Below are positions 1 to 64,000 of a stretch of 64,000 bases of DNA, piece after piece (the first letter of the stretch is position 1; every line of letters starts with the position of its first letter). The translations under genes and the position numbers were made by a program. The notes beneath the pieces are model-generated. The model saw only the letters and a list, made by a program, of their open reading frames with translations. It had not been told where the DNA came from and made no database searches. The stretch lies in the NCBI RefSeq assembly GCF_000732625.1, contig NZ_JPJI01000032.1:248001-312000 (forward strand). Direction: 5' to 3'. The DNA comes from Nonlabens ulvanivorans (GTDB taxonomy: Bacteria > Bacteroidota > Bacteroidia > Flavobacteriales > Flavobacteriaceae).

Positions 1-1
1 T

Positions 2-595
2 GCCGTTTTTTATCCTTTTGAAGGACGTTTTGTACACGAGGCTATGGCAGGAATAATCGCTTATCGAGTCAGCTTATTAAAACCTATCACATTCTCACTG
101 GCTTTTAATGATTATGGATTTGAAATATTAAGTGACCAAGCCTTTGACATGCAGGAGATTCTGGACAACGATTTACTCACACCAGAGATGTTATCACAAG
201 ACTTACAGGCTAGCATGAATGCCACAGAAATGGCTCGTAGGCAGTTTAGAGATATTGCCGTCATATCTGGATTAGTATTCACGGGTTATCCTAATAAAGC
301 GGTAAAAACAAAACACCTGCAAAATAGCAGTCAGCTACTTTTTGAAGTCTTCCGTGATAATGAGCCTGATAATTTATTATTTAGACAAGCGTATACCGAG
401 ACCTTTGAACAAGCCATCCAAGAATACCGCTTGCGTGAGGCACTAGAACGAATCCAGGAACAAGAAATCATCTGGAAAGCCTGTGAAAAACCTACACCAT
501 TCTCTTTTCCGATCATCACAGACCGCTTACGCGAAAAATTAAGCAGTGAAAAGCTCGCGGATAGAATCAAGCGGATGCAGTTGAAATGGGAATAG
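2..595 (+). CDS. Ligase-associated Lhr-like DEXH-box helicase, C-terminal part (5' truncated by window edge)
   Basis: The reading frame is open from base 2 with no stop, so the gene begins outside the window; the ATG at 44 is internal. The visible 197 residues match the C-terminal end of the Lhr-like ligase-associated DNA damage response helicase: the FYPFEGR / AYR stretch at the start and the closing PTPFSFPIITDRLREKLSSE block. Family members act in DNA repair with an ATP-dependent DNA ligase, an MBL-fold exonuclease and the nuclease PdeM; the pdeM homologue here lies at 47425-48060. The helicase motor motifs are outside the window. A decayed copy of the last 35 codons lies at 11953-12066. 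The family call rests on recognising the C-terminal motif, so it is likely but not certain. Confidence 0.8.
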   Translation, partial: AVFYPFEGRFVHEAMAGIIAYRVSLLKPITFSLAFNDYGFEILSDQAFDMQEILDNDLLTPEMLSQDLQASMNATEMARRQFRDIAVISGLVFTGYPNKAVKTKHLQNSSQLLFEVFRDNEPDNLLFRQAYTETFEQAIQEYRLREALERIQEQEIIWKACEKPTPFSFPIITDRLREKLSSEKLADRIKRMQLKWE

Positions 596-640
596 TTGAA
601 AGGTTCAATCTGCGTTTTCAGAAATCACTTTTTAACAATT

Positions 641-656
641 TGCTTTCGCGAAACCA
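641..656. repeat. Degenerate copy of the 16-bp palindrome
   Basis: TGCTTTCGCGAAACCA matches 13 of 16 positions of CGCTTTCGCGAAAGCG. It lies 45 bases after the lhr stop codon. Confidence 0.5.
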
Positions 657-940
657 TGAATAACTTCTTCCTATATTAACATATCAAAAATGTAGGAATT
701 ATACTAAAAATTGTGGTTTATCAGTTATAAAACTTGGACTTCCAACATCTTGCTTCTATTTAATGCACTGAACGCTAGACAAAATTCTAATCAGCTATCT
801 ATCAATACTTAAGCTAAGTAGATTAGTTTTTTTTAACAATGTAATTTACTGTTAATGATGTTTAAAACTTGTTTAAAAGCAAATTGTTAATACTACCCAT
901 TTGCTCTTAATACAAACTACTTTTATACCTCACTAACGGT

Positions 941-964
941 AAAAAGCCAGAGATGGACTCTGGC
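941..964 (-). terminator. Rho-independent terminator, minus strand
   Basis: On the minus strand GCCAGAG-TCCAT-CTCTGGC is followed directly by TTTTT. It is the first strong terminator after the 1289-6754 helicase gene, about 325 bases past its stop, and probably ends that operon's transcript. An outer GGTAAAA / TTTTACC pair (938-944 and 972-978) extends the stem. Confidence 0.65.
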
Positions 965-1173
965 TCTTAGATTTTACCATAAAAAATACTTTTTATGGAA
1001 GGGATAAACACCTTTTTACTTTTAGTACTTTTAATCTTAGTACAATTCAAAAAATAATTATATCCGTAAGTTGCATTACAAATATAATTATTAAAGACAA
1101 ACGGCTGTTAATCTAAAAACAATAATGTTAACAGCGTTCAATTCTCAGTTGATTCTGAATACTATAATAAATG

Positions 1174-1211
1174 GGCTATTAATCGATCTAAGCGTTAATA
1201 GCCTTTTTTTT
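1174..1211 (+). terminator. Rho-independent terminator, plus strand
   Basis: GGCTATTAA (1174-1182) pairs with TTAATAGCC (1195-1203) and is followed by eight T. It points rightward and would end transcripts from the lhr side or from an unannotated small RNA. Confidence 0.65.
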
Positions 1212-1288
1212 GTTAAAAACTTTTAAGCAAAAAATAGAATTTTTTTATGGTAACGGTGGAATTCCATTAATGTAAATTAAGATTATAA

Positions 1289-4200
1289 TTAAACCGGTCG
1301 ATAACCTTTCCTAGTCTTTACTCCTATCAATCGCATTTCTTCTTTAAGAACCGCAACTTGATCATCAAGACTCTTACGATTTTCTTGAGGTTTGTTACCT
1401 ATACGACCATATCTGGTTATGATATCAAATCCATCTACGGCGATTTCCCAGTATTTATTACTAGAACCTTCTACAAATTCATAACGCTTAAAAGTAAGGT
1501 TGCCTTGAGGTCTTTGTGCCGTTTCAGGTTCAAGTTCCGTTTCAAGTACTTCAGGTATTAAAGTGTTTGAGCTTTCATCATTAGACTTTATTTCTTCAAC
1601 AGCATCTATTTGATTCTCACGTTCGAGTTCAGATTCAAGTTCTTCTGGATCTTCTGGATCTTCTTCTTTCCCTTCTAGTTTTTGACGAATTTTTTCTAGC
1701 ACACGCTCTGGTTGCTCGAGCCAGTCCTTACTATAGATATGTTGTAATTTCCACCCAAATGCTTTAAGAACTGCTGGTTTTTGACTGTATTGTTCTAAAA
1801 TATCATCAGTAGCATAGTGTGTAGAACGATCTATTAAAATAGCAAGCTCATAAGACTCACTATCACTTTTACGCAAGGCGAGATCACATTTAAAATGCGA
1901 TTGACCTATAGCTCTATCAACGATATAACCATCTTTTTCAAGAACAGTTTTAAGTTGATTAATAATTGGTAAGCGTTTTGTTCTTTCTTCTTCGTCGTCA
2001 TCAAGATGTAAGCTGTCTAAAATACCATTTGCTGACTCTAATTGTCCATCGCTAATAAATTTTGCGTAAGCGAGAAAACGTTTAAAATAATTAGCTCCTT
2101 CATTATAATCGTTCTTAATATTTGCCGCGAGAATAGAAGAAACAATAATCATATTGCGCTTTGCACGTGAGAAAATTACATTCAATCGTTTTTCTCCACC
2201 ACGTCTATTGATAGGTCCAAAGTTCATAAACATCTTACCTTGATTATTAAAACCGTAGCAAATACTCATGATAATTATATCACGCTCATCGCCTTGAACA
2301 TTCTCTAGATTCTTAACAAATAATCCCACGAACTGATCTTCTTCTGTACGCTGATATTCTTCTTCTAGCAATTTCCCAAAATGTGGGTCTTCTTGAGCTA
2401 GTTTATCCAGTGCTTCTTCTATCTCGCTTTGTTGCGCCATAGAGAATGCAACAATACCTATGCTTTTTTTCACATCTTTCATAAGAAACGTGCGTACCAT
2501 ATTTGCGATGTAAGTCGCCTCGTCTTTATTAACACGTTTATGATATACCGCATTTTCCATATAATGAAAACTGATGCTGCGCTTGAGCACATCCTGAGCA
2601 TCTATTTCTTGATCTGGCGTGATAATAGGCTCCAGCGGCTCTATACCTGCATTAGGGATACGACTGTCAGGTATGGTAAGTAAATTGCGTTTATAAAAAG
2701 CGGCATTACTAAAACTAATTAAACTCTCTCGACGACTGCGATAATGCCATCCTAGCATGACGGAACTCAATTTTCTAGCGCCCTGATTTAAGAGGCTATC
2801 TGCATCCAGCATAATTCCTGTTTTCTCTTCGGTCTCTTCTTCATCTTCTTCTTGATCTGTAGTATTGGAACTAAAGAAGTTTGTAGGCGGCATTTGCATT
2901 TCATCACCTACTATAATCGTTTGATGCGTTCTAAATAAGGATGGAACGCCTTCTTCTACCGTGATTTGAGAAGCTTCATCATAGATTACTACGTCAAATA
3001 TTGACGTGTCAATAGGCATAGAATCACTGACACTCAACGGACTCATTAACCATACTGGTTTTAAAGTAGTCATTATTTCTTGTGCCTCTCCAGTAGCTAG
3101 CTCACGTATGGATTTATAACGCATACTTTTGCCAAACTCATTTTCTAATACACGTCGAGAAGCATTATATTTCTTTTTAAGGATTTTTTCTTCTGGTGTT
3201 AATTGTGCTGCAACAGATTCTGTAATGCGCACTTTATTTAAGAACTTATCTCTAATCTTAGAACGTATAAAAGCTACATTAGATTCATAATAACTATCTA
3301 GTAAAGCATCTACACTGCGTACGGAACTAGCAAGGATATCTTCACTGGTTTGAGAGAATACAGGCTCTTTATCATAAACCTCTTTTAAAGATTTATAAGC
3401 GGTATGGAAAGCGATGTCGCCAGTTTGCCATGGTTTACGGCGCAAGTTATCTTGCATCTCTTTACTTGTAGACTGTAATTGCATGATATAAGGTGTAAAA
3501 AGCCCTATAGTATGAATACTAGCCTTACCACGTTGTAATTTATCTTCTATTTGAGAGAGTAAGTGATGATCACAATTTGTAAATAGTTGATTTAAATTCT
3601 CATCAAATTGATCAAAATCTAATTTAAAACCTAATAGGCTATTCACATATGATGTATGATCTGTCGCCATCCAGCTTTTAATGATGTCATCAGGATCTAG
3701 CTGCTGTTGTTTGATCCATTCATAGTCGCTTACAAAATCTTCTAAACCAAATTTGTTGGCGGCTTCTTCTCGTTGTTGCTCTAAAGATTCTAGTGCTGCA
3801 TATTCCTCATTTAAGGTCTTTAACACAGACTCTATAGAAGGCGCAATATTATGAGCCCTAAAATTATAAGCAGCCTTAAGTTGATTTTTTATTCTATACC
3901 AGCTAGGGTTTAAGAATTTAAAAAAAGAACCATCTAATCGTTGCCATTGTTCTTGAGCAATTTTAGCATCTGTCGCATCTAGTTTCTGTGTCCAGTTTTT
4001 GTTTTCATCAACAAGTCTTAGATACAACTTGCGCTGTTTCTCAATTCGTCTATTTAAATTATCCAAATTAGAAGCGGCAATCGTACTGGTATCAAAAACC
4101 CCTAATGCATTTTGAGCTACTATTTTTGAAACCTTAGATGCAAAATCAAATTCTAATCGCCATGCGGCAACAGATTGTGTTCTGACAGTAACTTCTTGTT

Positions 4201-6754
4201 CATCGAGGAGTTCATTGAGACGATCTAACAAACTCACTGTTGCTTCTATTTTTTCTAGAACAACTCCTTTAGAATTAGGTACATCAAGTAATCCTTGAGA
4301 TAATCCATTTAGCGCATAATCTGAAATATTATGTCCGTGATTATTCAATTTTATTTGAGCAATCATTTCGGTTATCCATGTTTCATTTTCTTTCCATTCC
4401 TTATAAAACGGAACATAAATTAACTCGTTATCACTGAGCTTTTCTTTGGTTTGGTAATAGGTAATCAACTCTTGAAACAGCTCAAAAAGTGGCGGCATCC
4501 CATCACGCATCGTATCGTGAAAATGCTCTAACTTCCCTAGATGTGTTTCTATTTGATTGATAATTTTTTCACGCTTTCGCGAAAGCGTAGAAGTACTCAT
4601 ATCCTTCTTCATAAAGGCCTCATAGGTATCCTTGAGATTCATTATAAAGGCTTTTTTATCGGTTTGAGAATCGTGGATCAGGCAACACAACTCATCTAGT
4701 TTTTTATTTTTCAATCGGTGAAAAACCACATCTAAAGCGGCACGTTTTTCACAAACAAAAAGCACTTTTTGATCTCTAGCTACATAATCAGCAATGAGGT
4801 TAGTAATGGTTTGCGACTTACCGGTTCCTGGTGGTCCTTGAATGATATAATTCTCGCCAGACCGAGCTCTTAAAACGGCTTGAGATTGTGTAGGATCTGA
4901 CTGGATAATGGGATATAAGTCTGCTAAACCACTTTTTTGATAACCATCGAGATTCATTTTCTTGGGCTGCTCACTGAAGAGTTCATCAAAGACCTCATCT
5001 TTAATATCGGCTTTTAAAATCTCAGAATAATCTCGTACAAGACTCATTTTACGGTACTTAAAATTACCTATAGTCATGTTACAAGTATCCACTTCCCATA
5101 CCAGCGGATTTACATCTCCATCATTATCGGTATGATAAAAACTGCGGCGGCGCTCTGCAACAGCAAGATCACTGTATGGGTTGATATCCTCATTAATGAT
5201 ATACTCGAGCTCGTTATGCTTTTTGGCAATCAGGTTATTGAAAATAGCAAGCCCTAATGGTTTTACATTTTGAGCGTCATAAGAATAGTCATAACTGCGT
5301 GTGCTTAAACCAGAATTGCGATTAGAAAGTTTGCGCTTTTTAAGTTTGAAGTTGCGTTTTGCCAGCTTGTGAATTAACTGGATTTTAGGCTTGTCTCTCC
5401 ATCTTAAATCGATTCCTGTACCACCTAGTGAGATTTGGTTTTTGATACTTTGAACAAGCTCTTCAATAGAACTGGTTTCTAGGTCTATAAAATCTGGTAA
5501 TTCAATACCGTATAAATCTTTAAGATAGTAACTTAATACTGGATTGATCTCTGCCTCAGAATCATTTACATTTAGTTCAAAACGATCTTTAACACCTTTC
5601 TTTTTTACCAAAGAAACTGGTAATAATAACAGCGGCGAACTGATACGCTCATCTTCACTTTCTTTAAAATTATACCAGTGCAAAAAAGCAACAACAACAC
5701 GCAATTGATCAAAACCGTATTCATTTGTACTCTTGCGCGCCTCTAGTCTTATTTTATTAAGTGCTGGACTTAAAAATCTGTTTTTATCAAGTTCTAAATA
5801 TCTATTAAGATTGACTTTTTTCTTTGAAATGAACTGCGTTTGAATATGAGCGTTCCAAAAAATCAAATCCTTTTCAGTAATGTTTTTATAGTCCAGTAAC
5901 ATAGGCACTGAGGCTTCTGTCAAGTTTAAGAAACCACCACGATCATTAAAGTAAAGCAATTTATTCCTGCGCGAAATATCAAAAAGTCTACGTTTTAATT
6001 TATCTAGAATATAGCTACCACGGTCTGACAGATTTAAATTACGGAACCCTTCAGTATCTGTTAAATCAATGTAATTCTCTGGATTGAAATCTCGGTAATT
6101 TTTGAGTTTCGCAATGATTTCTTCAAGACTAGGTGCACGATCTTCTCTGTACAAAGGTGTCATTTCCCTAATCACGTGATGTATGGTAGGATGTAAATCT
6201 TTGTTATAGAAATATAAGCGCTCACGGTTTTCTATAAAACGCTTAAGCTCGTCAATGTCTCTAAAATCTATACCATATGCGACTGAAGCTAGTATAAAGC
6301 CTAGTGTAAAAATCTCAGTAATAGGATCATAATGTCCTGTTTCTAAATCCCAACTTTTATATCGTGCAAGGTAAACAGGCTTAGTTATAGGTTTTTCAAA
6401 ATCCTCTTGAATCGCTTCATCATCATAGATGTGCTGGTCATAATCATCACCTTCAATCTTACTTATTTCACTATAATTACCACTTACTTCAACCGCATAG
6501 CGCTGTTTAGGTTTTTTAAATATCTTGTGCTCTCCTGTTCTAAACTCTTTTCCTTCAGAATCTATGGAGATGATTCTTCCATTAAAGTAAATATCTTCAA
6601 TAGAATAAACCCCTAACACGAGATTGCGAGATCTCAAAAAATGAGCCTTTTCTATAAGCGGTAATACACGTGCAATAAAATCTGCCGTGGTACTACCGCC
6701 ATGATCTTTCACCTCATCTAAAAGACTAAAAAAACTTGCTTTATAATCACTCAT
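1289..6754 (-). CDS. Hhe-like DUF4011 SF1 helicase with N-terminal kinase-like region, REase-like domain and C-terminal WGR domain
   Basis: Giant protein of 1821 residues. Residues about 127-218 resemble a degraded protein-kinase C-lobe (DPITEIFTLGFILA, then a Ps-EEI-LKNYR end). A DUF4011-type LDKLKRRLFDISRRNKLLYF segment is near 248. Walker A GPPGTGKS is at about 640-647, Walker B DEAS at about 1259-1262, and later SF1 motifs include GWHYRSRRESLI, VQGDERD and RLNVIFSRAKR (about 1530). A Vsr/REase-like domain follows (about 1590-1690; CDLALRK, AILIDRSTHY, FGWKL), then a WGR domain (YWEIAVDG, ITRYGRIG) near 1767. The DUF4011-helicase-Vsr order matches the Hhe anti-phage proteins; the WGR and kinase-like ends are additions. 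The first in-frame ATG is at 6784, but I chose 6754 because ATGAGTGA there overlaps the upstream stop by 8 bases, which suggests translational coupling. A defence role is inferred. Confidence 0.85.
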   Translation of the reverse strand: MSDYKASFFSLLDEVKDHGGSTTADFIARVLPLIEKAHFLRSRNLVLGVYSIEDIYFNGRIISIDSEGKEFRTGEHKIFKKPKQRYAVEVSGNYSEISKIEGDDYDQHIYDDEAIQEDFEKPITKPVYLARYKSWDLETGHYDPITEIFTLGFILASVAYGIDFRDIDELKRFIENRERLYFYNKDLHPTIHHVIREMTPLYREDRAPSLEEIIAKLKNYRDFNPENYIDLTDTEGFRNLNLSDRGSYILDKLKRRLFDISRRNKLLYFNDRGGFLNLTEASVPMLLDYKNITEKDLIFWNAHIQTQFISKKKVNLNRYLELDKNRFLSPALNKIRLEARKSTNEYGFDQLRVVVAFLHWYNFKESEDERISSPLLLLPVSLVKKKGVKDRFELNVNDSEAEINPVLSYYLKDLYGIELPDFIDLETSSIEELVQSIKNQISLGGTGIDLRWRDKPKIQLIHKLAKRNFKLKKRKLSNRNSGLSTRSYDYSYDAQNVKPLGLAIFNNLIAKKHNELEYIINEDINPYSDLAVAERRRSFYHTDNDGDVNPLVWEVDTCNMTIGNFKYRKMSLVRDYSEILKADIKDEVFDELFSEQPKKMNLDGYQKSGLADLYPIIQSDPTQSQAVLRARSGENYIIQGPPGTGKSQTITNLIADYVARDQKVLFVCEKRAALDVVFHRLKNKKLDELCCLIHDSQTDKKAFIMNLKDTYEAFMKKDMSTSTLSRKREKIINQIETHLGKLEHFHDTMRDGMPPLFELFQELITYYQTKEKLSDNELIYVPFYKEWKENETWITEMIAQIKLNNHGHNISDYALNGLSQGLLDVPNSKGVVLEKIEATVSLLDRLNELLDEQEVTVRTQSVAAWRLEFDFASKVSKIVAQNALGVFDTSTIAASNLDNLNRRIEKQRKLYLRLVDENKNWTQKLDATDAKIAQEQWQRLDGSFFKFLNPSWYRIKNQLKAAYNFRAHNIAPSIESVLKTLNEEYAALESLEQQREEAANKFGLEDFVSDYEWIKQQQLDPDDIIKSWMATDHTSYVNSLLGFKLDFDQFDENLNQLFTNCDHHLLSQIEDKLQRGKASIHTIGLFTPYIMQLQSTSKEMQDNLRRKPWQTGDIAFHTAYKSLKEVYDKEPVFSQTSEDILASSVRSVDALLDSYYESNVAFIRSKIRDKFLNKVRITESVAAQLTPEEKILKKKYNASRRVLENEFGKSMRYKSIRELATGEAQEIMTTLKPVWLMSPLSVSDSMPIDTSIFDVVIYDEASQITVEEGVPSLFRTHQTIIVGDEMQMPPTNFFSSNTTDQEEDEEETEEKTGIMLDADSLLNQGARKLSSVMLGWHYRSRRESLISFSNAAFYKRNLLTIPDSRIPNAGIEPLEPIITPDQEIDAQDVLKRSISFHYMENAVYHKRVNKDEATYIANMVRTFLMKDVKKSIGIVAFSMAQQSEIEEALDKLAQEDPHFGKLLEEEYQRTEEDQFVGLFVKNLENVQGDERDIIIMSICYGFNNQGKMFMNFGPINRRGGEKRLNVIFSRAKRNMIIVSSILAANIKNDYNEGANYFKRFLAYAKFISDGQLESANGILDSLHLDDDEEERTKRLPIINQLKTVLEKDGYIVDRAIGQSHFKCDLALRKSDSESYELAILIDRSTHYATDDILEQYSQKPAVLKAFGWKLQHIYSKDWLEQPERVLEKIRQKLEGKEEDPEDPEELESELERENQIDAVEEIKSNDESSNTLIPEVLETELEPETAQRPQGNLTFKRYEFVEGSSNKYWEIAVDGFDIITRYGRIGNKPQENRKSLDDQVAVLKEEMRLIGVKTRKGYRPV
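4572..4587. repeat. 16-bp palindrome, perfect copy inside the helicase gene
   Basis: CGCTTTCGCGAAAGCG. Read on the coding strand it encodes LSRKR within TSTLSRKREKI, the third of the three possible frames. Confidence 0.9.
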
Positions 6755-7985
6755 TATCGTAGATGCTGTTATCTTGATTTTCATTAACGTTGCTCAAATC
6801 CGTCATCGCCTCTTGCTTTAAGTCTTTAAAACTGCGAACGCTAAGTTTGAGTTCTTTTCTAAGAACTCGTTCGTATTCTTCTATTAGACCAAGCAATTCT
6901 GCTATTTCTAAGGTATGTGCAATAGGCAGTTTTTCTAATTCGCTATCTATTCTAGCAAAATCTAATAGGACATAAGACAAATAACTTTTTGTACTAGGTG
7001 TGGTGTGTTTCAAACGTTCCAACAGTTTAGTTGTATCCACTTCTTTTTCTCTTGCGAAATCTGTAAAAAACTGTTGAGCGAGATTGAGTACCGCACTAGA
7101 ATTCATCCATTGTGGTCGCAGTATGATTTGTATAAAATCCCTAGATAGTGCTCTAGTTTTTTCTTGCTCAAAAATATCGAGACTGTTAACATCCCATTTT
7201 CCTTCTATAAGTTTGTGCAATTCCTCGTGATATTCTCGAGAGTTACGTGCTTTTAAATCTAGGGCTATACTACGTATATATGATTCTGGATGCGTTTGTT
7301 GATTTGTAGCTTCATCATCTTGATTGATAATTTCTTTTGCCTGATTTAGGTAGCTTTGCGCATTCACTTCTGACAGACCTGTATTAAGCTTGATCAACAT
7401 TTGAATGACTGTGTAATGCTCTCGGCATGATTTAAATGCGCCGGCATCACAAAAAAGCTCGAGGTATAATTGGAAAATACGTGCAGTTTCAATGATACTA
7501 TCTTCACTACGAGAATCGTTTGCTAAAGCAAGAATAATACGCTGTGTGATTTCATATTCTCCATCTTCTAATTTATAGAATAGATAATGAGATAACTCGT
7601 GCGCTAGTAATGCCTTAAGTTGTTTTTCATCCAGCAACTGTAAGATATTACCTGAGAATACAATGTGAGCTTCTTGATCTATAACTGATATGCTTGCGTT
7701 TAACTGTAAGCTATTATTCTCTTGATATAATGTAACCTGTGCATCTATATTTAAATCTACACATATGTCTTGCGCCATCTGGTATAGATTGCGATGACTG
7801 TCTGTATCGAGTCTGTAGGTGTTTTTAAGAAGTTCTTTTTTGAAGGACTCTATTTGTTGCGTCTTTACTTTCTCATCTTTAAACCACTGCCAGGTTTTCT
7901 TGCGACTTTTCAAATGATCTCTCAACATTTTATGATAAGGAAAAGGCTCAAGAGCTGCCTTAGATTCCATAAGGTCATCTGACAT
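6747..7985 (-). CDS. M48-like zinc metallopeptidase, partner of the Hhe-like helicase
   Basis: 412 residues with no signal peptide or membrane segment, so a cytoplasmic enzyme. LLAHELSHYLF places an HExxH zinc site at residues 129-133, and ELFCDAGAF (E175) has the form of the downstream glutamate ligand and ExxxD of M48-type peptidases. The rest looks alpha-helical and is not recognised. It is the first gene of a two-gene unit: its stop overlaps the ATG of the giant helicase by 8 bases, so the two are almost certainly co-translated. A role as protease effector or activator in a defence operon is inference from this coupling. It could instead be a maturation factor for the helicase protein. 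Confidence 0.75.
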   Translation of the reverse strand: MSDDLMESKAALEPFPYHKMLRDHLKSRKKTWQWFKDEKVKTQQIESFKKELLKNTYRLDTDSHRNLYQMAQDICVDLNIDAQVTLYQENNSLQLNASISVIDQEAHIVFSGNILQLLDEKQLKALLAHELSHYLFYKLEDGEYEITQRIILALANDSRSEDSIIETARIFQLYLELFCDAGAFKSCREHYTVIQMLIKLNTGLSEVNAQSYLNQAKEIINQDDEATNQQTHPESYIRSIALDLKARNSREYHEELHKLIEGKWDVNSLDIFEQEKTRALSRDFIQIILRPQWMNSSAVLNLAQQFFTDFAREKEVDTTKLLERLKHTTPSTKSYLSYVLLDFARIDSELEKLPIAHTLEIAELLGLIEEYERVLRKELKLSVRSFKDLKQEAMTDLSNVNENQDNSIYDNE

Positions 7986-8304
7986 AAAATTCTTTTACTG
8001 CGTGAATATTAAGTTTTAAATTTAAGGATTTTGAATTTGAAGTAAGGCAAATGATTATAAAAAGCTACACTTTTCTTTCACCTCTATTTCTCTAAGATTT
8101 ATATGATATATGAGACTAATTATTAGATAAATATAGTTTCTTAACTACAAACTATTTTATTAGTTAATCCATTAAATTATTTCTATAAGTTTTAATAATG
8201 ACTATACCATTTAAGTTAATGAAAATACTATGTAAACAGAGGAGAATTAAATTCCTACAATTTAGATAAGAATAATTTGTTTGTTAAAATTTTAACGTTT
8301 AGAT
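7986..8304. other. AT-rich intergenic region
   Basis: About 320 bases between two minus-strand genes, presumably holding the promoter of the metallopeptidase-helicase operon near 7990-8100. I see no clear promoter box or small gene. A 14-bp perfect palindrome GTTAAAATTTTAAC is at 8283-8296, nine bases past the lipoprotein stop. Confidence 0.4.
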
Positions 8305-8874
8305 TTACTTGCCTGAATGATAGATGTTTGGATCATCAATGGAGACCAACTCTAAACCTAATAGTGTATTATTAAATGTAAATGTCACTATTTTACTAGG
8401 TAAAAGATCATTTGCGTCAAATGTTAACCCATCTGATTCATAAATTTTTGAAACGCCTTTTAATGAATATTTTGTATAAACCATAAAATGAGTATAGTCT
8501 TTATTTTGAACAATCGAGTCAATAGATTTAAAATCATAAATTACACCAATCATTGTGTAGGAATCATCCGACTCTTGGAGAATTAAATCTTTAACGGACT
8601 CGGTTGGATAAATTCTTAGATTATTATTTCTATTAGGCCTCAATATAAACAAGCTATCCTCAATTATAGAACTGTATCTAGTTTCTATAGACTCCACTGC
8701 AGGACTTTTAGGATATTTTAAAGTTAAAAATAACTCGTGATAATTATTTGAATTTAAATAATCGCTTATCTCTGATTTTGTATTCTTATTTGAACAAGAC
8801 GAGCCACACAATAAAAGACAAATTAAGCAAATGAAAAAAAATAACTTCTTTATATTTTTAACATTAGTTATCAT
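8305..8874 (-). CDS. Putative lipoprotein of unknown function
   Basis: 189 residues from the ATG at 8874; an upstream ATG at 8892 would add six. The N-terminus MITNVKNIKK, then a hydrophobic FFFICLICLLL and lipobox LCGSSC, predicts a signal-peptidase-II lipoprotein (the lspA gene is at 18736). The mature part has no domain I recognise; it looks like a small mixed alpha/beta secreted domain. Its 5' end overlaps the 5' end of the plus-strand histidine kinase gene by 44 bases (62 from the longer start), so the two signal sequences are encoded antisense to each other and must be transcribed divergently. A role linked to the kinase is possible from position only. Confidence 0.65.
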   Translation of the reverse strand: MITNVKNIKKLFFFICLICLLLCGSSCSNKNTKSEISDYLNSNNYHELFLTLKYPKSPAVESIETRYSSIIEDSLFILRPNRNNNLRIYPTESVKDLILQESDDSYTMIGVIYDFKSIDSIVQNKDYTHFMVYTKYSLKGVSKIYESDGLTFDANDLLPSKIVTFTFNNTLLGLELVSIDDPNIYHSGK

Positions 8875-10462
8875 AATATTTTCGGTAAACAATGGTTACT
8901 CGCAAGATACAGAATATGAAAATTCAAACTCTTCTTGTCAAACATTTTTAGAACATGCTAAAAAATACCATCGAGAAGCATTATTTTCTAAGGCAATTGA
9001 AAATTATATTAATGTAAAAGAATGTGTAGGTAATGAAACCTACTCGGCGCTCTATGTTGAGGCTTGCGTAGGTTTAGGTAATATTTACAATGACATTTAT
9101 GATACCTATGAAGCAGTTAATCAATTTAAAGAAGGTATAAACCATCAAATTATTTTTAAAGCTAACGATCCTATTCCGCAAATGTATGTTAGAGATGGAT
9201 TAGGAAAAACTTTAATAAACGAAGGGAAATTTGAACAAGCAATTACTCTTATAGACCTATCTGTTAAAATGTCTTCATTAGTTGATGATAAGCAGTTTAA
9301 AATAGAATCTCTAAATAACTTAATCTACCTTCTAGCACTAAAAGATAATTTGAAAGATGCAAATGAGCACCTTTTAGCTTTAGAAAAGCTTACACAAGAG
9401 ACTGATGTATCTAAAAAAATGGAAACACTAATTCAGGTTTCAAAATTAGGGATTGAACTTTCTAAAGATTTGAATGGCGTTAAAAGTGAAATTGTAAATT
9501 TTGAACGAGATAATTCGCATGATTTTAATACAACAGCAAAAGAGCGTATACTTAGATTAAAGCATCAGATCGATTTGAGAGAATCAGATAAAAATAAATG
9601 CATAGAATCTTATAATATCTGGGATAATTTTAGAGACAGTATTCAAATTGATTTTTATAAAAATCTTAAAGATTCTTTACAGTTAAGATCGCAAAAAAGG
9701 GTAGTAGATGAGGAATTACATCGATTAAGGATTCAAGAACGATTAAACCAAACTGAAGTTAGTTATAAAAACAAAAATATATTATATCTATTAATTTTAC
9801 TTCTAGCTTTAATAGCTATAATAGTATTCATTTATTACTTCTTTAATAGACTTAAAAAACAAAAAGCTACTATTGAATCCCTACAAAAAGAACTACACCA
9901 TCGTGTAAAAAACAACTTGTCCATTATCGACACTTTTATAGAAGTAGCAAAGGAAGAGTTTAATGAGATAAGATTCACAACTAAACTTAGTGAATTACAA
10001 AATAGAATTGATAGCATCAATGAAGTACACCAGCAATTGTATTTAAAAGAAGATATCACCAATTTAAATCTTAAAAAATACATTGACAAACTCTCTAATA
10101 ATATTACCGCATCTTTCTCAAACCATGAAATTGAAATTGTAAATAACATTAATAACAGTCTCACAATTAAGGCAGATAAGTCTTTCAGTATTGGGTTAGT
10201 AATAAATGAGTTTATAACAAACTCATTCAAATATGCCTTTGAAAATAAGTCCGGTAAGGTGTCAATTAATGTAGTAGAAAATAAAAACAGCTATGCGGTA
10301 ACATTAAAAGACAATGGAAAAGGACTTCCTGAAGATTTTAATGTTGAGGAATCGGAGACTTTTGGTTTAAGAATCATAAAACTACTATCAAAACAACTCA
10401 ACGGTACCTTTGAACTGAAAAACAATAACGGTGTAATTTTAAATATCACTTTTCCTAAATAA
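8831..10462 (+). CDS. Membrane sensor histidine kinase, HisKA_2 type, with helical TPR-like sensor
   Basis: 543 residues. A signal peptide (MKKNNFFIFLTLVIIIFS... to YSQ) leads a periplasmic helical region of TPR-like repeats (about 30-290), a coiled segment, one membrane helix near 318-338 (NILYLLILLLALIAIIVFIYYFF region), then a HisKA_2 dimerisation domain with LHHRVKNNL (likely phospho-His 357). The ATPase domain shows INEFITNSFKYAFE (N box) and DNGKGLP (G1). This design is common in Bacteroidota for kinases paired with LytTR regulators, and one follows after 7 bases. The start is fixed by the signal peptide, although it lies inside the 5' end of the opposite-strand lipoprotein gene. Confidence 0.85.
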   Translation: MKKNNFFIFLTLVIIIFSVNNGYSQDTEYENSNSSCQTFLEHAKKYHREALFSKAIENYINVKECVGNETYSALYVEACVGLGNIYNDIYDTYEAVNQFKEGINHQIIFKANDPIPQMYVRDGLGKTLINEGKFEQAITLIDLSVKMSSLVDDKQFKIESLNNLIYLLALKDNLKDANEHLLALEKLTQETDVSKKMETLIQVSKLGIELSKDLNGVKSEIVNFERDNSHDFNTTAKERILRLKHQIDLRESDKNKCIESYNIWDNFRDSIQIDFYKNLKDSLQLRSQKRVVDEELHRLRIQERLNQTEVSYKNKNILYLLILLLALIAIIVFIYYFFNRLKKQKATIESLQKELHHRVKNNLSIIDTFIEVAKEEFNEIRFTTKLSELQNRIDSINEVHQQLYLKEDITNLNLKKYIDKLSNNITASFSNHEIEIVNNINNSLTIKADKSFSIGLVINEFITNSFKYAFENKSGKVSINVVENKNSYAVTLKDNGKGLPEDFNVEESETFGLRIIKLLSKQLNGTFELKNNNGVILNITFPK

Positions 10463-10469
10463 ATGTATT

Positions 10470-11267
10470 ATGAAAAATAATATTTTAATAGTTGAAGACG
10501 AGGCAACACTATATGAACGTCTAAGACGTACACTAGTGAAACAAAACTTTATAGTGGATGAGTATACTAAATCTTATGAAGAGGCTATACAACGTATACA
10601 TAAAAAAACTCCTGATATTGTTTTATTAGACATCAATCTAGAAGGTGATAAAAACGGCATACAATTAGGTGAAGCTCTTTATAAAAACTACAATATACCG
10701 TTCATTTACTTGACTAGCTTAAGTGACAATATGACCTTCTCTAAAGGTATGCATACTAATCACGAGCATTTTATAGTTAAAACTAAACCTAGACTTAACG
10801 TTGAAGAAATTACTCGTGCTATACATACTGCAATTCATAAAAGAACAGTCACTATTGACAATTATAAAAAAGGTGTTATAGGATTAGTGGGCTATCTTGA
10901 TGAGATAAAAAATATGGGACGTGATATCATTTCAAAAGTAAAGGTAAATTATTCAGATATTGTATTCTTTTCTACAGCTCCATATACTAATGAGAATAAT
11001 CAAATTGAAAAAGTAGAAAAGAATTACTGTTGGTTTTTGACTATCAATGGAGAATACTATTTTTTGAAAGATAGTTTAAGCTCGCTTTCGCGTAAGCTTC
11101 CATATCACTATATACGTATTAATGAAAGCTACATAGTTAACGTAGGGGAAAATATCAACGTATCAAGAATCAACGGATCGCGTCTTAAAATCGAAAAGCA
11201 TGAATTTACTGTTAGTAGCACTTACAAGAAAGAAACAAATAAAAGATTAGAGCATTTTTACGGATAA
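10470..11267 (+). CDS. LytTR-family response regulator
   Basis: 265 residues. The receiver domain (about 1-120) has the acidic pair in VEDE, phospho-acceptor D54 in LLDINLEGD and the conserved T/S and K in the YLTSLSD and IVKTK segments. A linker follows, then a LytTR DNA-binding domain (about 150-262; DIVFF, LKDSLSSLSRKLP, YHYIRINESYIVN, VSSTYKK). It is seven bases after the histidine kinase gene and is its likely partner. Targets are not visible. A near-copy of the 16-bp palindrome (11083-11098) encodes the SLSRKL part of the DNA-binding domain, a position where LytTR proteins often have similar residues. Confidence 0.9.
   Translation: MKNNILIVEDEATLYERLRRTLVKQNFIVDEYTKSYEEAIQRIHKKTPDIVLLDINLEGDKNGIQLGEALYKNYNIPFIYLTSLSDNMTFSKGMHTNHEHFIVKTKPRLNVEEITRAIHTAIHKRTVTIDNYKKGVIGLVGYLDEIKNMGRDIISKVKVNYSDIVFFSTAPYTNENNQIEKVEKNYCWFLTINGEYYFLKDSLSSLSRKLPYHYIRINESYIVNVGENINVSRINGSRLKIEKHEFTVSSTYKKETNKRLEHFYG
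11083..11098. repeat. Near-copy of the 16-bp palindrome inside the LytTR gene
   Basis: CGCTTTCGCGTAAGCT, 14 of 16 positions, read in the LSRKL frame. It may be a decayed copy or a chance match, since LSRKL-like residues are common here in LytTR domains. Confidence 0.5.
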
Positions 11268-11355
11268 TATTTTCCCTAAAAATCAATAGATTTTCATAAT
11301 TAATTTTTTGAATTGAGGTATCTACAGAAATTTATAACCACAAAATCAATCAATT

Positions 11356-11919
11356 ATGAAAACAATAAATTTACTATTATTATTCCTTAGTGCACCTATC
11401 CTAGTTATAGGTCAGCAAATCAATGTTGAAGAACCTTCTTTTGAAGGAGAAATTATTTTTGCTAGTGAGAGTGGAAATTCTATAGAGTTAGAATATCAAA
11501 CAGCTTCAGTAAAAACAAAAGCTTCTATGGGCGCTATGTTAACTGGAATAGGAAAAGTTAAATCTAGAGTATCTGTAAGAGGTAAAATCTCAACAACTAT
11601 TTTACCAAAACAAAATACTTATTACTTCATCTATAATCATGGGAACAACTCAAAAAACCCAAAAAATCTAGCCCAACTTGTCAAGTTTGAAAAAAAAGGT
11701 AAAAATCGAGTGGCAGAAATATCCTCTGTAAGTGTTACTACCGGTGCACAAAGCTCTGGAGACGTAGAATCAATAGCATTTAAAGGTAAAAAATATCAGG
11801 ATAGTGATATGTCTTATTTACTTATCGTGAAAAACTTAGAACCGGGACATTACGGATGGTTTGTAGGAGAAGAGGCTAATAATAATGTCCATCTATTTTC
11901 TATTGAAGAAGATGATTAA
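11356..11919 (+). CDS. Secreted protein of unknown function
   Basis: 187 residues with a clear signal peptide (MKTINLLLLFLSAPILVIGQ). The mature part is rich in beta-strand-forming and basic residues (FEGEIIFASESGNSIELEY, TASVKTKASM) and ends in an acidic IEEDD tail. No family recognised. It lies 88 bases after the LytTR regulator on the same strand and could be a target of that system, but nothing in the sequence proves this. Confidence 0.7.
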   Translation: MKTINLLLLFLSAPILVIGQQINVEEPSFEGEIIFASESGNSIELEYQTASVKTKASMGAMLTGIGKVKSRVSVRGKISTTILPKQNTYYFIYNHGNNSKNPKNLAQLVKFEKKGKNRVAEISSVSVTTGAQSSGDVESIAFKGKKYQDSDMSYLLIVKNLEPGHYGWFVGEEANNNVHLFSIEEDD

Positions 11920-11952
11920 TCTCAAACTGCTTAAACCAACTACAAGCTAAAA

Positions 11953-12066
11953 AGCAAAAATCCTACTTCATTCTCATTTCCTTTCATAACAGACCGCTTC
12001 CGCGAGAAGGTAGCCAGCGAGAAGCTTGTCGATAGCATTAAGAGGATGTAGTTAACGTGGGAATAA
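11953..12066 (+). pseudogene. Decayed 3' fragment of an lhr-like helicase gene
   Basis: Translating from 11953 gives KNPTSFSFPFITDRFREK then VASEKLVDSIKRM, an in-frame TAG at 12049 where the intact gene at 491-595 has CAG (Gln), then LTWE and the final stop. Over the last 35 codons, including the stop, about 80 of 105 bases match the copy at 491-595, and many differences are synonymous. The rest of the gene is absent. It is therefore a remnant of a second lhr copy, or the far boundary of a segment inserted at the lhr 3' end. Confidence 0.8.
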
Positions 12067-12162
12067 GATTTGAACCTGAAGTTGAAAAGTTATAACTAAA
12101 AGTATTTCCCTTTGGAAAATGAAGGGAATTAAATTTCTCTAAGTAAAAAACTACAAATAATT

Positions 12163-12170
12163 TATCTTTG
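12163..12170 (+). promoter_or_regulatory. Possible Bacteroidota -7 element
   Basis: TATCTTTG fits TAnnTTTG and lies 11 bases before the ATG at 12182. I see no convincing -33 TTG. If this is the true promoter the leader is very short, or translation starts at the next ATG (12212). Confidence 0.3.
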
Positions 12171-12181
12171 ATTGTCTAATT

Positions 12182-14113
12182 ATGTTTAGGCCTACTCAAA
12201 ACCAACGATTTATGAGACTAATTTTTACTTTTTGTTCACTGTTTATTTTCACGATTAGCTTGGCACAAACTATAACAACAAAAAATATCACCTTGAGTGA
12301 ATTACCTATTCATTCATTAAGAAATGATTCTGGAAATTTAATTACAACAACACTTCCTGGCGGTTTCTCTGGAACCGCTAGGATGCGTAAATGGAACTCA
12401 TCAGCCAATTTACTACATACCTTAGAAATCCCAAATGATAATCCATCCTTTAATACAGTCAATAATGGTCAATTTTATTATAATGAAACAAACAATAGTT
12501 TATTTGGATATGGAAAAACTTGGTCAGTAGGAACACCTATTTTTCTTTATTCCGAATCATTACTATTTTTAGATTCAAATTTAAACGTTGATAGTACAGG
12601 AACTACCTTGGTAGCTTTTGAATGTGGTTATGCATCACCAATAAGTATTGGAAATAGATCTTATATTTTACTTGGTGCAAGTAATAATAACGCTAAACTA
12701 GTCTACGATGACTTTGATGATAGTCAAAATTTATCCAGCCTTATATCTAATATGGGACAAGGTACTAATGGTAATGTTTGGCTTTTAGAAATTGACAATA
12801 ATACCAAGACACTACTCAGTAGTCATCAAATTGGTAATATTTCGGATGATGTTAAACCGAACGCCGTCAATATTAACGGATCTTTTTTGAGGTCTAATGG
12901 TGTCGACTTAGGTAACGGATTTTTTGCTTTTAAAATCCGTATAAATGGAGATTTGCAATACCATGTAATGGATCCTAATAACCTGGGAACACCAGTTCAT
13001 GTATTTACAGGCTTAGGAAACAATGCATATATAGTAATGTGTGATAACAAATATTATGTATCCAAAGCAAATATTAATAGTTCAGGAAATGAAGGTATTG
13101 ATGTATATGATGATAATTTTAATTTAATTAATCAAAATTATGCTCTTGATTTTTCTGCAGGTACACCCGAAGATTTAGCATGTTTATCAAACGACGAGCT
13201 CTTAATTTTTATTAATATGGGAAGTGGTCCAAGATCTGACCATATGCGTAATGGATATTCTACCAAAGAAGCATTTGATAAGGGTTTCGAACACATCAGT
13301 TATGACCCAAATAATAGTAGTACAGTTAGTAATTTATGGGCTTATGATGATGTCTACATGATAGATGATATAAAATCTCTACACGTCAGCGCATATCAAG
13401 GGCCAGGTATGATTTGGGGCGGTATGACTATTCCAGCCACCTCAGGACCTGATGATTATCATATGGTGATTTGGGAAGCAGATATTTCACTAACTCCAGC
13501 CACCATGACATTTAGTGATACTCAAGCTGGTGTACTAGATATATACATGAACGCTCGTTACAATCCTAATGATCTTACCCAAGTAGTGAGTTGTGGAGAC
13601 TGCCGTGAAGCTGTAATTACCGTTTCACAAAATGAATTCAATAATTTACCTGCTGATTTTGGTTTTTCTAATTTTCTAATTAACATAATAAATACATCTT
13701 CTGGAGAAACCGTTTCTGCAGCAAATATGGGTACAGACCCTAATATATCAGATCCAAATTTGAACCGATATATGAAAGCTGAGTTAGTTACGGGAGGCCC
13801 TACATATGCTCTTGCTTCTAGAGGTCAAGCTTTCAAGGTATATTTAACACCTAATGTGATGACACTTAGCAATGATGAAGTATCAACAGCTCCTGTACAA
13901 ATCTACCCTAATCCAGCAACCTCTTTTATCACTGTAAAAACCCAAATATCCATATCATCTTATTCCATTTTGAACAGCCTAGGACAAGAAGTGCAAAAAG
14001 GTAGTTTCCCAAGTAGCGCTCAACTAGATATTCAAAGACTATCAAAAGGTATGTACTATTTACAATTAAATGATGAAGAACAAACGCAGTCTTTTAAATT
14101 TATAAAACAATAA
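12182..14113 (+). CDS. Secreted protein with type IX secretion C-terminal sorting domain
   Basis: 643 residues. A hydrophobic signal peptide ending in SLAQ follows MRLIFTFCSLFIF; the ATG at 12212 (Met11) gives the more typical signal peptide, while 12182 adds ten residues. The long middle region is rich in Asn, Ser and Gly with repeated beta-strand-like units and a CGDC pair; I do not recognise an enzyme domain. The C-terminus (about 570-643) is a type A sorting domain: QIYPNPATSFITV, then YSILNSLGQEV, then LSKGMYYLQL and FKFIKQ. It should be exported through Sec, moved across the outer membrane by the type IX system and cleaved there. The porZ-like gene at 51206 supports that the system is present. 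Confidence 0.85.
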   Translation: MFRPTQNQRFMRLIFTFCSLFIFTISLAQTITTKNITLSELPIHSLRNDSGNLITTTLPGGFSGTARMRKWNSSANLLHTLEIPNDNPSFNTVNNGQFYYNETNNSLFGYGKTWSVGTPIFLYSESLLFLDSNLNVDSTGTTLVAFECGYASPISIGNRSYILLGASNNNAKLVYDDFDDSQNLSSLISNMGQGTNGNVWLLEIDNNTKTLLSSHQIGNISDDVKPNAVNINGSFLRSNGVDLGNGFFAFKIRINGDLQYHVMDPNNLGTPVHVFTGLGNNAYIVMCDNKYYVSKANINSSGNEGIDVYDDNFNLINQNYALDFSAGTPEDLACLSNDELLIFINMGSGPRSDHMRNGYSTKEAFDKGFEHISYDPNNSSTVSNLWAYDDVYMIDDIKSLHVSAYQGPGMIWGGMTIPATSGPDDYHMVIWEADISLTPATMTFSDTQAGVLDIYMNARYNPNDLTQVVSCGDCREAVITVSQNEFNNLPADFGFSNFLINIINTSSGETVSAANMGTDPNISDPNLNRYMKAELVTGGPTYALASRGQAFKVYLTPNVMTLSNDEVSTAPVQIYPNPATSFITVKTQISISSYSILNSLGQEVQKGSFPSSAQLDIQRLSKGMYYLQLNDEEQTQSFKFIKQ

Positions 14114-14143
14114 ATTCATTATAGGGATTTACCCAAACTCACC

Positions 14144-14173
14144 AAAAGCGCTGAACAATTTCAGCGCTTTTTT
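14144..14173 (+). terminator. Rho-independent terminator after the T9SS cargo gene
   Basis: AAAAGCGCTGAA (14144-14155) pairs with TTCAGCGC (14160-14167), followed by six T. It separates the cargo gene from ileS. Confidence 0.8.
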
Positions 14174-14186
14174 CATGCCTTTTCCG

Positions 14187-14194
14187 TACTTTTG
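14187..14194 (+). promoter_or_regulatory. Possible -7 element for ileS
   Basis: TACTTTTG fits TAnnTTTG and lies 22 bases before the ileS ATG, just after the upstream terminator. No clear -33 TTG. Confidence 0.4.
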
Positions 14195-14216
14195 CCAGCT
14201 TTAAAACACCTGTGTG

Positions 14217-17200
14217 ATGAGCAAAAAATTCAATGAATACAAAGGATTGAACCTTCCAGAAGTAGATCAACGCATCAAAAACTTCTGGAAAGAAAACGAC
14301 ATTTTCAATAAGTCCATGACGACTCGTGAAGGAAATGAACCTTTTATTTTCTTTGAAGGACCGCCATCTGCAAATGGATTACCTGGTATTCACCACGTTA
14401 TGGGACGTACGATTAAGGATTTATTTTGTCGTTTTAAAACCCAGCAAGGTTACCAAGTAAATCGTAAAGCTGGATGGGACACACACGGACTTCCAGTTGA
14501 GTTAGGTGTCGAAAAAGCACTAGGAATCACTAAGGAAGATATCGGAACTAAAATCTCTGTTGAAGATTACAATCAAGCCTGTAAAGATGCGGTATTAAAA
14601 TATACAGACATATGGAGCAAGCTTACAGATGATATGGGATACTGGGTAGATATGGAAGATCCATACATTACCTACAAGCCTAAATATATGGAATCTGTAT
14701 GGTGGCTATTGAAACAAATCTATTCCAAAGATTTACTTTATAAAGGATACACGATACAACCATATTCTCCAGCTGCAGGAACTGGATTGAGCTCGCACGA
14801 GTTGAACCAGCCTGGTACCTATCAAGACGTTACAGACACGACAGTTACGGCACAGTTTAAAGTTGAGGATCCATCAAAATTACCATTTGAAAACAATGGC
14901 AATGTATTTTTCCTTGCTTGGACTACTACTCCATGGACACTGCCATCTAACACTGCGCTTACCGTTGGTCCTAAAATCGAATATGTACTAGCTGAGACTT
15001 TTAACCAATATACTGGAGAACCTATGCAGGTGATTCTTGCTGAGAAATTAGTGAGCTACCAGTTTGGTAAGAAGTATGAGCATTTAGAAGGTGACGCTTT
15101 CGCGAAAGCGAAACTAGAATACAAATTAGGAGATAAAAAAATCCCTTATCAGTTATTAGGTTCTTGTAAAGGAACTGATCTGGTAAATTTAAGATACGAG
15201 CAGTTGTTGCCATATGCACAACCGTATGAAAATGCACAAGATGCTTACAGAGTAATTGCAGGAGACTTTGTAACTACTGAGGACGGTACAGGAATCGTGC
15301 ACACAGCACCTACATTTGGTGCAGACGATGCGCTGGTTTCTAAACAAGCAAATCCGCCTATTCCACCGATGTTGGTTCTAGATGAAAATCAGAATCCAGT
15401 ACCGCTAGTAACGCTTCAAGGAAAATTTAGAGATGAACTGCCAGAGGTAGGTGGTAAATATGTAAAGAACGAATATTTTGCAGATGGAGAAGCGCCAGAA
15501 CGCTCTGTAGATGTAGATATCGCGATTGCTTTAAAAGAACAGAATCGTGCTTTTAAAGTAGAAAAATATGTCCACAGTTATCCACATTGCTGGAGAACTG
15601 ACAAGCCTGTTTTATACTATCCACTAGACAGTTGGTTCATAAAAGTGACGGAATTTAAAGACCGCATGCACGAGCTGAACAAATCTATCAACTGGAAACC
15701 TAAATCTACCGGAGAAGGAAGATTTGGCAACTGGCTGGCAAATGCAAACGACTGGAATTTATCTCGTTCTCGTTTCTGGGGAATCCCATTGCCTATATGG
15801 AGAAATGAGACTGGAACTGAAGAAATGATTATAGGTTCTATAGAAGAACTTACAGCAGAGATAGAGAAATCTGTAGCAGCTGGATTTATGACTTCTAATC
15901 CTTTTGCTGGCTTTAAAACTGGCGATATGAGTGAAGAGAATTACAACCTTGTAGATCTTCATAAAAACGTGGTAGACGACATTTATCTAGTAGGTAAAAA
16001 TGGAGAGAAACTAACACGTGAATCAGACCTTATTGATGTATGGTTCGATTCTGGTTCTATGCCTTATTCTCAATGGCACTATCCTTTTGAAAATAAAGAA
16101 CAAGTAGAAAACCAACTTAGAAAAGCAGATTTCATTGCCGAAGGTGTGGATCAAACTCGTGGATGGTTCTACACACTACACGCTATCGCTACCATGATAA
16201 GTGATGACGTGGCTTATAAAAATGTAGTTTCTAACGGACTCGTACTAGATAAAAATGGACAGAAAATGTCTAAACGTCTAGGTAACGCAGCAGATCCTTT
16301 TGAGACTTTAGGTAAATATGGAGCAGATGCTACTCGCTGGTACATGGTGAGTAATGCTAATCCATGGGACAACCTTAAATTTGACTTAGACGGTATCACA
16401 GAAGTGCAACGTAAGTTTTTCGGTACACTTTATAACACGTATTCTTTCTTCAGTCTGTATGCAAACGTAGATGGGTTTACTTATAGTGAAGCTAACATTC
16501 CATTAGAAGAACGTCCAGAAATAGACCGTTGGGTTTTATCTGAGTTAAATACTTTGATAAAAGATACCACAGCATTCTATGAAGATTATGAACCTACAAA
16601 GGCTGCTAGAGCCATCACCACTTTTGTGACTGAGAACTTAAGTAACTGGTACGTACGTTTATGTAGAAGACGTTTCTGGAAAGGAACTTATGAGCAAGAT
16701 AAAATTGCTGCCTACCAGACACTTTATACTTGTCTTAAAACGGTAGCACAATTAGGCGCACCTATTGCTCCATTCTTTATGGATCAACTATACCGCGATT
16801 TAACTAGTGTTTGTGAAAGCGACGCAAGTGAAAGTGTACATCTTGCATTATTCCCTAAAGCAGATGAGTCTCTAATAGATGCAGCTCTAGAAGAAAAAAT
16901 GCATAAAGCACAAGTAATTTCTAGTCTTACTCTATCGTTACGTAAAAAGGAAAGTATCAAAGTACGTCAGCCTTTACAGCGTATCATGATACCAGTATTA
17001 GATGCAAAAGATAGGGCACAAATAGAAGCGATTGCAGACCTTGTAAAAAGTGAGGTAAATGTAAAAGAGATTGAATTAATTGATGACGCTAGTGGTATAT
17101 TAGTTAAAGAAATCAAGCCAAATTTTAAAGCGTTAGGACCTAGATTTGGTAAGGCGATGGGGCAAATAGCTGGGAAAATTAAAAGTTTTCAACAAGAAGA

Positions 17201-17624
17201 CATCGTTTTGTTAGAAAAAACTGGGCAAAAAGAGGTTGAAGTAAATGGAAATGCAATTATCTTGACCCTTGAAGACGTGGAGATTACATCTTCAGATATA
17301 GAAGGATGGCTAGTAGCAAATCAATCTGGAATAACCGTTGCGCTCGATGTAACGATATCACCTGAACTTAAAAAGGAAGGGATTTCACGAGAACTTGTGA
17401 ATCGTATTCAAAACATAAGAAAAGACTCAGGTCTCGAGGTAACAGATCGTATCAATATTGTGATACAATCACAAAATGAGATTGACGACGCAGTTCATTC
17501 TAATGAGAAATACATCATGGATGAAACACTAGCAGATGATTTAACATTAATACAAACTGTAGATAATGGTACGATTGTTGAATTTGACGACATTGTGACC
17601 TCAATACAGATTAAAAAAATATAG
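14217..17624 (+). CDS. ileS: Isoleucyl-tRNA synthetase, IleRS2 type with GXHH signature
   Basis: 1135 residues from ATG 14217 (a GTG codon directly before it would add one). It charges tRNA-Ile with isoleucine. The class I catalytic signature reads NGLPGIHHVMG: residues 57-60 are GIHH where most IleRS have HxGH, the swapped form described for a mupirocin hyper-resistant group of IleRS2. KMSKR is at about 683-687. The CP1 editing domain shows TTPWTLPSNTAL and GTGIVHTAPTFG. The length fits the eukaryote-like IleRS2. A copy of the 16-bp palindrome encodes GDAFAKAKLEY near residue 294, within the editing domain. It starts the cluster ileS, dksA-like, unknown gene, lspA; only 3 bases separate it from the next gene. 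Confidence 0.97.
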   Translation: MSKKFNEYKGLNLPEVDQRIKNFWKENDIFNKSMTTREGNEPFIFFEGPPSANGLPGIHHVMGRTIKDLFCRFKTQQGYQVNRKAGWDTHGLPVELGVEKALGITKEDIGTKISVEDYNQACKDAVLKYTDIWSKLTDDMGYWVDMEDPYITYKPKYMESVWWLLKQIYSKDLLYKGYTIQPYSPAAGTGLSSHELNQPGTYQDVTDTTVTAQFKVEDPSKLPFENNGNVFFLAWTTTPWTLPSNTALTVGPKIEYVLAETFNQYTGEPMQVILAEKLVSYQFGKKYEHLEGDAFAKAKLEYKLGDKKIPYQLLGSCKGTDLVNLRYEQLLPYAQPYENAQDAYRVIAGDFVTTEDGTGIVHTAPTFGADDALVSKQANPPIPPMLVLDENQNPVPLVTLQGKFRDELPEVGGKYVKNEYFADGEAPERSVDVDIAIALKEQNRAFKVEKYVHSYPHCWRTDKPVLYYPLDSWFIKVTEFKDRMHELNKSINWKPKSTGEGRFGNWLANANDWNLSRSRFWGIPLPIWRNETGTEEMIIGSIEELTAEIEKSVAAGFMTSNPFAGFKTGDMSEENYNLVDLHKNVVDDIYLVGKNGEKLTRESDLIDVWFDSGSMPYSQWHYPFENKEQVENQLRKADFIAEGVDQTRGWFYTLHAIATMISDDVAYKNVVSNGLVLDKNGQKMSKRLGNAADPFETLGKYGADATRWYMVSNANPWDNLKFDLDGITEVQRKFFGTLYNTYSFFSLYANVDGFTYSEANIPLEERPEIDRWVLSELNTLIKDTTAFYEDYEPTKAARAITTFVTENLSNWYVRLCRRRFWKGTYEQDKIAAYQTLYTCLKTVAQLGAPIAPFFMDQLYRDLTSVCESDASESVHLALFPKADESLIDAALEEKMHKAQVISSLTLSLRKKESIKVRQPLQRIMIPVLDAKDRAQIEAIADLVKSEVNVKEIELIDDASGILVKEIKPNFKALGPRFGKAMGQIAGKIKSFQQEDIVLLEKTGQKEVEVNGNAIILTLEDVEITSSDIEGWLVANQSGITVALDVTISPELKKEGISRELVNRIQNIRKDSGLEVTDRINIVIQSQNEIDDAVHSNEKYIMDETLADDLTLIQTVDNGTIVEFDDIVTSIQIKKI
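15095..15110. repeat. 16-bp palindrome, perfect copy inside ileS
   Basis: CGCTTTCGCGAAAGCG read in the AFAKA frame (GDAFAKAKLEY), in the region of the editing domain. Confidence 0.9.
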
Positions 17625-17627
17625 AAC

Positions 17628-18014
17628 ATGAGTAATACAGCAGAAAAAGAAAGATATGGAGACGCAGACCTAGCTTACTTTAGAACCATAGTACAAGAAA
17701 AAATGGACGAAGCCATAAAACAACATGAGCTTATCAAAAGTGCATATATGAATGACGCCAGCAATGGTACAGAAGATACGGCACCACAGTTTAAGGCATT
17801 TGATGAAGGTAGTCAGGTAATGAATAAAGAGACTAGCTCTCAACTAGCCATAAGACAAGAAAAATTTATCCGAGATTTAAAAAATGCGATGATACGTATA
17901 GAGAATAAAACTTATGGTATCTGTCGTGTCACTGGAAAGAAAATCAAAAAAGCACGCTTAGAATTAGTACCTCACGCAACATTGAGTATTGAAGCAAAAA
18001 ACATGCAGTCTTAA
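17628..18014 (+). CDS. TraR/DksA-family transcription factor without a complete zinc finger
   Basis: 128 residues. The N-terminal half is a coiled-coil (about 10-85). The C-terminal part has the family block KTYGICRVTGKKIKKARLELVP then HATLSIEAK, where canonical DksA has a four-cysteine zinc finger; only the first Cys remains and the others are Thr, Ser and Ala. DksA-like proteins bind the RNA polymerase secondary channel and adjust rRNA and amino-acid promoters during starvation. Cysteine-poor forms are usual in this phylum, so it is likely functional. It is three bases after ileS and near lspA, a common flavobacterial order. Confidence 0.9.
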   Translation: MSNTAEKERYGDADLAYFRTIVQEKMDEAIKQHELIKSAYMNDASNGTEDTAPQFKAFDEGSQVMNKETSSQLAIRQEKFIRDLKNAMIRIENKTYGICRVTGKKIKKARLELVPHATLSIEAKNMQS

Positions 18015-18035
18015 CAGATTTTGCATTTTATAATT

Positions 18036-18089
18036 AACTCCTTTTAACTATGGCTCTATTGCATAAATGCCCTGTAGTCAAAAGGAGTT
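18036..18089 (+). promoter_or_regulatory. Inverted repeat folding around a start codon
   Basis: AACTCCTTTTAACTA (18036-18050) and TAGTCAAAAGGAGTT (18075-18089) are complementary at 14 of 15 positions with a 24-base loop. The A of the ATG start at 18050 is the last base of the left arm. An mRNA hairpin here could hide or present the start codon. Confidence 0.5.
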
Positions 18090-18703
18090 CTCTTCTAAGC
18101 ATATTTTTGATATTCGCTTTCGCGAAAGCGCAATCACAACGCAATTCTAGTCATATCACTTATGACAACACAGGAATCTCTACAGTTGACATATATCTAG
18201 AATCTACTATTGAGCTAGAAATTATTACAACGAAAGAGGAACACATTAGAATAATTGAAAGTCAAGGAGGAGAATACCGAAGTGCAGTTTTGTTAAATAC
18301 AGCAATATCCAACGACACTTTAAAAATTACCGATCCTTTTAATCCCAGCTTTTCTTTTCCACAAGACAAATTGAGTGCACACAAGATTATAGACGGAAAA
18401 GCAACGATTTACCTTCCAGAAAACTTAGCTCTAGATATTAACTCGCGCAATTGCTTTTTAAGCATCAATGGTAAATTTGAATTTTCTTTTATCAATCTAG
18501 AATCTGGCAGCTGTTTATTAAAAAATGTACGTGGAGATTTTCATATCGTATCAGTAAACGCGATGGTTACAGTCATCAATCCGTCATCTTACATAGAATT
18601 GTCCACAAAATATGGTGTAATAACCCAATTAACTAATGAGTCGATTGTTTATTATAACCAGAAAATAGAAACCATAAATAGCAACATTACTATTAAGGAT
18701 TAA
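18050..18703 (+). CDS. Secreted protein of unknown function, DUF4097-like beta-rich
   Basis: 217 residues. The N-terminus has a signal peptide whose hydrophobic core runs LLSIFLIFAFAKAQS; the AFAKA part is encoded by a perfect copy of the 16-bp palindrome. The mature part is beta-rich (LEIITTKEEHIRIIES, KATIYLPENLALDINSRN, VRGDFHIVSVNAMVTVINP) and resembles adhesin-like right-handed repeats of DUF4097 type, a weak assignment. It lies between the dksA-like gene and lspA on the same strand. The start codon lies in an inverted repeat (18036-18089). Confidence 0.7.
   Translation: MALLHKCPVVKRSSLLSIFLIFAFAKAQSQRNSSHITYDNTGISTVDIYLESTIELEIITTKEEHIRIIESQGGEYRSAVLLNTAISNDTLKITDPFNPSFSFPQDKLSAHKIIDGKATIYLPENLALDINSRNCFLSINGKFEFSFINLESGSCLLKNVRGDFHIVSVNAMVTVINPSSYIELSTKYGVITQLTNESIVYYNQKIETINSNITIKD
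18115..18130. repeat. 16-bp palindrome, perfect copy inside a signal-peptide region
   Basis: CGCTTTCGCGAAAGCG encodes AFAKA at the end of the hydrophobic core and probable cleavage site of the 18050 gene's signal peptide. Confidence 0.9.
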
Positions 18704-18707
18704 ATAG

Positions 18708-18715
18708 TATTTTTG
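18708..18715 (+). promoter_or_regulatory. Possible -7 element for lspA
   Basis: TATTTTTG fits TAnnTTTG and lies 20 bases before the lspA ATG. Confidence 0.35.
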
Positions 18716-18735
18716 CCCCTATCCAAACGCAACTG

Positions 18736-19350
18736 ATGAAGTTATCCAAAGCGATTCTTATTATAATTTTAGTGTTATTAATTGATCAAATCAGTAAGAT
18801 CTATATCAAACTGAATTATACACTTACTACAGATTCCAACAACCCAATTTATGATCTTAATAAATTCAAACTCATGTTTTATGAAAATGCTGGTGCAGCA
18901 TGGGGCGCTGAAATTCCAGGAGAATATGGGAAGTTGATTCTAGTTATTTTTAGAGTCTTTGCCGTTTTTGGTATTGGGTATTGGTTATGGAATAGTATTA
19001 AAAATAACGGCCACAAAATTCTTATTATATCCATTGCACTTATTTTCTCTGGTGCTTTAGGTAATATTATTGACTCTATATTTTATGGGGTGATTTTTTC
19101 TGGTAGTGATCATGGCGCGGTAGCTACTTTATTTCCTGAAAATGGATATGCACCATTAGGATATGGTAAAGTAGTGGATATGCTTTATTTCCCTCTTTTT
19201 GATGGTGTATGGCCAGCATGGTTGCCATGGATCGGTGGAGAAACCTTTTCTTTTTTTAACGCGATATTCAACATAGCAGACTCTGCTATAACAATAGGTG
19301 TAATCTTATTAATTCTTTTTAGTAAAAAAGCTTTTCCAGAAAAATCTTAG
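18736..19350 (+). CDS. lspA: Lipoprotein signal peptidase (signal peptidase II)
   Basis: 204 residues, four membrane helices. It cleaves lipoprotein signal peptides after diacylglycerol transfer. Catalytic aspartates are D113 in GALGNIIDSIFYG and D182 in FNIADSAITIG; the N-terminal LIDQISKIYIK and FYENAGAAWG blocks also fit. A loop of about 60 residues between the two catalytic aspartates (PENGYAPLGYGKVVDMLYFP region) makes it longer than the roughly 160-residue proteobacterial form; this is normal in Bacteroidota. Its last four bases overlap the tail of the convergent receiver gene. Local substrates include the lipoproteins at 8305 and 34909. Confidence 0.95.
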   Translation: MKLSKAILIIILVLLIDQISKIYIKLNYTLTTDSNNPIYDLNKFKLMFYENAGAAWGAEIPGEYGKLILVIFRVFAVFGIGYWLWNSIKNNGHKILIISIALIFSGALGNIIDSIFYGVIFSGSDHGAVATLFPENGYAPLGYGKVVDMLYFPLFDGVWPAWLPWIGGETFSFFNAIFNIADSAITIGVILLILFSKKAFPEKS

Positions 19351-19757
19351 AGTCTAAAAGCACTTATCATCGCCTCTTTTGATATAGGCTTTGTAATAAA
19401 GTCGTTTACAATAGCGTGATTACGAGCTTTATTCATTTCTTCAGGATTAATGGTAGAACTTACCACGTTAAGCTTGAGACTACTTTGCTTCAGTTCATTT
19501 GCATATGGCTCCAGCGCATCTAGAAATTCCCAACCATCCATAATAGGCATATTAAGATCTAAGAGAACTACCTGTGGTAAAGCTGTTGCATTATTACCCG
19601 CAAGAGCTTCTTCAAAATAATCAAAGGCTTGCTTGCCATTTTCAAATACTAATAATTCTTGAGCTAGCTCATTTTTATTTATGAGCATTTTGATCAGACT
19701 TACATATAGTTTGTCATCATCAATTATACAGGCTCTATGTATGGTTTTTATAGACAT
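19347..19757 (-). CDS. Single-domain CheY-like response regulator
   Basis: 136 residues, one receiver domain only. It has the acidic triad IIDDD, phospho-acceptor D67 in VVLLDLNMPIMDG, the VSST Thr/Ser site and K in DFITKPIS. There is no output domain, so it must act by protein contact or in a phosphorelay. Its ATG follows the stop of the PAS histidine kinase immediately (TAA then ATG), so the two are one operon and likely partners. Its 3' end overlaps lspA by four bases. Confidence 0.93.
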   Translation of the reverse strand: MSIKTIHRACIIDDDKLYVSLIKMLINKNELAQELLVFENGKQAFDYFEEALAGNNATALPQVVLLDLNMPIMDGWEFLDALEPYANELKQSSLKLNVVSSTINPEEMNKARNHAIVNDFITKPISKEAMISAFRL

Positions 19758-20855
19758 TTATTCAAATCTTATTGAAAACGTACTTCCTTTTCCTAATTCA
19801 CTTTTAACAGATATATCACCACCTAAAGCTTCAACCTTACTTTTTACTAAAAACAAGCCTACTCCACGGGCATCATCATTGGTATGAAAGGTACGATACA
19901 TATGAAATAATTTACCTGCATGACGTTTTAAATCAATACCTATTCCATTATCTCTTATAATTAACAGCTTCCGTTTATTCTTAGATTTAGTCTTAACCAC
20001 AATCTTCAATGGTCTTTCCAAATCTCTATATTTGATAGCATTACTTATTAAATTTCTGAAAACACTTTCTAAAAATGATGGTACGTATTCTATAGAAAGC
20101 AACTCTGCAAAATCATAAGTTACCGTTGCGTTTACCGCTTTAATATCTTCTTCAAAATCTAATAACACTCTATTAAATATAGCCTCTATATCTATATTCT
20201 CTTTAATCTTTAATTCCGTATTAATAGTCACGACTTCATTCAGATGATGTAATGTCTGATTAAGACTGAAGGATATATCATTTAAGTAACTATTGAATAC
20301 CTCAACATCACTAGGCTCTTTGACATCATCAAAGGTCTGTAAGGTAAGTTGCAAATTACTGGCATGAGATCTTAGATTATGAGAAAGTATATGAGCAAAA
20401 TGAACTAGTCTTTCATTCTGAGCTTTAATTACTAAAGCAGCGTTCTCTACTTCTTGAGTGTTTTTTATATACCGATCTACGCTTGTAAAAACTCCACGTA
20501 GACCTACAACTCTATCTTCCTGTAAAAATGGATGACAATTAAATCGCACCCAAAGACGTTCTCCGTCAAACTTATTCATTTCTAAATCTAGAATCGTAGA
20601 ATTTCCTTTTAATGAATCACCTATCAGCTTTTTAAAAACCTTCTTATTGGCAAAAAATCGAGAAACATTATCGATATTTATTTCATAATCATGAGGAATC
20701 CCAAGCAAGTCTCTACTCCCAAAATTGAGAATAATCGCTCCGGTAATTAGATTACAACCATAGCCACCCGTTTGAGTCATCGTAGCTATCTCATTTAAGA
20801 AATATGACTTGTCTTCTAAGGCATTTTGAAGACTTATTTCATTATTGTTTTGCAT
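19758..20855 (-). CDS. PAS-domain histidine kinase
   Basis: 365 residues with no membrane segment, so a cytosolic sensor. A PAS-like fold covers about 20-130 (GYGCNLITGAIILNFG, LRGVFTSVDRYIKNTQEVE linker). The phospho-acceptor is H159 in AHILSHNLRSHASN, a form frequent in flavobacterial kinases. The ATPase domain has LISNAIKYRD (N), DNGIGIDL (G1), a YRTFH F-box and GVGLFLVKSKVEALGG (G2). It is directly upstream of the CheY-like partner. A near-copy of GAAAACGTTTTC (GAAAACGTTTAT, 20868-20879) lies just before its start. Confidence 0.92.
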   Translation of the reverse strand: MQNNNEISLQNALEDKSYFLNEIATMTQTGGYGCNLITGAIILNFGSRDLLGIPHDYEINIDNVSRFFANKKVFKKLIGDSLKGNSTILDLEMNKFDGERLWVRFNCHPFLQEDRVVGLRGVFTSVDRYIKNTQEVENAALVIKAQNERLVHFAHILSHNLRSHASNLQLTLQTFDDVKEPSDVEVFNSYLNDISFSLNQTLHHLNEVVTINTELKIKENIDIEAIFNRVLLDFEEDIKAVNATVTYDFAELLSIEYVPSFLESVFRNLISNAIKYRDLERPLKIVVKTKSKNKRKLLIIRDNGIGIDLKRHAGKLFHMYRTFHTNDDARGVGLFLVKSKVEALGGDISVKSELGKGSTFSIRFE

Positions 20856-20984
20856 CGTTTTTTAGGGGAAAACGTTTATTTCTAACCAGCAATTTAACCG
20901 GCCTTTCTAGTAACAACCGAAAAATAAGGTAAAAGTCGCAAACCACCTAGCTCATTTGCGCACTATCAGTAGTCTTTTAGTAAA

Positions 20985-21557
20985 TTATTGCCTGAAATCG
21001 TAAATTTCATCAGGACAGACCAACACATCTAATGGGATATCATTAGGATAGGTTTCAATTTGATAATTTAAAGGTTTAACAAAAGATAAACCTATCTTTA
21101 ATACCGTTGGTCGGCATTTTTCCAAAAACCTATCGTAAAATCCTTTTCCATAGCCTACTCTATTACCCATAGAATCGCAAACCAACAACGGTACAAATAC
21201 AACATCTAACTGTTTTTCATCAATTGCAATACCGTTACCATCTGGTTCAGGAATACCCCATTTATTAATCAGAATACGAGTGTCATCAGTCAACAAATAA
21301 TGACTCATACTATAATCTAAAAAATTACTTTTTGATAAAATGACATTTTTATCTTTTCCTTGAAGAGCATGAAGTATGAAATCTGTTTGAACTTCTTTAT
21401 GTTTTTCTATACTTAAAAAAAGATGATACATTTTAAAATCCCAGATATCCATAGTTAACAACCTATTTGCAATCTGTAAACTATAATCTTCAACCTTTTG
21501 AGGACTTAAATCTAATCGCAGTTGTTTATATTTATTTCTGAGTGCTTGCTTCTCCAT
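20985..21557 (-). CDS. 5-formyltetrahydrofolate cyclo-ligase
   Basis: 190 residues from ATG 21557 (an earlier ATG at 21587 lies deeper in the upstream gene). It converts 5-formyl-THF plus ATP to 5,10-methenyl-THF. Family signs are the KQALRNKYKQLR start, FLSIEKHKEVQT, the WGIPEPDG block, VFVPLLVCDSMGNRVGYGKG with the phosphate-binding GYGKGFYDRFL, and DIPLDVLVCPDEI at the end. It is the last gene of a minus-strand operon with the AstE-like, RimK-like and protease genes, overlapping the AstE-like gene by 26 bases. A functional link to them is not obvious. Confidence 0.93.
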   Translation of the reverse strand: MEKQALRNKYKQLRLDLSPQKVEDYSLQIANRLLTMDIWDFKMYHLFLSIEKHKEVQTDFILHALQGKDKNVILSKSNFLDYSMSHYLLTDDTRILINKWGIPEPDGNGIAIDEKQLDVVFVPLLVCDSMGNRVGYGKGFYDRFLEKCRPTVLKIGLSFVKPLNYQIETYPNDIPLDVLVCPDEIYDFRQ

Positions 21558-22512
21558 GATTTGCTGTAATATGGAAGATGGCGTCACCTTGATAAACCAT
21601 CGGACTTTGATTTACATTAATGATATATCCGGTCTGATTAGACTTTACTTTGTGTCTAAAAGAACCATAAGGATCAGTGATGGTAGCAATGTATTCACCC
21701 TTTTCAACTAATCTACCATAAGGCACTTTGGGATGAAATAGTCCAGAATAAGAAGCTCTTAACCACTTTGAACTTTTAACTACGATACTTGCTGGAGTCT
21801 CTGGTGGTAATTCAAAAGCTTCATCTAGCATATCTAAATGATGTAATACTCTTTTTGCTCCTTGGACACCTACCCTAACAATATTTTTATCACTCTCAAA
21901 TGACTTACCACCTTCAAATAATAAATATGTTTTACCTAATTCCATACAGGTATGTCTAAGAGTCCCTTTTAGTTTACCGCTATGAATAAGAAACGGTGCT
22001 TTAAAAATTTGAGCTAACTCAAGAGATTTCTCATAACTCGAATCTACTCGCATTTGAGGAGCATTAAAACGCTGGGCTCCACCTGTATGAAAATCCATAA
22101 CGATATCTACATGAGGCAAAATCTCATTCACAAATTGATGTGCAAATCTACCTGCAAGAGAACCAGATTTATAACCAGGAAAACTTCTGTTTAAATCACG
22201 ACCATCAGGAAACTCTCTTTTCATGTTCAGAAACCCAAAAATATTGAGCACTGGCATACAGATAATTGTACCAGACTGTGGCTTATTGTAACCTTTGGCA
22301 ATAATCTGACGCACTACTTCAATACCATTAATTTCATCACCATGCAAACCACCAGTAAGTAGCACTACTGGACCAGCCTTGCGTGCTCTACTAATTATTA
22401 CTGGTACTTCAATAGCTGTTGAGGTATAAAGCTTTGCTTTATTAAAATTAAGCTTGTAACTGTGTCCAGGCTTAATCTCTGTATCAAGTATGTTTATAAT
22501 TCTTAACGACAT
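21532..22512 (-). CDS. Succinylglutamate desuccinylase/aspartoacylase-family (M14-like) zinc hydrolase
   Basis: 326 residues. The zinc site shows GGLHGDEINGIE (H57, E60), the substrate-arginine loop DLNRSFPG and the third ligand MDFHTGGA. The catalytic Glu region is TYLLFEGGKSFE. The C-terminal beta domain is SGLFHPKVPYGRLVEKGEYIATITDPYG. The family removes acyl or amino-acid groups from small amides or peptides. Here it is translated from an ATG sharing one base with the RimK-like gene's stop, so it may remove or process amino acids added by that ligase. The substrate is unknown. Confidence 0.88.
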   Translation of the reverse strand: MSLRIINILDTEIKPGHSYKLNFNKAKLYTSTAIEVPVIISRARKAGPVVLLTGGLHGDEINGIEVVRQIIAKGYNKPQSGTIICMPVLNIFGFLNMKREFPDGRDLNRSFPGYKSGSLAGRFAHQFVNEILPHVDIVMDFHTGGAQRFNAPQMRVDSSYEKSLELAQIFKAPFLIHSGKLKGTLRHTCMELGKTYLLFEGGKSFESDKNIVRVGVQGAKRVLHHLDMLDEAFELPPETPASIVVKSSKWLRASYSGLFHPKVPYGRLVEKGEYIATITDPYGSFRHKVKSNQTGYIINVNQSPMVYQGDAIFHITANHGEASTQK

Positions 22513-23384
22513 TATACACTTTGCTCTATAAACTTGATGATTTCACGAGCAATATTATAGTTAGTAGCTCCTTCGATACCTTCTAATCCTGGAGAAGAAT
22601 TTACCTCGAGCACTAACGGACCACGTGCACTTTGTAATAAATCTACACCACAAACTCCTAGCCCTAAAGATTTTGCCGCACCTATTGCCGTTAACTCTTC
22701 TTCCTTAGATAGTTTTATTTGTTTTGCGCTACCTCCACGATGTAAATTAGATCTAAACTCGCCTTCCATCGCCTGACGTTTCATTGCGCCCACGACACGA
22801 TTACCGACCACAAAGGCTCTAAGATCAGCGCCACCAGCTTCTTTTATAAACTCTTGAACGATAACTCTTGACTGCATTGTATTATAGGCCTCAAGAATGG
22901 TCTGTGCACTGTCAAAATCTTCTGCGAGATTAACACCTATACCTTGAGTTCCTTCTAATACCTTAATAACCACAGGTGGTCCATCTACCATTTTTAAAAT
23001 CGCATCAGTATGTTTACCAAAGTTTGTAAAAACAGTTTTAGGCATACCAACACCAGCACTTGATAAACGCTGCAGGCTTTGCAGCTTATCTCTACTACGT
23101 ACTAAAGCTTGCGAACTCACTGTCGTAAAGCAATTCATTGCTTCAAACTGTCGTACAATTGCAGTTCCATAAAAGGTTATAGAAGCACCTATACGTGGTA
23201 TGATAGCATCTGGTTTATCTAGCTTTTCACCTTTATAGTAAACGCTAGGTTTCTGTCTTTCTAATTTTATATCACACTTTAATGGGTCAATAACTTTGAC
23301 TTGATGGCCAGCAGCTTCTGCCTCTTCCACCATTCGTTGTGTGCTATATAGCGTTTTACCGCGTGAGAGTATATTAATTTTCAT
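22512..23384 (-). CDS. rimK: RimK-family ATP-grasp amino-acid ligase
   Basis: 290 residues from ATG 23384 (MKINILSRGKTLYST); earlier in-frame ATGs lie inside the upstream gene. RimK enzymes add glutamate residues to the C-terminus of ribosomal protein S6, and relatives modify other peptides or make poly-glutamate. Visible features are the N-terminal RGKTLYSTQRMVEEA, IPRIGASITFYG, the ATP-grasp core (VVIKVLEGTQGIGV, VQEFIKEAGGADLRAFVVG) and the magnesium site GVDLLQSARGPLVLEVNSSPGLEG. It overlaps the protease gene by 11 bases upstream and the AstE-like gene by one base downstream, so one operon. Confidence 0.92.
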   Translation of the reverse strand: MKINILSRGKTLYSTQRMVEEAEAAGHQVKVIDPLKCDIKLERQKPSVYYKGEKLDKPDAIIPRIGASITFYGTAIVRQFEAMNCFTTVSSQALVRSRDKLQSLQRLSSAGVGMPKTVFTNFGKHTDAILKMVDGPPVVIKVLEGTQGIGVNLAEDFDSAQTILEAYNTMQSRVIVQEFIKEAGGADLRAFVVGNRVVGAMKRQAMEGEFRSNLHRGGSAKQIKLSKEEELTAIGAAKSLGLGVCGVDLLQSARGPLVLEVNSSPGLEGIEGATNYNIAREIIKFIEQSV

Positions 23385-23811
23385 GTAGGCCTTGAAGATA
23401 AGAAACATCCTGTAATTCAGAATCAACGATAAATTTAGAAGATAAAAATTTGCGTCCGATAAGCACCGGATATCTCATTTGCTCTCTATTACTAAGCGTT
23501 AATGAAATCTTCCATAACTTACCAAAGAGTCTGATGTTAGCCTGCACTTCATACCTCAATTCAGAAGTACCATTACTACTACGCACACTAGTTATTTCAT
23601 ACTCTTCAAACCTCATTTGCTTGCCATGATATTGCTCGTGTGCTTCATCCAGTAATGTAGCGAGCAGTATACCGTTTTCTTCAACAATATCAGTACAATG
23701 AATACTAGAGGTATAAGCACCCGTATCAATTTTTATATCGAGATTTTCGATTTCAAGTTTAGGAAAGTCTGCACGATCAGTGCGACCTATTATAAGTTTC
23801 TTTTTAGACAC
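23374..23811 (-). CDS. RimB-like retropepsin-type aspartic protease (Zn_protease family)
   Basis: 145 residues. IDTGAYTSSIHC (D29 in DTGA) is the retropepsin-like active site, and VLIGRKFLSSKFIVD is the conserved C-terminal part. The Pfam name is Zn_protease, but the DTGA motif points to an aspartic protease. Homologues accompany RimK in several phyla, and in Pseudomonas the RimB protease belongs to the rim operon. Its position as first gene of the operon before rimK fits that. The substrate may be a protein tail extended by RimK. Confidence 0.88.
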   Translation of the reverse strand: MSKKKLIIGRTDRADFPKLEIENLDIKIDTGAYTSSIHCTDIVEENGILLATLLDEAHEQYHGKQMRFEEYEITSVRSSNGTSELRYEVQANIRLFGKLWKISLTLSNREQMRYPVLIGRKFLSSKFIVDSELQDVSYLQGLHEN

Positions 23812-23897
23812 TATTTATCATCGATTAAGTAGGCAAAGATGCATGTAATTTATGAGAATATATCTTTAAGTAATCGTTAATTGTATCATTTGACAAA

Positions 23898-23913
23898 CGC
23901 TTTCGCGAAAGCG
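23898..23913. repeat. 16-bp palindrome, perfect copy in a divergent intergenic region
   Basis: CGCTTTCGCGAAAGCG between the start of the protease-rimK operon (minus) and the PhoD-like gene (plus). Confidence 0.9.
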
Positions 23914-24001
23914 TATAATCTATATCATATGGCATATAATTAACCTTAGGTTTATACAGGCTATGTAAATTTTTAAGACCTTTAAAAATTAAAAAATCAT
24001 C

Positions 24002-25321
24002 ATGAAAAAGATACTTCTACTCTTACTCTTTATATCAAGTCTCTCGATAGCACAAGAATCCTTACTACAATCTGGACCTATGGTGGGCTACTCTGATTTT
24101 AGAGAAGCGCTTATATGGGTACAAACAAAGGCACCTGCAAATGTGAAAATCGGATACTTTACAGGTGATGAAGACATGCGATTTACAGAAACCGTATCAA
24201 CTCATGCTGATGGAGATTATATCGCAAAACTATATCCGCGAGAGGTTATCTATGGCGCTACTTACACATACAAGCTCTACATTAATGACATATATGTCCC
24301 TAGAGAGTATAAATTAGAATTTCAGACACAAACCCTATGGCAATATAGAACAGATCCACCAGATTTTAAAATAGCTTTAGGCTCTTGCAATTTTATAAAC
24401 GATCAAAAAGATGATAGACCATCGCCATATGGTGGTCATTATGAAATTTTCAATAGTATTTTATCTAAAAATCCTGATCTGATGCTTTGGTCTGGAGATA
24501 ATACTTATTTAAGAACACCTGATTTTTTAACTGAAACAGGTATTAGATACCGTCACAGAAACACGCGTGCCTTACCAGAACTGCAGGCACTTTTAGGAAG
24601 TGTACATCATTATGCCACATGGGATGATCATGATTATGGACCTAACGACTCTGACCGCAGTTATGTTCATAAAAAAATTACCGAAAAAGCCTTTAATGAT
24701 TACTGGGGAAATTTAAACACTAATGCTGCTGGAAATGGTGGTGTCACACAGCACTTCCCTTTTAATGATGTTGAATTCTTTTTTCTAGATGATCGCTATC
24801 ATCGAGCACCTAATAAAGGTATGGATAACCATAAAGACTATTTTGGAGAAGATCAACTAGACTGGCTTATCGATGCGTTAACAGCTAGCAACGCATCTTT
24901 TAAAGTAGTCGTTGCTGGTGGACAGATCATAAGCGATGCGGCAGTTTATGAAAATTATGCGACTTATCCAGGTGAAAGAGAACGTCTCTTAAATCGATTA
25001 CATGAAGAACGTATTGAGCGTGTTCTATTTATAAGTGGTGATAGACATCATACTGAAATATCAAGATTAGAACGTGAAGATGCTTATCCTTTAATAGATA
25101 TAACTTGTTCACCATTAACTGCTGGAACTCATCAAGCCAGAGAAGAAGGAAACACTTTACAGGTAAAAGGAGCTACTTTTTATGAACATAATTTTGGAAT
25201 TATAGACGTTACTGGTTCTTATGGAAATAGATCTTTAAAACTGACTATATATGATACCCAAGGCGATAAAGTTTTTGATTATTCAATTAAGCAAAAAGAA
25301 CTACAGTACCCTAAAAATTAA
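24002..25321 (+). CDS. PhoD-like secreted alkaline phosphatase/phosphodiesterase
   Basis: 439 residues with a signal peptide (MKKILLLLLFISSLSIAQ). An N-terminal beta-sandwich (about 20-110) precedes the PhoD-type metallophosphoesterase domain: ALGSCNF, LMLWSGDNTYL, YATWDDHDYGPND, FFLDDRY, VVVAGGQI and FISGDRHHTE, which supply the metal ligands. Such enzymes hydrolyse phosphate mono- or diesters outside the inner membrane. No Tat motif (RRxFL) is visible, unlike Bacillus PhoD, so Sec export is more likely. It is monocistronic, ended by the terminator at 25328-25357. Confidence 0.9.
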   Translation: MKKILLLLLFISSLSIAQESLLQSGPMVGYSDFREALIWVQTKAPANVKIGYFTGDEDMRFTETVSTHADGDYIAKLYPREVIYGATYTYKLYINDIYVPREYKLEFQTQTLWQYRTDPPDFKIALGSCNFINDQKDDRPSPYGGHYEIFNSILSKNPDLMLWSGDNTYLRTPDFLTETGIRYRHRNTRALPELQALLGSVHHYATWDDHDYGPNDSDRSYVHKKITEKAFNDYWGNLNTNAAGNGGVTQHFPFNDVEFFFLDDRYHRAPNKGMDNHKDYFGEDQLDWLIDALTASNASFKVVVAGGQIISDAAVYENYATYPGERERLLNRLHEERIERVLFISGDRHHTEISRLEREDAYPLIDITCSPLTAGTHQAREEGNTLQVKGATFYEHNFGIIDVTGSYGNRSLKLTIYDTQGDKVFDYSIKQKELQYPKN

Positions 25322-25327
25322 ACGTAT

Positions 25328-25357
25328 AAAAAAACCGTTTCTTTTTTAAGGAAACGG
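25328..25357. terminator. Bidirectional terminator between the PhoD-like gene and a small gene
   Basis: CCGTTTC (25335-25341) pairs with GAAACGG (25351-25357). On the minus strand the stem is followed by seven T (complement of 25328-25334); on the plus strand a T-run follows after a short gap. Confidence 0.75.
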
Positions 25358-25386
25358 CCTTGCTTTTTTAATTTTTAGACTTGAAG

Positions 25387-25405
25387 GGTGCAATCGTATT
25401 GCACC
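25387..25405. repeat. Short perfect hairpin downstream of the small basic gene
   Basis: GGTGCAAT-CGT-ATTGCACC. It lies 11 bases past the stop of the 25417-25515 gene (minus). It lacks a following T-run, so it may stabilise the mRNA 3' end. Confidence 0.5.
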
Positions 25406-25416
25406 ATAAGAAACAA

Positions 25417-25515
25417 TTACTTCTTTGGAGCTTGTTTCTTTGCCTTTGGAGCTACCGCAGGCTTGGAAGAAGGTTTACCGAAATTTTTCGGGCCTTTTGC
25501 TGGTTTATTTGCCAT
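25417..25515 (-). CDS. Very small basic protein (32 residues), unknown function
   Basis: An ATG at 25515 opens a 32-codon frame ending in TAA at 25417. The product begins MANKPAKGPKNFGKPSSK and ends in APKAKKQAPKK. It is almost only Lys, Pro, Ala and Gly, with no hydrophobic core, so it is probably disordered and may bind nucleic acid or ribosomes. Support for a real gene is the coding-like composition, higher GC than its flanks, the hairpin and terminator just downstream, and the otherwise empty 346-base gap. It is too short for standard ORF calling. Confidence 0.6.
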   Translation of the reverse strand: MANKPAKGPKNFGKPSSKPAVAPKAKKQAPKK

Positions 25516-25668
25516 GGTTTATGACTTTAAGATTATGAAGTAAATGTATTCTAGTTCCAGAATATGCAATTCTTTTTTTAGTTAAATTTTAAGTGCGTTT
25601 TAGTTAAAAAAAAGACATACTAAATTCATAAAAATTTCTTACCTTACTGATATTCAAAAACATCAATT

Positions 25669-26136
25669 ATGGGTATCAAAAGTTTTGTAGGAAAAAGAAC
25701 TGGTCAGGTAAGTAGTTCAAATCAGGCTTTTCAAGTAAAAGATTTTATGACTCGTAAATTAGTCACTTTTAATCCAGATCAAGGTATTACTACTGTAATG
25801 GAAACCTTACTTAAACAACGTATTACAGGTGGACCTGTTGTCAATGAAAAAAAAGAGTTGGTGGGTATTATAAGTGATACTGACCTTATGCATGTAATAG
25901 GCGATAGTCGATATCACAATATGCCCGTCGGTGATCGTAAGGTGAGTGATTATATGTCTAAACAGGTAGACACTATAGAAGCAGAAGCAGACATTTTTGA
26001 GGCCGCTACTCGTTTCTTAAAAACAGGTCACAGACGTTTTCCTGTAACTGAGAACGGTAAATTAATCGGTCAAATCTCTAGAATGGATGTTATTATTGCT
26101 GCCACAAAACTTAAAGGTGAAGACTGGCAAAAATAA
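25669..26136 (+). CDS. CBS-domain protein
   Basis: 155 residues made of a short basic N-terminus and two CBS repeats: QVKDFMTRKLVTFNPDQGI to GIISDTDLMHVI, and KVSDYMSKQVDTIEAEADI to GQISRMDVIIAA. A pair of CBS motifs forms a Bateman module that usually binds adenosine nucleotides (AMP, ATP, SAM). There is no attached enzyme or channel, so it is a free-standing regulator whose partner is unknown. It ends three bases before the convergent DUF2237 gene. Confidence 0.9.
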   Translation: MGIKSFVGKRTGQVSSSNQAFQVKDFMTRKLVTFNPDQGITTVMETLLKQRITGGPVVNEKKELVGIISDTDLMHVIGDSRYHNMPVGDRKVSDYMSKQVDTIEAEADIFEAATRFLKTGHRRFPVTENGKLIGQISRMDVIIAATKLKGEDWQK

Positions 26137-26139
26137 CTA

Positions 26140-26532
26140 TTACTCTATCGCATGCTTTTTAAGTAATTCTAAACTAGTGTACTTTAAAGCAGCATCGTCA
26201 GTAGCCATAAGATTAATTTGAGGAGCGACACCAGCTTTCTCTGCTTCTAACCATCTTAAAATACACAAACACCACTTGTCACCAGGTTTTAAACCAGGAA
26301 AACTATAAGCCGCAATAGGTGTGCTTAAATCATTTCCTCTAGACTTAGTATAATCCAGAAACTCTTGCGTCATCACAGCACAAATTACATGCGTACCATA
26401 ATCTTCACTTGCAGTACGACATAATCCATCACGCCAGTAACCGGTCATAGGGTTAGTACAACAAGACTCTAATGCAGTTCCTAATACGTTCATTGGTTGA
26501 TCTGTTTGCATGGTCCTCAGTTTATAAGACAC
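26140..26532 (-). CDS. DUF2237 family protein
   Basis: 130 residues matching the DUF2237 pattern: NVLGTALESCCTNPMTGYWRDGLC, DYGTHVICAVMTQEFLDYTKSRGNDL, and FPGLKPGDKWCLCILRW. The conserved cysteines (ESCCTNP, DGLC, WCLC) may bind metal or be redox-active; the function is unknown. An internal ATG at 26511 (MQTDQPMNVLG) is an alternative start. It is followed on the opposite strand by the CBS gene and preceded by a thioredoxin gene on the same strand, 55 bases away. Confidence 0.88.
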   Translation of the reverse strand: MSYKLRTMQTDQPMNVLGTALESCCTNPMTGYWRDGLCRTASEDYGTHVICAVMTQEFLDYTKSRGNDLSTPIAAYSFPGLKPGDKWCLCILRWLEAEKAGVAPQINLMATDDAALKYTSLELLKKHAIE

Positions 26533-26587
26533 GTTATATTAAAATAAATGCGTCTATTTTTAAGTAAAAAATTACGAGTCTACAAGT

Positions 26588-26881
26588 TTATGCCTTTGCT
26601 ATTTGTTCTTTAAGAACGTGTAATGGCTGCACTCCACTACCATTCCAGATCAACTTACCATTTTTATATATCATAAAAGCAGGAACACCACGCACATTCA
26701 TTTGAGTAGCAAGCGCCTGATTTTTATCTACGTCTATTTTTAATATTCTAACCTCATCTCCTAGATCGTCTTTAAGCTTTTCTAATACTGGCATCATGGT
26801 CTGACATGGGCCGCACCACGTAGCAAAAAAGTCAATTAAAACTGGTGTATTTGTTGATATGATTTCTTTAAAACTTGCCAT
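26588..26881 (-). CDS. Thioredoxin-family protein
   Basis: 97 residues, a minimal thioredoxin fold. The active site is FFATWCGPCQTMMPVLEKL with C23 and C26, and the cis-Pro loop is RGVPAFMIYKNGK. There is no signal peptide, so it is a cytosolic disulfide reductase. Divergent from uvrC. It is somewhat shorter than typical TrxA (about 105 residues). Confidence 0.93.
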   Translation of the reverse strand: MASFKEIISTNTPVLIDFFATWCGPCQTMMPVLEKLKDDLGDEVRILKIDVDKNQALATQMNVRGVPAFMIYKNGKLIWNGSGVQPLHVLKEQIAKA

Positions 26882-26958
26882 CTTTTATTTGTAAAATTAA
26901 AATATTTTCAAAATCCACACCGTTATAGAAATGATAAGAAAATAGGTTGATTTTAATA

Positions 26959-26974
26959 CGCTTTCGCGAAAGCG
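26959..26974. repeat. 16-bp palindrome, perfect copy in a divergent intergenic region
   Basis: CGCTTTCGCGAAAGCG, 31 bases before the uvrC ATG and 77 bases from the thioredoxin start on the other strand. Confidence 0.9.
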
Positions 26975-27005
26975 TGCTCTAGAAAATTCCTAACTTTACA
27001 TCGCT

Positions 27006-28805
27006 ATGGAATTATCACCGCTCGAGGTTCAAATCAGAATCCTACCTTCTACACCAGGTGTTTATCAATATTATGATAAAGATCACAAACTGCTGTATGT
27101 AGGAAAGGCAAAAAACCTGAAAAAGCGCGTTTCATCATATTTCACAAAGAATCACGATAGTTATCGTATAAAATCGATGGTTAAGAAAATCGTGACTATT
27201 GAACATATCGTGGTTGAAACAGAAATGGATGCGCTATTGCTGGAAAACTCTTTGATTAAAAATAGAAATCCGCGATATAATATCATGTTGCGAGATGATA
27301 AAACGTATCCGTGGCTATGCATTAAGAAAGAACGTTTTCCTCGTGTTTTTTTAACTCGTAGAATGATTAAGGATGGTAGTGAATATTACGGTCCTTTTTC
27401 GAGTGTTAAAACTGTGCGTGCCTTACTAGATCTTATTAAAGGATTATATCCTTTACGTACTTGCAAATACGACCTAAGTGCAGATAAGATTAATGCTGGA
27501 AAATATAAAGTATGCCTAGAGTACCATATAGGTAATTGTGCTGGACCTTGTGATGGTTTAATGAGTGAAACCGCATATGCCGCAAATATTGATAATGTAC
27601 GCAATATTGTAAAAGGTGATTATAAAAATGCTGCAAAGCATTTTGAATCACAAATGATGGAGTATGCGGCAAACATGCAGTTTGAAGACGCTCAACGCAT
27701 TAAAGAAAAACTAGAAATTTTACAGAAGTATCAATCTAAGTCTACTGTGGTTAATTCTAAAATTACTGATGTAGATGTTTTTAGTCTGATATCTGATGAA
27801 ACACATGCTTATGTAAACTACTTACAATTATCACATGGTGCGATTGTGCGTTCACATACTTTAGAAATCAAGAAAAAGCTAGAAGAGACCGATCAAGAAT
27901 TACTAGAAATTGCAATCATTGAATTGCGCCAGCGTTTTAACTCTCAATGTAGAGAAATCTATGTGCCGTTTGAGGTAAAGCTAGGTGATCAAATAAAGGT
28001 AACAATACCACAGTTAGGTGATAAAAAGAAGATTGTAGATTTATCATTGCGCAACGCAAAATTTTATAGACAGGAACAATTTAAAACTATTAAAATAGTA
28101 GATCCAGATAGACACGTTAAACGTCTTATGGCACAAATGAAAGCAGACCTAAGACTGGATGAAGAACCGGTTCATATAGAGTGTTTTGATAACTCCAACA
28201 TTCAAGGAACAAATCCTGTTGCTGCATGCGTCGTATTTAAAAATGGAAAACCGAGTAAGAAAGATTATCGTAATTTTAATATTAAAACAGTAGAAGGTCC
28301 AGATGATTTTGCCAGTATGGAAGAGGTCGTACATAGACGCTATAGAAGATTATTAGAAGAAGGCGAGCCATTACCTCAGCTTGTAGTGGTTGATGGTGGT
28401 AAGGGACAATTATCTAGTGGTTTAAAAGCTCTAGATAGATTAGGGCTGAGAGGAAAAATCACCATTATAGGAATTGCTAAAAGACTAGAAGAATTATTTT
28501 ATCCTAACGATCCAGTACCATTATATCTCGATAAACGTTCTGAAACACTTAAGGTAATTCAACAAATGAGAAATGAGGCGCACCGTTTTGGGATTACACA
28601 TCACCGCAATAAGCGCAGTAAACAAGCTATTGAAACAGAGTTAGACAACATACCAGGAATAGGAGAAAAAACAGCTGTTGAGTTGTTAAGGCATTTCAGA
28701 TCTGTAAAAAGAATCAAAACAGCTTCTAAAAAAGAAATAGAAGATATTATTGGTGTTTCAAGAGCACAAAAAATCATCGACTTTTATAAGAATGAAAATG
28801 AATAA
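27006..28805 (+). CDS. uvrC: Excinuclease ABC subunit C
   Basis: 599 residues. UvrC makes both incisions in nucleotide excision repair. Domains in order: GIY-YIG nuclease (STPGVYQYYDKDHKLLYVGKAKNLKKR), four cysteines (RTCKYD, YKVCLEY, GNCAGPCDG) of the type reported to hold an iron-sulfur cluster, the UvrB-binding UVR motif (about 205-240), the RNase H-like nuclease (VHIECFDNSNIQG, LVVVDGGKGQLSSG) and a C-terminal helix-hairpin-helix pair (LDNIPGIGEKTAVELL). The 3' end overlaps the start of the patatin gene, so they are coupled. mfd (41754) belongs to the same repair pathway. Confidence 0.97.
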   Translation: MELSPLEVQIRILPSTPGVYQYYDKDHKLLYVGKAKNLKKRVSSYFTKNHDSYRIKSMVKKIVTIEHIVVETEMDALLLENSLIKNRNPRYNIMLRDDKTYPWLCIKKERFPRVFLTRRMIKDGSEYYGPFSSVKTVRALLDLIKGLYPLRTCKYDLSADKINAGKYKVCLEYHIGNCAGPCDGLMSETAYAANIDNVRNIVKGDYKNAAKHFESQMMEYAANMQFEDAQRIKEKLEILQKYQSKSTVVNSKITDVDVFSLISDETHAYVNYLQLSHGAIVRSHTLEIKKKLEETDQELLEIAIIELRQRFNSQCREIYVPFEVKLGDQIKVTIPQLGDKKKIVDLSLRNAKFYRQEQFKTIKIVDPDRHVKRLMAQMKADLRLDEEPVHIECFDNSNIQGTNPVAACVVFKNGKPSKKDYRNFNIKTVEGPDDFASMEEVVHRRYRRLLEEGEPLPQLVVVDGGKGQLSSGLKALDRLGLRGKITIIGIAKRLEELFYPNDPVPLYLDKRSETLKVIQQMRNEAHRFGITHHRNKRSKQAIETELDNIPGIGEKTAVELLRHFRSVKRIKTASKKEIEDIIGVSRAQKIIDFYKNENE

Positions 28806-31032
28806 ACACATATGGATTGTCTTAGTATTCATTTTCGCGCAAGCGGATTTTTTATATGCGCAACAAAATCAAAAAGCTAACAAGCAAAAAATAGGTCTAG
28901 TATTATCTGGTGGTGGCGCAAAAGGACTCGCTCATATCGGAACGTTAAAAGTCATAGACTCGTTAGGTATTAAGATAGATTATGTTGCAGGAACTAGCAT
29001 GGGCGCAATTGTAGGTTCTTTATATGCATCTGGCTACACCGGTAAGCAATTAGATTCTGTGTTTCAGACTATTGATTTTGATGATATAATTTCAGATGAC
29101 ATACCACGTGAATCTAAAACATACTTTGAACGCAAGGATAATGAACGCTATGGTGTGACCTTACCCTTTAAGGACTTTAAAGTACAAGTACCTAACTCAC
29201 TAAGCAAAGGACAAAATATATATAATTTACTTTCCAGATTGCTCTCTCATGTTAAAGATGTGCATGAATTTAGTGAATTACCAATTCCATTTTTTTGTGT
29301 TGCTACAGATGTTGAAACTGGAGAAGATATTATATTAGATAATGGTTATTTACCTCGTGCAGTAAACGCCAGTGGTGCCTTACCTTCCTTATTTGCTCCG
29401 GTAGAAATAGAGAATAGACTTTTTATAGACGGCGGCGTCACAGACAATTACCCAGTAGAAAAGTTAAGAGCTTTAGGAATGGACATCATCATAGGCGTGG
29501 ATGTTCAAGATGGACTTAAAAACAGAGATCAACTCAACGGTGCTTTTGATATCCTTACTCAAATTAATAATTATCGTACTATAAATGCGATGAAAGAAAA
29601 AGTATCCTTCACTGATATCTATATTGATCCTGATATTGAAGATTACACAGTCATATCCTTTGATCAAGGAAAAGCGATTATTAAAGAAGGAGAAATAGCT
29701 GCATTTAAAAAATTAGACCAACTGCAAAAGCTAATTGATGGAGAAGGCTATCATAGAGAAAAATTACCTGCAGTAACAACAGATAGCATATACCTAGCTC
29801 AAGTATATATTAATGGTAATGAAAACTATTCTAGAGCCTACATAAACGGTAGATTTAAAATTGAAACACCCGGTAACGTAGCATATACAGACATCAGAGA
29901 CGGAATTAATAATTTACAAGCCACTAATAATTTTTCTAAAATTAATTATGAAATTATCAATACACCAGATGGTGCTATTCTAGAAATAGGCGTTATAGAA
30001 ACTACGGTGCGCAATTACCTACGACTAGGTGTTCATTATGATGAGTTGTTAAGAAGTGCAGCATTAGTTAACCTTACTAGAAAAAACGTCTTATTTGATA
30101 GTGATGTCGTTTCTGCAGATGTTATTTTAGGTGACAATGTCAGATATAATTTTGATTATTATATCGATAAAGGTAAGTACTGGTCTATCGGCTTTCATAG
30201 CGAGTTTGTTCAATATGAAAAACAGATATCTGCTAGTTTTCTAGAACAAGTTACAGATATAGATATTGATGTCAACTCTATAGATCTAGATTACAACGAC
30301 TGGACTCAACAACTATTTCTACAAACTAAAATAGGAAATGGGTTCAATCTTACTATAGGAGCAGAATATAAATCTTTAAGATTATTCACCGAAACATTGG
30401 GCACTAATGCTAACACAGACCAGCGCACGATATTTGAAAATAGCAATTATAGTAGTGTGTACACAAGTGTACTCTATGATACCTATGACAACTTGTTTTT
30501 CCCATCTAGTGGTTGGAAAATAGATGGTGATTTACACATCTATTTATATAATAGTAGCAAGGTAGATAATAACTTTCAAGAATTTTCAATGGCCCAAGTT
30601 TCTGTAGGTCATGCAAGAAGCTTTGGTAAATGGAGTCTGCGTGGAGATGTCCTATTTGGATTACCCATAGGTAATCCTGGCAATAGTTCTTTTGATTTCT
30701 TTTTAGGTGGTTATGGCGCTAGGCGCATTAATAATATACTACCATTTTACGGTTATGATTTTGTAAGCTTGAGCGGTAACACGGTAATGGGTGGACTTAT
30801 TGAACTAGACTATGAAATCTTTAAAAACAACCATATCATCTTGAGTACTAATTCTGTAAAGATTGATGATTATCTATTTGAAAAATCAGACTGGTTCAGT
30901 ACAGATGGTTTTACGGGATATGCTATCGGATATGGACTAGAGACATTCTTAGGACCATTAGAATTAAAATACAGCTTTAGTCCAGAGCAAAGTAAAGGTG
31001 AGTTCTATGTAAATCTAGGGTTTCAGTTTTAG
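28792..31032 (+). CDS. Patatin-like phospholipase fused to an outer-membrane beta-barrel (PlpD/type Vd-like)
   Basis: 746 residues from ATG 28792; another ATG at 28798 is equally close, and both lie inside the uvrC end. The signal peptide ends in LYAQQ. The patatin domain has the oxyanion loop GGGAKGLAHIG, nucleophile S69 in GTSMGA and catalytic Asp in FIDGGVTDNYP (D213). A POTRA-like linker (about 335-410; IYLAQVYINGNENYSR) and a C-terminal Bac_surface_Ag-type barrel with final FYVNLGFQF follow. It should be a lipolytic domain held at or exported across the outer membrane. Translational coupling to uvrC is unusual. A degenerate copy of the palindrome (28830-28845) encodes part of the signal peptide. 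Confidence 0.92.
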   Translation: MKMNKHIWIVLVFIFAQADFLYAQQNQKANKQKIGLVLSGGGAKGLAHIGTLKVIDSLGIKIDYVAGTSMGAIVGSLYASGYTGKQLDSVFQTIDFDDIISDDIPRESKTYFERKDNERYGVTLPFKDFKVQVPNSLSKGQNIYNLLSRLLSHVKDVHEFSELPIPFFCVATDVETGEDIILDNGYLPRAVNASGALPSLFAPVEIENRLFIDGGVTDNYPVEKLRALGMDIIIGVDVQDGLKNRDQLNGAFDILTQINNYRTINAMKEKVSFTDIYIDPDIEDYTVISFDQGKAIIKEGEIAAFKKLDQLQKLIDGEGYHREKLPAVTTDSIYLAQVYINGNENYSRAYINGRFKIETPGNVAYTDIRDGINNLQATNNFSKINYEIINTPDGAILEIGVIETTVRNYLRLGVHYDELLRSAALVNLTRKNVLFDSDVVSADVILGDNVRYNFDYYIDKGKYWSIGFHSEFVQYEKQISASFLEQVTDIDIDVNSIDLDYNDWTQQLFLQTKIGNGFNLTIGAEYKSLRLFTETLGTNANTDQRTIFENSNYSSVYTSVLYDTYDNLFFPSSGWKIDGDLHIYLYNSSKVDNNFQEFSMAQVSVGHARSFGKWSLRGDVLFGLPIGNPGNSSFDFFLGGYGARRINNILPFYGYDFVSLSGNTVMGGLIELDYEIFKNNHIILSTNSVKIDDYLFEKSDWFSTDGFTGYAIGYGLETFLGPLELKYSFSPEQSKGEFYVNLGFQF
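28830..28845. repeat. Degenerate copy of the 16-bp palindrome in a signal-peptide region
   Basis: CATTTTCGCGCAAGCG, 13 of 16 positions; encodes IFAQA in the same frame as the AFAKA copies. Confidence 0.4.
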
Positions 31033-31034
31033 TA

Positions 31035-31050
31035 CGCTTTCGCGAAAGCG
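31035..31050. repeat. 16-bp palindrome, perfect copy just after a stop codon
   Basis: CGCTTTCGCGAAAGCG begins two bases after the TAG of the patatin gene. Confidence 0.9.
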
Positions 31051-31141
31051 CATTCTCAAAAGTCCACTTATAAATAATTGACTTAAAGCATGGAATCATC
31101 TCAGGAATTTCCGAAATTGCTAGTCATAAAAATAAAAGCTC

Positions 31142-32308
31142 ATGCCTTTTTATCACAAGCTAGGAAAAATACCGCCTAAAAGACACACTGTATTCAGAAA
31201 ACCAAATGGTGAATTGTATTCTGAGCAGCTTTTTGGAACCATAGGTTTTGACGGTATGTCTACAAACTCATACCACGTCCATAGACCTACTATGGTTAAG
31301 GAAATTAAAGGACAGTATTCAGTAAAACCTGAGATTGCTTTAGAAAATCATATTAAATCATATCGATTTAGAGGTTTTCAAGTAAAATCTAAAGCTGATT
31401 ATTTAGAGAGTCGCACTATAGTTCTTACTAATAGTGATGTCAACATTATACTGGCAGCACCACAAGAATCTATGACAGATTATTTTTATAAAAATTCAGA
31501 TGCAGATGAGTTGATTTTTATCCATAAAGGATCAGGAACATTGCGCACACATTTGGGTAATATAGATTTTAAATATGGTGATTATCTATTAATTCCACGA
31601 GGGATTATTTACCAATTAAGGTTTGATGATAAGGATAATAGACTTTTTATCACAGAGTCCAGAAGACCTATTTACACTCCAAAACGCTATCGCAATTGGT
31701 TCGGTCAGTTACTAGAACACTCGCCATATTGCGAGCGAGATTTAAGAAGACCCGACACGCTGGAAACACATGATGAATTGGGTGACTTTTTAATGAAGAT
31801 TAAAAAACAAGACGAGATTTTTGACATGGTTTATGCATCACATCCGTTTGACGTTGTGGGCTATGATGGTTATAATTTCCCTTATGCATTATCCATACAC
31901 GACTTTGAACCTATAACCGGACGCATTCACCAGCCGCCACCAGTACATCAAACCTTTGAAACAGATGCGTTTGTGGTATGTAGTTTTGTCCCTAGATTAT
32001 ACGACTATCATCCAGATAGTATACCAGCACCATATAACCATAGTAATATTGATAGTGATGAGGTACTCTATTATGTAGATGGTGATTTTATGAGCCGCAA
32101 CGATGTAGATGCTGGACATATCAGCTTGCATCCTGCAGGAATACCACATGGTCCACATCCAGGAGCGGCAGAACGCAGCATAGGAAAAACTAAAACGGAA
32201 GAACTAGCCGTTATGGTAGACACTTTTAAACCTTTAAAGGTTACAAAAGCAGCACTAGAAATAGCTGATGAGGATTATCATAAAAGCTGGCTAGAATCTA
32301 GTCACTAA
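31142..32308 (+). CDS. Homogentisate 1,2-dioxygenase-like protein
   Basis: 388 residues, cupin-fold dioxygenase. It matches the family at the start (GKIPPKRHTVFRKPNGELYSEQLFGTIGF region with HVHRPT), in the cupin part (FIHKGSGTLRTHLGNIDFKYGDYLLIPRG) and at the metal-site region (SFVPRLYDYHPDSIPAPYNHSNIDSDEVLYYVDGDF, HPAGIPHGPHPG). Homogentisate dioxygenase opens the ring of homogentisate in tyrosine and phenylalanine breakdown. Tryptophan 2,3-dioxygenase is 1.6 kb downstream, but no other steps of either pathway are in the window. Confidence 0.9.
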   Translation: MPFYHKLGKIPPKRHTVFRKPNGELYSEQLFGTIGFDGMSTNSYHVHRPTMVKEIKGQYSVKPEIALENHIKSYRFRGFQVKSKADYLESRTIVLTNSDVNIILAAPQESMTDYFYKNSDADELIFIHKGSGTLRTHLGNIDFKYGDYLLIPRGIIYQLRFDDKDNRLFITESRRPIYTPKRYRNWFGQLLEHSPYCERDLRRPDTLETHDELGDFLMKIKKQDEIFDMVYASHPFDVVGYDGYNFPYALSIHDFEPITGRIHQPPPVHQTFETDAFVVCSFVPRLYDYHPDSIPAPYNHSNIDSDEVLYYVDGDFMSRNDVDAGHISLHPAGIPHGPHPGAAERSIGKTKTEELAVMVDTFKPLKVTKAALEIADEDYHKSWLESSH

Positions 32309-32334
32309 TTTTATAAAAACTAAACTTTACACCA

Positions 32335-32964
32335 TTGGAAAACAACACCAACCAAAACTCTTCTAATCAAAATAGGTCCTGGGAAGATAATAACTATTCT
32401 AACTCTGGATACGACAGTTCAAAAAGCCATGAACATAATCAAAATCAAGGTGGACAAAACTGGAGCTCACAACCTTATCGCTCAAAATTACCAGCAGATA
32501 ATAGTGCTATGGTCCTTGCAATTGTTGCGACCGTTTTATTTGTGATTTGTTGTTGTGTAGGCGGACAGTATCTAGCTCTTGTCTTAAGTATCATAGGTTT
32601 TGCTCTTGCTCAATCTAGTATGACTAAGTATCAGCAAAACCCAGAACAATATGATCCTGGTAGTTATAAAAGAGTTAGTAACGCAAAGACTTTTAATCTA
32701 GTGGTAGGTATTGTAAGTTTAATTTTAATTGTTTTAGGTTTTATAGGGCTATTCAGTAACACATTTGATGAATACAACTACTTAGACATGATGGATGAAG
32801 ATGAAGAATGGTATAATGATGATTATGAATATGAAGAATCTGAGGTTGAAGACGACTGGTATGAGTACGAAGAAGAAGTAGATACTTTAAATGAAACAAC
32901 GGACTCTGTTCAAATAGAAGTTGAAGAATTAGAAACAATTATTGAAGAGATTCCACAAGATTAA
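32335..32964 (+). CDS. CCC-motif (DUF4190-like) membrane protein with acidic tail
   Basis: 209 residues. The start is a TTG codon (TTGGAAAACAACACC, MENNTNQNSS); no ATG exists in frame before the first membrane segment. The N-terminal 45 residues are hydrophilic and rich in Asn, Gln and Ser. Two helices follow (AMVLAIVATVLFVICCCVGG to YLALVLSIIGFALAQSS, and FNLVVGIVSLILIVLGFIGLF), the first with the CCC motif. The last 75 residues are strongly acidic (MMDEDEEWYNDDYEYEE). The function is unknown. It follows the homogentisate dioxygenase gene by 26 bases and may be co-transcribed. Confidence 0.75.
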   Translation: MENNTNQNSSNQNRSWEDNNYSNSGYDSSKSHEHNQNQGGQNWSSQPYRSKLPADNSAMVLAIVATVLFVICCCVGGQYLALVLSIIGFALAQSSMTKYQQNPEQYDPGSYKRVSNAKTFNLVVGIVSLILIVLGFIGLFSNTFDEYNYLDMMDEDEEWYNDDYEYEESEVEDDWYEYEEEVDTLNETTDSVQIEVEELETIIEEIPQD

Positions 32965-33053
32965 AATGTGATACCATGAAAGAATCGAGTTTTGGAACGA
33001 GTTTTGTATTTCATACTTTGAAACGCATGAAAATGCTTTTAAATCAAAGTATC

Positions 33054-33839
33054 ATGAAAAAATTAATACTTCCTATACTCGCAATATTTATCGCCACAAC
33101 GGCTTTTATGCCTACCACTGCACCACCAGAAATGGCATTTAAAAAAGGGGAATGGTTCCGTTTTAGAATTCATTATGGCGTTTTTAACGCTAGCTATGCT
33201 ACCATGCAGGTTAGCGAAGCTAAACTAGAAGGTAAAGAGGTTTATCATATTAAAGGAAAAGGTAAATCTACAGGTTTATTACACCTATTCTTTAAAGTAG
33301 ACGATCGCTATGAAACTTATATAGATCGCACTACTGTAAAGCCGTATCGATTTATACGCGATATTGATGAAGGTGGACACACTAAGGATATTCAGATAGA
33401 CTTTAATCATGACACTAGAACAGCTGTTATTAATGATAAAAAGCATAATAAAGTAGAGTCTATGGATATAAAACCTTCTACTCAAGATATGATGAGTGCT
33501 TTTTATCATTTGCGCACAATAGTAGATATAAAGACATTAAAAAAAGGAGACGAGTTTAAATTACCGATGTTCTTTGATAAAGAGAATTTTGACTTTAAAT
33601 TAAAATTCTTAGGTCGTGACACCATTAGAACTAAATTTGGTAAAGTTCCTGCTTTAGAATTTAGACCCTACGTACAATCAGGCCGCGTTTTTAAAGAAGA
33701 AGAAAGCCTAACCGTATGGATATCTGATGATGAAAACAAAATGCCTTTAAAAATAAAAGCAAAACTAGCCGTTGGATCACTAACTGCAGATTTAGACGCT
33801 TTTAAAGGTTTAAAATATCAATTTAAAACCTTGCCATAG
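33054..33839 (+). CDS. DUF3108 periplasmic protein
   Basis: 261 residues from ATG 33054, where MKKLILPILAIFIATTAF gives a proper signal peptide; an ORF start at 32976 would put 26 extra residues before it. The mature part matches DUF3108: FKKGEWFRFRIHYGVFNASYATMQV, FKVDDRYETYIDRTTVKPYRFIRDIDEGG, TQDMMSAFYHLRTI, and LPMFFDKENFDFKLKFLGRDTI. DUF3108 proteins are beta-rich envelope proteins whose role is unsettled. Same strand as its neighbours; 89 bases separate it from the CCC-motif gene. Confidence 0.87.
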   Translation: MKKLILPILAIFIATTAFMPTTAPPEMAFKKGEWFRFRIHYGVFNASYATMQVSEAKLEGKEVYHIKGKGKSTGLLHLFFKVDDRYETYIDRTTVKPYRFIRDIDEGGHTKDIQIDFNHDTRTAVINDKKHNKVESMDIKPSTQDMMSAFYHLRTIVDIKTLKKGDEFKLPMFFDKENFDFKLKFLGRDTIRTKFGKVPALEFRPYVQSGRVFKEEESLTVWISDDENKMPLKIKAKLAVGSLTADLDAFKGLKYQFKTLP

Positions 33840-33911
33840 TAGTTTTATCGCTACTGTTAACAACATCCTTCTTAAATCAATAGATACGTTTTAAGGTTTC
33901 ACAGGTATTAT

Positions 33912-33919
33912 TACATTTG
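33912..33919 (+). promoter_or_regulatory. Possible -7 element for the tryptophan dioxygenase gene
   Basis: TACATTTG fits TAnnTTTG, 20 bases before the ATG at 33940; no clear -33 TTG is visible. Confidence 0.4.
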
Positions 33920-33939
33920 TAGAACCTTAAAATGTTTTC

Positions 33940-34905
33940 ATGTCACAGGAAATCAGTCCAGAAATCGCGCAACGTATTCAGTTGTTAGAAGAAAAATTTA
34001 AGAATTCAGGTCAGGACATGCTCTCCTATCTAGATGGACTGTTATATGACCAATACATTACTTATTGGGATTACATAAGATTAGACACACTACTAAGTCT
34101 ACAGGTGCCATCTACTCATTTTCCAGATGAAATGATTTTTATAGGTTACCATCAGATTACAGAGCTTTATTTTAAACTCATTATACACGAGCAATTACAA
34201 ATTATAGAAAGTAAAGATTTAACAGGTCCTTTCTTTGCAGAAAAACTGCGTCGTATTAATCGCTATTTCGGTATTTTAATTAGCTCTTTTGAAGTAATGA
34301 TTAAAGGAATGGAACGCGAGCAATTTTTAAAATTCCGTATGTCATTATTACCAGCTAGTGGTTTTCAGAGTGCACAGTTCCGCATGATAGAATTTTACAG
34401 TAGTGATTTAATAAATGTAGTACATCCAGATGTTAGAGAACGCTTCCGCGAAAGCGGTAACGATAACCTTGAAGAACTCTACAATCATTGTTACTGGAAG
34501 CAAGGTGGTATCGATATGCATACCCAAGAAAAAACGCTTACACTAAAACAGTTTGAAGAACGTTACACACCTAGATTCTTGCGTATCGCGCATGAGGTAA
34601 AGGACACAAATATTTACCAACGATACCTGCAATTACCTGAAGAAGAAAAAACAAAAGAACTAATGGACGCCATGCGCGCTCATGACCAAAACGCTAACAT
34701 CAACTGGAAACTAATGCATATGGGAAGTGCCCATCGCTATCTGAGAAAAGAAGGCGATCCTATACAGGCAACTGGAGGAACTAACTGGAAAAAATTCTTG
34801 CCACCTAGTTTTCAAAAAATTATTTTCTATCCAGAACTATGGACTCAAGATGAGATCGATAACTGGGGAAAACAATGGGTTGAACACGCATTAAACACAA
34901 AATAA
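33940..34905 (+). CDS. kynA: Tryptophan 2,3-dioxygenase
   Basis: 321 residues, an all-helical haem dioxygenase that opens the tryptophan indole ring to N-formylkynurenine. Recognised from YDQYITYWDYIRLDTLLSLQ, DEMIFIGYHQITELYFKLIIHE, FRMSLLPASGFQSAQFRMIE and the C-terminal WKLMHMGSAHRYLR, which carries the haem-binding His. It is in a run of three same-strand genes (M23 lipoprotein 3 bases on, then pgi), so this catabolic gene may share a transcript with cell-wall and sugar genes. A 15/16 copy of the palindrome encodes RFRES near residue 168. Confidence 0.92.
   Translation: MSQEISPEIAQRIQLLEEKFKNSGQDMLSYLDGLLYDQYITYWDYIRLDTLLSLQVPSTHFPDEMIFIGYHQITELYFKLIIHEQLQIIESKDLTGPFFAEKLRRINRYFGILISSFEVMIKGMEREQFLKFRMSLLPASGFQSAQFRMIEFYSSDLINVVHPDVRERFRESGNDNLEELYNHCYWKQGGIDMHTQEKTLTLKQFEERYTPRFLRIAHEVKDTNIYQRYLQLPEEEKTKELMDAMRAHDQNANINWKLMHMGSAHRYLRKEGDPIQATGGTNWKKFLPPSFQKIIFYPELWTQDEIDNWGKQWVEHALNTK
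34441..34456. repeat. Near-perfect 16-bp palindrome inside the tryptophan dioxygenase gene
   Basis: CGCTTCCGCGAAAGCG, 15 of 16 positions, read in the RFRES frame (RERFRESGNDN). Confidence 0.8.
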
Positions 34906-34908
34906 TAG

Positions 34909-36147
34909 ATGAAGAAATTTCTAGTCATCGCCCTAGTACTGGGAATAAGCCTTACCGCTTGTAAAGAAAAAGAAGTTTACGTAGAACCAGAGGTTGCTGA
35001 AGTAGTAGTTCCAGTAATGCAATATGGTTTTGACCTTAATAATTATGAAGTAGTTACCGATACTGTAAAAAGTGGTGACACCTTTGGTAATATAATAGAT
35101 CCACATCTAGTAGATGGTCAAAGTATTTTCAAAGCTGCCGAAGAACTAGACGCTGTATATAGCGTGCGACGTATACAAGTAGGTAAGCCTTATAAAATTT
35201 TAAAAAGAAAAGATAGCCTGGGCACACCAGAAGCTTTTATCTATGAGCCTACTAAAATGGATTATGTAGTGCTCAATTTTGCAGATAGCCTTAAAGCATA
35301 TAAAGATAAACACCCATTGAAATTTGTCAGAAAAACAGCATCTGGCGTTATCAATTCTACACTGTCAGAGGCAATGGAAGAAGAAGGATTAGGCATGGCG
35401 GCTATATATGAATTATCAGATATCTATCGATGGTCTATTGATTTTTTTAGGCTCCAAAAAGGTGATCGTTTTAAAATGATTTATACAGAGCGTTACATCA
35501 ACGATAGTATATATGCAGGAATTGAAAGTATAGAAGCTGCCGTATTTGAAACAGATAAGACACCATTTTACGCGTTTGATTTCAAGACTGACTCCATAAA
35601 CAACATCAGTGATTATTATGATGAAAACGGTAAAACATTACGTAGTTTTTTCTTAAAAGCACCTGTAAACTATTCGAGAATATCGAGCCGTTTTACAAAA
35701 CGTAGGTTTCATCCTGTTCAAAAAAGATGGAAAGCACACAAGGGAACAGATTATGCCGCTGCTTATGGAACGCCTATCGTATCTACCGCAAATGGTGTAG
35801 TAATCAAATCTGGGTATACACGCGGTAATGGTAACTATGTAAAAGTTAAGCACAATAACACCTATTCTACTCAGTACCTACATATGACAAAACGTAAAGT
35901 AAAGGTAGGTCAGCGTGTGAAACAAGGTCAAGTAATAGGAACTGTAGGATCTACTGGGCTAGCAACAGGACCACATGTGTGTTATCGATTCTGGGTAAAC
36001 GGAAAACAAGTAGACCCATACAAACAAAATTTACCTAGCGCAGATCCATTGCCTAATGAAAAAATGGAAGACTACCTCAATTTCATTCAACCATTGAAGG
36101 ACGAAATAGATTTACTTTCTTTTAAAAACGACGACCAAGTACTATGA
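34909..36147 (+). CDS. M23-family peptidoglycan endopeptidase lipoprotein
   Basis: 412 residues. The signal peptide MKKFLVIALVLGISLTAC ends in a lipobox (LTAC), so it is probably membrane-anchored. The middle region (about 45-240) includes a LysM/OapA-like part (VKSGDTFGNIIDPHLVDGQ). The C-terminal LytM/M23 domain shows HKGTDYAAAYGTPIVSTANG, TYSTQYLHM and GLATGPHVCYRFWVNG, giving the zinc ligands His/Asp and HxH-like residues. It cuts peptide cross-links of peptidoglycan, or activates other cutters. It overlaps pgi by four bases (ATGA). Confidence 0.92.
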   Translation: MKKFLVIALVLGISLTACKEKEVYVEPEVAEVVVPVMQYGFDLNNYEVVTDTVKSGDTFGNIIDPHLVDGQSIFKAAEELDAVYSVRRIQVGKPYKILKRKDSLGTPEAFIYEPTKMDYVVLNFADSLKAYKDKHPLKFVRKTASGVINSTLSEAMEEEGLGMAAIYELSDIYRWSIDFFRLQKGDRFKMIYTERYINDSIYAGIESIEAAVFETDKTPFYAFDFKTDSINNISDYYDENGKTLRSFFLKAPVNYSRISSRFTKRRFHPVQKRWKAHKGTDYAAAYGTPIVSTANGVVIKSGYTRGNGNYVKVKHNNTYSTQYLHMTKRKVKVGQRVKQGQVIGTVGSTGLATGPHVCYRFWVNGKQVDPYKQNLPSADPLPNEKMEDYLNFIQPLKDEIDLLSFKNDDQVL

Positions 36148-37781
36148 AAAACATAAATCCGACGGAAACAAACGCATGGCTTAAATTAGAAAAACACTTT
36201 GAAGGTTTTGACGATTTCAGCCTCAGAGAAGAGTTTAAAAAAGACACCTCTAGAGCAGAAAAGCTTACGTTAATAGACAAGGATTTTTATGTTGATTTAT
36301 CTAAAAACTTAATTACCGAGACTACAAGGACTCACCTTACATCACTAGCTACAGAGTGTGGTTTAAAAGAAGCTATTAACTCTTACTTTAATGGAGCGAT
36401 TATAAACGCCACAGAAAAACGCGCCGTTTTACATACTGCATTAAGAACCCCACAATCTAGTGCAGACAGCAGTGTTGTAAGCAATGTAAGTGACGCCATC
36501 GAGAGTAAGCAAAAGATGTTTGATTATGTTGATAGCGTCCTGAACAGTAAAACTTTAACAGCTAGTGGTAAAAAATTTGACACCATTGTTAATATAGGTA
36601 TCGGTGGTAGTGATTTAGGACCAGTCATGATTTATGAGGCTTTACAAGCGTACAAAAATGACATGACCCTTCATTTTGTCTCTAACGTTGAAGGAGATCA
36701 TGTAGAAGAAGTTCTTAAAAAAATAAACCCAGAAACAACATTATTTGTCATCGTTTCAAAGTCTTTTGGGACACAAGAAACATTGACTAACGCTACAACC
36801 ATTAGAAACTGGTTTATTGAAAAAATAGGAGCAGATGCTGTTTCAAATCATTTTATAGCCGTAAGCAGCAATGTAGAAAAAGCTGTCAACTTTGGTATCC
36901 ATCATGCAAACATATTCCCGATGTTTGATTGGGTAGGTGGTAGATTTTCATTGTGGAGTACTGTAGGTATGTCTGTAGCTCTAGGAATAGGGACTAAAAA
37001 CTTCCAATCATTATTAGATGGCGCACATGACATGGACAACCATTTCAAAAACACTGATTTTGATAAAAACATTCCTGTTCAATTAGCATTAATGACCATA
37101 TGGTATAATAACTTTTATCGCGCACAAAGCGAGGCTATCATTCCATACACACAATACCTTCATAGACTACCTGCTTATTTACAACAGGCCATTATGGAAA
37201 GTAATGGTAAATCTGTTGACCGTGATGGCAACTCAGTTACCTATGACACAGGTAATATTATCTGGGGAGAACCTGGTACTAACTCGCAGCACGCATTTTT
37301 TCAGTTAATTCATCAAGGAACTAAATTAATACCTGCTCATTTTATCGCTTTCGCGAAAGCGAAATACAATCAGCCAGATCATCACAATAAGCTGATGGCA
37401 AATTTCATTGCGCAAACTGAAGCCTTAATGAATGGTAAAACAAGAGCTGAGGCCAAAAAAGATCTAGAAAAATCTGGTAAGAGTAAAGAGGAAATTGAAA
37501 TGTTATTGCCTTTTAAAGTATTTGAAGGAGATCAACCTACAACGACCATTTTAATTGATGAACTTACACCACAGAGCATCGGTAAGTTAGTCGCTATGTA
37601 TGAACACAAAATTTTTACTGAAGGTGTTATATGGAATATTTATAGTTATGATCAATGGGGCGTTGAACTAGGAAAAGTTCTTGCAGACAAAGTCCTAGAC
37701 AACATAGAAAATAAAGAATATGCCGCCCACGATAGTTCAACAATCGGAATTTTAAAGAGATTTGGAAGCTTAAATAATTAA
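36144..37781 (+). CDS. pgi: Glucose-6-phosphate isomerase
   Basis: 545 residues; converts glucose 6-phosphate and fructose 6-phosphate. Family blocks are FDTIVNIGIGGSDLGPVM, HFVSNVEGDHV, VIVSKSFGTQETLTN, FPMFDWVGGRFSLWSTVG, the catalytic QAIMESNGKSVDRDG, GEPGTNSQHAFFQLIHQG and the final YDQWGVELGK. It starts inside the stop of the M23 gene, showing coupling. A perfect palindrome copy encodes FIAFAKAKYNQ near residues 401-406. It is the last gene of its operon; a long AT-rich gap with a good promoter follows. Confidence 0.97.
   Translation: MKNINPTETNAWLKLEKHFEGFDDFSLREEFKKDTSRAEKLTLIDKDFYVDLSKNLITETTRTHLTSLATECGLKEAINSYFNGAIINATEKRAVLHTALRTPQSSADSSVVSNVSDAIESKQKMFDYVDSVLNSKTLTASGKKFDTIVNIGIGGSDLGPVMIYEALQAYKNDMTLHFVSNVEGDHVEEVLKKINPETTLFVIVSKSFGTQETLTNATTIRNWFIEKIGADAVSNHFIAVSSNVEKAVNFGIHHANIFPMFDWVGGRFSLWSTVGMSVALGIGTKNFQSLLDGAHDMDNHFKNTDFDKNIPVQLALMTIWYNNFYRAQSEAIIPYTQYLHRLPAYLQQAIMESNGKSVDRDGNSVTYDTGNIIWGEPGTNSQHAFFQLIHQGTKLIPAHFIAFAKAKYNQPDHHNKLMANFIAQTEALMNGKTRAEAKKDLEKSGKSKEEIEMLLPFKVFEGDQPTTTILIDELTPQSIGKLVAMYEHKIFTEGVIWNIYSYDQWGVELGKVLADKVLDNIENKEYAAHDSSTIGILKRFGSLNN
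37346..37361. repeat. 16-bp palindrome, perfect copy inside pgi
   Basis: CGCTTTCGCGAAAGCG in the AFAKA frame, just after the conserved HxxFFQLIHQG region of the enzyme. Confidence 0.9.
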
Positions 37782-37843
37782 TTTTCTGTTTTTCAACGTG
37801 TTACGGTTAATAAGTTTTTGATATTCTTAATGTTAACTTAATA

Positions 37844-37871
37844 TTGCAGGCTTTTTTCGTCAGTATTTTTG
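37844..37871 (+). promoter_or_regulatory. Bacteroidota-type promoter for the TonB receptor
   Basis: TTG (37844-37846), a 17-base gap, then TATTTTTG (37864-37871). Both boxes fit the TTG/TAnnTTTG consensus, and the ATG follows 26 bases later. The downstream gene looks highly expressed. Confidence 0.55.
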
Positions 37872-37896
37872 CAACTCAAACTATAACTGATTGAAA

Positions 37897-40800
37897 ATGA
37901 AAAAATCTTTACAATTTTTACTAGCAATTGGGCTTTTGTTAAGCTCCATGGCTGTAACTGCTCAGGTAACAACCTCGAGTATTAACGGTCGTATCCTTGA
38001 GGCAGAGGATGAACCATTACTAGGAGCTACTGTAGTTGCAGTTCATGGCCCTACTAATTCAAAATATGGATCTACAACTGATATAGATGGATACTATCGT
38101 GTATCTAACATGCGTACTGGTGGTCCATATACTATTACAATTTCTTATGTAGGTAAGAATGAAGTAGTATTAAACGACATTTATTTGCAATTAGGTGAAT
38201 CTGAAAGGATTGATGTAACTCTTACAGATTCTACTAATGCACTAGACGCTATCGTTATTGATGCAGTAAGAGATGGTATTTTCGATTCTGGTAAAACAGG
38301 TACTGAAACTAACGTCTCACAGCGTGAGATCAACACGATGCCTTCTGTAACACGTGGTATTGGAGATTTCTTAAGAAAAACTCCACAAGCTACTGTATCT
38401 GAAGGTGGCGCTATTTCTATAGCTGGTCAAAACAACCGTTACAACTCTATCTTTATTGATGGTGCTGTAAACAATGATGTATTTGGACTTGCTGGATCAG
38501 GAACTAATGGTGGACAGATTGGTGTTAACCCGATTTCTATTGATGCTATCGAATCTTTCCAAGTAAATGTCGCTCCATTTGATGTACGTCAATCAGGTTT
38601 TACTGGTGGTGCAATTAACGCAATTACTAGATCTGGTACTAACGAAGTTGAAGGAAGTGCTTACTTCTATTTACGTAACGAAAGTCTTGCTGGAAAAACT
38701 CCAGTTGGAATTAGTGAAGACAACCGTGAGAAATTAGATGACTTTTCTGCAAATCTTTATGGTGTACGTGTAGGTGGACCTATTATTAAGGATAAACTTT
38801 TCTTCTTTGTAAATGCTGAAATCCAAAGAGAAGAAGAGCCTAGACCATTTGATTCTGCTCTTTATAATGGGGATAGTAGTATTGCAGACATCAACGCTTT
38901 AAGAGATAATTTAATCAACGTTTTTGGATACAATCCTGGTGGTTATGAAAACACAATCACTGAATTAAACAGTGAAAAGTTCACTATTAAATTAGATTAT
39001 AACATCAATGATAAGAACACACTTACTGCAAAGCACAATTATGTAAATGGTGAGTCTATCTCTCCTAGTCAAAGTAGTAATAGAGCAATCAACTTTGCAA
39101 ATGCTGGTGTATTTTTCCCATCTGAGACTCACTTCTCTACATTAGAATGGAATACTACAAATGGTAGAGATCTTTCTAACAACTTAATTGTAAGTTATAC
39201 ATCTGTAAATGACAACCGTGATCCAATCGGAAATCCTTTCCCTAGAGTAAGCATTGAAGATGGTGATGGTGACATTACTTTTGGTTCTGAAGCGTTTTCA
39301 ACGGCTAACATTCTTGAGCAAAAAATCTTCACGATTACGAACAACTTTGAAATTTCTAAAGGAGCTCACAACATGACTTTCGGTGGTAACTTTGAAAACT
39401 ATGATATGAGAAACGTTTTTGTAAGACAAAACTACGGACAGTATCAGTTCAACTCATTAGCAGAGTTCAATACTTATTTTGATAATGACCCTTCTAACGA
39501 TGTTGCTGCAGACTCATACTTCCACTCTTATTCTTTACTAGATCCAGCAGGAACTAGTGGAGATGATATTCAAGCTGCTGCTGCTGCATTTAACTACTCT
39601 CAACTAGGTTTATATGCTCAAGACCAATGGAAATTGACTGACAACTTTAAACTTACTTATGGTGTACGTTTTGATGTTCCTTTCTACGATGCAGGTCAAG
39701 CAAACGATGACTTCAATGATAGAACTGTTGCTTTATTAGAAGCTGAAGGTAAAGATCTTCAAGGTGCAAGAGTTGGTAAGAAAATTAAAAGTCAAATTCA
39801 TGTTTCTCCACGTGCAGGTTTTAACTGGGACGTAAATGGAGACAGAAAAACACAAGTACGTGGTGGATTAGGTATTTTTACCTCTAGAGTTCCTCTAGTA
39901 TGGCCAGGTGGTGCTTATAACAACAATGGTATTGCTGTAGGTGGAACTGCTGCTTTCGGTAGTCAAAACTTTGTTGCAGATCCTTTCAACCAGCCATTAA
40001 ACGGTGCTCCAGCTCCAGGTAGTGGTGCAAATGGTGGACAGATTGACATCTTCTCACCAGACTTCAAATTACCACAGGTAATGAAGTACAATATCGGTAT
40101 CGATCAAAAGACTAACATTTGGGGACTTATTGTAAGTGCAGATTTCTTATATAATGAGACGATTAACAACGTATTTTATCAGAACTTAAACCTTAAAGAT
40201 CCTACATTATCACTTAATAATGCAGACGGACGTCCTTTCTATGATCGTGGTGATGAAATTGATGATACTTACACAAGAGTTATCTTAGGAACTAACACTA
40301 ATGAAGGATGGTCTTATAATGGAACGTTAAGCATCACTAAGCCATATGACAATGGTTTCTCTGGACAAGTTTCTTATTCTTATGGACAAGGTAAATCTAT
40401 CTTTGAAGGTACTTCTTCTCAAAACAGTTCTCAATGGAGAAACATCGTAACTGTAAATGGTAAGAATACTGCACAGATTGGTAACTCTGCTTTCGCAGTA
40501 GGTCACAGAATATCTGCAAACGCTTCTTATGAGTATAAGTGGAATGATAATTTAAAAACTACCTTAGGTGTGTTCTATAATGGACAACAAGGTGGTGCTT
40601 TAAGCTACATCTACCAAGGTAGAGATTTATTAAATGATGACTCAAGTGATAATGCTTTATTCTATATTCCTAGAAACGCAAGTGAAATCAATTTAGTTGA
40701 TAACAATGGCGTATCTGCTGCAGACCAATGGGCCGCTCTAGATGCTTTCATTGAAGGTAACGACTATTTAGATGGCCGTCGTGGACAATATGCTGAGCGT

Positions 40801-41127
40801 AGTGGAGATCGTGGACCATGGAACCACATGGTAGACTTAAAGCTTTTACAAGACTTTAGCTTAAACTTCAATGAGAAGAAACACACATTCCAAGTATCTC
40901 TAGACATCTTTAACTTCTTAAACTTAGTAAACAAAAACTGGGGTGAGCAATCATTTGTAAACAGCAGTTTTGGTAACGTAGGTATTGTTGAAGTTGAAAG
41001 TAATGGCGTTGATCCTGAATTCTCTTTCAATCCAGACTTTGCAGAAAGTTTTGAAAGAATTGATGATGCAGGAACACAATCTTCAAGATGGCAAATGCAA
41101 GTAGGTTTAAGATATATCTTCAACTAA
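37897..41127 (+). CDS. Oar-like TonB-dependent receptor with carboxypeptidase-regulatory-like domain
   Basis: 1076 residues from ATG 37897 (a TTG two codons earlier is the ORF edge). The signal peptide is MKKSLQFLLAIGLLLSSMAVTAQ. Next come a CarboxypepD_reg-like domain (about 28-115), a plug domain (INTMPSVTRGIGDFLRKTPQ, NSIFIDGAVNNDVFGL, GGAINAITRSGTN) and a long barrel ending in MQVGLRYIFN with the terminal aromatic residue of outer-membrane proteins. There is no SusD gene beside it, so it is of the Oar type rather than a SusC pair. Codon use differs from its neighbours (many AAC, GGT, CGT), which suggests high expression. The substrate is unknown. Confidence 0.93.
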   Translation: MKKSLQFLLAIGLLLSSMAVTAQVTTSSINGRILEAEDEPLLGATVVAVHGPTNSKYGSTTDIDGYYRVSNMRTGGPYTITISYVGKNEVVLNDIYLQLGESERIDVTLTDSTNALDAIVIDAVRDGIFDSGKTGTETNVSQREINTMPSVTRGIGDFLRKTPQATVSEGGAISIAGQNNRYNSIFIDGAVNNDVFGLAGSGTNGGQIGVNPISIDAIESFQVNVAPFDVRQSGFTGGAINAITRSGTNEVEGSAYFYLRNESLAGKTPVGISEDNREKLDDFSANLYGVRVGGPIIKDKLFFFVNAEIQREEEPRPFDSALYNGDSSIADINALRDNLINVFGYNPGGYENTITELNSEKFTIKLDYNINDKNTLTAKHNYVNGESISPSQSSNRAINFANAGVFFPSETHFSTLEWNTTNGRDLSNNLIVSYTSVNDNRDPIGNPFPRVSIEDGDGDITFGSEAFSTANILEQKIFTITNNFEISKGAHNMTFGGNFENYDMRNVFVRQNYGQYQFNSLAEFNTYFDNDPSNDVAADSYFHSYSLLDPAGTSGDDIQAAAAAFNYSQLGLYAQDQWKLTDNFKLTYGVRFDVPFYDAGQANDDFNDRTVALLEAEGKDLQGARVGKKIKSQIHVSPRAGFNWDVNGDRKTQVRGGLGIFTSRVPLVWPGGAYNNNGIAVGGTAAFGSQNFVADPFNQPLNGAPAPGSGANGGQIDIFSPDFKLPQVMKYNIGIDQKTNIWGLIVSADFLYNETINNVFYQNLNLKDPTLSLNNADGRPFYDRGDEIDDTYTRVILGTNTNEGWSYNGTLSITKPYDNGFSGQVSYSYGQGKSIFEGTSSQNSSQWRNIVTVNGKNTAQIGNSAFAVGHRISANASYEYKWNDNLKTTLGVFYNGQQGGALSYIYQGRDLLNDDSSDNALFYIPRNASEINLVDNNGVSAADQWAALDAFIEGNDYLDGRRGQYAERSGDRGPWNHMVDLKLLQDFSLNFNEKKHTFQVSLDIFNFLNLVNKNWGEQSFVNSSFGNVGIVEVESNGVDPEFSFNPDFAESFERIDDAGTQSSRWQMQVGLRYIFN

Positions 41128-41154
41128 GAAAGATCTTAATACATACATTTCATA

Positions 41155-41186
41155 AAGAAACCCTACTCAATTGAGTAGGGTTTCTT
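41155..41186. terminator. Perfectly palindromic 32-bp terminator
   Basis: AAGAAACCCTACTCAA (41155-41170) is followed at once by its exact complement TTGAGTAGGGTTTCTT (41171-41186). It ends the TonB receptor transcript and works on either strand as a hairpin, though T-runs are short. Confidence 0.75.
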
Positions 41187-41221
41187 GTTTATAGTTATTT
41201 TTGAATTTAAATTATATCACT

Positions 41222-41653
41222 ATGGAAATTATTAAACACGCACACTCTGGCTGGGCATATATCGTCGTAATTGTATTAGGACTAGCTACTATCAATTCTC
41301 TTATTGGTTATTTTACTAAAAAAGAATTTGGTAATAGAGACTTTAGTCTAGCACTAGGTGGTCTTATAGTAACACATATCCAATTATTGATCGGTATAAT
41401 TTTATACTTTACGTCTCCTTGGTTTGACGCATGGTCTGGTGGGATGAAAGAAGTGATGGGCAACTCTGACGCACGTCTTATGTTAGTTGAGCATCCTTTA
41501 ACCATGATTATCGCCATTACCCTTTTAACAATCGGGTATTCAAAACATAAGAAAAAAATCGTAAGTAATGGAAAACTTAAAACGCTAGCCATATTTTACT
41601 CACTTGCCTTTATTCTAGTCTTAACTAGACTACCTTGGGGCCATTGGTTCTAA
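41222..41653 (+). CDS. Four-helix membrane protein, possible haem-type cytochrome-b-like
   Basis: 143 residues from ATG 41222 (an upstream TTG would add seven). Four hydrophobic segments: AYIVVIVLGLATINSLIGYF, ALGGLIVTHIQLLIGIILYF, PLTMIIAITLLTIGYS and LAIFYSLAFILVLTRLPW. Histidines in the membrane parts (HAHSGW near the start, THIQ, EHPLTM) could bind haem or metal, as in small cytochrome-b-like proteins; this is an inference. Similar flavobacterial proteins are often misnamed in databases. It lies alone between two terminators, downstream of the TonB receptor. Confidence 0.7.
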   Translation: MEIIKHAHSGWAYIVVIVLGLATINSLIGYFTKKEFGNRDFSLALGGLIVTHIQLLIGIILYFTSPWFDAWSGGMKEVMGNSDARLMLVEHPLTMIIAITLLTIGYSKHKKKIVSNGKLKTLAIFYSLAFILVLTRLPWGHWF

Positions 41654-41667
41654 GATTATTAAAATTA

Positions 41668-41683
41668 CGCTTTCGCGAAAGCG
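41668..41683. repeat. 16-bp palindrome, perfect copy after a stop codon
   Basis: CGCTTTCGCGAAAGCG, 14 bases after the stop of the four-helix membrane protein and 16 bases before the bidirectional terminator. Confidence 0.9.
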
Positions 41684-41699
41684 TTCATATTATAACATT

Positions 41700-41735
41700 A
41701 AAAAGCCTTGTTCCTATGTAAGAACAAGGCTTTTT
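41700..41735. terminator. Bidirectional terminator between convergent genes
   Basis: AAAAAGCCTTGTTC (41700-41713) pairs with GAACAAGGCTTTTT (41722-41735), loop of eight bases. It serves the membrane protein gene (plus) and mfd (minus). Confidence 0.9.
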
Positions 41736-41753
41736 AATTTGTGAACATATTAT

Positions 41754-44700
41754 TTATACTTTTTCTACAGCTGGTAGAATAGCATTTAATACATCAAAAG
41801 CACGATCAACGGTTTTCACCTTGTCTATGGTAAGCAATAACCTTAATCCACCTCTAGTTTGTTTCTCTTTCATGCGCAGCACACGTGGTTGCCCTTGTAC
41901 TGCTTGTAGTATTTTTGAGAATGTGGCACTTTGATAAAAATCACTTTGCTGATCAGAAATGAAATAACCGATGAGTTTATCCTGCTTCATAATGAGCTTT
42001 TCGAGTCCCATTCTTGCTGCTATCCACTTTAATTTGATACTGGTTAATAGATCTTCAGCTTGATCTGGTAAATCTCCAAAACGATCTTCTAGATCTTTTT
42101 TAAATACTTCTAATTCAGCCTCATTTTTGAGTTCGTTAAGTTTAGAATACAAAGCTAATCGCTCTGTTATAGAATTAATATAGTCGTCTGGGAAAAGTAA
42201 CTCAAACTCAGTGTCTATGGTGACATCAGTAACGTGAATTTTTTCGACAGTTTCCTCTTTATATAGATCTTTAAACTCGTTCTCTTTAAGCTCTTCAATA
42301 GCCTCATTTAATATTTTTTGATACGTATCAAAACCTATTTCATTCATGAAACCACTTTGTTCACCACCTAAAATATCTCCAGCACCACGTATCTCAAGAT
42401 CCTTCATTGCGATATTAAAACCACTACCTAGTTCTGAGAAAGTCTCTACTGCTTGTATACGTTTGCGGGCATCATCAGTCATCATATCATATGGCGGTGT
42501 GATGAAATAACAAAAGGCTTTTTTATTACTACGACCTACACGTCCACGCATTTGATGCAGGTCTGATAGACCAAAATTATTTGCATTATTTATAAAAATA
42601 GTATTTGCATTCGGAACATCTAAACCACTTTCTATAATCGTGGTTGCAACAAGAACATCAAAGTCACCATTCATAAACGACAACATTAATTCTTCAAGTT
42701 TTTTACCATCCATCTGACCATGTCCTATACCTACTCTAGCATCTGGTACTGAGCGCTGAATCATACCAGCTACTTCTTTAATATTTTCAATACGGTTATG
42801 CACAAAAAATACCTGACCACCACGAGAAATCTCATAACTCACCGCATCTCTAATGGTTTCTTCTGAGAATCGAATCACTCTCGATTCTATAGGATGCCTA
42901 TTGGGTGGTGCCGTTTTAATAACACTTAAGTCTCTGGCCGCCATCAATGAAAACTGTAATGTACGTGGTATGGGCGTTGCTGTTAACGTGAGTGTATCGA
43001 TGTTCTCTTTAAGAGTCTTAAGTTTATCTTTTACTCCAACACCAAACTTCTGTTCCTCATCTATAATGAGTAATCCTAGGTCCTTAAACTGTATCGACTT
43101 ACTAACTAATTGATGAGTTCCTATCACGATATCAACCTGACCATTTGCAAGACCTTCTAGCACACTTTTACGCTCCTTTGCTGTTCTAAATCTATTTAGA
43201 TAATCTACAGTCACTGGTAAATTACCTAATCGCTCCTTAAAAGTTTTTGCATGTTGAAACGCGAGAATTGTTGTAGGCACTAAAACAGCAACTTGTTTAC
43301 CACTAACTGCTGCTTTAAAGGCGGCTCTAATCGCTACTTCTGTCTTACCAAAACCAACATCACCGCAAACTAATCGATCCATAGGTCGATCACTTTCCAT
43401 ATCTGCTTTTACATCTGCTGTTGCAGAACTTTGATCTGGTGTGTCTTCATAAATAAAACTAGCTTCAAGTTCATTTTGAAGGTATCCATCGGGCTCAAAT
43501 TGGAAACCTTTTTTAGCACGTCTTTTTGCGTATAATTGGATTAAATCAAAGGCGATTTGCTTCACCTTTGTTTTTGTTTTTGCTTTTAGCTTTTTCCAGG
43601 CAGGACTACCTAATTTATATACTTTAGGAGCTTTTCCATCTTTACTAGAATATCTAGTTATCTTGTGTAAAGAGTGTATGGACACATATAGAATATCACG
43701 CTCGCCATAAACCAATTTAATAGCTTCCTGTTGAGTACCATTCACATCTATTTTCTGTAGCCCACCAAATTTCCCAATTCCATGATCAATGTGTGTTACA
43801 TAATCACCTATTTCTAAGGTGTTAAGTTCTTTCAGCGTTATGGCTTGCTTTTTGGCATATCCATTTTTTAGTTTGAACTTGTGGTATCTATCAAAAATTT
43901 GATGATCTGTATAACAAGCTATTTTTAAATTATGATCAATAAAACCTTTAAAAAGAGTCATAACCACAGTCTCATACTGTACTTGCGCTCCCATATCATC
44001 AAAGATGTCCTTAAATCTTTTTGCCTGCTGCGCTGTACCACAAAAAAGATATGAGGTATATCCATTCTCCTCATTCTCTTTAAGATTCTCAACCAGTAAA
44101 TCAAATTGCTTATTAAATGCTGGTTGAGGCGTTGTTTGATAAGCAATATTACCAGATTGAGTAGTTAATTCAATAAGATTATATTTTACAAGTTGCTTTT
44201 TAATAATGGAAGAGTCACAAAATATTTCTGAAGGTAATAGTTGTCTGACTTCACCCTGCAACTCGCTATACGCCTGTTCTGCCTTGGCAAAAAGAGTATC
44301 TAAATTACTATATAGCAACTCAACATTCTCTGCAAAAATCACCGTTTTATTAGATAAATATTGCAAAAAGCTCTCTCGATTCTCCTCTAGCTTTTTATGC
44401 TCAACATTAGGTATAATTGAGATTTTTTTGATTTGCTCTTTGGATAATTGTGTTTCGACATCAAACACACGAATGGTATCAATCTCATTACCAAAAAATT
44501 CAATACGATAAGGCTCATCATGTGAAAAAGAGAACACATCTAAAATTCCACCACGTACTGAAAACTCTCCAGGCTCTGTAACAAAATCAACTCTTTTAAA
44601 TTCGTATTCAAAAAGGACCTCATTTGCAAAATCAATGGAAATTTGATCACCTACGGCAATTTTAAGAGTATTCTTTTCTAACTCTTTGCGAGTAACAACT

Positions 44701-45092
44701 TTTTCAAAAAGTGCATTGGGATAAGTTACAATTACCGCAGGCTTTTTACGAGAGTTGATTCGATTAAGTACTTCGGCACGTAAAAGCACATTTGCATTAT
44801 CGGTCTTTTCTATTTGATAAGGACGTCTATAACTTCCGGGATAAAAAAGAACTCGATCATCTCCCAACATTTTTTCAAAGTCATTGAGAATATAGGCGGC
44901 TTGCTCTTTATCATTTGCAATGACCATGAAAGGCTTTTCTACCTCATCAAAAATAGAGCTCGCTGCGATGGTGAACGCGCTACCTTGCAAACCACTTAAA
45001 TGTGTATAACCTTGAGATTGGGATACCACTTCTCGCAAACTTTGCGTTTGTGGGGCTTGTGCATATTGCTTAAGAATCTTGTTAAAACTCAT
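41754..45092 (-). CDS. mfd: Transcription-repair coupling factor
   Basis: 1112 residues. Mfd removes stalled RNA polymerase and recruits UvrAB. The N-terminal part has the UvrB-like domain (FYPGSYRRPYQIEKTDNANVL-type block; PGEFSVRGGILDVFSFS). The RNA-polymerase-interacting domain is at about 460-530 (LEIGDYVTHIDHGIGKFGG). The translocase has Walker A GDVGFGKTEVA (about 576), DEEQKFGV, TATPIPRTLQFSLM and RGRVGRS, and the C-terminal TRCF domain ends the protein. The divergent gene is the flavoprotein at 45189. Complete length. Confidence 0.97.
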   Translation of the reverse strand: MSFNKILKQYAQAPQTQSLREVVSQSQGYTHLSGLQGSAFTIAASSIFDEVEKPFMVIANDKEQAAYILNDFEKMLGDDRVLFYPGSYRRPYQIEKTDNANVLLRAEVLNRINSRKKPAVIVTYPNALFEKVVTRKELEKNTLKIAVGDQISIDFANEVLFEYEFKRVDFVTEPGEFSVRGGILDVFSFSHDEPYRIEFFGNEIDTIRVFDVETQLSKEQIKKISIIPNVEHKKLEENRESFLQYLSNKTVIFAENVELLYSNLDTLFAKAEQAYSELQGEVRQLLPSEIFCDSSIIKKQLVKYNLIELTTQSGNIAYQTTPQPAFNKQFDLLVENLKENEENGYTSYLFCGTAQQAKRFKDIFDDMGAQVQYETVVMTLFKGFIDHNLKIACYTDHQIFDRYHKFKLKNGYAKKQAITLKELNTLEIGDYVTHIDHGIGKFGGLQKIDVNGTQQEAIKLVYGERDILYVSIHSLHKITRYSSKDGKAPKVYKLGSPAWKKLKAKTKTKVKQIAFDLIQLYAKRRAKKGFQFEPDGYLQNELEASFIYEDTPDQSSATADVKADMESDRPMDRLVCGDVGFGKTEVAIRAAFKAAVSGKQVAVLVPTTILAFQHAKTFKERLGNLPVTVDYLNRFRTAKERKSVLEGLANGQVDIVIGTHQLVSKSIQFKDLGLLIIDEEQKFGVGVKDKLKTLKENIDTLTLTATPIPRTLQFSLMAARDLSVIKTAPPNRHPIESRVIRFSEETIRDAVSYEISRGGQVFFVHNRIENIKEVAGMIQRSVPDARVGIGHGQMDGKKLEELMLSFMNGDFDVLVATTIIESGLDVPNANTIFINNANNFGLSDLHQMRGRVGRSNKKAFCYFITPPYDMMTDDARKRIQAVETFSELGSGFNIAMKDLEIRGAGDILGGEQSGFMNEIGFDTYQKILNEAIEELKENEFKDLYKEETVEKIHVTDVTIDTEFELLFPDDYINSITERLALYSKLNELKNEAELEVFKKDLEDRFGDLPDQAEDLLTSIKLKWIAARMGLEKLIMKQDKLIGYFISDQQSDFYQSATFSKILQAVQGQPRVLRMKEKQTRGGLRLLLTIDKVKTVDRAFDVLNAILPAVEKV

Positions 45093-45188
45093 AATAGAAT
45101 CACAAAGATAAGCCTAGATACCAGCATGCTCAAGAATATTGAGAATACTTTAATATAGAAACTGTAACATAGAAGATACCTTTATGCA

Positions 45189-46526
45189 ATGGATAAATTT
45201 GATGTATTTGTATTTGGAACTGGTACTGCTGGTCAATTAGTTGCTCAGGAATGTGCTGCCGCTGGCAAAAAAGTAGGCATAATAGATATAAAAGAATATG
45301 GTGGCGTTTGTTCACAACGTGGTTGTGATCCTAAAAAATTATTACTCGCCTCTAGTGAAGCCTTTGAATCATCCAAGAATATGAATGGAGATGGTATCAC
45401 AGGAAAAATTAAAATAAACTGGAAAGATGCATTTAATTATGCAAAACGCTATACCAGCAATATTCCCAAAAACACAGAAAAAAACTTAAAAGAGAATGGT
45501 ATAATTTGCTATCACGGGAAAGCAAGTTTTAAAGATGCTCATACCATTATCTTAGATGGTAAGGAAATCAGATCAGAGTATTTTGTAATTGCTACAGGAA
45601 TGCAACCTTTAAGTCTAGGTATTCCAGGAGAAAAATACACACTAACTTCAGCAGATTTTTTTAACCTGACAGAAGTACCTGAAAAAGTAGTATTTGTAGG
45701 TGGCGGATATATCGGAATGGAATTTGGCCATATGCTGTGTAGGGCTGGATCTAATGTGACTATTATTGATAAAGGAGATCAAATTTTAAGCCCATTTGAA
45801 ACTTTTACCTCTAATTTACTAGAAGAAGAATCTATTAAAATGGGTATAAAGATTATTAAAAACGCTCAGGTTTCTAGCATAGAAAAAATAGAAAATCGTT
45901 ATTGCGTTCACTATGCTATAAATAATCAAATACATCAAGTGACTACTGATTGTGTTTTTAACACTGCTGGACGTGTACCATCAATTGATAAATTAAATCT
46001 TGCACTGGCTAATGTGGTGACTGATAAGGATGGCGTATTAGTTAACAGTAACCTACAAAGTACTTCTCAAGCTCATATATATGCATGTGGAGACATTTCA
46101 AGTAAAAGCTTACCTCTTACACCTTTAAGTAGCATAGAAGCTAAGGTAGTCGCTGATAATCTTAATGGTAAAAAGAGAGAATTAAATATCCCTGCAATTC
46201 CTAGCTCCGTATTCACCATACCACAATGCTCTGGCATAGGACTTACAGAGAATGAAGCAATTGAAGCAGAGAAAACATATCATACAATTGAAAGCGAGGC
46301 TAGTGAATGGTTCAACAACCAGCGTATTAACGCACCGCTTTATGGCTATAAAATTATTTTAGAAAACGACAGTAACAAAATATTAGGAGCACACATCGTA
46401 GGACCTGAAGCTGCAGAGCAAATTAATATGTTTGCTATTGCCATGAAAGCAAACATGACCTTTGAAGAATTGAAGGACGTGATATTTAATTATCCTACGT
46501 GGGGAAATGATATAAAAAGCTTTTAA
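45189..46526 (+). CDS. NAD(P)/FAD-dependent disulfide oxidoreductase lacking the C-terminal His-Glu pair
   Basis: 445 residues. FAD-binding FVFGTGTAGQLVAQECAAAGK, redox disulfide GGVCSQRGCDPKKLL (CxxxxC), NAD-binding FVGGGYIGMEFGHMLCRAGS and second FAD motif IYACGDIS are all present. The dimerisation domain ends ...DVIFNYPTWGNDIKSF, where glutathione reductase and lipoamide dehydrogenase have HPTxxE; the His and Glu that form the active-site base are missing (NYPT, ND). It therefore is not a standard member of either enzyme and probably uses another acceptor or a small molecule. It abuts the convergent TspO-like gene with no gap. Confidence 0.88.
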   Translation: MDKFDVFVFGTGTAGQLVAQECAAAGKKVGIIDIKEYGGVCSQRGCDPKKLLLASSEAFESSKNMNGDGITGKIKINWKDAFNYAKRYTSNIPKNTEKNLKENGIICYHGKASFKDAHTIILDGKEIRSEYFVIATGMQPLSLGIPGEKYTLTSADFFNLTEVPEKVVFVGGGYIGMEFGHMLCRAGSNVTIIDKGDQILSPFETFTSNLLEEESIKMGIKIIKNAQVSSIEKIENRYCVHYAINNQIHQVTTDCVFNTAGRVPSIDKLNLALANVVTDKDGVLVNSNLQSTSQAHIYACGDISSKSLPLTPLSSIEAKVVADNLNGKKRELNIPAIPSSVFTIPQCSGIGLTENEAIEAEKTYHTIESEASEWFNNQRINAPLYGYKIILENDSNKILGAHIVGPEAAEQINMFAIAMKANMTFEELKDVIFNYPTWGNDIKSF

Positions 46527-47372
46527 TTACTTATTAGAGTCACGCCATTCCATACACTTTCTATATGGGTTCGTCTTTTTATTTCTAGAACCATGTATTG
46601 CTATTGCGATAGTTAGCACACATGCCAGCCCTAATGCCAAATAGGCAATCTGATTAGTTGCCAGTTTACTCAGACCATCCATAGGCTCGTTAAACCTCAT
46701 GAAAATTGCAACCAGTGCCCATACACCTACTAGAGCAAATTCTCGCATATTGCGATAAACTACCATCGCCATATTCACAATAAATGCTACAAAAATCATG
46801 ACCATAGTTGCATATACTTGGGTAGTTATTGCAAAGTCAAAGTTGCCATTCAACCATGCCGCTATATTTGCTATAGTAGCGACGCTAATCCATCCCACAT
46901 AGAGACACAATGGCCACCAAACAAAGGCGATGATAGGAAAAGGCGCATCCCATATCTCCATGTCTAATTTTTTTACACAAATCAATAAACTAACTAAAAT
47001 ACCCAGCATACATATTACCGAAACTCCTACCATTTCATCTAACCAAAATGCTACCCAAGCACTACAAAATATATTTGCGAGTAAAAACCATGGAGCAGTC
47101 GTTTTCAAAAAATCTTCTCTATAATCTGTGGGCTGTGATTGTTTCGCTTTCGCGAAAGCGATATAAACACCATATATACCAAACACTAATAGCATTAAGA
47201 AAATTAAACCCCATATAGAAAATGCATAACTAGCTGGTGTGAAGAGGTTATTATATTCGGCACTTAATTCTCCTACTGTTTTACCGTTATAATTTCCTGT
47301 ATTTGCAAAGCCATTCCATGCAATTAGAAAAATAATACTGATAAGATTGAGTACTGCGATTAGTTTTTTCAT
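46527..47372 (-). CDS. TspO/MBR-like tryptophan-rich membrane protein
   Basis: 281 residues with eight or more hydrophobic segments. It begins MKKLIAVLNLISIIFLIAWNGFANTG and contains FTPASYAFSIWGLIFLMLLVFGIYG, WFLLANIFCSAWVAFW, FVWWPLCLYVGWISVATIAN and FALVGVWALVAIFMRF, the pattern of the larger bacterial relatives annotated as tryptophan-rich sensory proteins. TspO binds porphyrins and lipids; what this larger form does is not known. A perfect palindrome copy encodes IAFAKAKQSQP in the loop after an early helix, a place tolerant of insertions. Confidence 0.8.
   Translation of the reverse strand: MKKLIAVLNLISIIFLIAWNGFANTGNYNGKTVGELSAEYNNLFTPASYAFSIWGLIFLMLLVFGIYGVYIAFAKAKQSQPTDYREDFLKTTAPWFLLANIFCSAWVAFWLDEMVGVSVICMLGILVSLLICVKKLDMEIWDAPFPIIAFVWWPLCLYVGWISVATIANIAAWLNGNFDFAITTQVYATMVMIFVAFIVNMAMVVYRNMREFALVGVWALVAIFMRFNEPMDGLSKLATNQIAYLALGLACVLTIAIAIHGSRNKKTNPYRKCMEWRDSNK
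47145..47160. repeat. 16-bp palindrome, perfect copy inside the TspO-like gene
   Basis: CGCTTTCGCGAAAGCG, AFAKA frame on the coding (minus) strand, at a helix end or loop. Confidence 0.9.
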
Positions 47373-47424
47373 GTCTTAAAGATACTGGACTATTGACAAC
47401 AATTACATTAAGAGTTTTATAAAA

Positions 47425-48060
47425 CTAATGTAGTTCCATCACTTCTTGCTCTACAATTGCAAATATGCGATTACCTTTTTTAGGCTTTAAAGTATAAGTT
47501 CCCGTAAAATCACCAAAAGCCGCTAGAATTAAACCAAATTCATTATTGAAAAAACACGGTAATTTAACTCTTTGTCGTCCGACACCTTTCATTTTAATCG
47601 ACGGGTGAACATGACCAGCGATATTGAATTTACCACTAATCTCTTGCGGATGATGTGTTAAAATCACATCGCCCATATGGAGTTGCTCATAGGTTTTTAC
47701 ACCAATTTTTTCAAAAATTTCTTTACCTATGACATCGTGATTACCCATAATTAATGCTAACTCTATGGTTTGAGAACGTACCCATTGTTCAAAGAAGTGC
47801 CACTCTGCGTTTATATAAGAATGAAATAAATCACCTAGAAACCATAATCGCGATGGATTAAATAGCTCAATAACCTCATTAAGTTTATCGTACTCCATAT
47901 CATCTGCACTGGCAGGAATAGCCATTCCATTTTTACGGAAATGAGCACTTTTACCTAAGTGAACATCGGCAAGTAACACTGTGTCTTGTTCTACCCAATA
48001 TGCTGCTCCACTAGCGTGAAGCTGAAAAGTTTGCTGAGCAAGAGAAATCGTTAGATACAC
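47425..48060 (-). CDS. pdeM: Ligase-associated DNA damage response endonuclease PdeM
   Basis: 211 residues, calcineurin-like metallophosphoesterase. Metal motifs are LLADVHLGKSAHFRKNG, WFLGDLFHS, LIMGNHDVIG, LTHHPQ and IAGHVHPSIKM, all in place. PdeM is a repair nuclease or phosphodiesterase that in many bacteria sits beside an ATP-dependent ligase, an MBL-fold exonuclease and the Lhr-like helicase. Here the helicase gene is 47 kb away, and pdeM is the last gene of a porZ-recO-TonB receptor run, 17 bases after the receptor stop. Confidence 0.92.
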   Translation of the reverse strand: MYLTISLAQQTFQLHASGAAYWVEQDTVLLADVHLGKSAHFRKNGMAIPASADDMEYDKLNEVIELFNPSRLWFLGDLFHSYINAEWHFFEQWVRSQTIELALIMGNHDVIGKEIFEKIGVKTYEQLHMGDVILTHHPQEISGKFNIAGHVHPSIKMKGVGRQRVKLPCFFNNEFGLILAAFGDFTGTYTLKPKKGNRIFAIVEQEVMELH

Positions 48061-48077
48061 TTTATAATTATCAGTTG

Positions 48078-50486
48078 TTAAAATAGGTATCTAGCACCTA
48101 GAATTAAATTTCTACCAGCAGCGCTTACACCAGATGAGTATGTTCTATATCGTTGATCTGTCATATTTTCTAGTGTCACATTTAAAGAAAGTGCCTCATT
48201 GAGACTATATCTAGATCTTATGTTAAGAGTGTACCATGATGGTGCATATGGATTGCCATTTGAGTCTAAAGCATATAGATAAGGACGACTTTGTTGACTA
48301 GGATCTAAATCTTCAAAATCAAATTGACCGTTAAATTGAGCAAACAAACCAAGTTTCAAAGACTCTTTTTCATAATTTAATTGCAAATCTCCAAAAGCCG
48401 GAGCAACATGTCTTACTGGGATTTTATTACCATCCACTTCTGTTTGTTCTCCTTTTGTAATATTATAATGCCCTATTAAAGAGAATTGATCATTAAGTTT
48501 ATAATTAAGGCCTAATTCTAGTCCATAAATGTTTGCTTTTTCACCGTTTTGTATGGATTGCACTTGACTTTGCTCTCCTTGATATTCTATAATAGATTGC
48601 CCGTTGAGTTCATCATTTTGAGCGACCAGTGCGTCTTTTAAATAAGTATAATAAACACTTGCATCTAGTGTGAGCTTATCATTCCATGTTTTCTTGACAC
48701 CTATCTCACTATTATATGAATATTCTGATTCCAGATCTGGATTAGGGACTATGACTGTGCCAGGACTAGGATCAAACAATTTCCCTAAATCATCGATATT
48801 AGGCGCACGAAAGGCCGTACTAAGATTGCTTCTCAATTCCCATTTATTATTAGTAACATAAGTCGCTCCTATTCCGCCAGTAAGTGCTCCGGTATTAATG
48901 GTTGCTTCTTCAAATGGGAAATTAAAAAATGCATTGTTAGCCGTGAAATCTGCATCAATCCATATATGATTATACCTTAAACCAGTATTTACAATCATTT
49001 GAGAAGACACTTTCCATTGATAACTTGCATAAGCAGCAAGTGATCTCCATGAGGAACCATCTGGATATCTGGTTGCATTTGCCGAGAATACGTTAGTATC
49101 TATATCTTGAATATATCCATTAGAACGTACTCGGTTATGAATAAATTCACCACCATAAAATAATGCGTTAGATTCTCTATCACGTCTTTCAAAATCTAAC
49201 GAAGTGGATATCGCATCAACCTGTTCTTCATTAACAAAGCGTTCTGAATCTTGAAAATCCCTTGTTATACGACTTTCTTCAAAATGTTGATATGCCTGTG
49301 TTAAAACTGCTTTGTCATACCACTTACCATCACCACGATGAGTCACATTAAAATTAGTCATTAACCATTTTTGTGGACCATAAAACCACTCTGCGTTTCT
49401 AGGTTCAGCGCTTTCGCGAAAGCGATCTAAAGAGTCATACCTAGGAAAATCACCAGTACCAGAATAAATAACACCTAGTCCAAATTCAAAATCTTGAGTA
49501 GGTTGATACCTAAGTTTCTGTAAAATATTAAGTTGGTCATATCCTGTAGGACGCTGGATTAAAGAATTATCATTTACTATAGAAATATCTTGATCATCAC
49601 GTCGCACGACATAGCTTTCTCTTAAGTAATCATCGGGACCATGAGTACCCATCCGTAAATCATCAAAAAAGTTAACCGTTATACTGGTTGCAGAGGCCCA
49701 TTTCTCGCCACCGATATTAAAATTTAAATGACCTGTGTTCTCATTATTTGCGCTTGCATATCGCAATAAACCACTACCTGTTATTTGAACTGAATCTTTT
49801 TGAAACTGTGGCTTAAGTGTATAAAAGTTCATCACTCCACCTATTGCGTCACTACCATAAACAACACTACCAGGACCTAAAATTACCTCACTACGATCTA
49901 CACTTAATGGATCGATAGAAATAACATTTTGCAGGTTACCACTACGGAAGATGGCCGTATTCATGCGCACACCATCAACGGTTATCAACAACCTATTAGT
50001 AGAAAATCCTCTTATCATAGGACTACCACCACCTTGTTGAGATTTTTGAACAAAAACCTGACCAGATTGCTGTAACAAATCTGCACTAGTTTGTGGATTA
50101 TTGAAAGTAATTTCTTCTTTATTTACAGCAAATATTTTTTGAGGAATATCTTGCGCTCTTTGCTCAAATTTTGAAGCTGATAAAATTATAGGATTAAAAT
50201 AATCTGATTGCTGTTGCAACCTGATGAATTTATCTTTTGAAATGTTTGTCTTTATTATTTTGATGGTAGCATATGATATGCTCTGAAAATAGATAAATTC
50301 TTGATCGTTAAAAATTTTTAAATCTACCTGACCTTCAATATCTGACACAGCAGATTTTGACTTTGTTTTATTATAAACAGCTACATTAACTAACGGCTCA
50401 TTAGTATCTATATCTACAATCGTAACCACCTGTGCTATGGAAGGAAAAGTAGTTAATATTATAAATATCAATAGTAACTTTTTCAC
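48078..50486 (-). CDS. TonB-dependent receptor with carboxypeptidase-regulatory-like domain
   Basis: 802 residues. Signal peptide MKKLLLIFIILTTFPSIAQ, then a CarboxypepD_reg-like domain (about 20-100; DTNEPLVNVAVYNKTKSKS), a plug (FNNPQTSADLLQQSGQVFVQ, GGSPMIRGFSTNRLLITVDGVRMN, VVYGSDAIGGVMNFYT) and a barrel ending NLILGARYLF. The plug RGFSTNRLLITVDG and long barrel fit haem- or siderophore-type outer-membrane transporters, but the substrate is not known. Its ATG overlaps the recO stop by four bases, so it is in the recO operon. A palindrome copy encodes DRFRESAEPRN in a barrel loop. Confidence 0.93.
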   Translation of the reverse strand: MKKLLLIFIILTTFPSIAQVVTIVDIDTNEPLVNVAVYNKTKSKSAVSDIEGQVDLKIFNDQEFIYFQSISYATIKIIKTNISKDKFIRLQQQSDYFNPIILSASKFEQRAQDIPQKIFAVNKEEITFNNPQTSADLLQQSGQVFVQKSQQGGGSPMIRGFSTNRLLITVDGVRMNTAIFRSGNLQNVISIDPLSVDRSEVILGPGSVVYGSDAIGGVMNFYTLKPQFQKDSVQITGSGLLRYASANNENTGHLNFNIGGEKWASATSITVNFFDDLRMGTHGPDDYLRESYVVRRDDQDISIVNDNSLIQRPTGYDQLNILQKLRYQPTQDFEFGLGVIYSGTGDFPRYDSLDRFRESAEPRNAEWFYGPQKWLMTNFNVTHRGDGKWYDKAVLTQAYQHFEESRITRDFQDSERFVNEEQVDAISTSLDFERRDRESNALFYGGEFIHNRVRSNGYIQDIDTNVFSANATRYPDGSSWRSLAAYASYQWKVSSQMIVNTGLRYNHIWIDADFTANNAFFNFPFEEATINTGALTGGIGATYVTNNKWELRSNLSTAFRAPNIDDLGKLFDPSPGTVIVPNPDLESEYSYNSEIGVKKTWNDKLTLDASVYYTYLKDALVAQNDELNGQSIIEYQGEQSQVQSIQNGEKANIYGLELGLNYKLNDQFSLIGHYNITKGEQTEVDGNKIPVRHVAPAFGDLQLNYEKESLKLGLFAQFNGQFDFEDLDPSQQSRPYLYALDSNGNPYAPSWYTLNIRSRYSLNEALSLNVTLENMTDQRYRTYSSGVSAAGRNLILGARYLF
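49409..49424. repeat. 16-bp palindrome, perfect copy inside the TonB receptor gene
   Basis: CGCTTTCGCGAAAGCG, RFRES frame (DRFRESAEPRN) in a probable extracellular loop. Confidence 0.9.
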
Positions 50487-51205
50487 GTATCGAATAGCTG
50501 TTTTAAAATCGTTAATGATGTAGGTTTTTTAAAGACGTGCAAATGTATCTGAAAATAATCAATGACCAAATTTAATAGGCTATTGCGCTCTTCTCTATTC
50601 ATTTTAATCTCATTTATTGCAGCAAAATTCGTGCCCAGAAATTGCTTAATTAAGATACTTTCTTCTATAGTTGCGTGATGAGGTAAAACACTGTTGTTAT
50701 CAAATGATCCATCTAATAAATTAAAGTACGGTAAATCGATAGTCTCCATATCAGGTTGAAAACCCATATGAGAAGTGAGGTCTAATAATGTCTTGATAGA
50801 AAAATTGGCTACAGTATCTGTTTGATCTAAAAATTGAAAAATACTAGATACATAATCATATAAGTATTCATCTGGCTGTTGCTCTGTCAACAACTGCGTT
50901 AAGATCTCAGAAAAAAACATGACTATACTACTTTTTATAATATCTGTATGAATAGTATCATATGCTGGTGCGACGTGAGCTTCTTTAATATACTCTAGCG
51001 ATCCTTTTCCTTTGTGTTGTGTGACAATGTCTAACTGGGTTAAAGGTTGAAAAAAAGCGATGCGCAATTTCCCTTTACGTGATTTACGTACTCCTTTAAG
51101 CATGTATGATTGTGTGCCTAATTCTCTAGTATATAATCGAGCGATTAAATCTGCCTCGCCATACTTAACAGTAGATAATACTATTGCTGGTGTGCGAGTA
51201 AGCAT
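50483..51205 (-). CDS. recO: DNA repair protein RecO
   Basis: 240 residues. RecO anneals DNA and helps RecR load RecA at gaps. The N-terminal OB fold is TPAIVLSTVKYGEADLIARLYTRELGTQSYMLKGVRKSRKGKLRI; the C-terminal part is helical (LLDLTSHMGFQPDMETIDLPYFNLLDGSF). Zinc-finger cysteines of some RecO proteins are absent, as is common in this phylum. ATG follows the porZ stop directly (TAA then ATG), and its stop overlaps the receptor start by four bases. Confidence 0.94.
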   Translation of the reverse strand: MLTRTPAIVLSTVKYGEADLIARLYTRELGTQSYMLKGVRKSRKGKLRIAFFQPLTQLDIVTQHKGKGSLEYIKEAHVAPAYDTIHTDIIKSSIVMFFSEILTQLLTEQQPDEYLYDYVSSIFQFLDQTDTVANFSIKTLLDLTSHMGFQPDMETIDLPYFNLLDGSFDNNSVLPHHATIEESILIKQFLGTNFAAINEIKMNREERNSLLNLVIDYFQIHLHVFKKPTSLTILKQLFDT

Positions 51206-53491
51206 TTACCTAACAATCATTAATTTAGAAACTGTAGTCTCTATATTATCATCAGTAGAAATAAATAACATATAAACACCACTAGCTACTTTATTTCCAG
51301 AAAAACTACGTGTATCCCATTGAATACTTCCACCTTGAGAAACTTTTTCAAATACGAGATTACCTTCTATATCAGTAATTTTTACACGCGCTCTATTAGT
51401 TAATCCATCAATAGTAACATTACCATCAAATCCAGGACGCACCGGATTAGGAAAGGCATAAACATTCTCAAGATCTTCTTGTGGCTTACTGGCTCTATCT
51501 CCTTTAAAAGCAACTAAACCATTTTTAGTTGCAAAATAAATAAGTCCTGTTGTTTCATCTATTGCGATGTCTCTTACTTCATTATCCGGTAAAGGAGAAT
51601 TGTTTTTTGTAAACTGAAAAATAGTTTCACTACCACTAGGGTTAAATAGAAAAACACCAGAACTACCTGTCGCCACCCATTTATTATTGTTACCGTCCAC
51701 CTCAATATCCAGTACAGCTTCATCTCTTAATAATTCCCTAGGTATATCATTAATATCTTCAATAATAATAGCTCTAGTATCCTGTATATCATCAGAGAAT
51801 AAACTATTTACACTAGAAAGCACCCTTAATCCTAGGTTTGAACCTATCCATAATTGGTTGCGTTGATCTATTCTTATCGTACTAATGTAATTATTAATCA
51901 AATCACCTTCCTGAAGACCTTCTGTAAGTCTAGAGTATTGATCTAATGACGGATCATAACCTATAAGTCCACCATCTGTAGAGCCAAAAATAATTTTATC
52001 ATCGTTAGTTACTAGAATTTTAGTTGTACTAGAACCGCTAGAAACTTCTTCATATACCGATCCAACATCAAATGAAGTCCATTGACCAGAAGGGTTTCTT
52101 CTATGTAATGCATTATCCACTTGAGATTGTATCACCCATAAATTACCTTGTGAGTCATAAGCACCATCTGGAATTCTTACAAAAAATTCTGATGGTGGTA
52201 ATATACTCTCTAATGTACTGTTATTAATACCATATTGCGTTCCAGCTACACCGTCTATAAAATCTATCAATCCATTATTCATAGAGTGAACAACTAGATC
52301 GTTAGGATTATCTGGGTTAATCGTTACCTTAGGTATACTGCGCAGGCCACTTACTTCTGTATTTGAATAATTGATCCATCCTTCTTCAACAAGATGACTT
52401 ATTCCCCTAATAGCATTATCTGGAGTATAGAAAACATCATGCGAGCCATAAGTAACCCATAATTCATTAGGTAATGTTTGAACAGAGAAAACCGAGTTAA
52501 ACGCAGGTCCTTCTGCTATAATAAACTCGTTATCTGTAGGATTTGAAATATTAACTCGCAGCATTCCCGCAGTCTCTGTTCCTATAAATAAATTGTCATT
52601 AAATAAAATGGCACTAGTATAATTAAAGCTCTCTCCATTAACATCATCTACTCTGAAAACTTCATTGAAATTTGTGTCATATACCAATACAAAATCTGTT
52701 GTAGCATAGGTTATAAAATTTTGATTTACGTGAGCATCTGTAGATCTTGCTGGCAATTGTAATCCGATACCACCAAATGAACCAGACCCATTAGGCGTTC
52801 CAACAAACCTGCCTTGTGTAACCGCATAAATACTGCCGTTAAAAGTGGTTACCTCATCCCAACTATCGTTATTAATCTGAGTCCAATTCATGAAATCGAG
52901 TAAAAACGGATTAGATATACTTGCTCTTCTCATACCACCATTACTGGTTGCGGCATAAATAAAACCGCCAAATACATCAATAGAGTTAACAGCGAGTTGA
53001 GATCCATTATCGCCTATAAAATAAGTATCATCAAACTCTAGCAATTCTAAGTTATAGATAGCGATACCAAAATCTGTTGCCATATATAATAAATCACCTC
53101 TCTCAAGAAATTCATTGACACCTTTCTCTACTGGTGATATGGTCTGCTTATCTCTTATAGCGACCACATTTATGACGTCACCAGTCTCTGGCACTACCTG
53201 TATCAACCCGTTATTAAAGGCTATTACTAATAAATTCTTTGCTTCACTGTAATAAATCTGAGATATGGATTCACCACTCAATCCATTAACTGTTGTTATT
53301 GTTTCAAAAGAATTTAAGACCGTATCATATACAAATATTGAATTTTCACTAGCCGCATAGATTAAGTCACCATCTTGTTCTAAATCAATAATATTAGAAT
53401 ACGAAAAAAAGGCTTCCCATTCATTAGAAAAATCTTGAGCTGCTGACCATTGAGACAACAGAATTAAAAACACTATCAATAATCGCTTCAT
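51206..53491 (-). CDS. porZ: PorZ-like type IX secretion protein
   Basis: 761 residues from ATG 53491 (a TTG at 53500 would add three residues). The signal peptide is MKRLLIVFLILLSQWSAAQ. Two beta-propeller regions follow, with regulator-propeller-type repeats (IYAASENSIFVYD, ITTVNGLSGESISQIYYSE, LWVIQSQVDNALHR, LWIGSNLGLRVLSS, GLIYFATKNGLVAF) and a C-terminal sorting domain (VYAFPNPVRPGFDGNVTI, GVYMLFISTDD). PorZ is a surface protein that helps attach anionic lipopolysaccharide to cargo in Porphyromonas. Its place directly before recO is a common flavobacterial arrangement. The name is by overall resemblance and synteny. Confidence 0.82.
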   Translation of the reverse strand: MKRLLIVFLILLSQWSAAQDFSNEWEAFFSYSNIIDLEQDGDLIYAASENSIFVYDTVLNSFETITTVNGLSGESISQIYYSEAKNLLVIAFNNGLIQVVPETGDVINVVAIRDKQTISPVEKGVNEFLERGDLLYMATDFGIAIYNLELLEFDDTYFIGDNGSQLAVNSIDVFGGFIYAATSNGGMRRASISNPFLLDFMNWTQINNDSWDEVTTFNGSIYAVTQGRFVGTPNGSGSFGGIGLQLPARSTDAHVNQNFITYATTDFVLVYDTNFNEVFRVDDVNGESFNYTSAILFNDNLFIGTETAGMLRVNISNPTDNEFIIAEGPAFNSVFSVQTLPNELWVTYGSHDVFYTPDNAIRGISHLVEEGWINYSNTEVSGLRSIPKVTINPDNPNDLVVHSMNNGLIDFIDGVAGTQYGINNSTLESILPPSEFFVRIPDGAYDSQGNLWVIQSQVDNALHRRNPSGQWTSFDVGSVYEEVSSGSSTTKILVTNDDKIIFGSTDGGLIGYDPSLDQYSRLTEGLQEGDLINNYISTIRIDQRNQLWIGSNLGLRVLSSVNSLFSDDIQDTRAIIIEDINDIPRELLRDEAVLDIEVDGNNNKWVATGSSGVFLFNPSGSETIFQFTKNNSPLPDNEVRDIAIDETTGLIYFATKNGLVAFKGDRASKPQEDLENVYAFPNPVRPGFDGNVTIDGLTNRARVKITDIEGNLVFEKVSQGGSIQWDTRSFSGNKVASGVYMLFISTDDNIETTVSKLMIVR

Positions 53492-53564
53492 ATAAAGCAA
53501 ACGTCTTTTAAGAATGAATAATATACGGTAAGGTCAAAAATAACCTTTAATAATGAGCCATAAA

Positions 53565-53594
53565 AAAACCTCTGAAGCATAGTTCAGAGGTTTT
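53565..53594. terminator. Terminator between gdhA and the porZ operon
   Basis: AAAACCTCTGAA (53565-53576) pairs with TTCAGAGGTTTT (53583-53594). An A-run before it gives T's on the minus strand, so it should end gdhA transcripts. Confidence 0.88.
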
Positions 53595-53608
53595 AATAAT
53601 TATGATTA

Positions 53609-53624
53609 CGCTTTCGCGAAAGCG
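53609..53624. repeat. 16-bp palindrome, perfect copy just after the gdhA stop
   Basis: CGCTTTCGCGAAAGCG, three bases past the gdhA TAG (minus strand) and before the terminator. Confidence 0.9.
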
Positions 53625-53627
53625 ATA

Positions 53628-54971
53628 CTATACAATTCCTTGTGCTAGCATAGCATCTGCTACTTTTACAAATCCAGCAATATTTGCACCCTTAACGTAG
53701 TCTACAAACCCATCACTATCCTTACCGTATTCAACACATGCTTCATGAATATCATTCATAATACCGTGTAATTTATTATCTACTTCCTCTGCAGTCCAGC
53801 TATAACGCATAGAGTTTTGTGACATCTCAAGACCAGATGTCGCTACTCCACCTGCATTAGAGGCCTTTCCTGGCGCAAATAAAATCTTGTTATCGATGAA
53901 ATGCTCAATAGCTTCAGGAGTACTAGGCATGTTTGCTCCTTCACTTACACACATACAACCGTTAGAAACTAAAGCTTTTGCTTCATCACCGTTTAACTCA
54001 TTTTGAGTAGCACACGGCAATGCGATGTCACACTTTACAGACCATGGACGTTCACCTTCATGATATGTTGCACTAGGATATTGTGCTACATACTCAGATA
54101 TACGACCACGTTTGTTATTCTTTAGGTCCATTACAAAGGCAAGTTTATCTGTATCAATACCATCTGCATCGTGAATATATCCACCAGAATCTGACATGGT
54201 AACGACTTTACCGCCTAATTGCAAGATCTTTTCTGCAGCATATTGAGCTACATTACCAGATCCTGAAATAACAGTTGTTTTTCCTTTTATGGATTCACCA
54301 CGAGTCTTCAGCATATTTTCAGCAAAGTATACGTTACCGTAACCAGTTGCCTCTGGTCTTATTAAAGAACCACCATAAGAACGCCCTTTACCAGTAAGTA
54401 TACCAGTAAACTCATTTCTTAGTTTTTTATAATATCCAAATAAGTAGCCTATTTCACGTCCACCAACTCCTATATCACCTGCAGGCACATCAGTATCTGC
54501 ACCTATAACACGTTGCAATTCAACCATAAACGATTGACAAAAACGCATTACTTCACGATCTGATTTACCTTTAGGGTTGAAGTCTGCACCACCTTTACCA
54601 CCACCCATAGGCAATGTCGTTAAGCTATTTTTAAAAACTTGTTCAAAGGCAAGAAACTTAAGAATACTTAAATTAACAGATGGATGAAATCTTAATCCAC
54701 CTTTATAAGGACCTATAGCGCTATTCATTTGTATACGGTAACCGCGATTCACTTGAACCTCTCCACTATCGTCTGTCCAAGGCACACGGAACATAGTTAC
54801 ACGTTCTGGCTCAGCCATGCGTTCTAGCAATTTATCGCTAGCATATTGAGGATTGTTCTCGATAAAAGGTATTACAGCTTCTGCAACTTCACTAACTGCC
54901 TGAATGAATTCTGGCTCGTTAGGGTTCTTACTTTTTATCAAATCGATAAAACTTTCAATGTTTTTTTCCAT
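53628..54971 (-). CDS. gdhA: NADP-type glutamate dehydrogenase
   Basis: 447 residues, the hexameric small-subunit form. It makes glutamate from 2-oxoglutarate and ammonium. Blocks: FRVPWTDDSGEVQVNRGYRIQMN, GPYKGGLRFHPSVN, TLPMGGGKGGADFNPKGKSD (catalytic Lys), PAGDIGVGGREIGYLFGYYK, the nucleotide-binding VISGSGNVAQYAAEKI and CPSEGANMPST-like CVSEGANMPST. The NADP preference is inferred from the family form. A palindromic operator-like site (54997-55008) lies 26 bases before the start. Divergent from the beta-barrel gene. Confidence 0.96.
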   Translation of the reverse strand: MEKNIESFIDLIKSKNPNEPEFIQAVSEVAEAVIPFIENNPQYASDKLLERMAEPERVTMFRVPWTDDSGEVQVNRGYRIQMNSAIGPYKGGLRFHPSVNLSILKFLAFEQVFKNSLTTLPMGGGKGGADFNPKGKSDREVMRFCQSFMVELQRVIGADTDVPAGDIGVGGREIGYLFGYYKKLRNEFTGILTGKGRSYGGSLIRPEATGYGNVYFAENMLKTRGESIKGKTTVISGSGNVAQYAAEKILQLGGKVVTMSDSGGYIHDADGIDTDKLAFVMDLKNNKRGRISEYVAQYPSATYHEGERPWSVKCDIALPCATQNELNGDEAKALVSNGCMCVSEGANMPSTPEAIEHFIDNKILFAPGKASNAGGVATSGLEMSQNSMRYSWTAEEVDNKLHGIMNDIHEACVEYGKDSDGFVDYVKGANIAGFVKVADAMLAQGIV

Positions 54972-54996
54972 TATTATGATAATAATTACGTTTAAA

Positions 54997-55008
54997 GAAA
55001 ACGTTTTC
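54997..55008. promoter_or_regulatory. Operator-like perfect palindrome upstream of gdhA
   Basis: GAAAACGTTTTC, a 12-base perfect palindrome with an AACGTT core typical of LacI-family operators, between a possible -7 box and the gdhA ATG. A close relative (GAAAACGTTTAT) precedes the PAS kinase gene at 20868-20879. Confidence 0.45.
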
Positions 55009-55018
55009 GTTGATAATG

Positions 55019-55026
55019 CAAATATA
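55019..55026 (-). promoter_or_regulatory. Possible -7 element for gdhA
   Basis: Minus strand TATATTTG, 47 bases before the gdhA ATG; no clear -33 TTG at the usual distance. The palindrome at 54997-55008 would lie just downstream, in the transcribed leader. Confidence 0.35.
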
Positions 55027-55176
55027 TATTAATGTACAATAGTGATATAAATTTTGTCATTTATTTAAGTAGTTAAAGAATAGTAACGTTGATAATTCGT
55101 TATAGATAAAATGATCTTAATATAAACTTCATGTTTTAAAGAGGTTATACTATCATAAGTATCCTTAACATTTTAT

Positions 55177-55184
55177 TATATTTG
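55177..55184 (+). promoter_or_regulatory. Possible -7 element for the 55207 gene
   Basis: TATATTTG fits TAnnTTTG and lies 22 bases before the ATG. Confidence 0.4.
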
Positions 55185-55206
55185 TCGCTTTATCAATGCC
55201 ATAATC

Positions 55207-55977
55207 ATGATTAAGACCCTACGCTTTATTGGATTTTTTATAGCAGTAATTTGTACTGCACAAACGGTAGATGCACAGTTAGGTATCTCTCATGAAATAG
55301 GTGTTATCGCTGGACCTGTTGCCTTTCAATCAGATTATGGAGAACGCTATGATTGGCCTACTAATAAAGGTAACGTAGGAACCGGTATAGGTTTAGTACA
55401 TTATATCAACTTTGCATATAGAGCAAATTGTAATTGTTACACTCAAGACACCTACTGGAATGATCACTTTAAAATTCGTAATCAATTAGCTTATCATGTG
55501 ACCACACTAGATCATTTAAGTGAACTTGCGGATAGACCTAGTCTAGCCGGTTTGCAATTAAGATCTATGACTGGTAAAGCAAAAGTCTTTGAAATAGGAA
55601 CTCACCTAGAATGGTTCCCGATGAGTATTAGAGATTTTCAAGAAGGTCAGCCTAAGTTTGCCCCTTATTTTGGAATAGGAGCTCATTATGTAAACTTCAG
55701 ACCTGAAGCTACATCAACATTAGGACCTCTTAATAATCCGGTAACAACCTATCCTACCTTTATAGATCGCATCGACACGTCACAAGGTAGCACCTTTGCT
55801 TTAGTAGGAGACATAGGATTCAGATATAAGATAAGTGAATTAAGTGACCTTTTAGTTTCTAGCGCATGGCATTATTATGATAGTAATTATGTAGATGGAT
55901 TAAGTCCACGCAATGTTAATAACCGCTCATTTGATTTTATCTGGTGGTTTAATGTTGGATACATTTATTATCTATAA
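55207..55977 (+). CDS. Outer-membrane beta-barrel protein, THC0290_0291-like
   Basis: 256 residues. Signal peptide MIKTLRFIGFFIAVICTAQTVDAQ. The mature protein alternates polar and hydrophobic residues in barrel-like strands (LGISHEIGVIAGPVAFQSDYG, KVFEIGTHLEWFPMS, FAPYFGIGAHYVNF, STFALVGDIGFRYKI) and ends FDFIWWFNVGYIYYL with a terminal hydrophobic strand. It resembles a Bacteroidota family that lies next to glutamate dehydrogenase genes and is sometimes mislabelled as that enzyme. It has no enzyme motif. Divergent from gdhA, so a shared regulatory region is likely. Confidence 0.75.
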   Translation: MIKTLRFIGFFIAVICTAQTVDAQLGISHEIGVIAGPVAFQSDYGERYDWPTNKGNVGTGIGLVHYINFAYRANCNCYTQDTYWNDHFKIRNQLAYHVTTLDHLSELADRPSLAGLQLRSMTGKAKVFEIGTHLEWFPMSIRDFQEGQPKFAPYFGIGAHYVNFRPEATSTLGPLNNPVTTYPTFIDRIDTSQGSTFALVGDIGFRYKISELSDLLVSSAWHYYDSNYVDGLSPRNVNNRSFDFIWWFNVGYIYYL

Positions 55978-55996
55978 ACACTATAGTATTTAATAT

Positions 55997-56026
55997 AAAA
56001 AAGGCAGCCTATCGGCTGCCTTTTTT
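55997..56026. terminator. Bidirectional terminator between convergent genes
   Basis: AAAAAA-GGCAGCC (to 56009), loop TATC, GGCTGCC (56014-56020), TTTTTT. It serves the barrel gene (plus) and the trans-sulfuration gene (minus). Confidence 0.93.
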
Positions 56027-56045
56027 GCTAACATGTGCCTCCTAA

Positions 56046-57188
56046 TTAGGCAAAAGCTTGTCTTAAATCTTCTATAAGGTCCTCAATATCTTCTATTCCA
56101 ACACTTAATCGTATCAATGAATCCACAACACCTGTTTTCTCGCGATCTTCTTTAGGTATACTAGCATGTGTCATACTTGCTGGATGACCTGCGAGAGACT
56201 CCACACCACCTAGAGATTCTCCTAAAGTAAAAACCTTTAAATTCTCCACAACCTTAACTGCACTTTCTAATGTACCAGCTTTTGTACTAAAAGAAACCAT
56301 ACCGCCGTAATCCTTCATTTGCTTTTTAGCAACTTCATGATTAGGATGGTCTTCAAAACCTGGCCAGTATACCTTATCTACATTAGGATTTGATTTTAAA
56401 GCATGCGCAACAGCTTTACCATTTTCGCAATGTCGTTGCATACGTACATGTAGTGTTTTAATGCCTCGCAACACTAAAAAACAATCTTGTGGTCCAGGAA
56501 CAGCACCACTTGCATTTTGTATAAAGTACAATCTCTTTGCCAGCTCTTCATCATTTACGACTAGAGAACCCATAACAACATCGCTATGACCTCCTAAATA
56601 TTTAGTAGCACTATGCATAACAATGTCTGCGCCTAAATCTATGGGCTGCTGTAAATATGGTGTCGCAAATGTATTATCTACAGCAAGAAGTAATTGGTGC
56701 TTTTTAGATATTCTTGAAACAGCTTCTATGTCTATAATATTCATCATAGGGTTAGTAGGCGTTTCTACCCAAATAAGTTTTGTGTTATCATTAATGTACT
56801 TCTCAATATTACTTGCGTTCTCCATTCCTACAAAATGAAACTTGATACCAAAGTCTTGAAAAATCTGTGTAAATAATCGATAAGAACCACCATATAAATC
56901 GCTAGTAGAAATCACCTCATCTCCAGATTTTAATAATTTAAGCACCGCATCAATAGCGGCAAGACCAGAACCGAAAGCAATTCCATAAGCGCCGTTCTCT
57001 AAACTAGCCATAGATTTTTCTAACGCATCACGAGTCGGGTTACCGCTACGTGAGTATTCAAAACCTTTATGTCCATGTGGCGTGCTTTGTTTAAAAGTAG
57101 TTGTCTGATAAATGGGCGGCATTACAGAATTATAGGCTGGGTCTATATTTTCCTGACCGCCGTGTATGGTTTTGGTATTGAACTTCAT
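56046..57188 (-). CDS. Cystathionine gamma-synthase/lyase-family PLP enzyme
   Basis: 380 residues. It contains YQTTTFKQS, FEYSRSGNPTRDALEKSMASLE, ISTSDLYGGSYRLF, WVETPTNPMMNIIDI, VDNTFATPYLQQP and HSATKYLGGHSDVVMG with PLP-binding K196. The end SLGGVESLAGHPASMTHASIPKEDR and LSVGIEDIEDLIEDL fits both cystathionine gamma-synthase (MetB) and gamma-lyase; the family alone does not decide the direction. It works in methionine or cysteine metabolism. Single gene with its own terminator. Confidence 0.92.
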   Translation of the reverse strand: MKFNTKTIHGGQENIDPAYNSVMPPIYQTTTFKQSTPHGHKGFEYSRSGNPTRDALEKSMASLENGAYGIAFGSGLAAIDAVLKLLKSGDEVISTSDLYGGSYRLFTQIFQDFGIKFHFVGMENASNIEKYINDNTKLIWVETPTNPMMNIIDIEAVSRISKKHQLLLAVDNTFATPYLQQPIDLGADIVMHSATKYLGGHSDVVMGSLVVNDEELAKRLYFIQNASGAVPGPQDCFLVLRGIKTLHVRMQRHCENGKAVAHALKSNPNVDKVYWPGFEDHPNHEVAKKQMKDYGGMVSFSTKAGTLESAVKVVENLKVFTLGESLGGVESLAGHPASMTHASIPKEDREKTGVVDSLIRLSVGIEDIEDLIEDLRQAFA

Positions 57189-57254
57189 ATTCTTCTTTTC
57201 TACATTATAAAGGTAAAAGCTAGTTTTAAAAACGGCTTGCCTTTTAAAATTTAT

Positions 57255-57719
57255 TTAATTACTCTTAATCGCCTTTCTAATAGCAAGAGCATAACCTAGA
57301 TGTATGCCTTCGTGAATATTATTCATGCTCAACGCCTCTTCTACATTGCGCATTGTGTAACCAGTACTGGTTGTATATTCTTTAAACTCTTTAAAAACAC
57401 CGTTTTCATAGTCTACTTTAGTTTTTACGATAAGGTCCACTAGCATGATTTTATACTCTTCTATCTGTTCTTTACTTACCTTACTATCTGGAGTGGTCCC
57501 ATTACCGTATTTATCTGCTAATTCTTTGGTTACAGATTTTTCCAGACCTGACAGTCCGTAAACCAGACCTTGTTGCGCTGTGATGCTGTGCACAATATTC
57601 CAGATGATATTATTTCTAAAACCTTCTGGAATCAGATTTAATTCATCTACGGTAAGCTGGTCTATAAGGCTTAGAAAGATCTTTCTAGTGGTTAGATTAT
57701 GTTCAAATAAGTGATTCAT
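57255..57719 (-). CDS. DinB-family protein
   Basis: 154 residues, four-helix DinB/YfiT-like fold. Three histidines expected to bind a metal are visible: NIVHSITAQQ (near residue 48) and IHEGIHLGYAL near the C-terminus. Members include thiol transferases and many proteins of unknown role. It lies on the minus strand, head to head with the ArsC-like gene, with a copy of the 16-bp palindrome between them. Confidence 0.87.
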   Translation of the reverse strand: MNHLFEHNLTTRKIFLSLIDQLTVDELNLIPEGFRNNIIWNIVHSITAQQGLVYGLSGLEKSVTKELADKYGNGTTPDSKVSKEQIEEYKIMLVDLIVKTKVDYENGVFKEFKEYTTSTGYTMRNVEEALSMNNIHEGIHLGYALAIRKAIKSN

Positions 57720-57754
57720 ATGATTTTGTATTTTAATTACAGTTGATTTTATTC

Positions 57755-57770
57755 CGCTTTCGCGAAAGCG
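57755..57770. repeat. 16-bp palindrome, perfect copy in a divergent intergenic region
   Basis: CGCTTTCGCGAAAGCG, 35 bases before the DinB start (minus) and 70 bases before the ArsC-like start (plus). Confidence 0.9.
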
Positions 57771-57828
57771 AAACAGGCAAATTAATTAATATTAGGGATA
57801 AAGATATTCCTTATCAAAAAAGCTATCG

Positions 57829-57836
57829 TAATTTTG
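57829..57836 (+). promoter_or_regulatory. Possible -7 element for the ArsC-like gene
   Basis: TAATTTTG fits TAnnTTTG but ends only four bases before the ATG, so the transcript would be nearly leaderless. Confidence 0.3.
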
Positions 57837-57840
57837 CTAT

Positions 57841-58194
57841 ATGAAAAATCTATTCATTTATCTAGATAGCTGTAATACTTGTCAACGCATTAAAGGTGAG
57901 TTAGAACTTACTGACGACATCGCTTTACAAAACACAAAAGAAGAACCTGCAACTATAGAGCAGGTTGAATTTCTAAAAGAGCAAGCAGGCTCTTATGAAG
58001 CACTTTTTAACAGAAGAGCGCAATTGTACAGAGGTCGCGGTCTTCATGAAAAAGATTTAACAGAAGACGATTATAAAAATCTTTTACTGGATCATTATAC
58101 GTTCTTAAAAAGACCGATTCTTATATATAATAACCAAGCTTATATAGGTAATTCTAAGAAAGTAGTTGCTGCAGCTAAAGAGGCTATTTCATAA
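57841..58194 (+). CDS. ArsC/Spx-family thioredoxin-fold protein
   Basis: 117 residues. The N-terminal redox site is YLDSCNTCQR (C11, C14), a CxxC arrangement as in Spx and some ArsC-like proteins. The family tail is FLKRPILIYNNQAYIGNSKKVVAAA. True arsenate reductases have CXXS/C with later arginines, so the substrate here cannot be fixed; the window holds no other arsenic genes. It overlaps the EamA transporter start by one base (TAATG), so the two are one operon. Confidence 0.85.
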   Translation: MKNLFIYLDSCNTCQRIKGELELTDDIALQNTKEEPATIEQVEFLKEQAGSYEALFNRRAQLYRGRGLHEKDLTEDDYKNLLLDHYTFLKRPILIYNNQAYIGNSKKVVAAAKEAIS

Positions 58195-59090
58195 TGAGCA
58201 AAAGGTCGGTCGCCATAATATGTGGCTTTTTAGTAGCGCTTTTTTATGCATTTAATTTTACCGCTGCAAAAGAAGTAACACCAGAATTTGTAGGGCCTTT
58301 TGGTCTTGTTTGGTATAGAGTTGTGGTTACCTGTGTCATTTTTTGGATAATAGCAACCATAGTAGGACCTAAGGAAAAAGTACCTCTTAAAGAATTACCT
58401 CTACTTGCTCTTGCTGCCTTTTGTGGGGTAGGTTTTAACATGATAACCTTTATGAAAGGCTTATCACTTACCTCTCCTATAAGCGCATCAGTGCTTATGG
58501 TAACTACTCCTATAATCGTATTAGTATTAAGTGCTGTTTTCTTAAAAGAACGACTATATGCAAGTCGTATATTAGGTATTCTAATAGGTTTCAGTGGTGC
58601 TGCATTATTAATTCTATTATCTAACAGCAGTGGTAGTGAGGATGCTACAAATCCAACTTTGGGTAATTTTTTGGTATTTATTAATGCAATTTCTTATTCA
58701 TTTTATATCATCTTGGCAAAGAAACTGACCACGCGATATAATGTTTTTACTTTAATGAAATGGTTATATCTATTTGGTGTCATATTCATAACACCTTTTG
58801 GTATGATGGAAGGTTTAGCTTTTGATTTTAGCACAGCAAATACAGACACCTTATTATATATAGGATATGTGGTGCTTTTTGCTACTTTCGGGACTTATAT
58901 GCTTAATATTATAGCAATAAGGACGCTTAAACCTAGTGTTGTTGCTGTATTTGTATATCTACAACCATTACTAGCGACTTTAATAGCTATAGGATTGGAT
59001 AAAGATGAGATTACTGGATATAAATTAGTTGCTGGTGGACTTATTTTTACAGGAGTATTTATAACTAGTATTCCTAAAAAAGCAGGTTAA
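58194..59090 (+). CDS. EamA-family (DMT) transporter
   Basis: 298 residues with ten hydrophobic segments, the two-EamA-repeat form of drug/metabolite transporters. The first repeat is about 1-140 (VAIICGFLVALFYAFNFTAAK, LPLLALAAFCGVGFNMITFMKGLSLTSPISASVLMVTTPIIVLVLSAVFL); the second begins NFLVFINAISYSFYIILAKKL and ends VAGGLIFTGVFITS. The substrate is unknown. Its last four bases overlap the tail of the convergent unknown gene. Confidence 0.92.
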   Translation: MSKRSVAIICGFLVALFYAFNFTAAKEVTPEFVGPFGLVWYRVVVTCVIFWIIATIVGPKEKVPLKELPLLALAAFCGVGFNMITFMKGLSLTSPISASVLMVTTPIIVLVLSAVFLKERLYASRILGILIGFSGAALLILLSNSSGSEDATNPTLGNFLVFINAISYSFYIILAKKLTTRYNVFTLMKWLYLFGVIFITPFGMMEGLAFDFSTANTDTLLYIGYVVLFATFGTYMLNIIAIRTLKPSVVAVFVYLQPLLATLIAIGLDKDEITGYKLVAGGLIFTGVFITSIPKKAG

Positions 59091-59509
59091 CTATTTACTG
59101 AATTCTTTAATGCTGCTGCCCATTGTAAAGCATCCATTAGACTAGTAAAGGACTTGAATTTAGATTTTACAAATAAGGATTCTAATTTAGAATTAATTAA
59201 ACCTGGATCTGTATAATTTACAACTCCATATCCCATTAATTTAAAAGAGTAATTTGCAAAATGGAACCAATCTACTGGTTTAACAGAGTATTTATTTATT
59301 CTATTTGAAATATAAACTAGTTTGCTACCATCTGTATTATAAAAGGATGTTGCTGCATTAATGATAGGTTTAGCCTCTTCCCATCCAAAAACTACATTTT
59401 TGAACACCTCAGACACAATAAAACCGTCAAAAAAATAAAAATTGCCATAATGCATATTTATTTCTTTTAACACCTCTGGATAGAAAACAGATTCCCTAAT
59501 TGAATTCAT
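59087..59509 (-). CDS. Protein of unknown function, possibly SpoIIAA/STAS-like
   Basis: 140 residues from ATG 59509 (MNSIRESVFYPEV); an ATG at 59524 would add five hydrophobic residues. There is no signal peptide or membrane helix. The pattern FYFFDGFIVSEVFKNVVFGWEEAKPIINA then LVYISNRINKYSVKPVDW and LMDALQWAA resembles small SpoIIAA/STAS-type cytoplasmic domains found in flavobacteria, a weak match. Convergent with the EamA gene and overlapping it by four bases. Confidence 0.6.
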   Translation of the reverse strand: MNSIRESVFYPEVLKEINMHYGNFYFFDGFIVSEVFKNVVFGWEEAKPIINAATSFYNTDGSKLVYISNRINKYSVKPVDWFHFANYSFKLMGYGVVNYTDPGLINSKLESLFVKSKFKSFTSLMDALQWAAALKNSVNS

Positions 59510-59594
59510 ACTTAAATATAACAAATAAATATTTGAAAATCAATTACCTGCTTTAAAACCAATTATATTAACTTATTGATATAAGAAAACAGGT

Positions 59595-60074
59595 TTATCG
59601 GTCTTGCGGGAATTGTCCGTGTGCTCTAGTATCTAACTTACTGAGTATTTTAAAGTCATCTGACATTGGGAAATGCTTTATCTTCTCATGTAATTCTGGA
59701 TGTAGAGATGTGATCTTGCGCTCTCTCAAATTCATCCATGCACCAGTCATTAAACCACGCGCTACATTACGTCCTTTATGATCATAAAAGTTATGTCTGA
59801 AACTAAAAAGGCTACCATCTTCACTCATACCAGTCACCTCGCAACTCACTGTGATAGGTCTTCCCTGGTGAATTTCTTTAAAATAGAAAATGTTCTCATT
59901 AAAAATCACAGGACCTGTCTCATAATGTGCCATTTCTCGCTGCCCAAAATTGTTATCAATTAAAAACGCCATACGTGTATGACTCATGAAGTTTTGGTAA
60001 GCACTATTTGCCATATGTCTGTTTGCGTCTAGATCACTCCAGCGCACGTCAAATTCTTTAGTATACATTGCCAT
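59595..60074 (-). CDS. Hotdog-fold acyl-CoA thioesterase
   Basis: 159 residues. KEFDVRWSDLDANRHMANSAYQNFMSHTRMAFL carries the conserved D of the 4HBT-type active site (SDLDANRHM), and the long central strand region VIFNENIFYFKEIHQGRPITVSCEVTG follows. It hydrolyses acyl-CoA or acyl-ACP thioesters; the substrate is unknown. A second Met (MYTKEF) at codon 3 is an alternative start. Single gene on the minus strand, 97 bases from the MATE gene's stop. Confidence 0.88.
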   Translation of the reverse strand: MAMYTKEFDVRWSDLDANRHMANSAYQNFMSHTRMAFLIDNNFGQREMAHYETGPVIFNENIFYFKEIHQGRPITVSCEVTGMSEDGSLFSFRHNFYDHKGRNVARGLMTGAWMNLRERKITSLHPELHEKIKHFPMSDDFKILSKLDTRAHGQFPQDR

Positions 60075-60143
60075 CTTTATTTAGGGTAAAGATATTATAT
60101 GCACGCATAGCAAAAAACAAGTTTGAAGAAAATTTAATTGTTT

Positions 60144-60159
60144 CGCTTTCGCGAAAGCG
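60144..60159. repeat. 16-bp palindrome, perfect copy after a stop codon
   Basis: CGCTTTCGCGAAAGCG, 12 bases past the stop of the MATE gene (minus strand). The flanking bases TTT and AAA extend the symmetry. Confidence 0.9.
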
Positions 60160-60171
60160 AAACAAAATCAA

Positions 60172-61533
60172 CTATACTGTTATTTCAAGCTTCAATTTCT
60201 TCATTGCTACCCAAAGGTACCAAGCTGTAATGACTGTAGAAAGTACATCAGCAATAGGAAAACTTATCCAAACACCTAATTCACCATATATACTAGGCAA
60301 TATTAAAATTAACGGTATTAAAATAAACCCCATGCGCAGTAGGGTAAGTAATAAAGCTGGTATCACCTTTCCTATAGCTTGATAATATGCTGCTCCTATA
60401 AGTTGAATAGAAATTATAGGTACTGCTATAAATACTAATTTCAATGCAAATGAAGTTTCCTCTATGACCACGGTATTGTCTGTGAAAATGCTAGCTATTT
60501 CACGAGTAAAGAAAAAGAGACCTAAAAATATGAGTACTCCTAAACCACAGGCAAATTTAATAGATGTAAAAATCACTTCTCGCACACGTTCCCATTTTTG
60601 TGCTCCATAATTATAACCTGCAATAGGTAAGAAACCTTGTGTTATACCCATTACAGGAAACAGCGCAAACATCATCATACGACCGATGATCCCAAACACA
60701 GAAACACTCTCTTCTCCACCTAATTCAAACAACACATTATTTAAAATTAAATAAAGAACACTACTCATGGCTTGTCTAGATAGAGTCACAAAACCTAATC
60801 CACCTATTTCTTTTAAAATCAACCAGTCAGGTATTAAGTCTTTTAATGTCCCTACTAACTCACTTTTTCCTGAGACAAAGAACCAAGCGACATAAACAAA
60901 ACACAATCCATAACTTAAAGTTGTCGCCCATGCTGCGCCTTCCATTCCCATTTCTAATTTATTAATAAGAATGTAGTCCAATAATAAATTACCGACTGAT
61001 GGGATTAACATGGCAATCATCGCATGTGTAGGTGCACCTTCTGCACGGATAACCGTATTACCCATCATGCACAATGCTAAAACGGGAACACCGTATAGTA
61101 CAATGCGGTAGTAAATTTTTGCTGGCTCAAAAATCGCTCCCTTACCACCAAAAGAATACACCAATGAATCCATAAACCACAGCCCAAATACAACTGAAAG
61201 AATGGTAATAACTAACGTAATAGCTATTTGATTGCCAAATACCTTGCGAGCTTTCTCATAATTATCTGCGCCTAAAGCTCTAGATATAATACTTGAACCA
61301 CCTATACCTATAGCCATTCCTAGTGCAGCAATAAAAAATGAAACTGGTAAAACAACATTTATGGCAGCAATCGCAATAGAACCTATCCAGTTACCTACAA
61401 AAATAGTATCTACTAAAATATTTAATGACATCACTAAAATACCTATAGAAGCTGGTAACGCTTGCTGTATAAGTAACGCCGGTATAGAATCTGTACCTAA
61501 TAATTGAGATTTTGTAGGTTGTTTAGAATTCAT
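60172..61533 (-). CDS. MATE-family efflux transporter
   Basis: 453 residues with twelve hydrophobic segments, the MATE fold. It starts with QALPASIGILVMSLNILVDTIFVGNWIG and has the second-half counterpart LSRQAMSSVLYLILNNVLFELGG and GITQGFLPIAGYNYGAQ. It exports cationic drugs or metabolites by H+ or Na+ exchange; the substrate is not clear. It lies downstream of hemH on the same strand but is separated from it by a terminator, so it has its own promoter. Confidence 0.93.
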   Translation of the reverse strand: MNSKQPTKSQLLGTDSIPALLIQQALPASIGILVMSLNILVDTIFVGNWIGSIAIAAINVVLPVSFFIAALGMAIGIGGSSIISRALGADNYEKARKVFGNQIAITLVITILSVVFGLWFMDSLVYSFGGKGAIFEPAKIYYRIVLYGVPVLALCMMGNTVIRAEGAPTHAMIAMLIPSVGNLLLDYILINKLEMGMEGAAWATTLSYGLCFVYVAWFFVSGKSELVGTLKDLIPDWLILKEIGGLGFVTLSRQAMSSVLYLILNNVLFELGGEESVSVFGIIGRMMMFALFPVMGITQGFLPIAGYNYGAQKWERVREVIFTSIKFACGLGVLIFLGLFFFTREIASIFTDNTVVIEETSFALKLVFIAVPIISIQLIGAAYYQAIGKVIPALLLTLLRMGFILIPLILILPSIYGELGVWISFPIADVLSTVITAWYLWVAMKKLKLEITV

Positions 61534-61551
61534 ATCTGGTAAATGTATAGC

Positions 61552-61586
61552 AAAAAAAAGACCTTTATTTTCAAAGGCCTTTTTTT
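61552..61586 (-). terminator. Terminator after hemH
   Basis: On the minus strand GGCCTTTGAAAATAAAGGTC forms a hairpin (one G-U pair) followed by a run of T. It lies between the hemH stop and the MATE start. Confidence 0.7.
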
Positions 61587-61614
61587 AATAATTTTTCAAT
61601 TAATATTTAAGATA

Positions 61615-61630
61615 CGCTTTCGCGAAATCG
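61615..61630. repeat. Near-perfect 16-bp palindrome after the hemH stop
   Basis: CGCTTTCGCGAAATCG, 15 of 16 positions, 11 bases past the hemH stop codon. Confidence 0.8.
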
Positions 61631-61641
61631 AGATTAACTAT

Positions 61642-62673
61642 CTAAGCAGTTGCTTCACTCATAGCCCATTCATCAATCCATCGCGATAATACTTTAACCC
61701 AATCTGCTCTAGTATTCAAACATGGAATAACATGAAATTGTTCTCCATTTACCTCGTGAAAAATCTCCTCACCTTCCATAGCAATTTCTTCTAATGTTTC
61801 TAGACAATCACTAACAAATGCTGGAGTTACAATAGCCATTTTTTTAGTACCGCCCAGACCCATTTTTTCAATAGTTCGATCCGTATATGGTGTTAACCAT
61901 GGATCAAACCCTAGTCGTGATTGAAAACTAGTAGAATATGTTCCATCTTCCATTCCTAGATACTCACCTACTAATCGAGTAACTTCTTTACATTGATGAC
62001 TGTAACAAAACTCGTGTGCAGGCGATGGTGTTGAGCAACACTTACCATCCATTTTACAATGACTTTTAGTAATATCACTTTTTCTAATATGTCTTTTAGG
62101 AACCCCATGATATGAGAACAATAAATGCTCATAATCCTTTCCTTCTAGAGATTCTTTTATCGACTCAGAAAGCACTCTTATATAATCTGGATGATTGTAG
62201 AAAGGTGGCATTGTAGTAAAAGACATATGAGGAAAATGTTCCTGACGTAATTCTTCTGCTAGAACTAGAATGGTCTCTGTAGTTGCCATCGCAAATTGAG
62301 GATATAAAGGAATAATCAACACCTCATCTACGCCTTTATCATTCAATTCTTTTAAACCACTTTCTATAGACATAGAACCATAACGCATTGCCAAAGAAAT
62401 AGGCACACTGGTAAACTCGTCTATTTTTTCTTGTAACCTTTCAGATAGTACGATTAAAGGACTTCCTTCATCCCACCAAATCTTTCCATAAGCTTCAGCA
62501 CTTTTCTTAGGCCTTGTATTTAAAACAATTCCCTTTACCAAAATTGCTCTCAAAATATATGGTAAATCTATAACGCGCTCATCCATTAAGAACTCGTCTA
62601 GATATTTTTTAACGTCTTTAGGGCTAGGGCTATCTGGTGATCCCAGATTTACCAGTAAAACTCCTTTTTTCAT
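61642..62673 (-). CDS. hemH: Ferrochelatase
   Basis: 343 residues. Inserts iron into protoporphyrin (or coproporphyrin) in haem synthesis. Signs: KKGVLLVNLGSPDSPSPKDVKKYLDEFL, VLIIPLYPQFAMATTET, the active-site LLFSYHGVPKRHIRKSD with the metal-binding His, YSTSFQSRLGFDPWLTPYTD and VTPAFVSDCLETLEEIAMEG with the conserved Glu. Cysteines in SHCKMDGKCCSTPSP might hold a cluster or be incidental. It has its own terminator downstream. Confidence 0.96.
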   Translation of the reverse strand: MKKGVLLVNLGSPDSPSPKDVKKYLDEFLMDERVIDLPYILRAILVKGIVLNTRPKKSAEAYGKIWWDEGSPLIVLSERLQEKIDEFTSVPISLAMRYGSMSIESGLKELNDKGVDEVLIIPLYPQFAMATTETILVLAEELRQEHFPHMSFTTMPPFYNHPDYIRVLSESIKESLEGKDYEHLLFSYHGVPKRHIRKSDITKSHCKMDGKCCSTPSPAHEFCYSHQCKEVTRLVGEYLGMEDGTYSTSFQSRLGFDPWLTPYTDRTIEKMGLGGTKKMAIVTPAFVSDCLETLEEIAMEGEEIFHEVNGEQFHVIPCLNTRADWVKVLSRWIDEWAMSEATA

Positions 62674-62844
62674 AGTACTGCTTTGTGCAAAAATAGAAGT
62701 TTTATAGTCGGTATACCTTTTAGATAATTACCTAATTGTAATAATAAAATAAAGGATATTGATAGTAACTCAATTCACCACTGATTAAAAGTATTGACAA
62801 TTATCCATTTGTAAACATTTAGTACCTTTAACAAAACCATTTTT

Positions 62845-63201
62845 ATGACATCTCAAAGAAAATGTCCTGAATGCAATGAAGAGATAAGAGGTCGTGCAGA
62901 TAAGCGCTTTTGCAGCGATTATTGTCGCAACGTGGCAAACAATAAACTCAACAGAGACAGTAATGCACTCATGCGCAATATTAACAACAGACTGCGTAAA
63001 AACTGGCGAATCCTTAGTGAGCTTAACCCTAAAGACAAGACTAAAACTACACGCAACAAGTTACTAGCAAACGGTTTTGATTTCACCCTATTTACCAGTA
63101 TTTACACCACAAAGAAAGGTACGGTGTATTACTTTGTTTATGATCAAGGTTACTTACCTATGGATGATGATTCCTATTTAATTGTCAAAAGAGAGACTTG
63201 A
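62845..63201 (+). CDS. Small zinc-finger protein of unknown function
   Basis: 118 residues. The N-terminus MTSQRKCPECNEEIRGRADKRF then CSDYCRN gives a Cys4 zinc ribbon (C7, C10, C23, C27). A basic middle (NNRLRKNWRILSEL) and a C-terminal beta part (LFTSIYTTKKGTVYYFVYDQGYLPM) follow. Proteins of this shape are common in Bacteroidota and unassigned; DNA or RNA binding is a guess from the finger and the basic helix. It is divergent from hemH. Confidence 0.8.
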   Translation: MTSQRKCPECNEEIRGRADKRFCSDYCRNVANNKLNRDSNALMRNINNRLRKNWRILSELNPKDKTKTTRNKLLANGFDFTLFTSIYTTKKGTVYYFVYDQGYLPMDDDSYLIVKRET

Positions 63202-63319
63202 TTTTTATATCATCGTCATTACATAAGTATCAGCCATTATTAAATAAAAACCCATATAAGTATCTTTATCCATTATCTTTTTAAAGTGTGAGATACAACA
63301 AACCACCAAATTCAAAAAA

Positions 63320-64000
63320 ATGAGATCCTTTAAACCTAAATCCCATTTATCATCAGCATTATCGTTTCTAACAATTATCGCCATCATATGGTATGTATTT
63401 TATAGTCAGACACCATCTGCAGCAGTGGAAGATAGTTTGCCAGCAACTGAGTGGTCTACGGCAAGAGCGCTAGAACACGTTAAGGCGATGTCTGTACAGC
63501 CTCACCATGTAGGTAGTGCAGCCCATGATGATGTAAGAGACTATGTAGTTACTCAACTGCAAGCAATGGGATTGCAAGTTACTACCCAAAAAGGCTACAC
63601 CATGGATCCATGGGGAAACCTGGCAAATCCAGAAAATATTCTGGCACGTATTAAAGGTTCTCAAGAAAACAGTAAAGCTCTTTTATTATTAAGTCACTAT
63701 GACAGCGATCCACATTCTAGTAAAGGTGCCAGCGATGCTGCTAGTGGTGTCGCTACCATTTTAGAAGGTGTGCGCACGTTTCTTGCTCAAAATAAACAAC
63801 CTCTTAATGACATTATAATTTGTATTACTGATGCTGAAGAACTAGGCCTTAACGGTGCAGAACTTTTTGTGAATGAACATCCATGGGCACAAGACGTTGC
63901 GATGGTTCTTAACTTTGAAGCTCGTGGTAGCGGTGGACCTAGTTATATGCTTGTAGAAACTAATGGTGGTAACCGCAAGATTATTGAAGAATTTTCAAAT
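63320..64000 (+). CDS. M28-family zinc peptidase, N-terminal part (3' truncated by window edge)
   Basis: 227 codons are visible from ATG 63320 to the window end. An uncleaved N-terminal helix (SSALSFLTIIAIIWYVFY) anchors it, and the M28 fold follows: SHYDSDPHSSKGASDAASGV (first zinc His/Asp and the bridging Asp), ITDAEELGLNG (catalytic Glu and zinc Glu), and NFEARGSGGPSYM. The combination resembles ERMP1-like aminopeptidases, which have more membrane helices after the peptidase domain; those would lie beyond the window. The minus-strand ORFs over this area are shadows. Confidence 0.9.
   Translation, partial: MRSFKPKSHLSSALSFLTIIAIIWYVFYSQTPSAAVEDSLPATEWSTARALEHVKAMSVQPHHVGSAAHDDVRDYVVTQLQAMGLQVTTQKGYTMDPWGNLANPENILARIKGSQENSKALLLLSHYDSDPHSSKGASDAASGVATILEGVRTFLAQNKQPLNDIIICITDAEELGLNGAELFVNEHPWAQDVAMVLNFEARGSGGPSYMLVETNGGNRKIIEEFSN

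Follow-up and report, generated by a model that had tools for sequence, protein, structure and literature searches.

What keeps a 16-bp palindrome, CGCTTTCGCGAAAGCG, recurring at regular distances along a stretch of Nonlabens ulvanivorans DNA? Few classes of long motifs that fill bacterial genomes are known, and a regular lattice of 16-bp sites, present in two named genera and with genes shaped around it, points to a strong, unseen process that acts on the whole chromosome. In this study, the stretch of 64 kb (hereafter the window) was analysed together with further genomic DNA and related genomes. The palindrome probably labels the cell's own DNA, for DNA exchange or chromosome folding, and we tentatively favour the reading that it is the core of an uptake-type (DUS/USS) self-DNA recognition signal, which would be spread by molecular drive.

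Copies of the palindrome in the window and in other genomes

A motif scan of the window re-found all 13 perfect copies that the original prediction had counted in the 64 kb, each at exactly the start given for it, as well as the near copies placed at 28830, 34441 and 61615, which carry three, one and one mismatches, respectively. Together with two additional near copies at 641 (three mismatches) and 11083 (two mismatches), the window holds 18 matches compared with 0.05 in dinucleotide shuffles. The sites, listed without strand and with their counterparts in the compared genomes G242, G010 and BBFL7, are:

641..656, three-mismatch site, which may be a chance match or a decayed copy
4572..4587, perfect palindrome; the surrounding gene has DUF4011, helicase and REase-like domains and reads LSRKR here
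11083..11098, two-mismatch site within a 10.5-kb gap separating perfect sites
15095..15110, perfect palindrome within a gene for a class I tRNA synthetase (14214-17624), read as AFAKA; G242 has the identical copy
18115..18130, perfect palindrome close to an ORF's 5' end (AFAKAQ); by coordinates, G242 has a copy at the matching place
23898..23913, perfect palindrome with divergent ORFs on either side; by coordinates, G242 has a copy at the matching place
26959..26974, perfect palindrome, its start 47 bp ahead of the uvrC ORF; G242 and G010 lack a perfect counterpart
28830..28845, three-mismatch site just past the uvrC stop, probably a decayed copy; perfect there in G242 and G010
31035..31050, perfect palindrome flanked by two plus-strand genes; no perfect counterpart in G242 or G010
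34441..34456, genic site with one mismatch; G242 and G010 have a perfect copy at this offset
37346..37361, perfect palindrome within the gene for phosphoglucose isomerase, read as AFAKA; unchanged in G242, four mismatches in G010
41668..41683, perfect palindrome with convergent genes on either side; unchanged in both G242 and G010
47145..47160, genic perfect palindrome (AFAKA); one-mismatch form in BBFL7, absent from G242 and G010
49409..49424, genic perfect palindrome (RFRES); copy in BBFL7, absent from G242 and G010
53609..53624, perfect palindrome lying between ORFs; unchanged in both G242 and G010
57755..57770, perfect palindrome with divergent ORFs on either side; one mismatch in G242
60144..60159, perfect palindrome between ORFs; one mismatch in G242
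61615..61630, one-mismatch site

The 3.21-Mb genome contains 436 copies of CGCTTTCGCGAAAGCG compared with none for the pattern read backwards, which is another palindrome of the same composition; the claim that such a repeat is not expected by chance was therefore well founded. A 464-kb sample of the N. ulvanivorans genome, made up of the window and a further 400 kb, yielded 62 perfect, 19 one-mismatch, 13 two-mismatch and 8 three-mismatch copies, against means of 0, 0, 0 and 1.0 for up to 40 shuffled palindromes with the same half-site letters, while the copies with four and five mismatches (6 and 45) did not exceed this control (13.4 and 46.2). Genome counts lie far above expectation and not near it, and the repetition of the palindrome is far beyond chance. 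All 23 of the searched genomes of the genus Nonlabens had 180-737 copies each, and Dokdonia sinensis (G206) had 630; a ranking of the relatives by one protein did not resolve their kinship. In another genus, the genome G190 uses a dialect of the motif, with 445 12-mers and 153 16-mers, and its contig, sampled around the entire length (540 kb), showed 90 12-mer sites, one to six in each isolated 20-kb stretch. Moreover, the palindrome site is borne by tailed phages and by efflux-gene clusters of other genera.

Flanks, gene context and spacing of the sites

The AT-rich flanks had been described correctly, and their pattern is moreover symmetric and partly conserved. Symmetric base preferences extend to ~18 bp on either side of the 16-mer, which gives an element of ~52 bp with A/T-preferring, G-poor flanks that are T-rich before the palindrome and A-rich after it; these preferences are all that is shared outside the 16-mer, with no longer unit. 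The flanks also show an A pattern stepped by 3 bp. A codon artefact was rejected as its source, as 62 half-sites that have a stop codon immediately next to the palindrome still show the pattern. A cruciform or long hairpin was rejected as well; pairing between the flanks clearly exceeded expectation at the first base pair alone (0.42 vs 0.30), exceeded it slightly at the second and third, and did not do so further out.

In the 464 kb, sites are enriched between genes: 28 of the 62 are intergenic although non-coding DNA makes up 10%, and the other 34 lie within genes. In separate counts, divergent intergenic regions are slightly favoured (32 sites vs 23.3 expected) and convergent regions are not (12 vs 17.4), while the genic sites prefer the frame A-F-A-K-A (100 of 151). 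The intergenic share and the divergent regions would suit an ordinary regulatory or transcription element, such as an operator or a bidirectional terminator, or else a dispersed REP-like transposable palindrome, as would the gap that was found near the site in 25 of 64 alignments lacking the motif. However, more than half of the sites are genic, and we consider such an element very improbable. A terminator was rejected because the order of T-rich and A-rich flanks has the wrong polarity and convergent regions are not favoured. An insertion element or a mobile palindrome of the REP/BIME type was also rejected, given the genic sites, the lack of a longer unit and the 39 of 64 motif-less alignments that are ungapped at the site. 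Judging from these alignments, sites often arise by substitution. At 47145, for instance, the G242 and G010 proteins align without gaps although the motif is absent.

Site spacing is even and lattice-like, at ~4-5 kb. The 94 sites with up to two mismatches in the 464 kb have a mean interval of 4.6 kb and an interval CV of 0.44 vs 0.96, with no interval below 1 kb where 16.5 were expected; near-copy sites fill gaps between perfect ones. The spacing overall shows an exclusion zone below ~2.5 kb. The seven 16-mer sites of G190 gave no CV signal, and the CV pooled over all genomes was borderline (p 0.05) because site densities differ among genomes. In the genome G300, perfect sites are missing from one 34-kb interval, which contains defence-like genes and four near copies.

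The strong exclusion below 1 kb and the plugging of gaps by near sites bring in the main rival of the uptake reading, a chromosome-organising lattice. A dimeric nucleoid protein on a palindrome every 4-5 kb would bridge, insulate or position the chromosome, and long site-free stretches would be slightly harmful, so that selection would keep the spacing. A homodimeric DNA-binding protein would be in keeping with the perfect two-fold symmetry of the palindrome and with the symmetry of its flanks. If this were true, Bacteroidota would have a chromosome-organising system far denser than the known ones. The sites of ParB/Noc, MatP and SlmA are palindromes for dimeric chromosome proteins, numbering tens in limited domains, whereas here hundreds of sites are evenly spread and there is no ParB paralogue. 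Each of the five motif-rich genomes has a single HTH_ParB match, as do 17 of the 20 other genomes, which speaks against a second, Noc-like ParB, and Noc/ParB was rejected as the binding protein. A matS-like macrodomain site was likewise rejected, as G190, the sole chromosome sampled end to end, has evenly distributed sites and showed no domain confined to the terminus or the origin. With sites also on phages and in the efflux-gene clusters of other genera, and no cognate protein found, such a lattice is possible but doubtful.

Conservation of sites and exchange between genomes

Of 45 sites aligned with BBFL7 (87% identity), 34 are unchanged where 9.1 were expected; the reverse comparison gave 35 of 42 (8.7 expected), and a separate comparison gave 11 of 12 (3.4 expected). 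Both the motif and many of its positions are kept in related genomes, as at 41668, which is retained in G242 and G010 despite a flank identity of only 71-72%. Turnover resembles a change of slots: a site stands at 26959 here and at the position of 28830 in G242 and G010, while in D. sinensis a perfect copy starts 44 bp ahead of the point aligned with the start of uvrC. Both the strong conservation and this turnover would also fit the chromosome-organising lattice. In DNA unaligned to BBFL7, some segments of which are mere stretch ends, there were two perfect sites vs ~6.6 expected and five with up to two mismatches vs ~9.9, a weak depletion.

Among the sites changed relative to BBFL7, 6 of 11, and 2 of 7 in the reverse comparison, have their sole difference in the outermost base pair (TGC... 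or ...GCA). This would also fit CpG deamination and a HIP1-like process, in which a short palindrome is kept by methylation-linked bias in repair, replication or recombination instead of transfer or architecture, and the palindrome is indeed highly iterated throughout coding and non-coding DNA. We regard this process as improbable; all 16 bp and the flanks are constrained, which exceeds the usual length of a methyltransferase site, and a repair bias does not account for spacing this even. Cyanobacterial HIP1 (GCGATCGC) is, in the passages of PMC4390886 consulted, likewise a highly iterated palindrome with an unsettled role, but it has another sequence and belongs to another phylum, and the palindrome described here is longer, with extended flanks. 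The earlier likening to HIP1, an uptake sequence or a chromosome-organising motif thus holds for the class, on counts, conservation and even spacing, but not for the HIP1 sequence itself.

Recombination between species is visible at 14.0-17.0 kb of the window, which is 92-99% identical to G242 compared with mostly 63-86% in the other aligned windows. High-identity tracts with BBFL7 were not enriched in sites (perfect, 1 vs 2.2 expected; up to two mismatches, 4 vs 3.2), a weak test in that the segments may partly be conserved genes. Identity to BBFL7 showed no dependence on how far away the nearest site lies.

A proposed uptake-type signal and its possible route of transfer

Under the favoured uptake reading, the 16-mer and its A/T-preferring, G-poor flanks, ~52 bp in total, would be read by a DNA-binding protein with two-fold symmetry, probably dimeric. 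Cells of Nonlabens and Dokdonia would exchange and recombine site-bearing DNA by preference, whether through uptake or some other form of transfer, and new sites born by point mutation would therefore spread and persist through molecular drive and weak selection. Where a typical transferred fragment already has one site, another would bring no further gain, which would explain the even spacing of ~4.4-4.6 kb. If transfer is true, flavobacteria would have a code for sexual isolation, along with a transformation machine that works without known pili.

DUS has dialects, as the palindrome has; DUS and USS are non-palindromic, which counts against the uptake reading, the candidate uptake signal here being a perfect 16-bp palindrome. 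According to passages of PMC2397512 and PMC7811141, the DUS of Neisseriaceae and the USS of Pasteurellaceae share with it hundreds of copies or more, even spacing, intergenic enrichment alongside genic copies, AT-rich flanks and a conservation exceeding that of their surroundings, but are denser, with one per 1-1.5 kb compared with about one per 4.6 kb here, near copies included. AT-rich flanks add to USS uptake, as an excerpt of PMC7811141 states. Passages of PMC7965970 report that type IV pili serve DNA uptake in Neisseria and H. influenzae and that Riemerella columbina, which is counted there among the Flavobacteriaceae, prefers its own DNA in uptake.

A PilT/PilB-type ATPase (T2SSE over the Pfam cut-off) was absent in four of the five motif-rich genomes, including the window's own, and present in G242 alone of these and in 4 of 15 motif-poor genomes; G300, outside that set of five, also carries one. 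This sets the palindrome apart from DUS and USS and, along with the unenriched high-identity tracts and the site-bearing phages, speaks against the uptake reading, while it would agree with a chromosome-organising lattice. ComEC was found in 15 of 15 genomes tested and DprA in 14 of 14; as every motif-poor genome tested had them (10 of 10 and 6 of 6, respectively), they do not discriminate.

To our knowledge, uptake-type signals come only from Neisseriaceae and Pasteurellaceae. It is rather unlikely, though conceivable, that the palindrome is the first drive-propagated self-DNA signal of this type outside these families: palindromic, with a symmetric reader protein that covers ~52 bp including the 3-bp-stepped A pattern, independent of type IV pili and passed on by a flavobacterial import or packaging route, with the same mark on tailed phages and the efflux-gene clusters of other genera. 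The view that no role had been described in Flavobacteriaceae agrees with our search of open-access papers, in which we found neither the 12-, 14- and 15-mer core texts of the palindrome, nor a highly iterated palindrome for Flavobacteria, nor one linking Dokdonia and Nonlabens, nor an overrepresented uptake sequence with natural transformation in Bacteroidetes. The 10-mer TTTCGCGAAA occurs in passages of open-access papers that are apparently unrelated to the palindrome. Chi is, at its density in E. coli, a genome-wide recombination-linked signal about as frequent as the palindrome, from which it differs in being short, oriented and non-palindromic.

Abundance and distribution of the palindrome

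All 13 perfect copies of the palindrome that the original prediction had claimed for the window were found where it had placed them, together with five near copies, while the chance expectation at three mismatches or fewer was 0.05 matches. The whole genome (3.21 Mb in 45 contigs, with the window at positions 248001-312000 of C32) contained 436 perfect copies compared to none of the reversed control. In 464 kb of this DNA (the window and a further 400 kb, our own sample), there were 62, 19, 13, 8, 6 and 45 copies at zero to five mismatches versus 0, 0, 0, 1.0, 13.4 and 46.2 for shuffled palindromes.

At least one copy was present in 38 of the 299 genomes of the family, the N. ulvanivorans genome included, but many copies were found in only three of the 236 genera in this sample, with 0–13 in each remaining genome. 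The counts were 436, 495 and 579 for Nonlabens, 630 for G206, a genome matched to Dokdonia sinensis, and 153 for G190, which represents the third genus; each of the 23 Nonlabens genomes searched (23/23) had 180–737 copies. G190 carries a dialect of the palindrome, with 445 copies of the central 12-mer (574 in N. ulvanivorans) and a weak outermost base pair (0.58). A sequence-record search returned at least 106 stretches bearing the site; among the 80 matches listed, 67 were from Dokdonia, Nonlabens or 'Flavobacteria bacterium BBFL7', and the other 13 from other records with one site apiece.

Among the motif-poor genera, several matches cluster with conserved spacing. All 19 12-mers of G076 lie on one contig inside 78 kb (G076:C3:32332-110017), the 21 of G287 are spread across three contigs with clusters on C4 and C5, and, of the 19 in G051, the 11 listed share one contig (C6). 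A 4330-bp interval is identical in all three genomes and a 5254-bp interval in G076 and G051, and they were therefore taken as a shared island. Efflux genes, either RND (ACR_tran) or outer-membrane (OEP), were present at all three clustered loci scanned (L020, L021 and L031). In our reading, the motif-rich clade was the donor of the DNA in these clusters. Two other motif-poor genomes, G042 (L243, L248, L253) and G144 (L240, L245, L250), had 11 and 13 central 12-mers, respectively, which were mostly dispersed and above chance.

Spacing, placement and symmetry

Compared with uniform random placement, the perfect sites of our own sample were spaced regularly (interval CV 0.64 vs. 0.955; 0 of 5000 simulations as low), with two intervals below 2 kb where 14 were expected. 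The same was observed for the Nonlabens genomes G242 (0.36 vs. 0.93) and G010 (0.26 vs. 0.88) and for G206 (0.59 vs. 0.94, p 0.018; one interval below 1 kb), while the seven 16-mers of G190 gave no CV signal (0.85 vs. 0.81). For the pooled genomes, the CV was 0.89 vs. 1.05 (p 0.05), with one interval below 1 kb against 17.4 expected. When sites with up to two mismatches were included, the own lattice comprised 94 sites with a mean spacing of 4.6 kb, a CV of 0.44 and no interval below 1 kb (16.5 expected); with up to three mismatches, the CV was 0.48. Because the near sites make the lattice more regular, degenerate copies tend to fill gaps and are probably functional. The pair correlation in motif-rich stretches was 0 below 0.5 kb, 0.06 at 0.5–1 kb, about half at 1–2.5 kb and near 1 thereafter; in G190 (14-mer, up to one mismatch), it rose from 0 below 0.5 kb to 0.23 at 0.5–1 kb and 0.48 at 1–1.5 kb.

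In G300, a further motif-rich genome, 94 consecutive sites over 484 kb included two intervals below 1 kb versus 16.3 expected, although the overall CV of 0.87 was not significant (p 0.10) because of wide gaps. One 55-kb stretch (G300:C4:298000-353000; L322–L324) has a single perfect site (332468) between its ends. Among its products are an SbcC-like ATPase, an AAA protein that matches NACHT and Mrr weakly, and a very large protein pair that occurs twice with the same N-termini; it also encodes a T2SSE ATPase close to small proteins that, judged by eye, resemble pilins.

Using a simple ORF rule (at least 90 aa), 28 of 62 sites were intergenic despite a coding fraction of 0.90, as were 112 of 264 in a wider set. 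The 151 genic sites were read as A-F-A-K-A (100), R-F-R-E-S (30) or L-S-R-K-R (21). Divergent regions held 32 sites (23.3 expected) and convergent regions 12 (17.4 expected). In G190, 90 12-mer sites in 540 kb sampled around the single 3.16-Mb contig, with 1–6 per isolated 20-kb stretch, revealed no origin or terminus domain. Within the window, one site lies inside the gene of an 1831-aa defence-like protein (1289-6784) with DUF4011, helicase, MTES_1575 nuclease and WGR domains.

Flank preferences were symmetric (269 sites). The intergenic flanks (n = 112) favoured T at +1 (0.57) and A at +2 (0.80), +3 (0.61), +6 (0.61), +9 (0.66) and +12 (0.54), with G depleted to about +18 and the bias fading farther out. 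Beyond about three bases, the left flank varies independently of the right one, so the element is a pair of half-sites rather than a long hairpin. A coding artefact does not account for the 3-bp step of A, which was still seen in 62 half-sites that start with a stop codon.

Conservation and turnover of the sites

Taking the flank identity to the 16th power as the expectation, identical copies were found at 11 of 12 aligned sites between G242 and G010 (blocks of 84–90%; 3.4 expected), four of eight between the window and G242 (1.3 expected) and two of five between the window and G010 (0.05 expected). BBFL7 is close to N. ulvanivorans by DNA similarity (85–96% in longer matched loci; 87% across the aligning 93% of 312 kb), and here 34 of 45 aligned perfect sites were identical (9.1 expected), as were 35 of 42 in the reverse direction (8.7 expected). 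The changed sites differed by one base in nine of 11 cases and, in reverse, four of seven. When motif-bearing proteins were aligned with motif-less relatives (identity of at least 45%, not all alignments independent), 39 of 64 were ungapped at the site and 25 were gapped. Substitution at one site is exemplified by IAFAKAK in N. ulvanivorans, IAFAKVK in BBFL7 and VSFAKKH in G010.

A site that is lost can be substituted by another close by. For the site before uvrC (26959), neither G242 nor G010 has a perfect copy at that position; both instead carry one just past uvrC, where N. ulvanivorans retains a three-mismatch relic (28830). An individual position therefore seems dispensable, whereas the lattice is maintained.

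DNA transfer and the possible role of the palindrome

Two parts of the window, 14.0-17.0 kb (92–99%) and 56-58 kb (89–94%), resemble G242, another species of the genus, well over the mostly 63–86% of other aligned parts, which points to recent recombination between species. ComEC (15/15 genomes) and DprA (14/14) were present in every genome tested, motif-poor ones included. A PilT/PilB-type ATPase over the cut-off was found in one of five motif-rich genomes (G242), versus four of 15 motif-poor ones, and in none of the N. ulvanivorans contigs; G300, outside the five-genome comparison, has one. The 17 segments (13.6 kb) with at least 96.5% identity between N. ulvanivorans and BBFL7, a test confounded by conserved genes, contained one perfect site (2.2 expected) and four with up to two mismatches (3.2 expected), and identity was flat with distance from a site (0.85–0.89). 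Both the mostly missing pilus ATPase and the results of this test speak against a DUS-like uptake drive. Unaligned segments of at least 1 kb, some of them mere stretch ends, had one perfect site in 18.4 kb (N. ulvanivorans) and one in 25.6 kb (BBFL7), together two versus about 6.6 at the aligned density.

Uptake sequences are, to our knowledge, the only process by which motifs of at least 10 bp come to fill genomes and the genes in them, and base rates therefore favour transfer-driven spread. We tentatively suggest that the palindrome might be an uptake or transfer signal, at odds short of even. An architectural role of the lattice is only slightly less likely; the symmetry of the palindrome and the mostly absent pilus ATPase favour such a role and a cytoplasmic dimer. 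A HIP1-like process is improbable, ordinary regulation or mobile palindromes are very unlikely, and the remaining weight is left to roles that we have not thought of. The comparisons drew on PMC2397512 and PMC7811141 for uptake sequences and on PMC4390886 for HIP1. PMC7965970 reports a preference of Riemerella columbina for its own DNA; A/T-rich k-mers are listed, and their role is left open by the authors.

The 16-mer was also found on 41 contig stretches in IMG/VR, which formed 18 similarity groups, several of them GC-rich single matches that may be due to chance. The blastn comparison of these stretches with the bacterial loci gave no match and thus no indication of hosts. One group of 12 stretches encodes an integrase as well as portal, major head and tape-measure proteins, and a single 24-kb contig there has four copies; a second group encodes a portal protein and has six copies in one 37-kb contig. 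L204, L229, L219 and L236 are tailed phage contigs with several copies of the palindrome.
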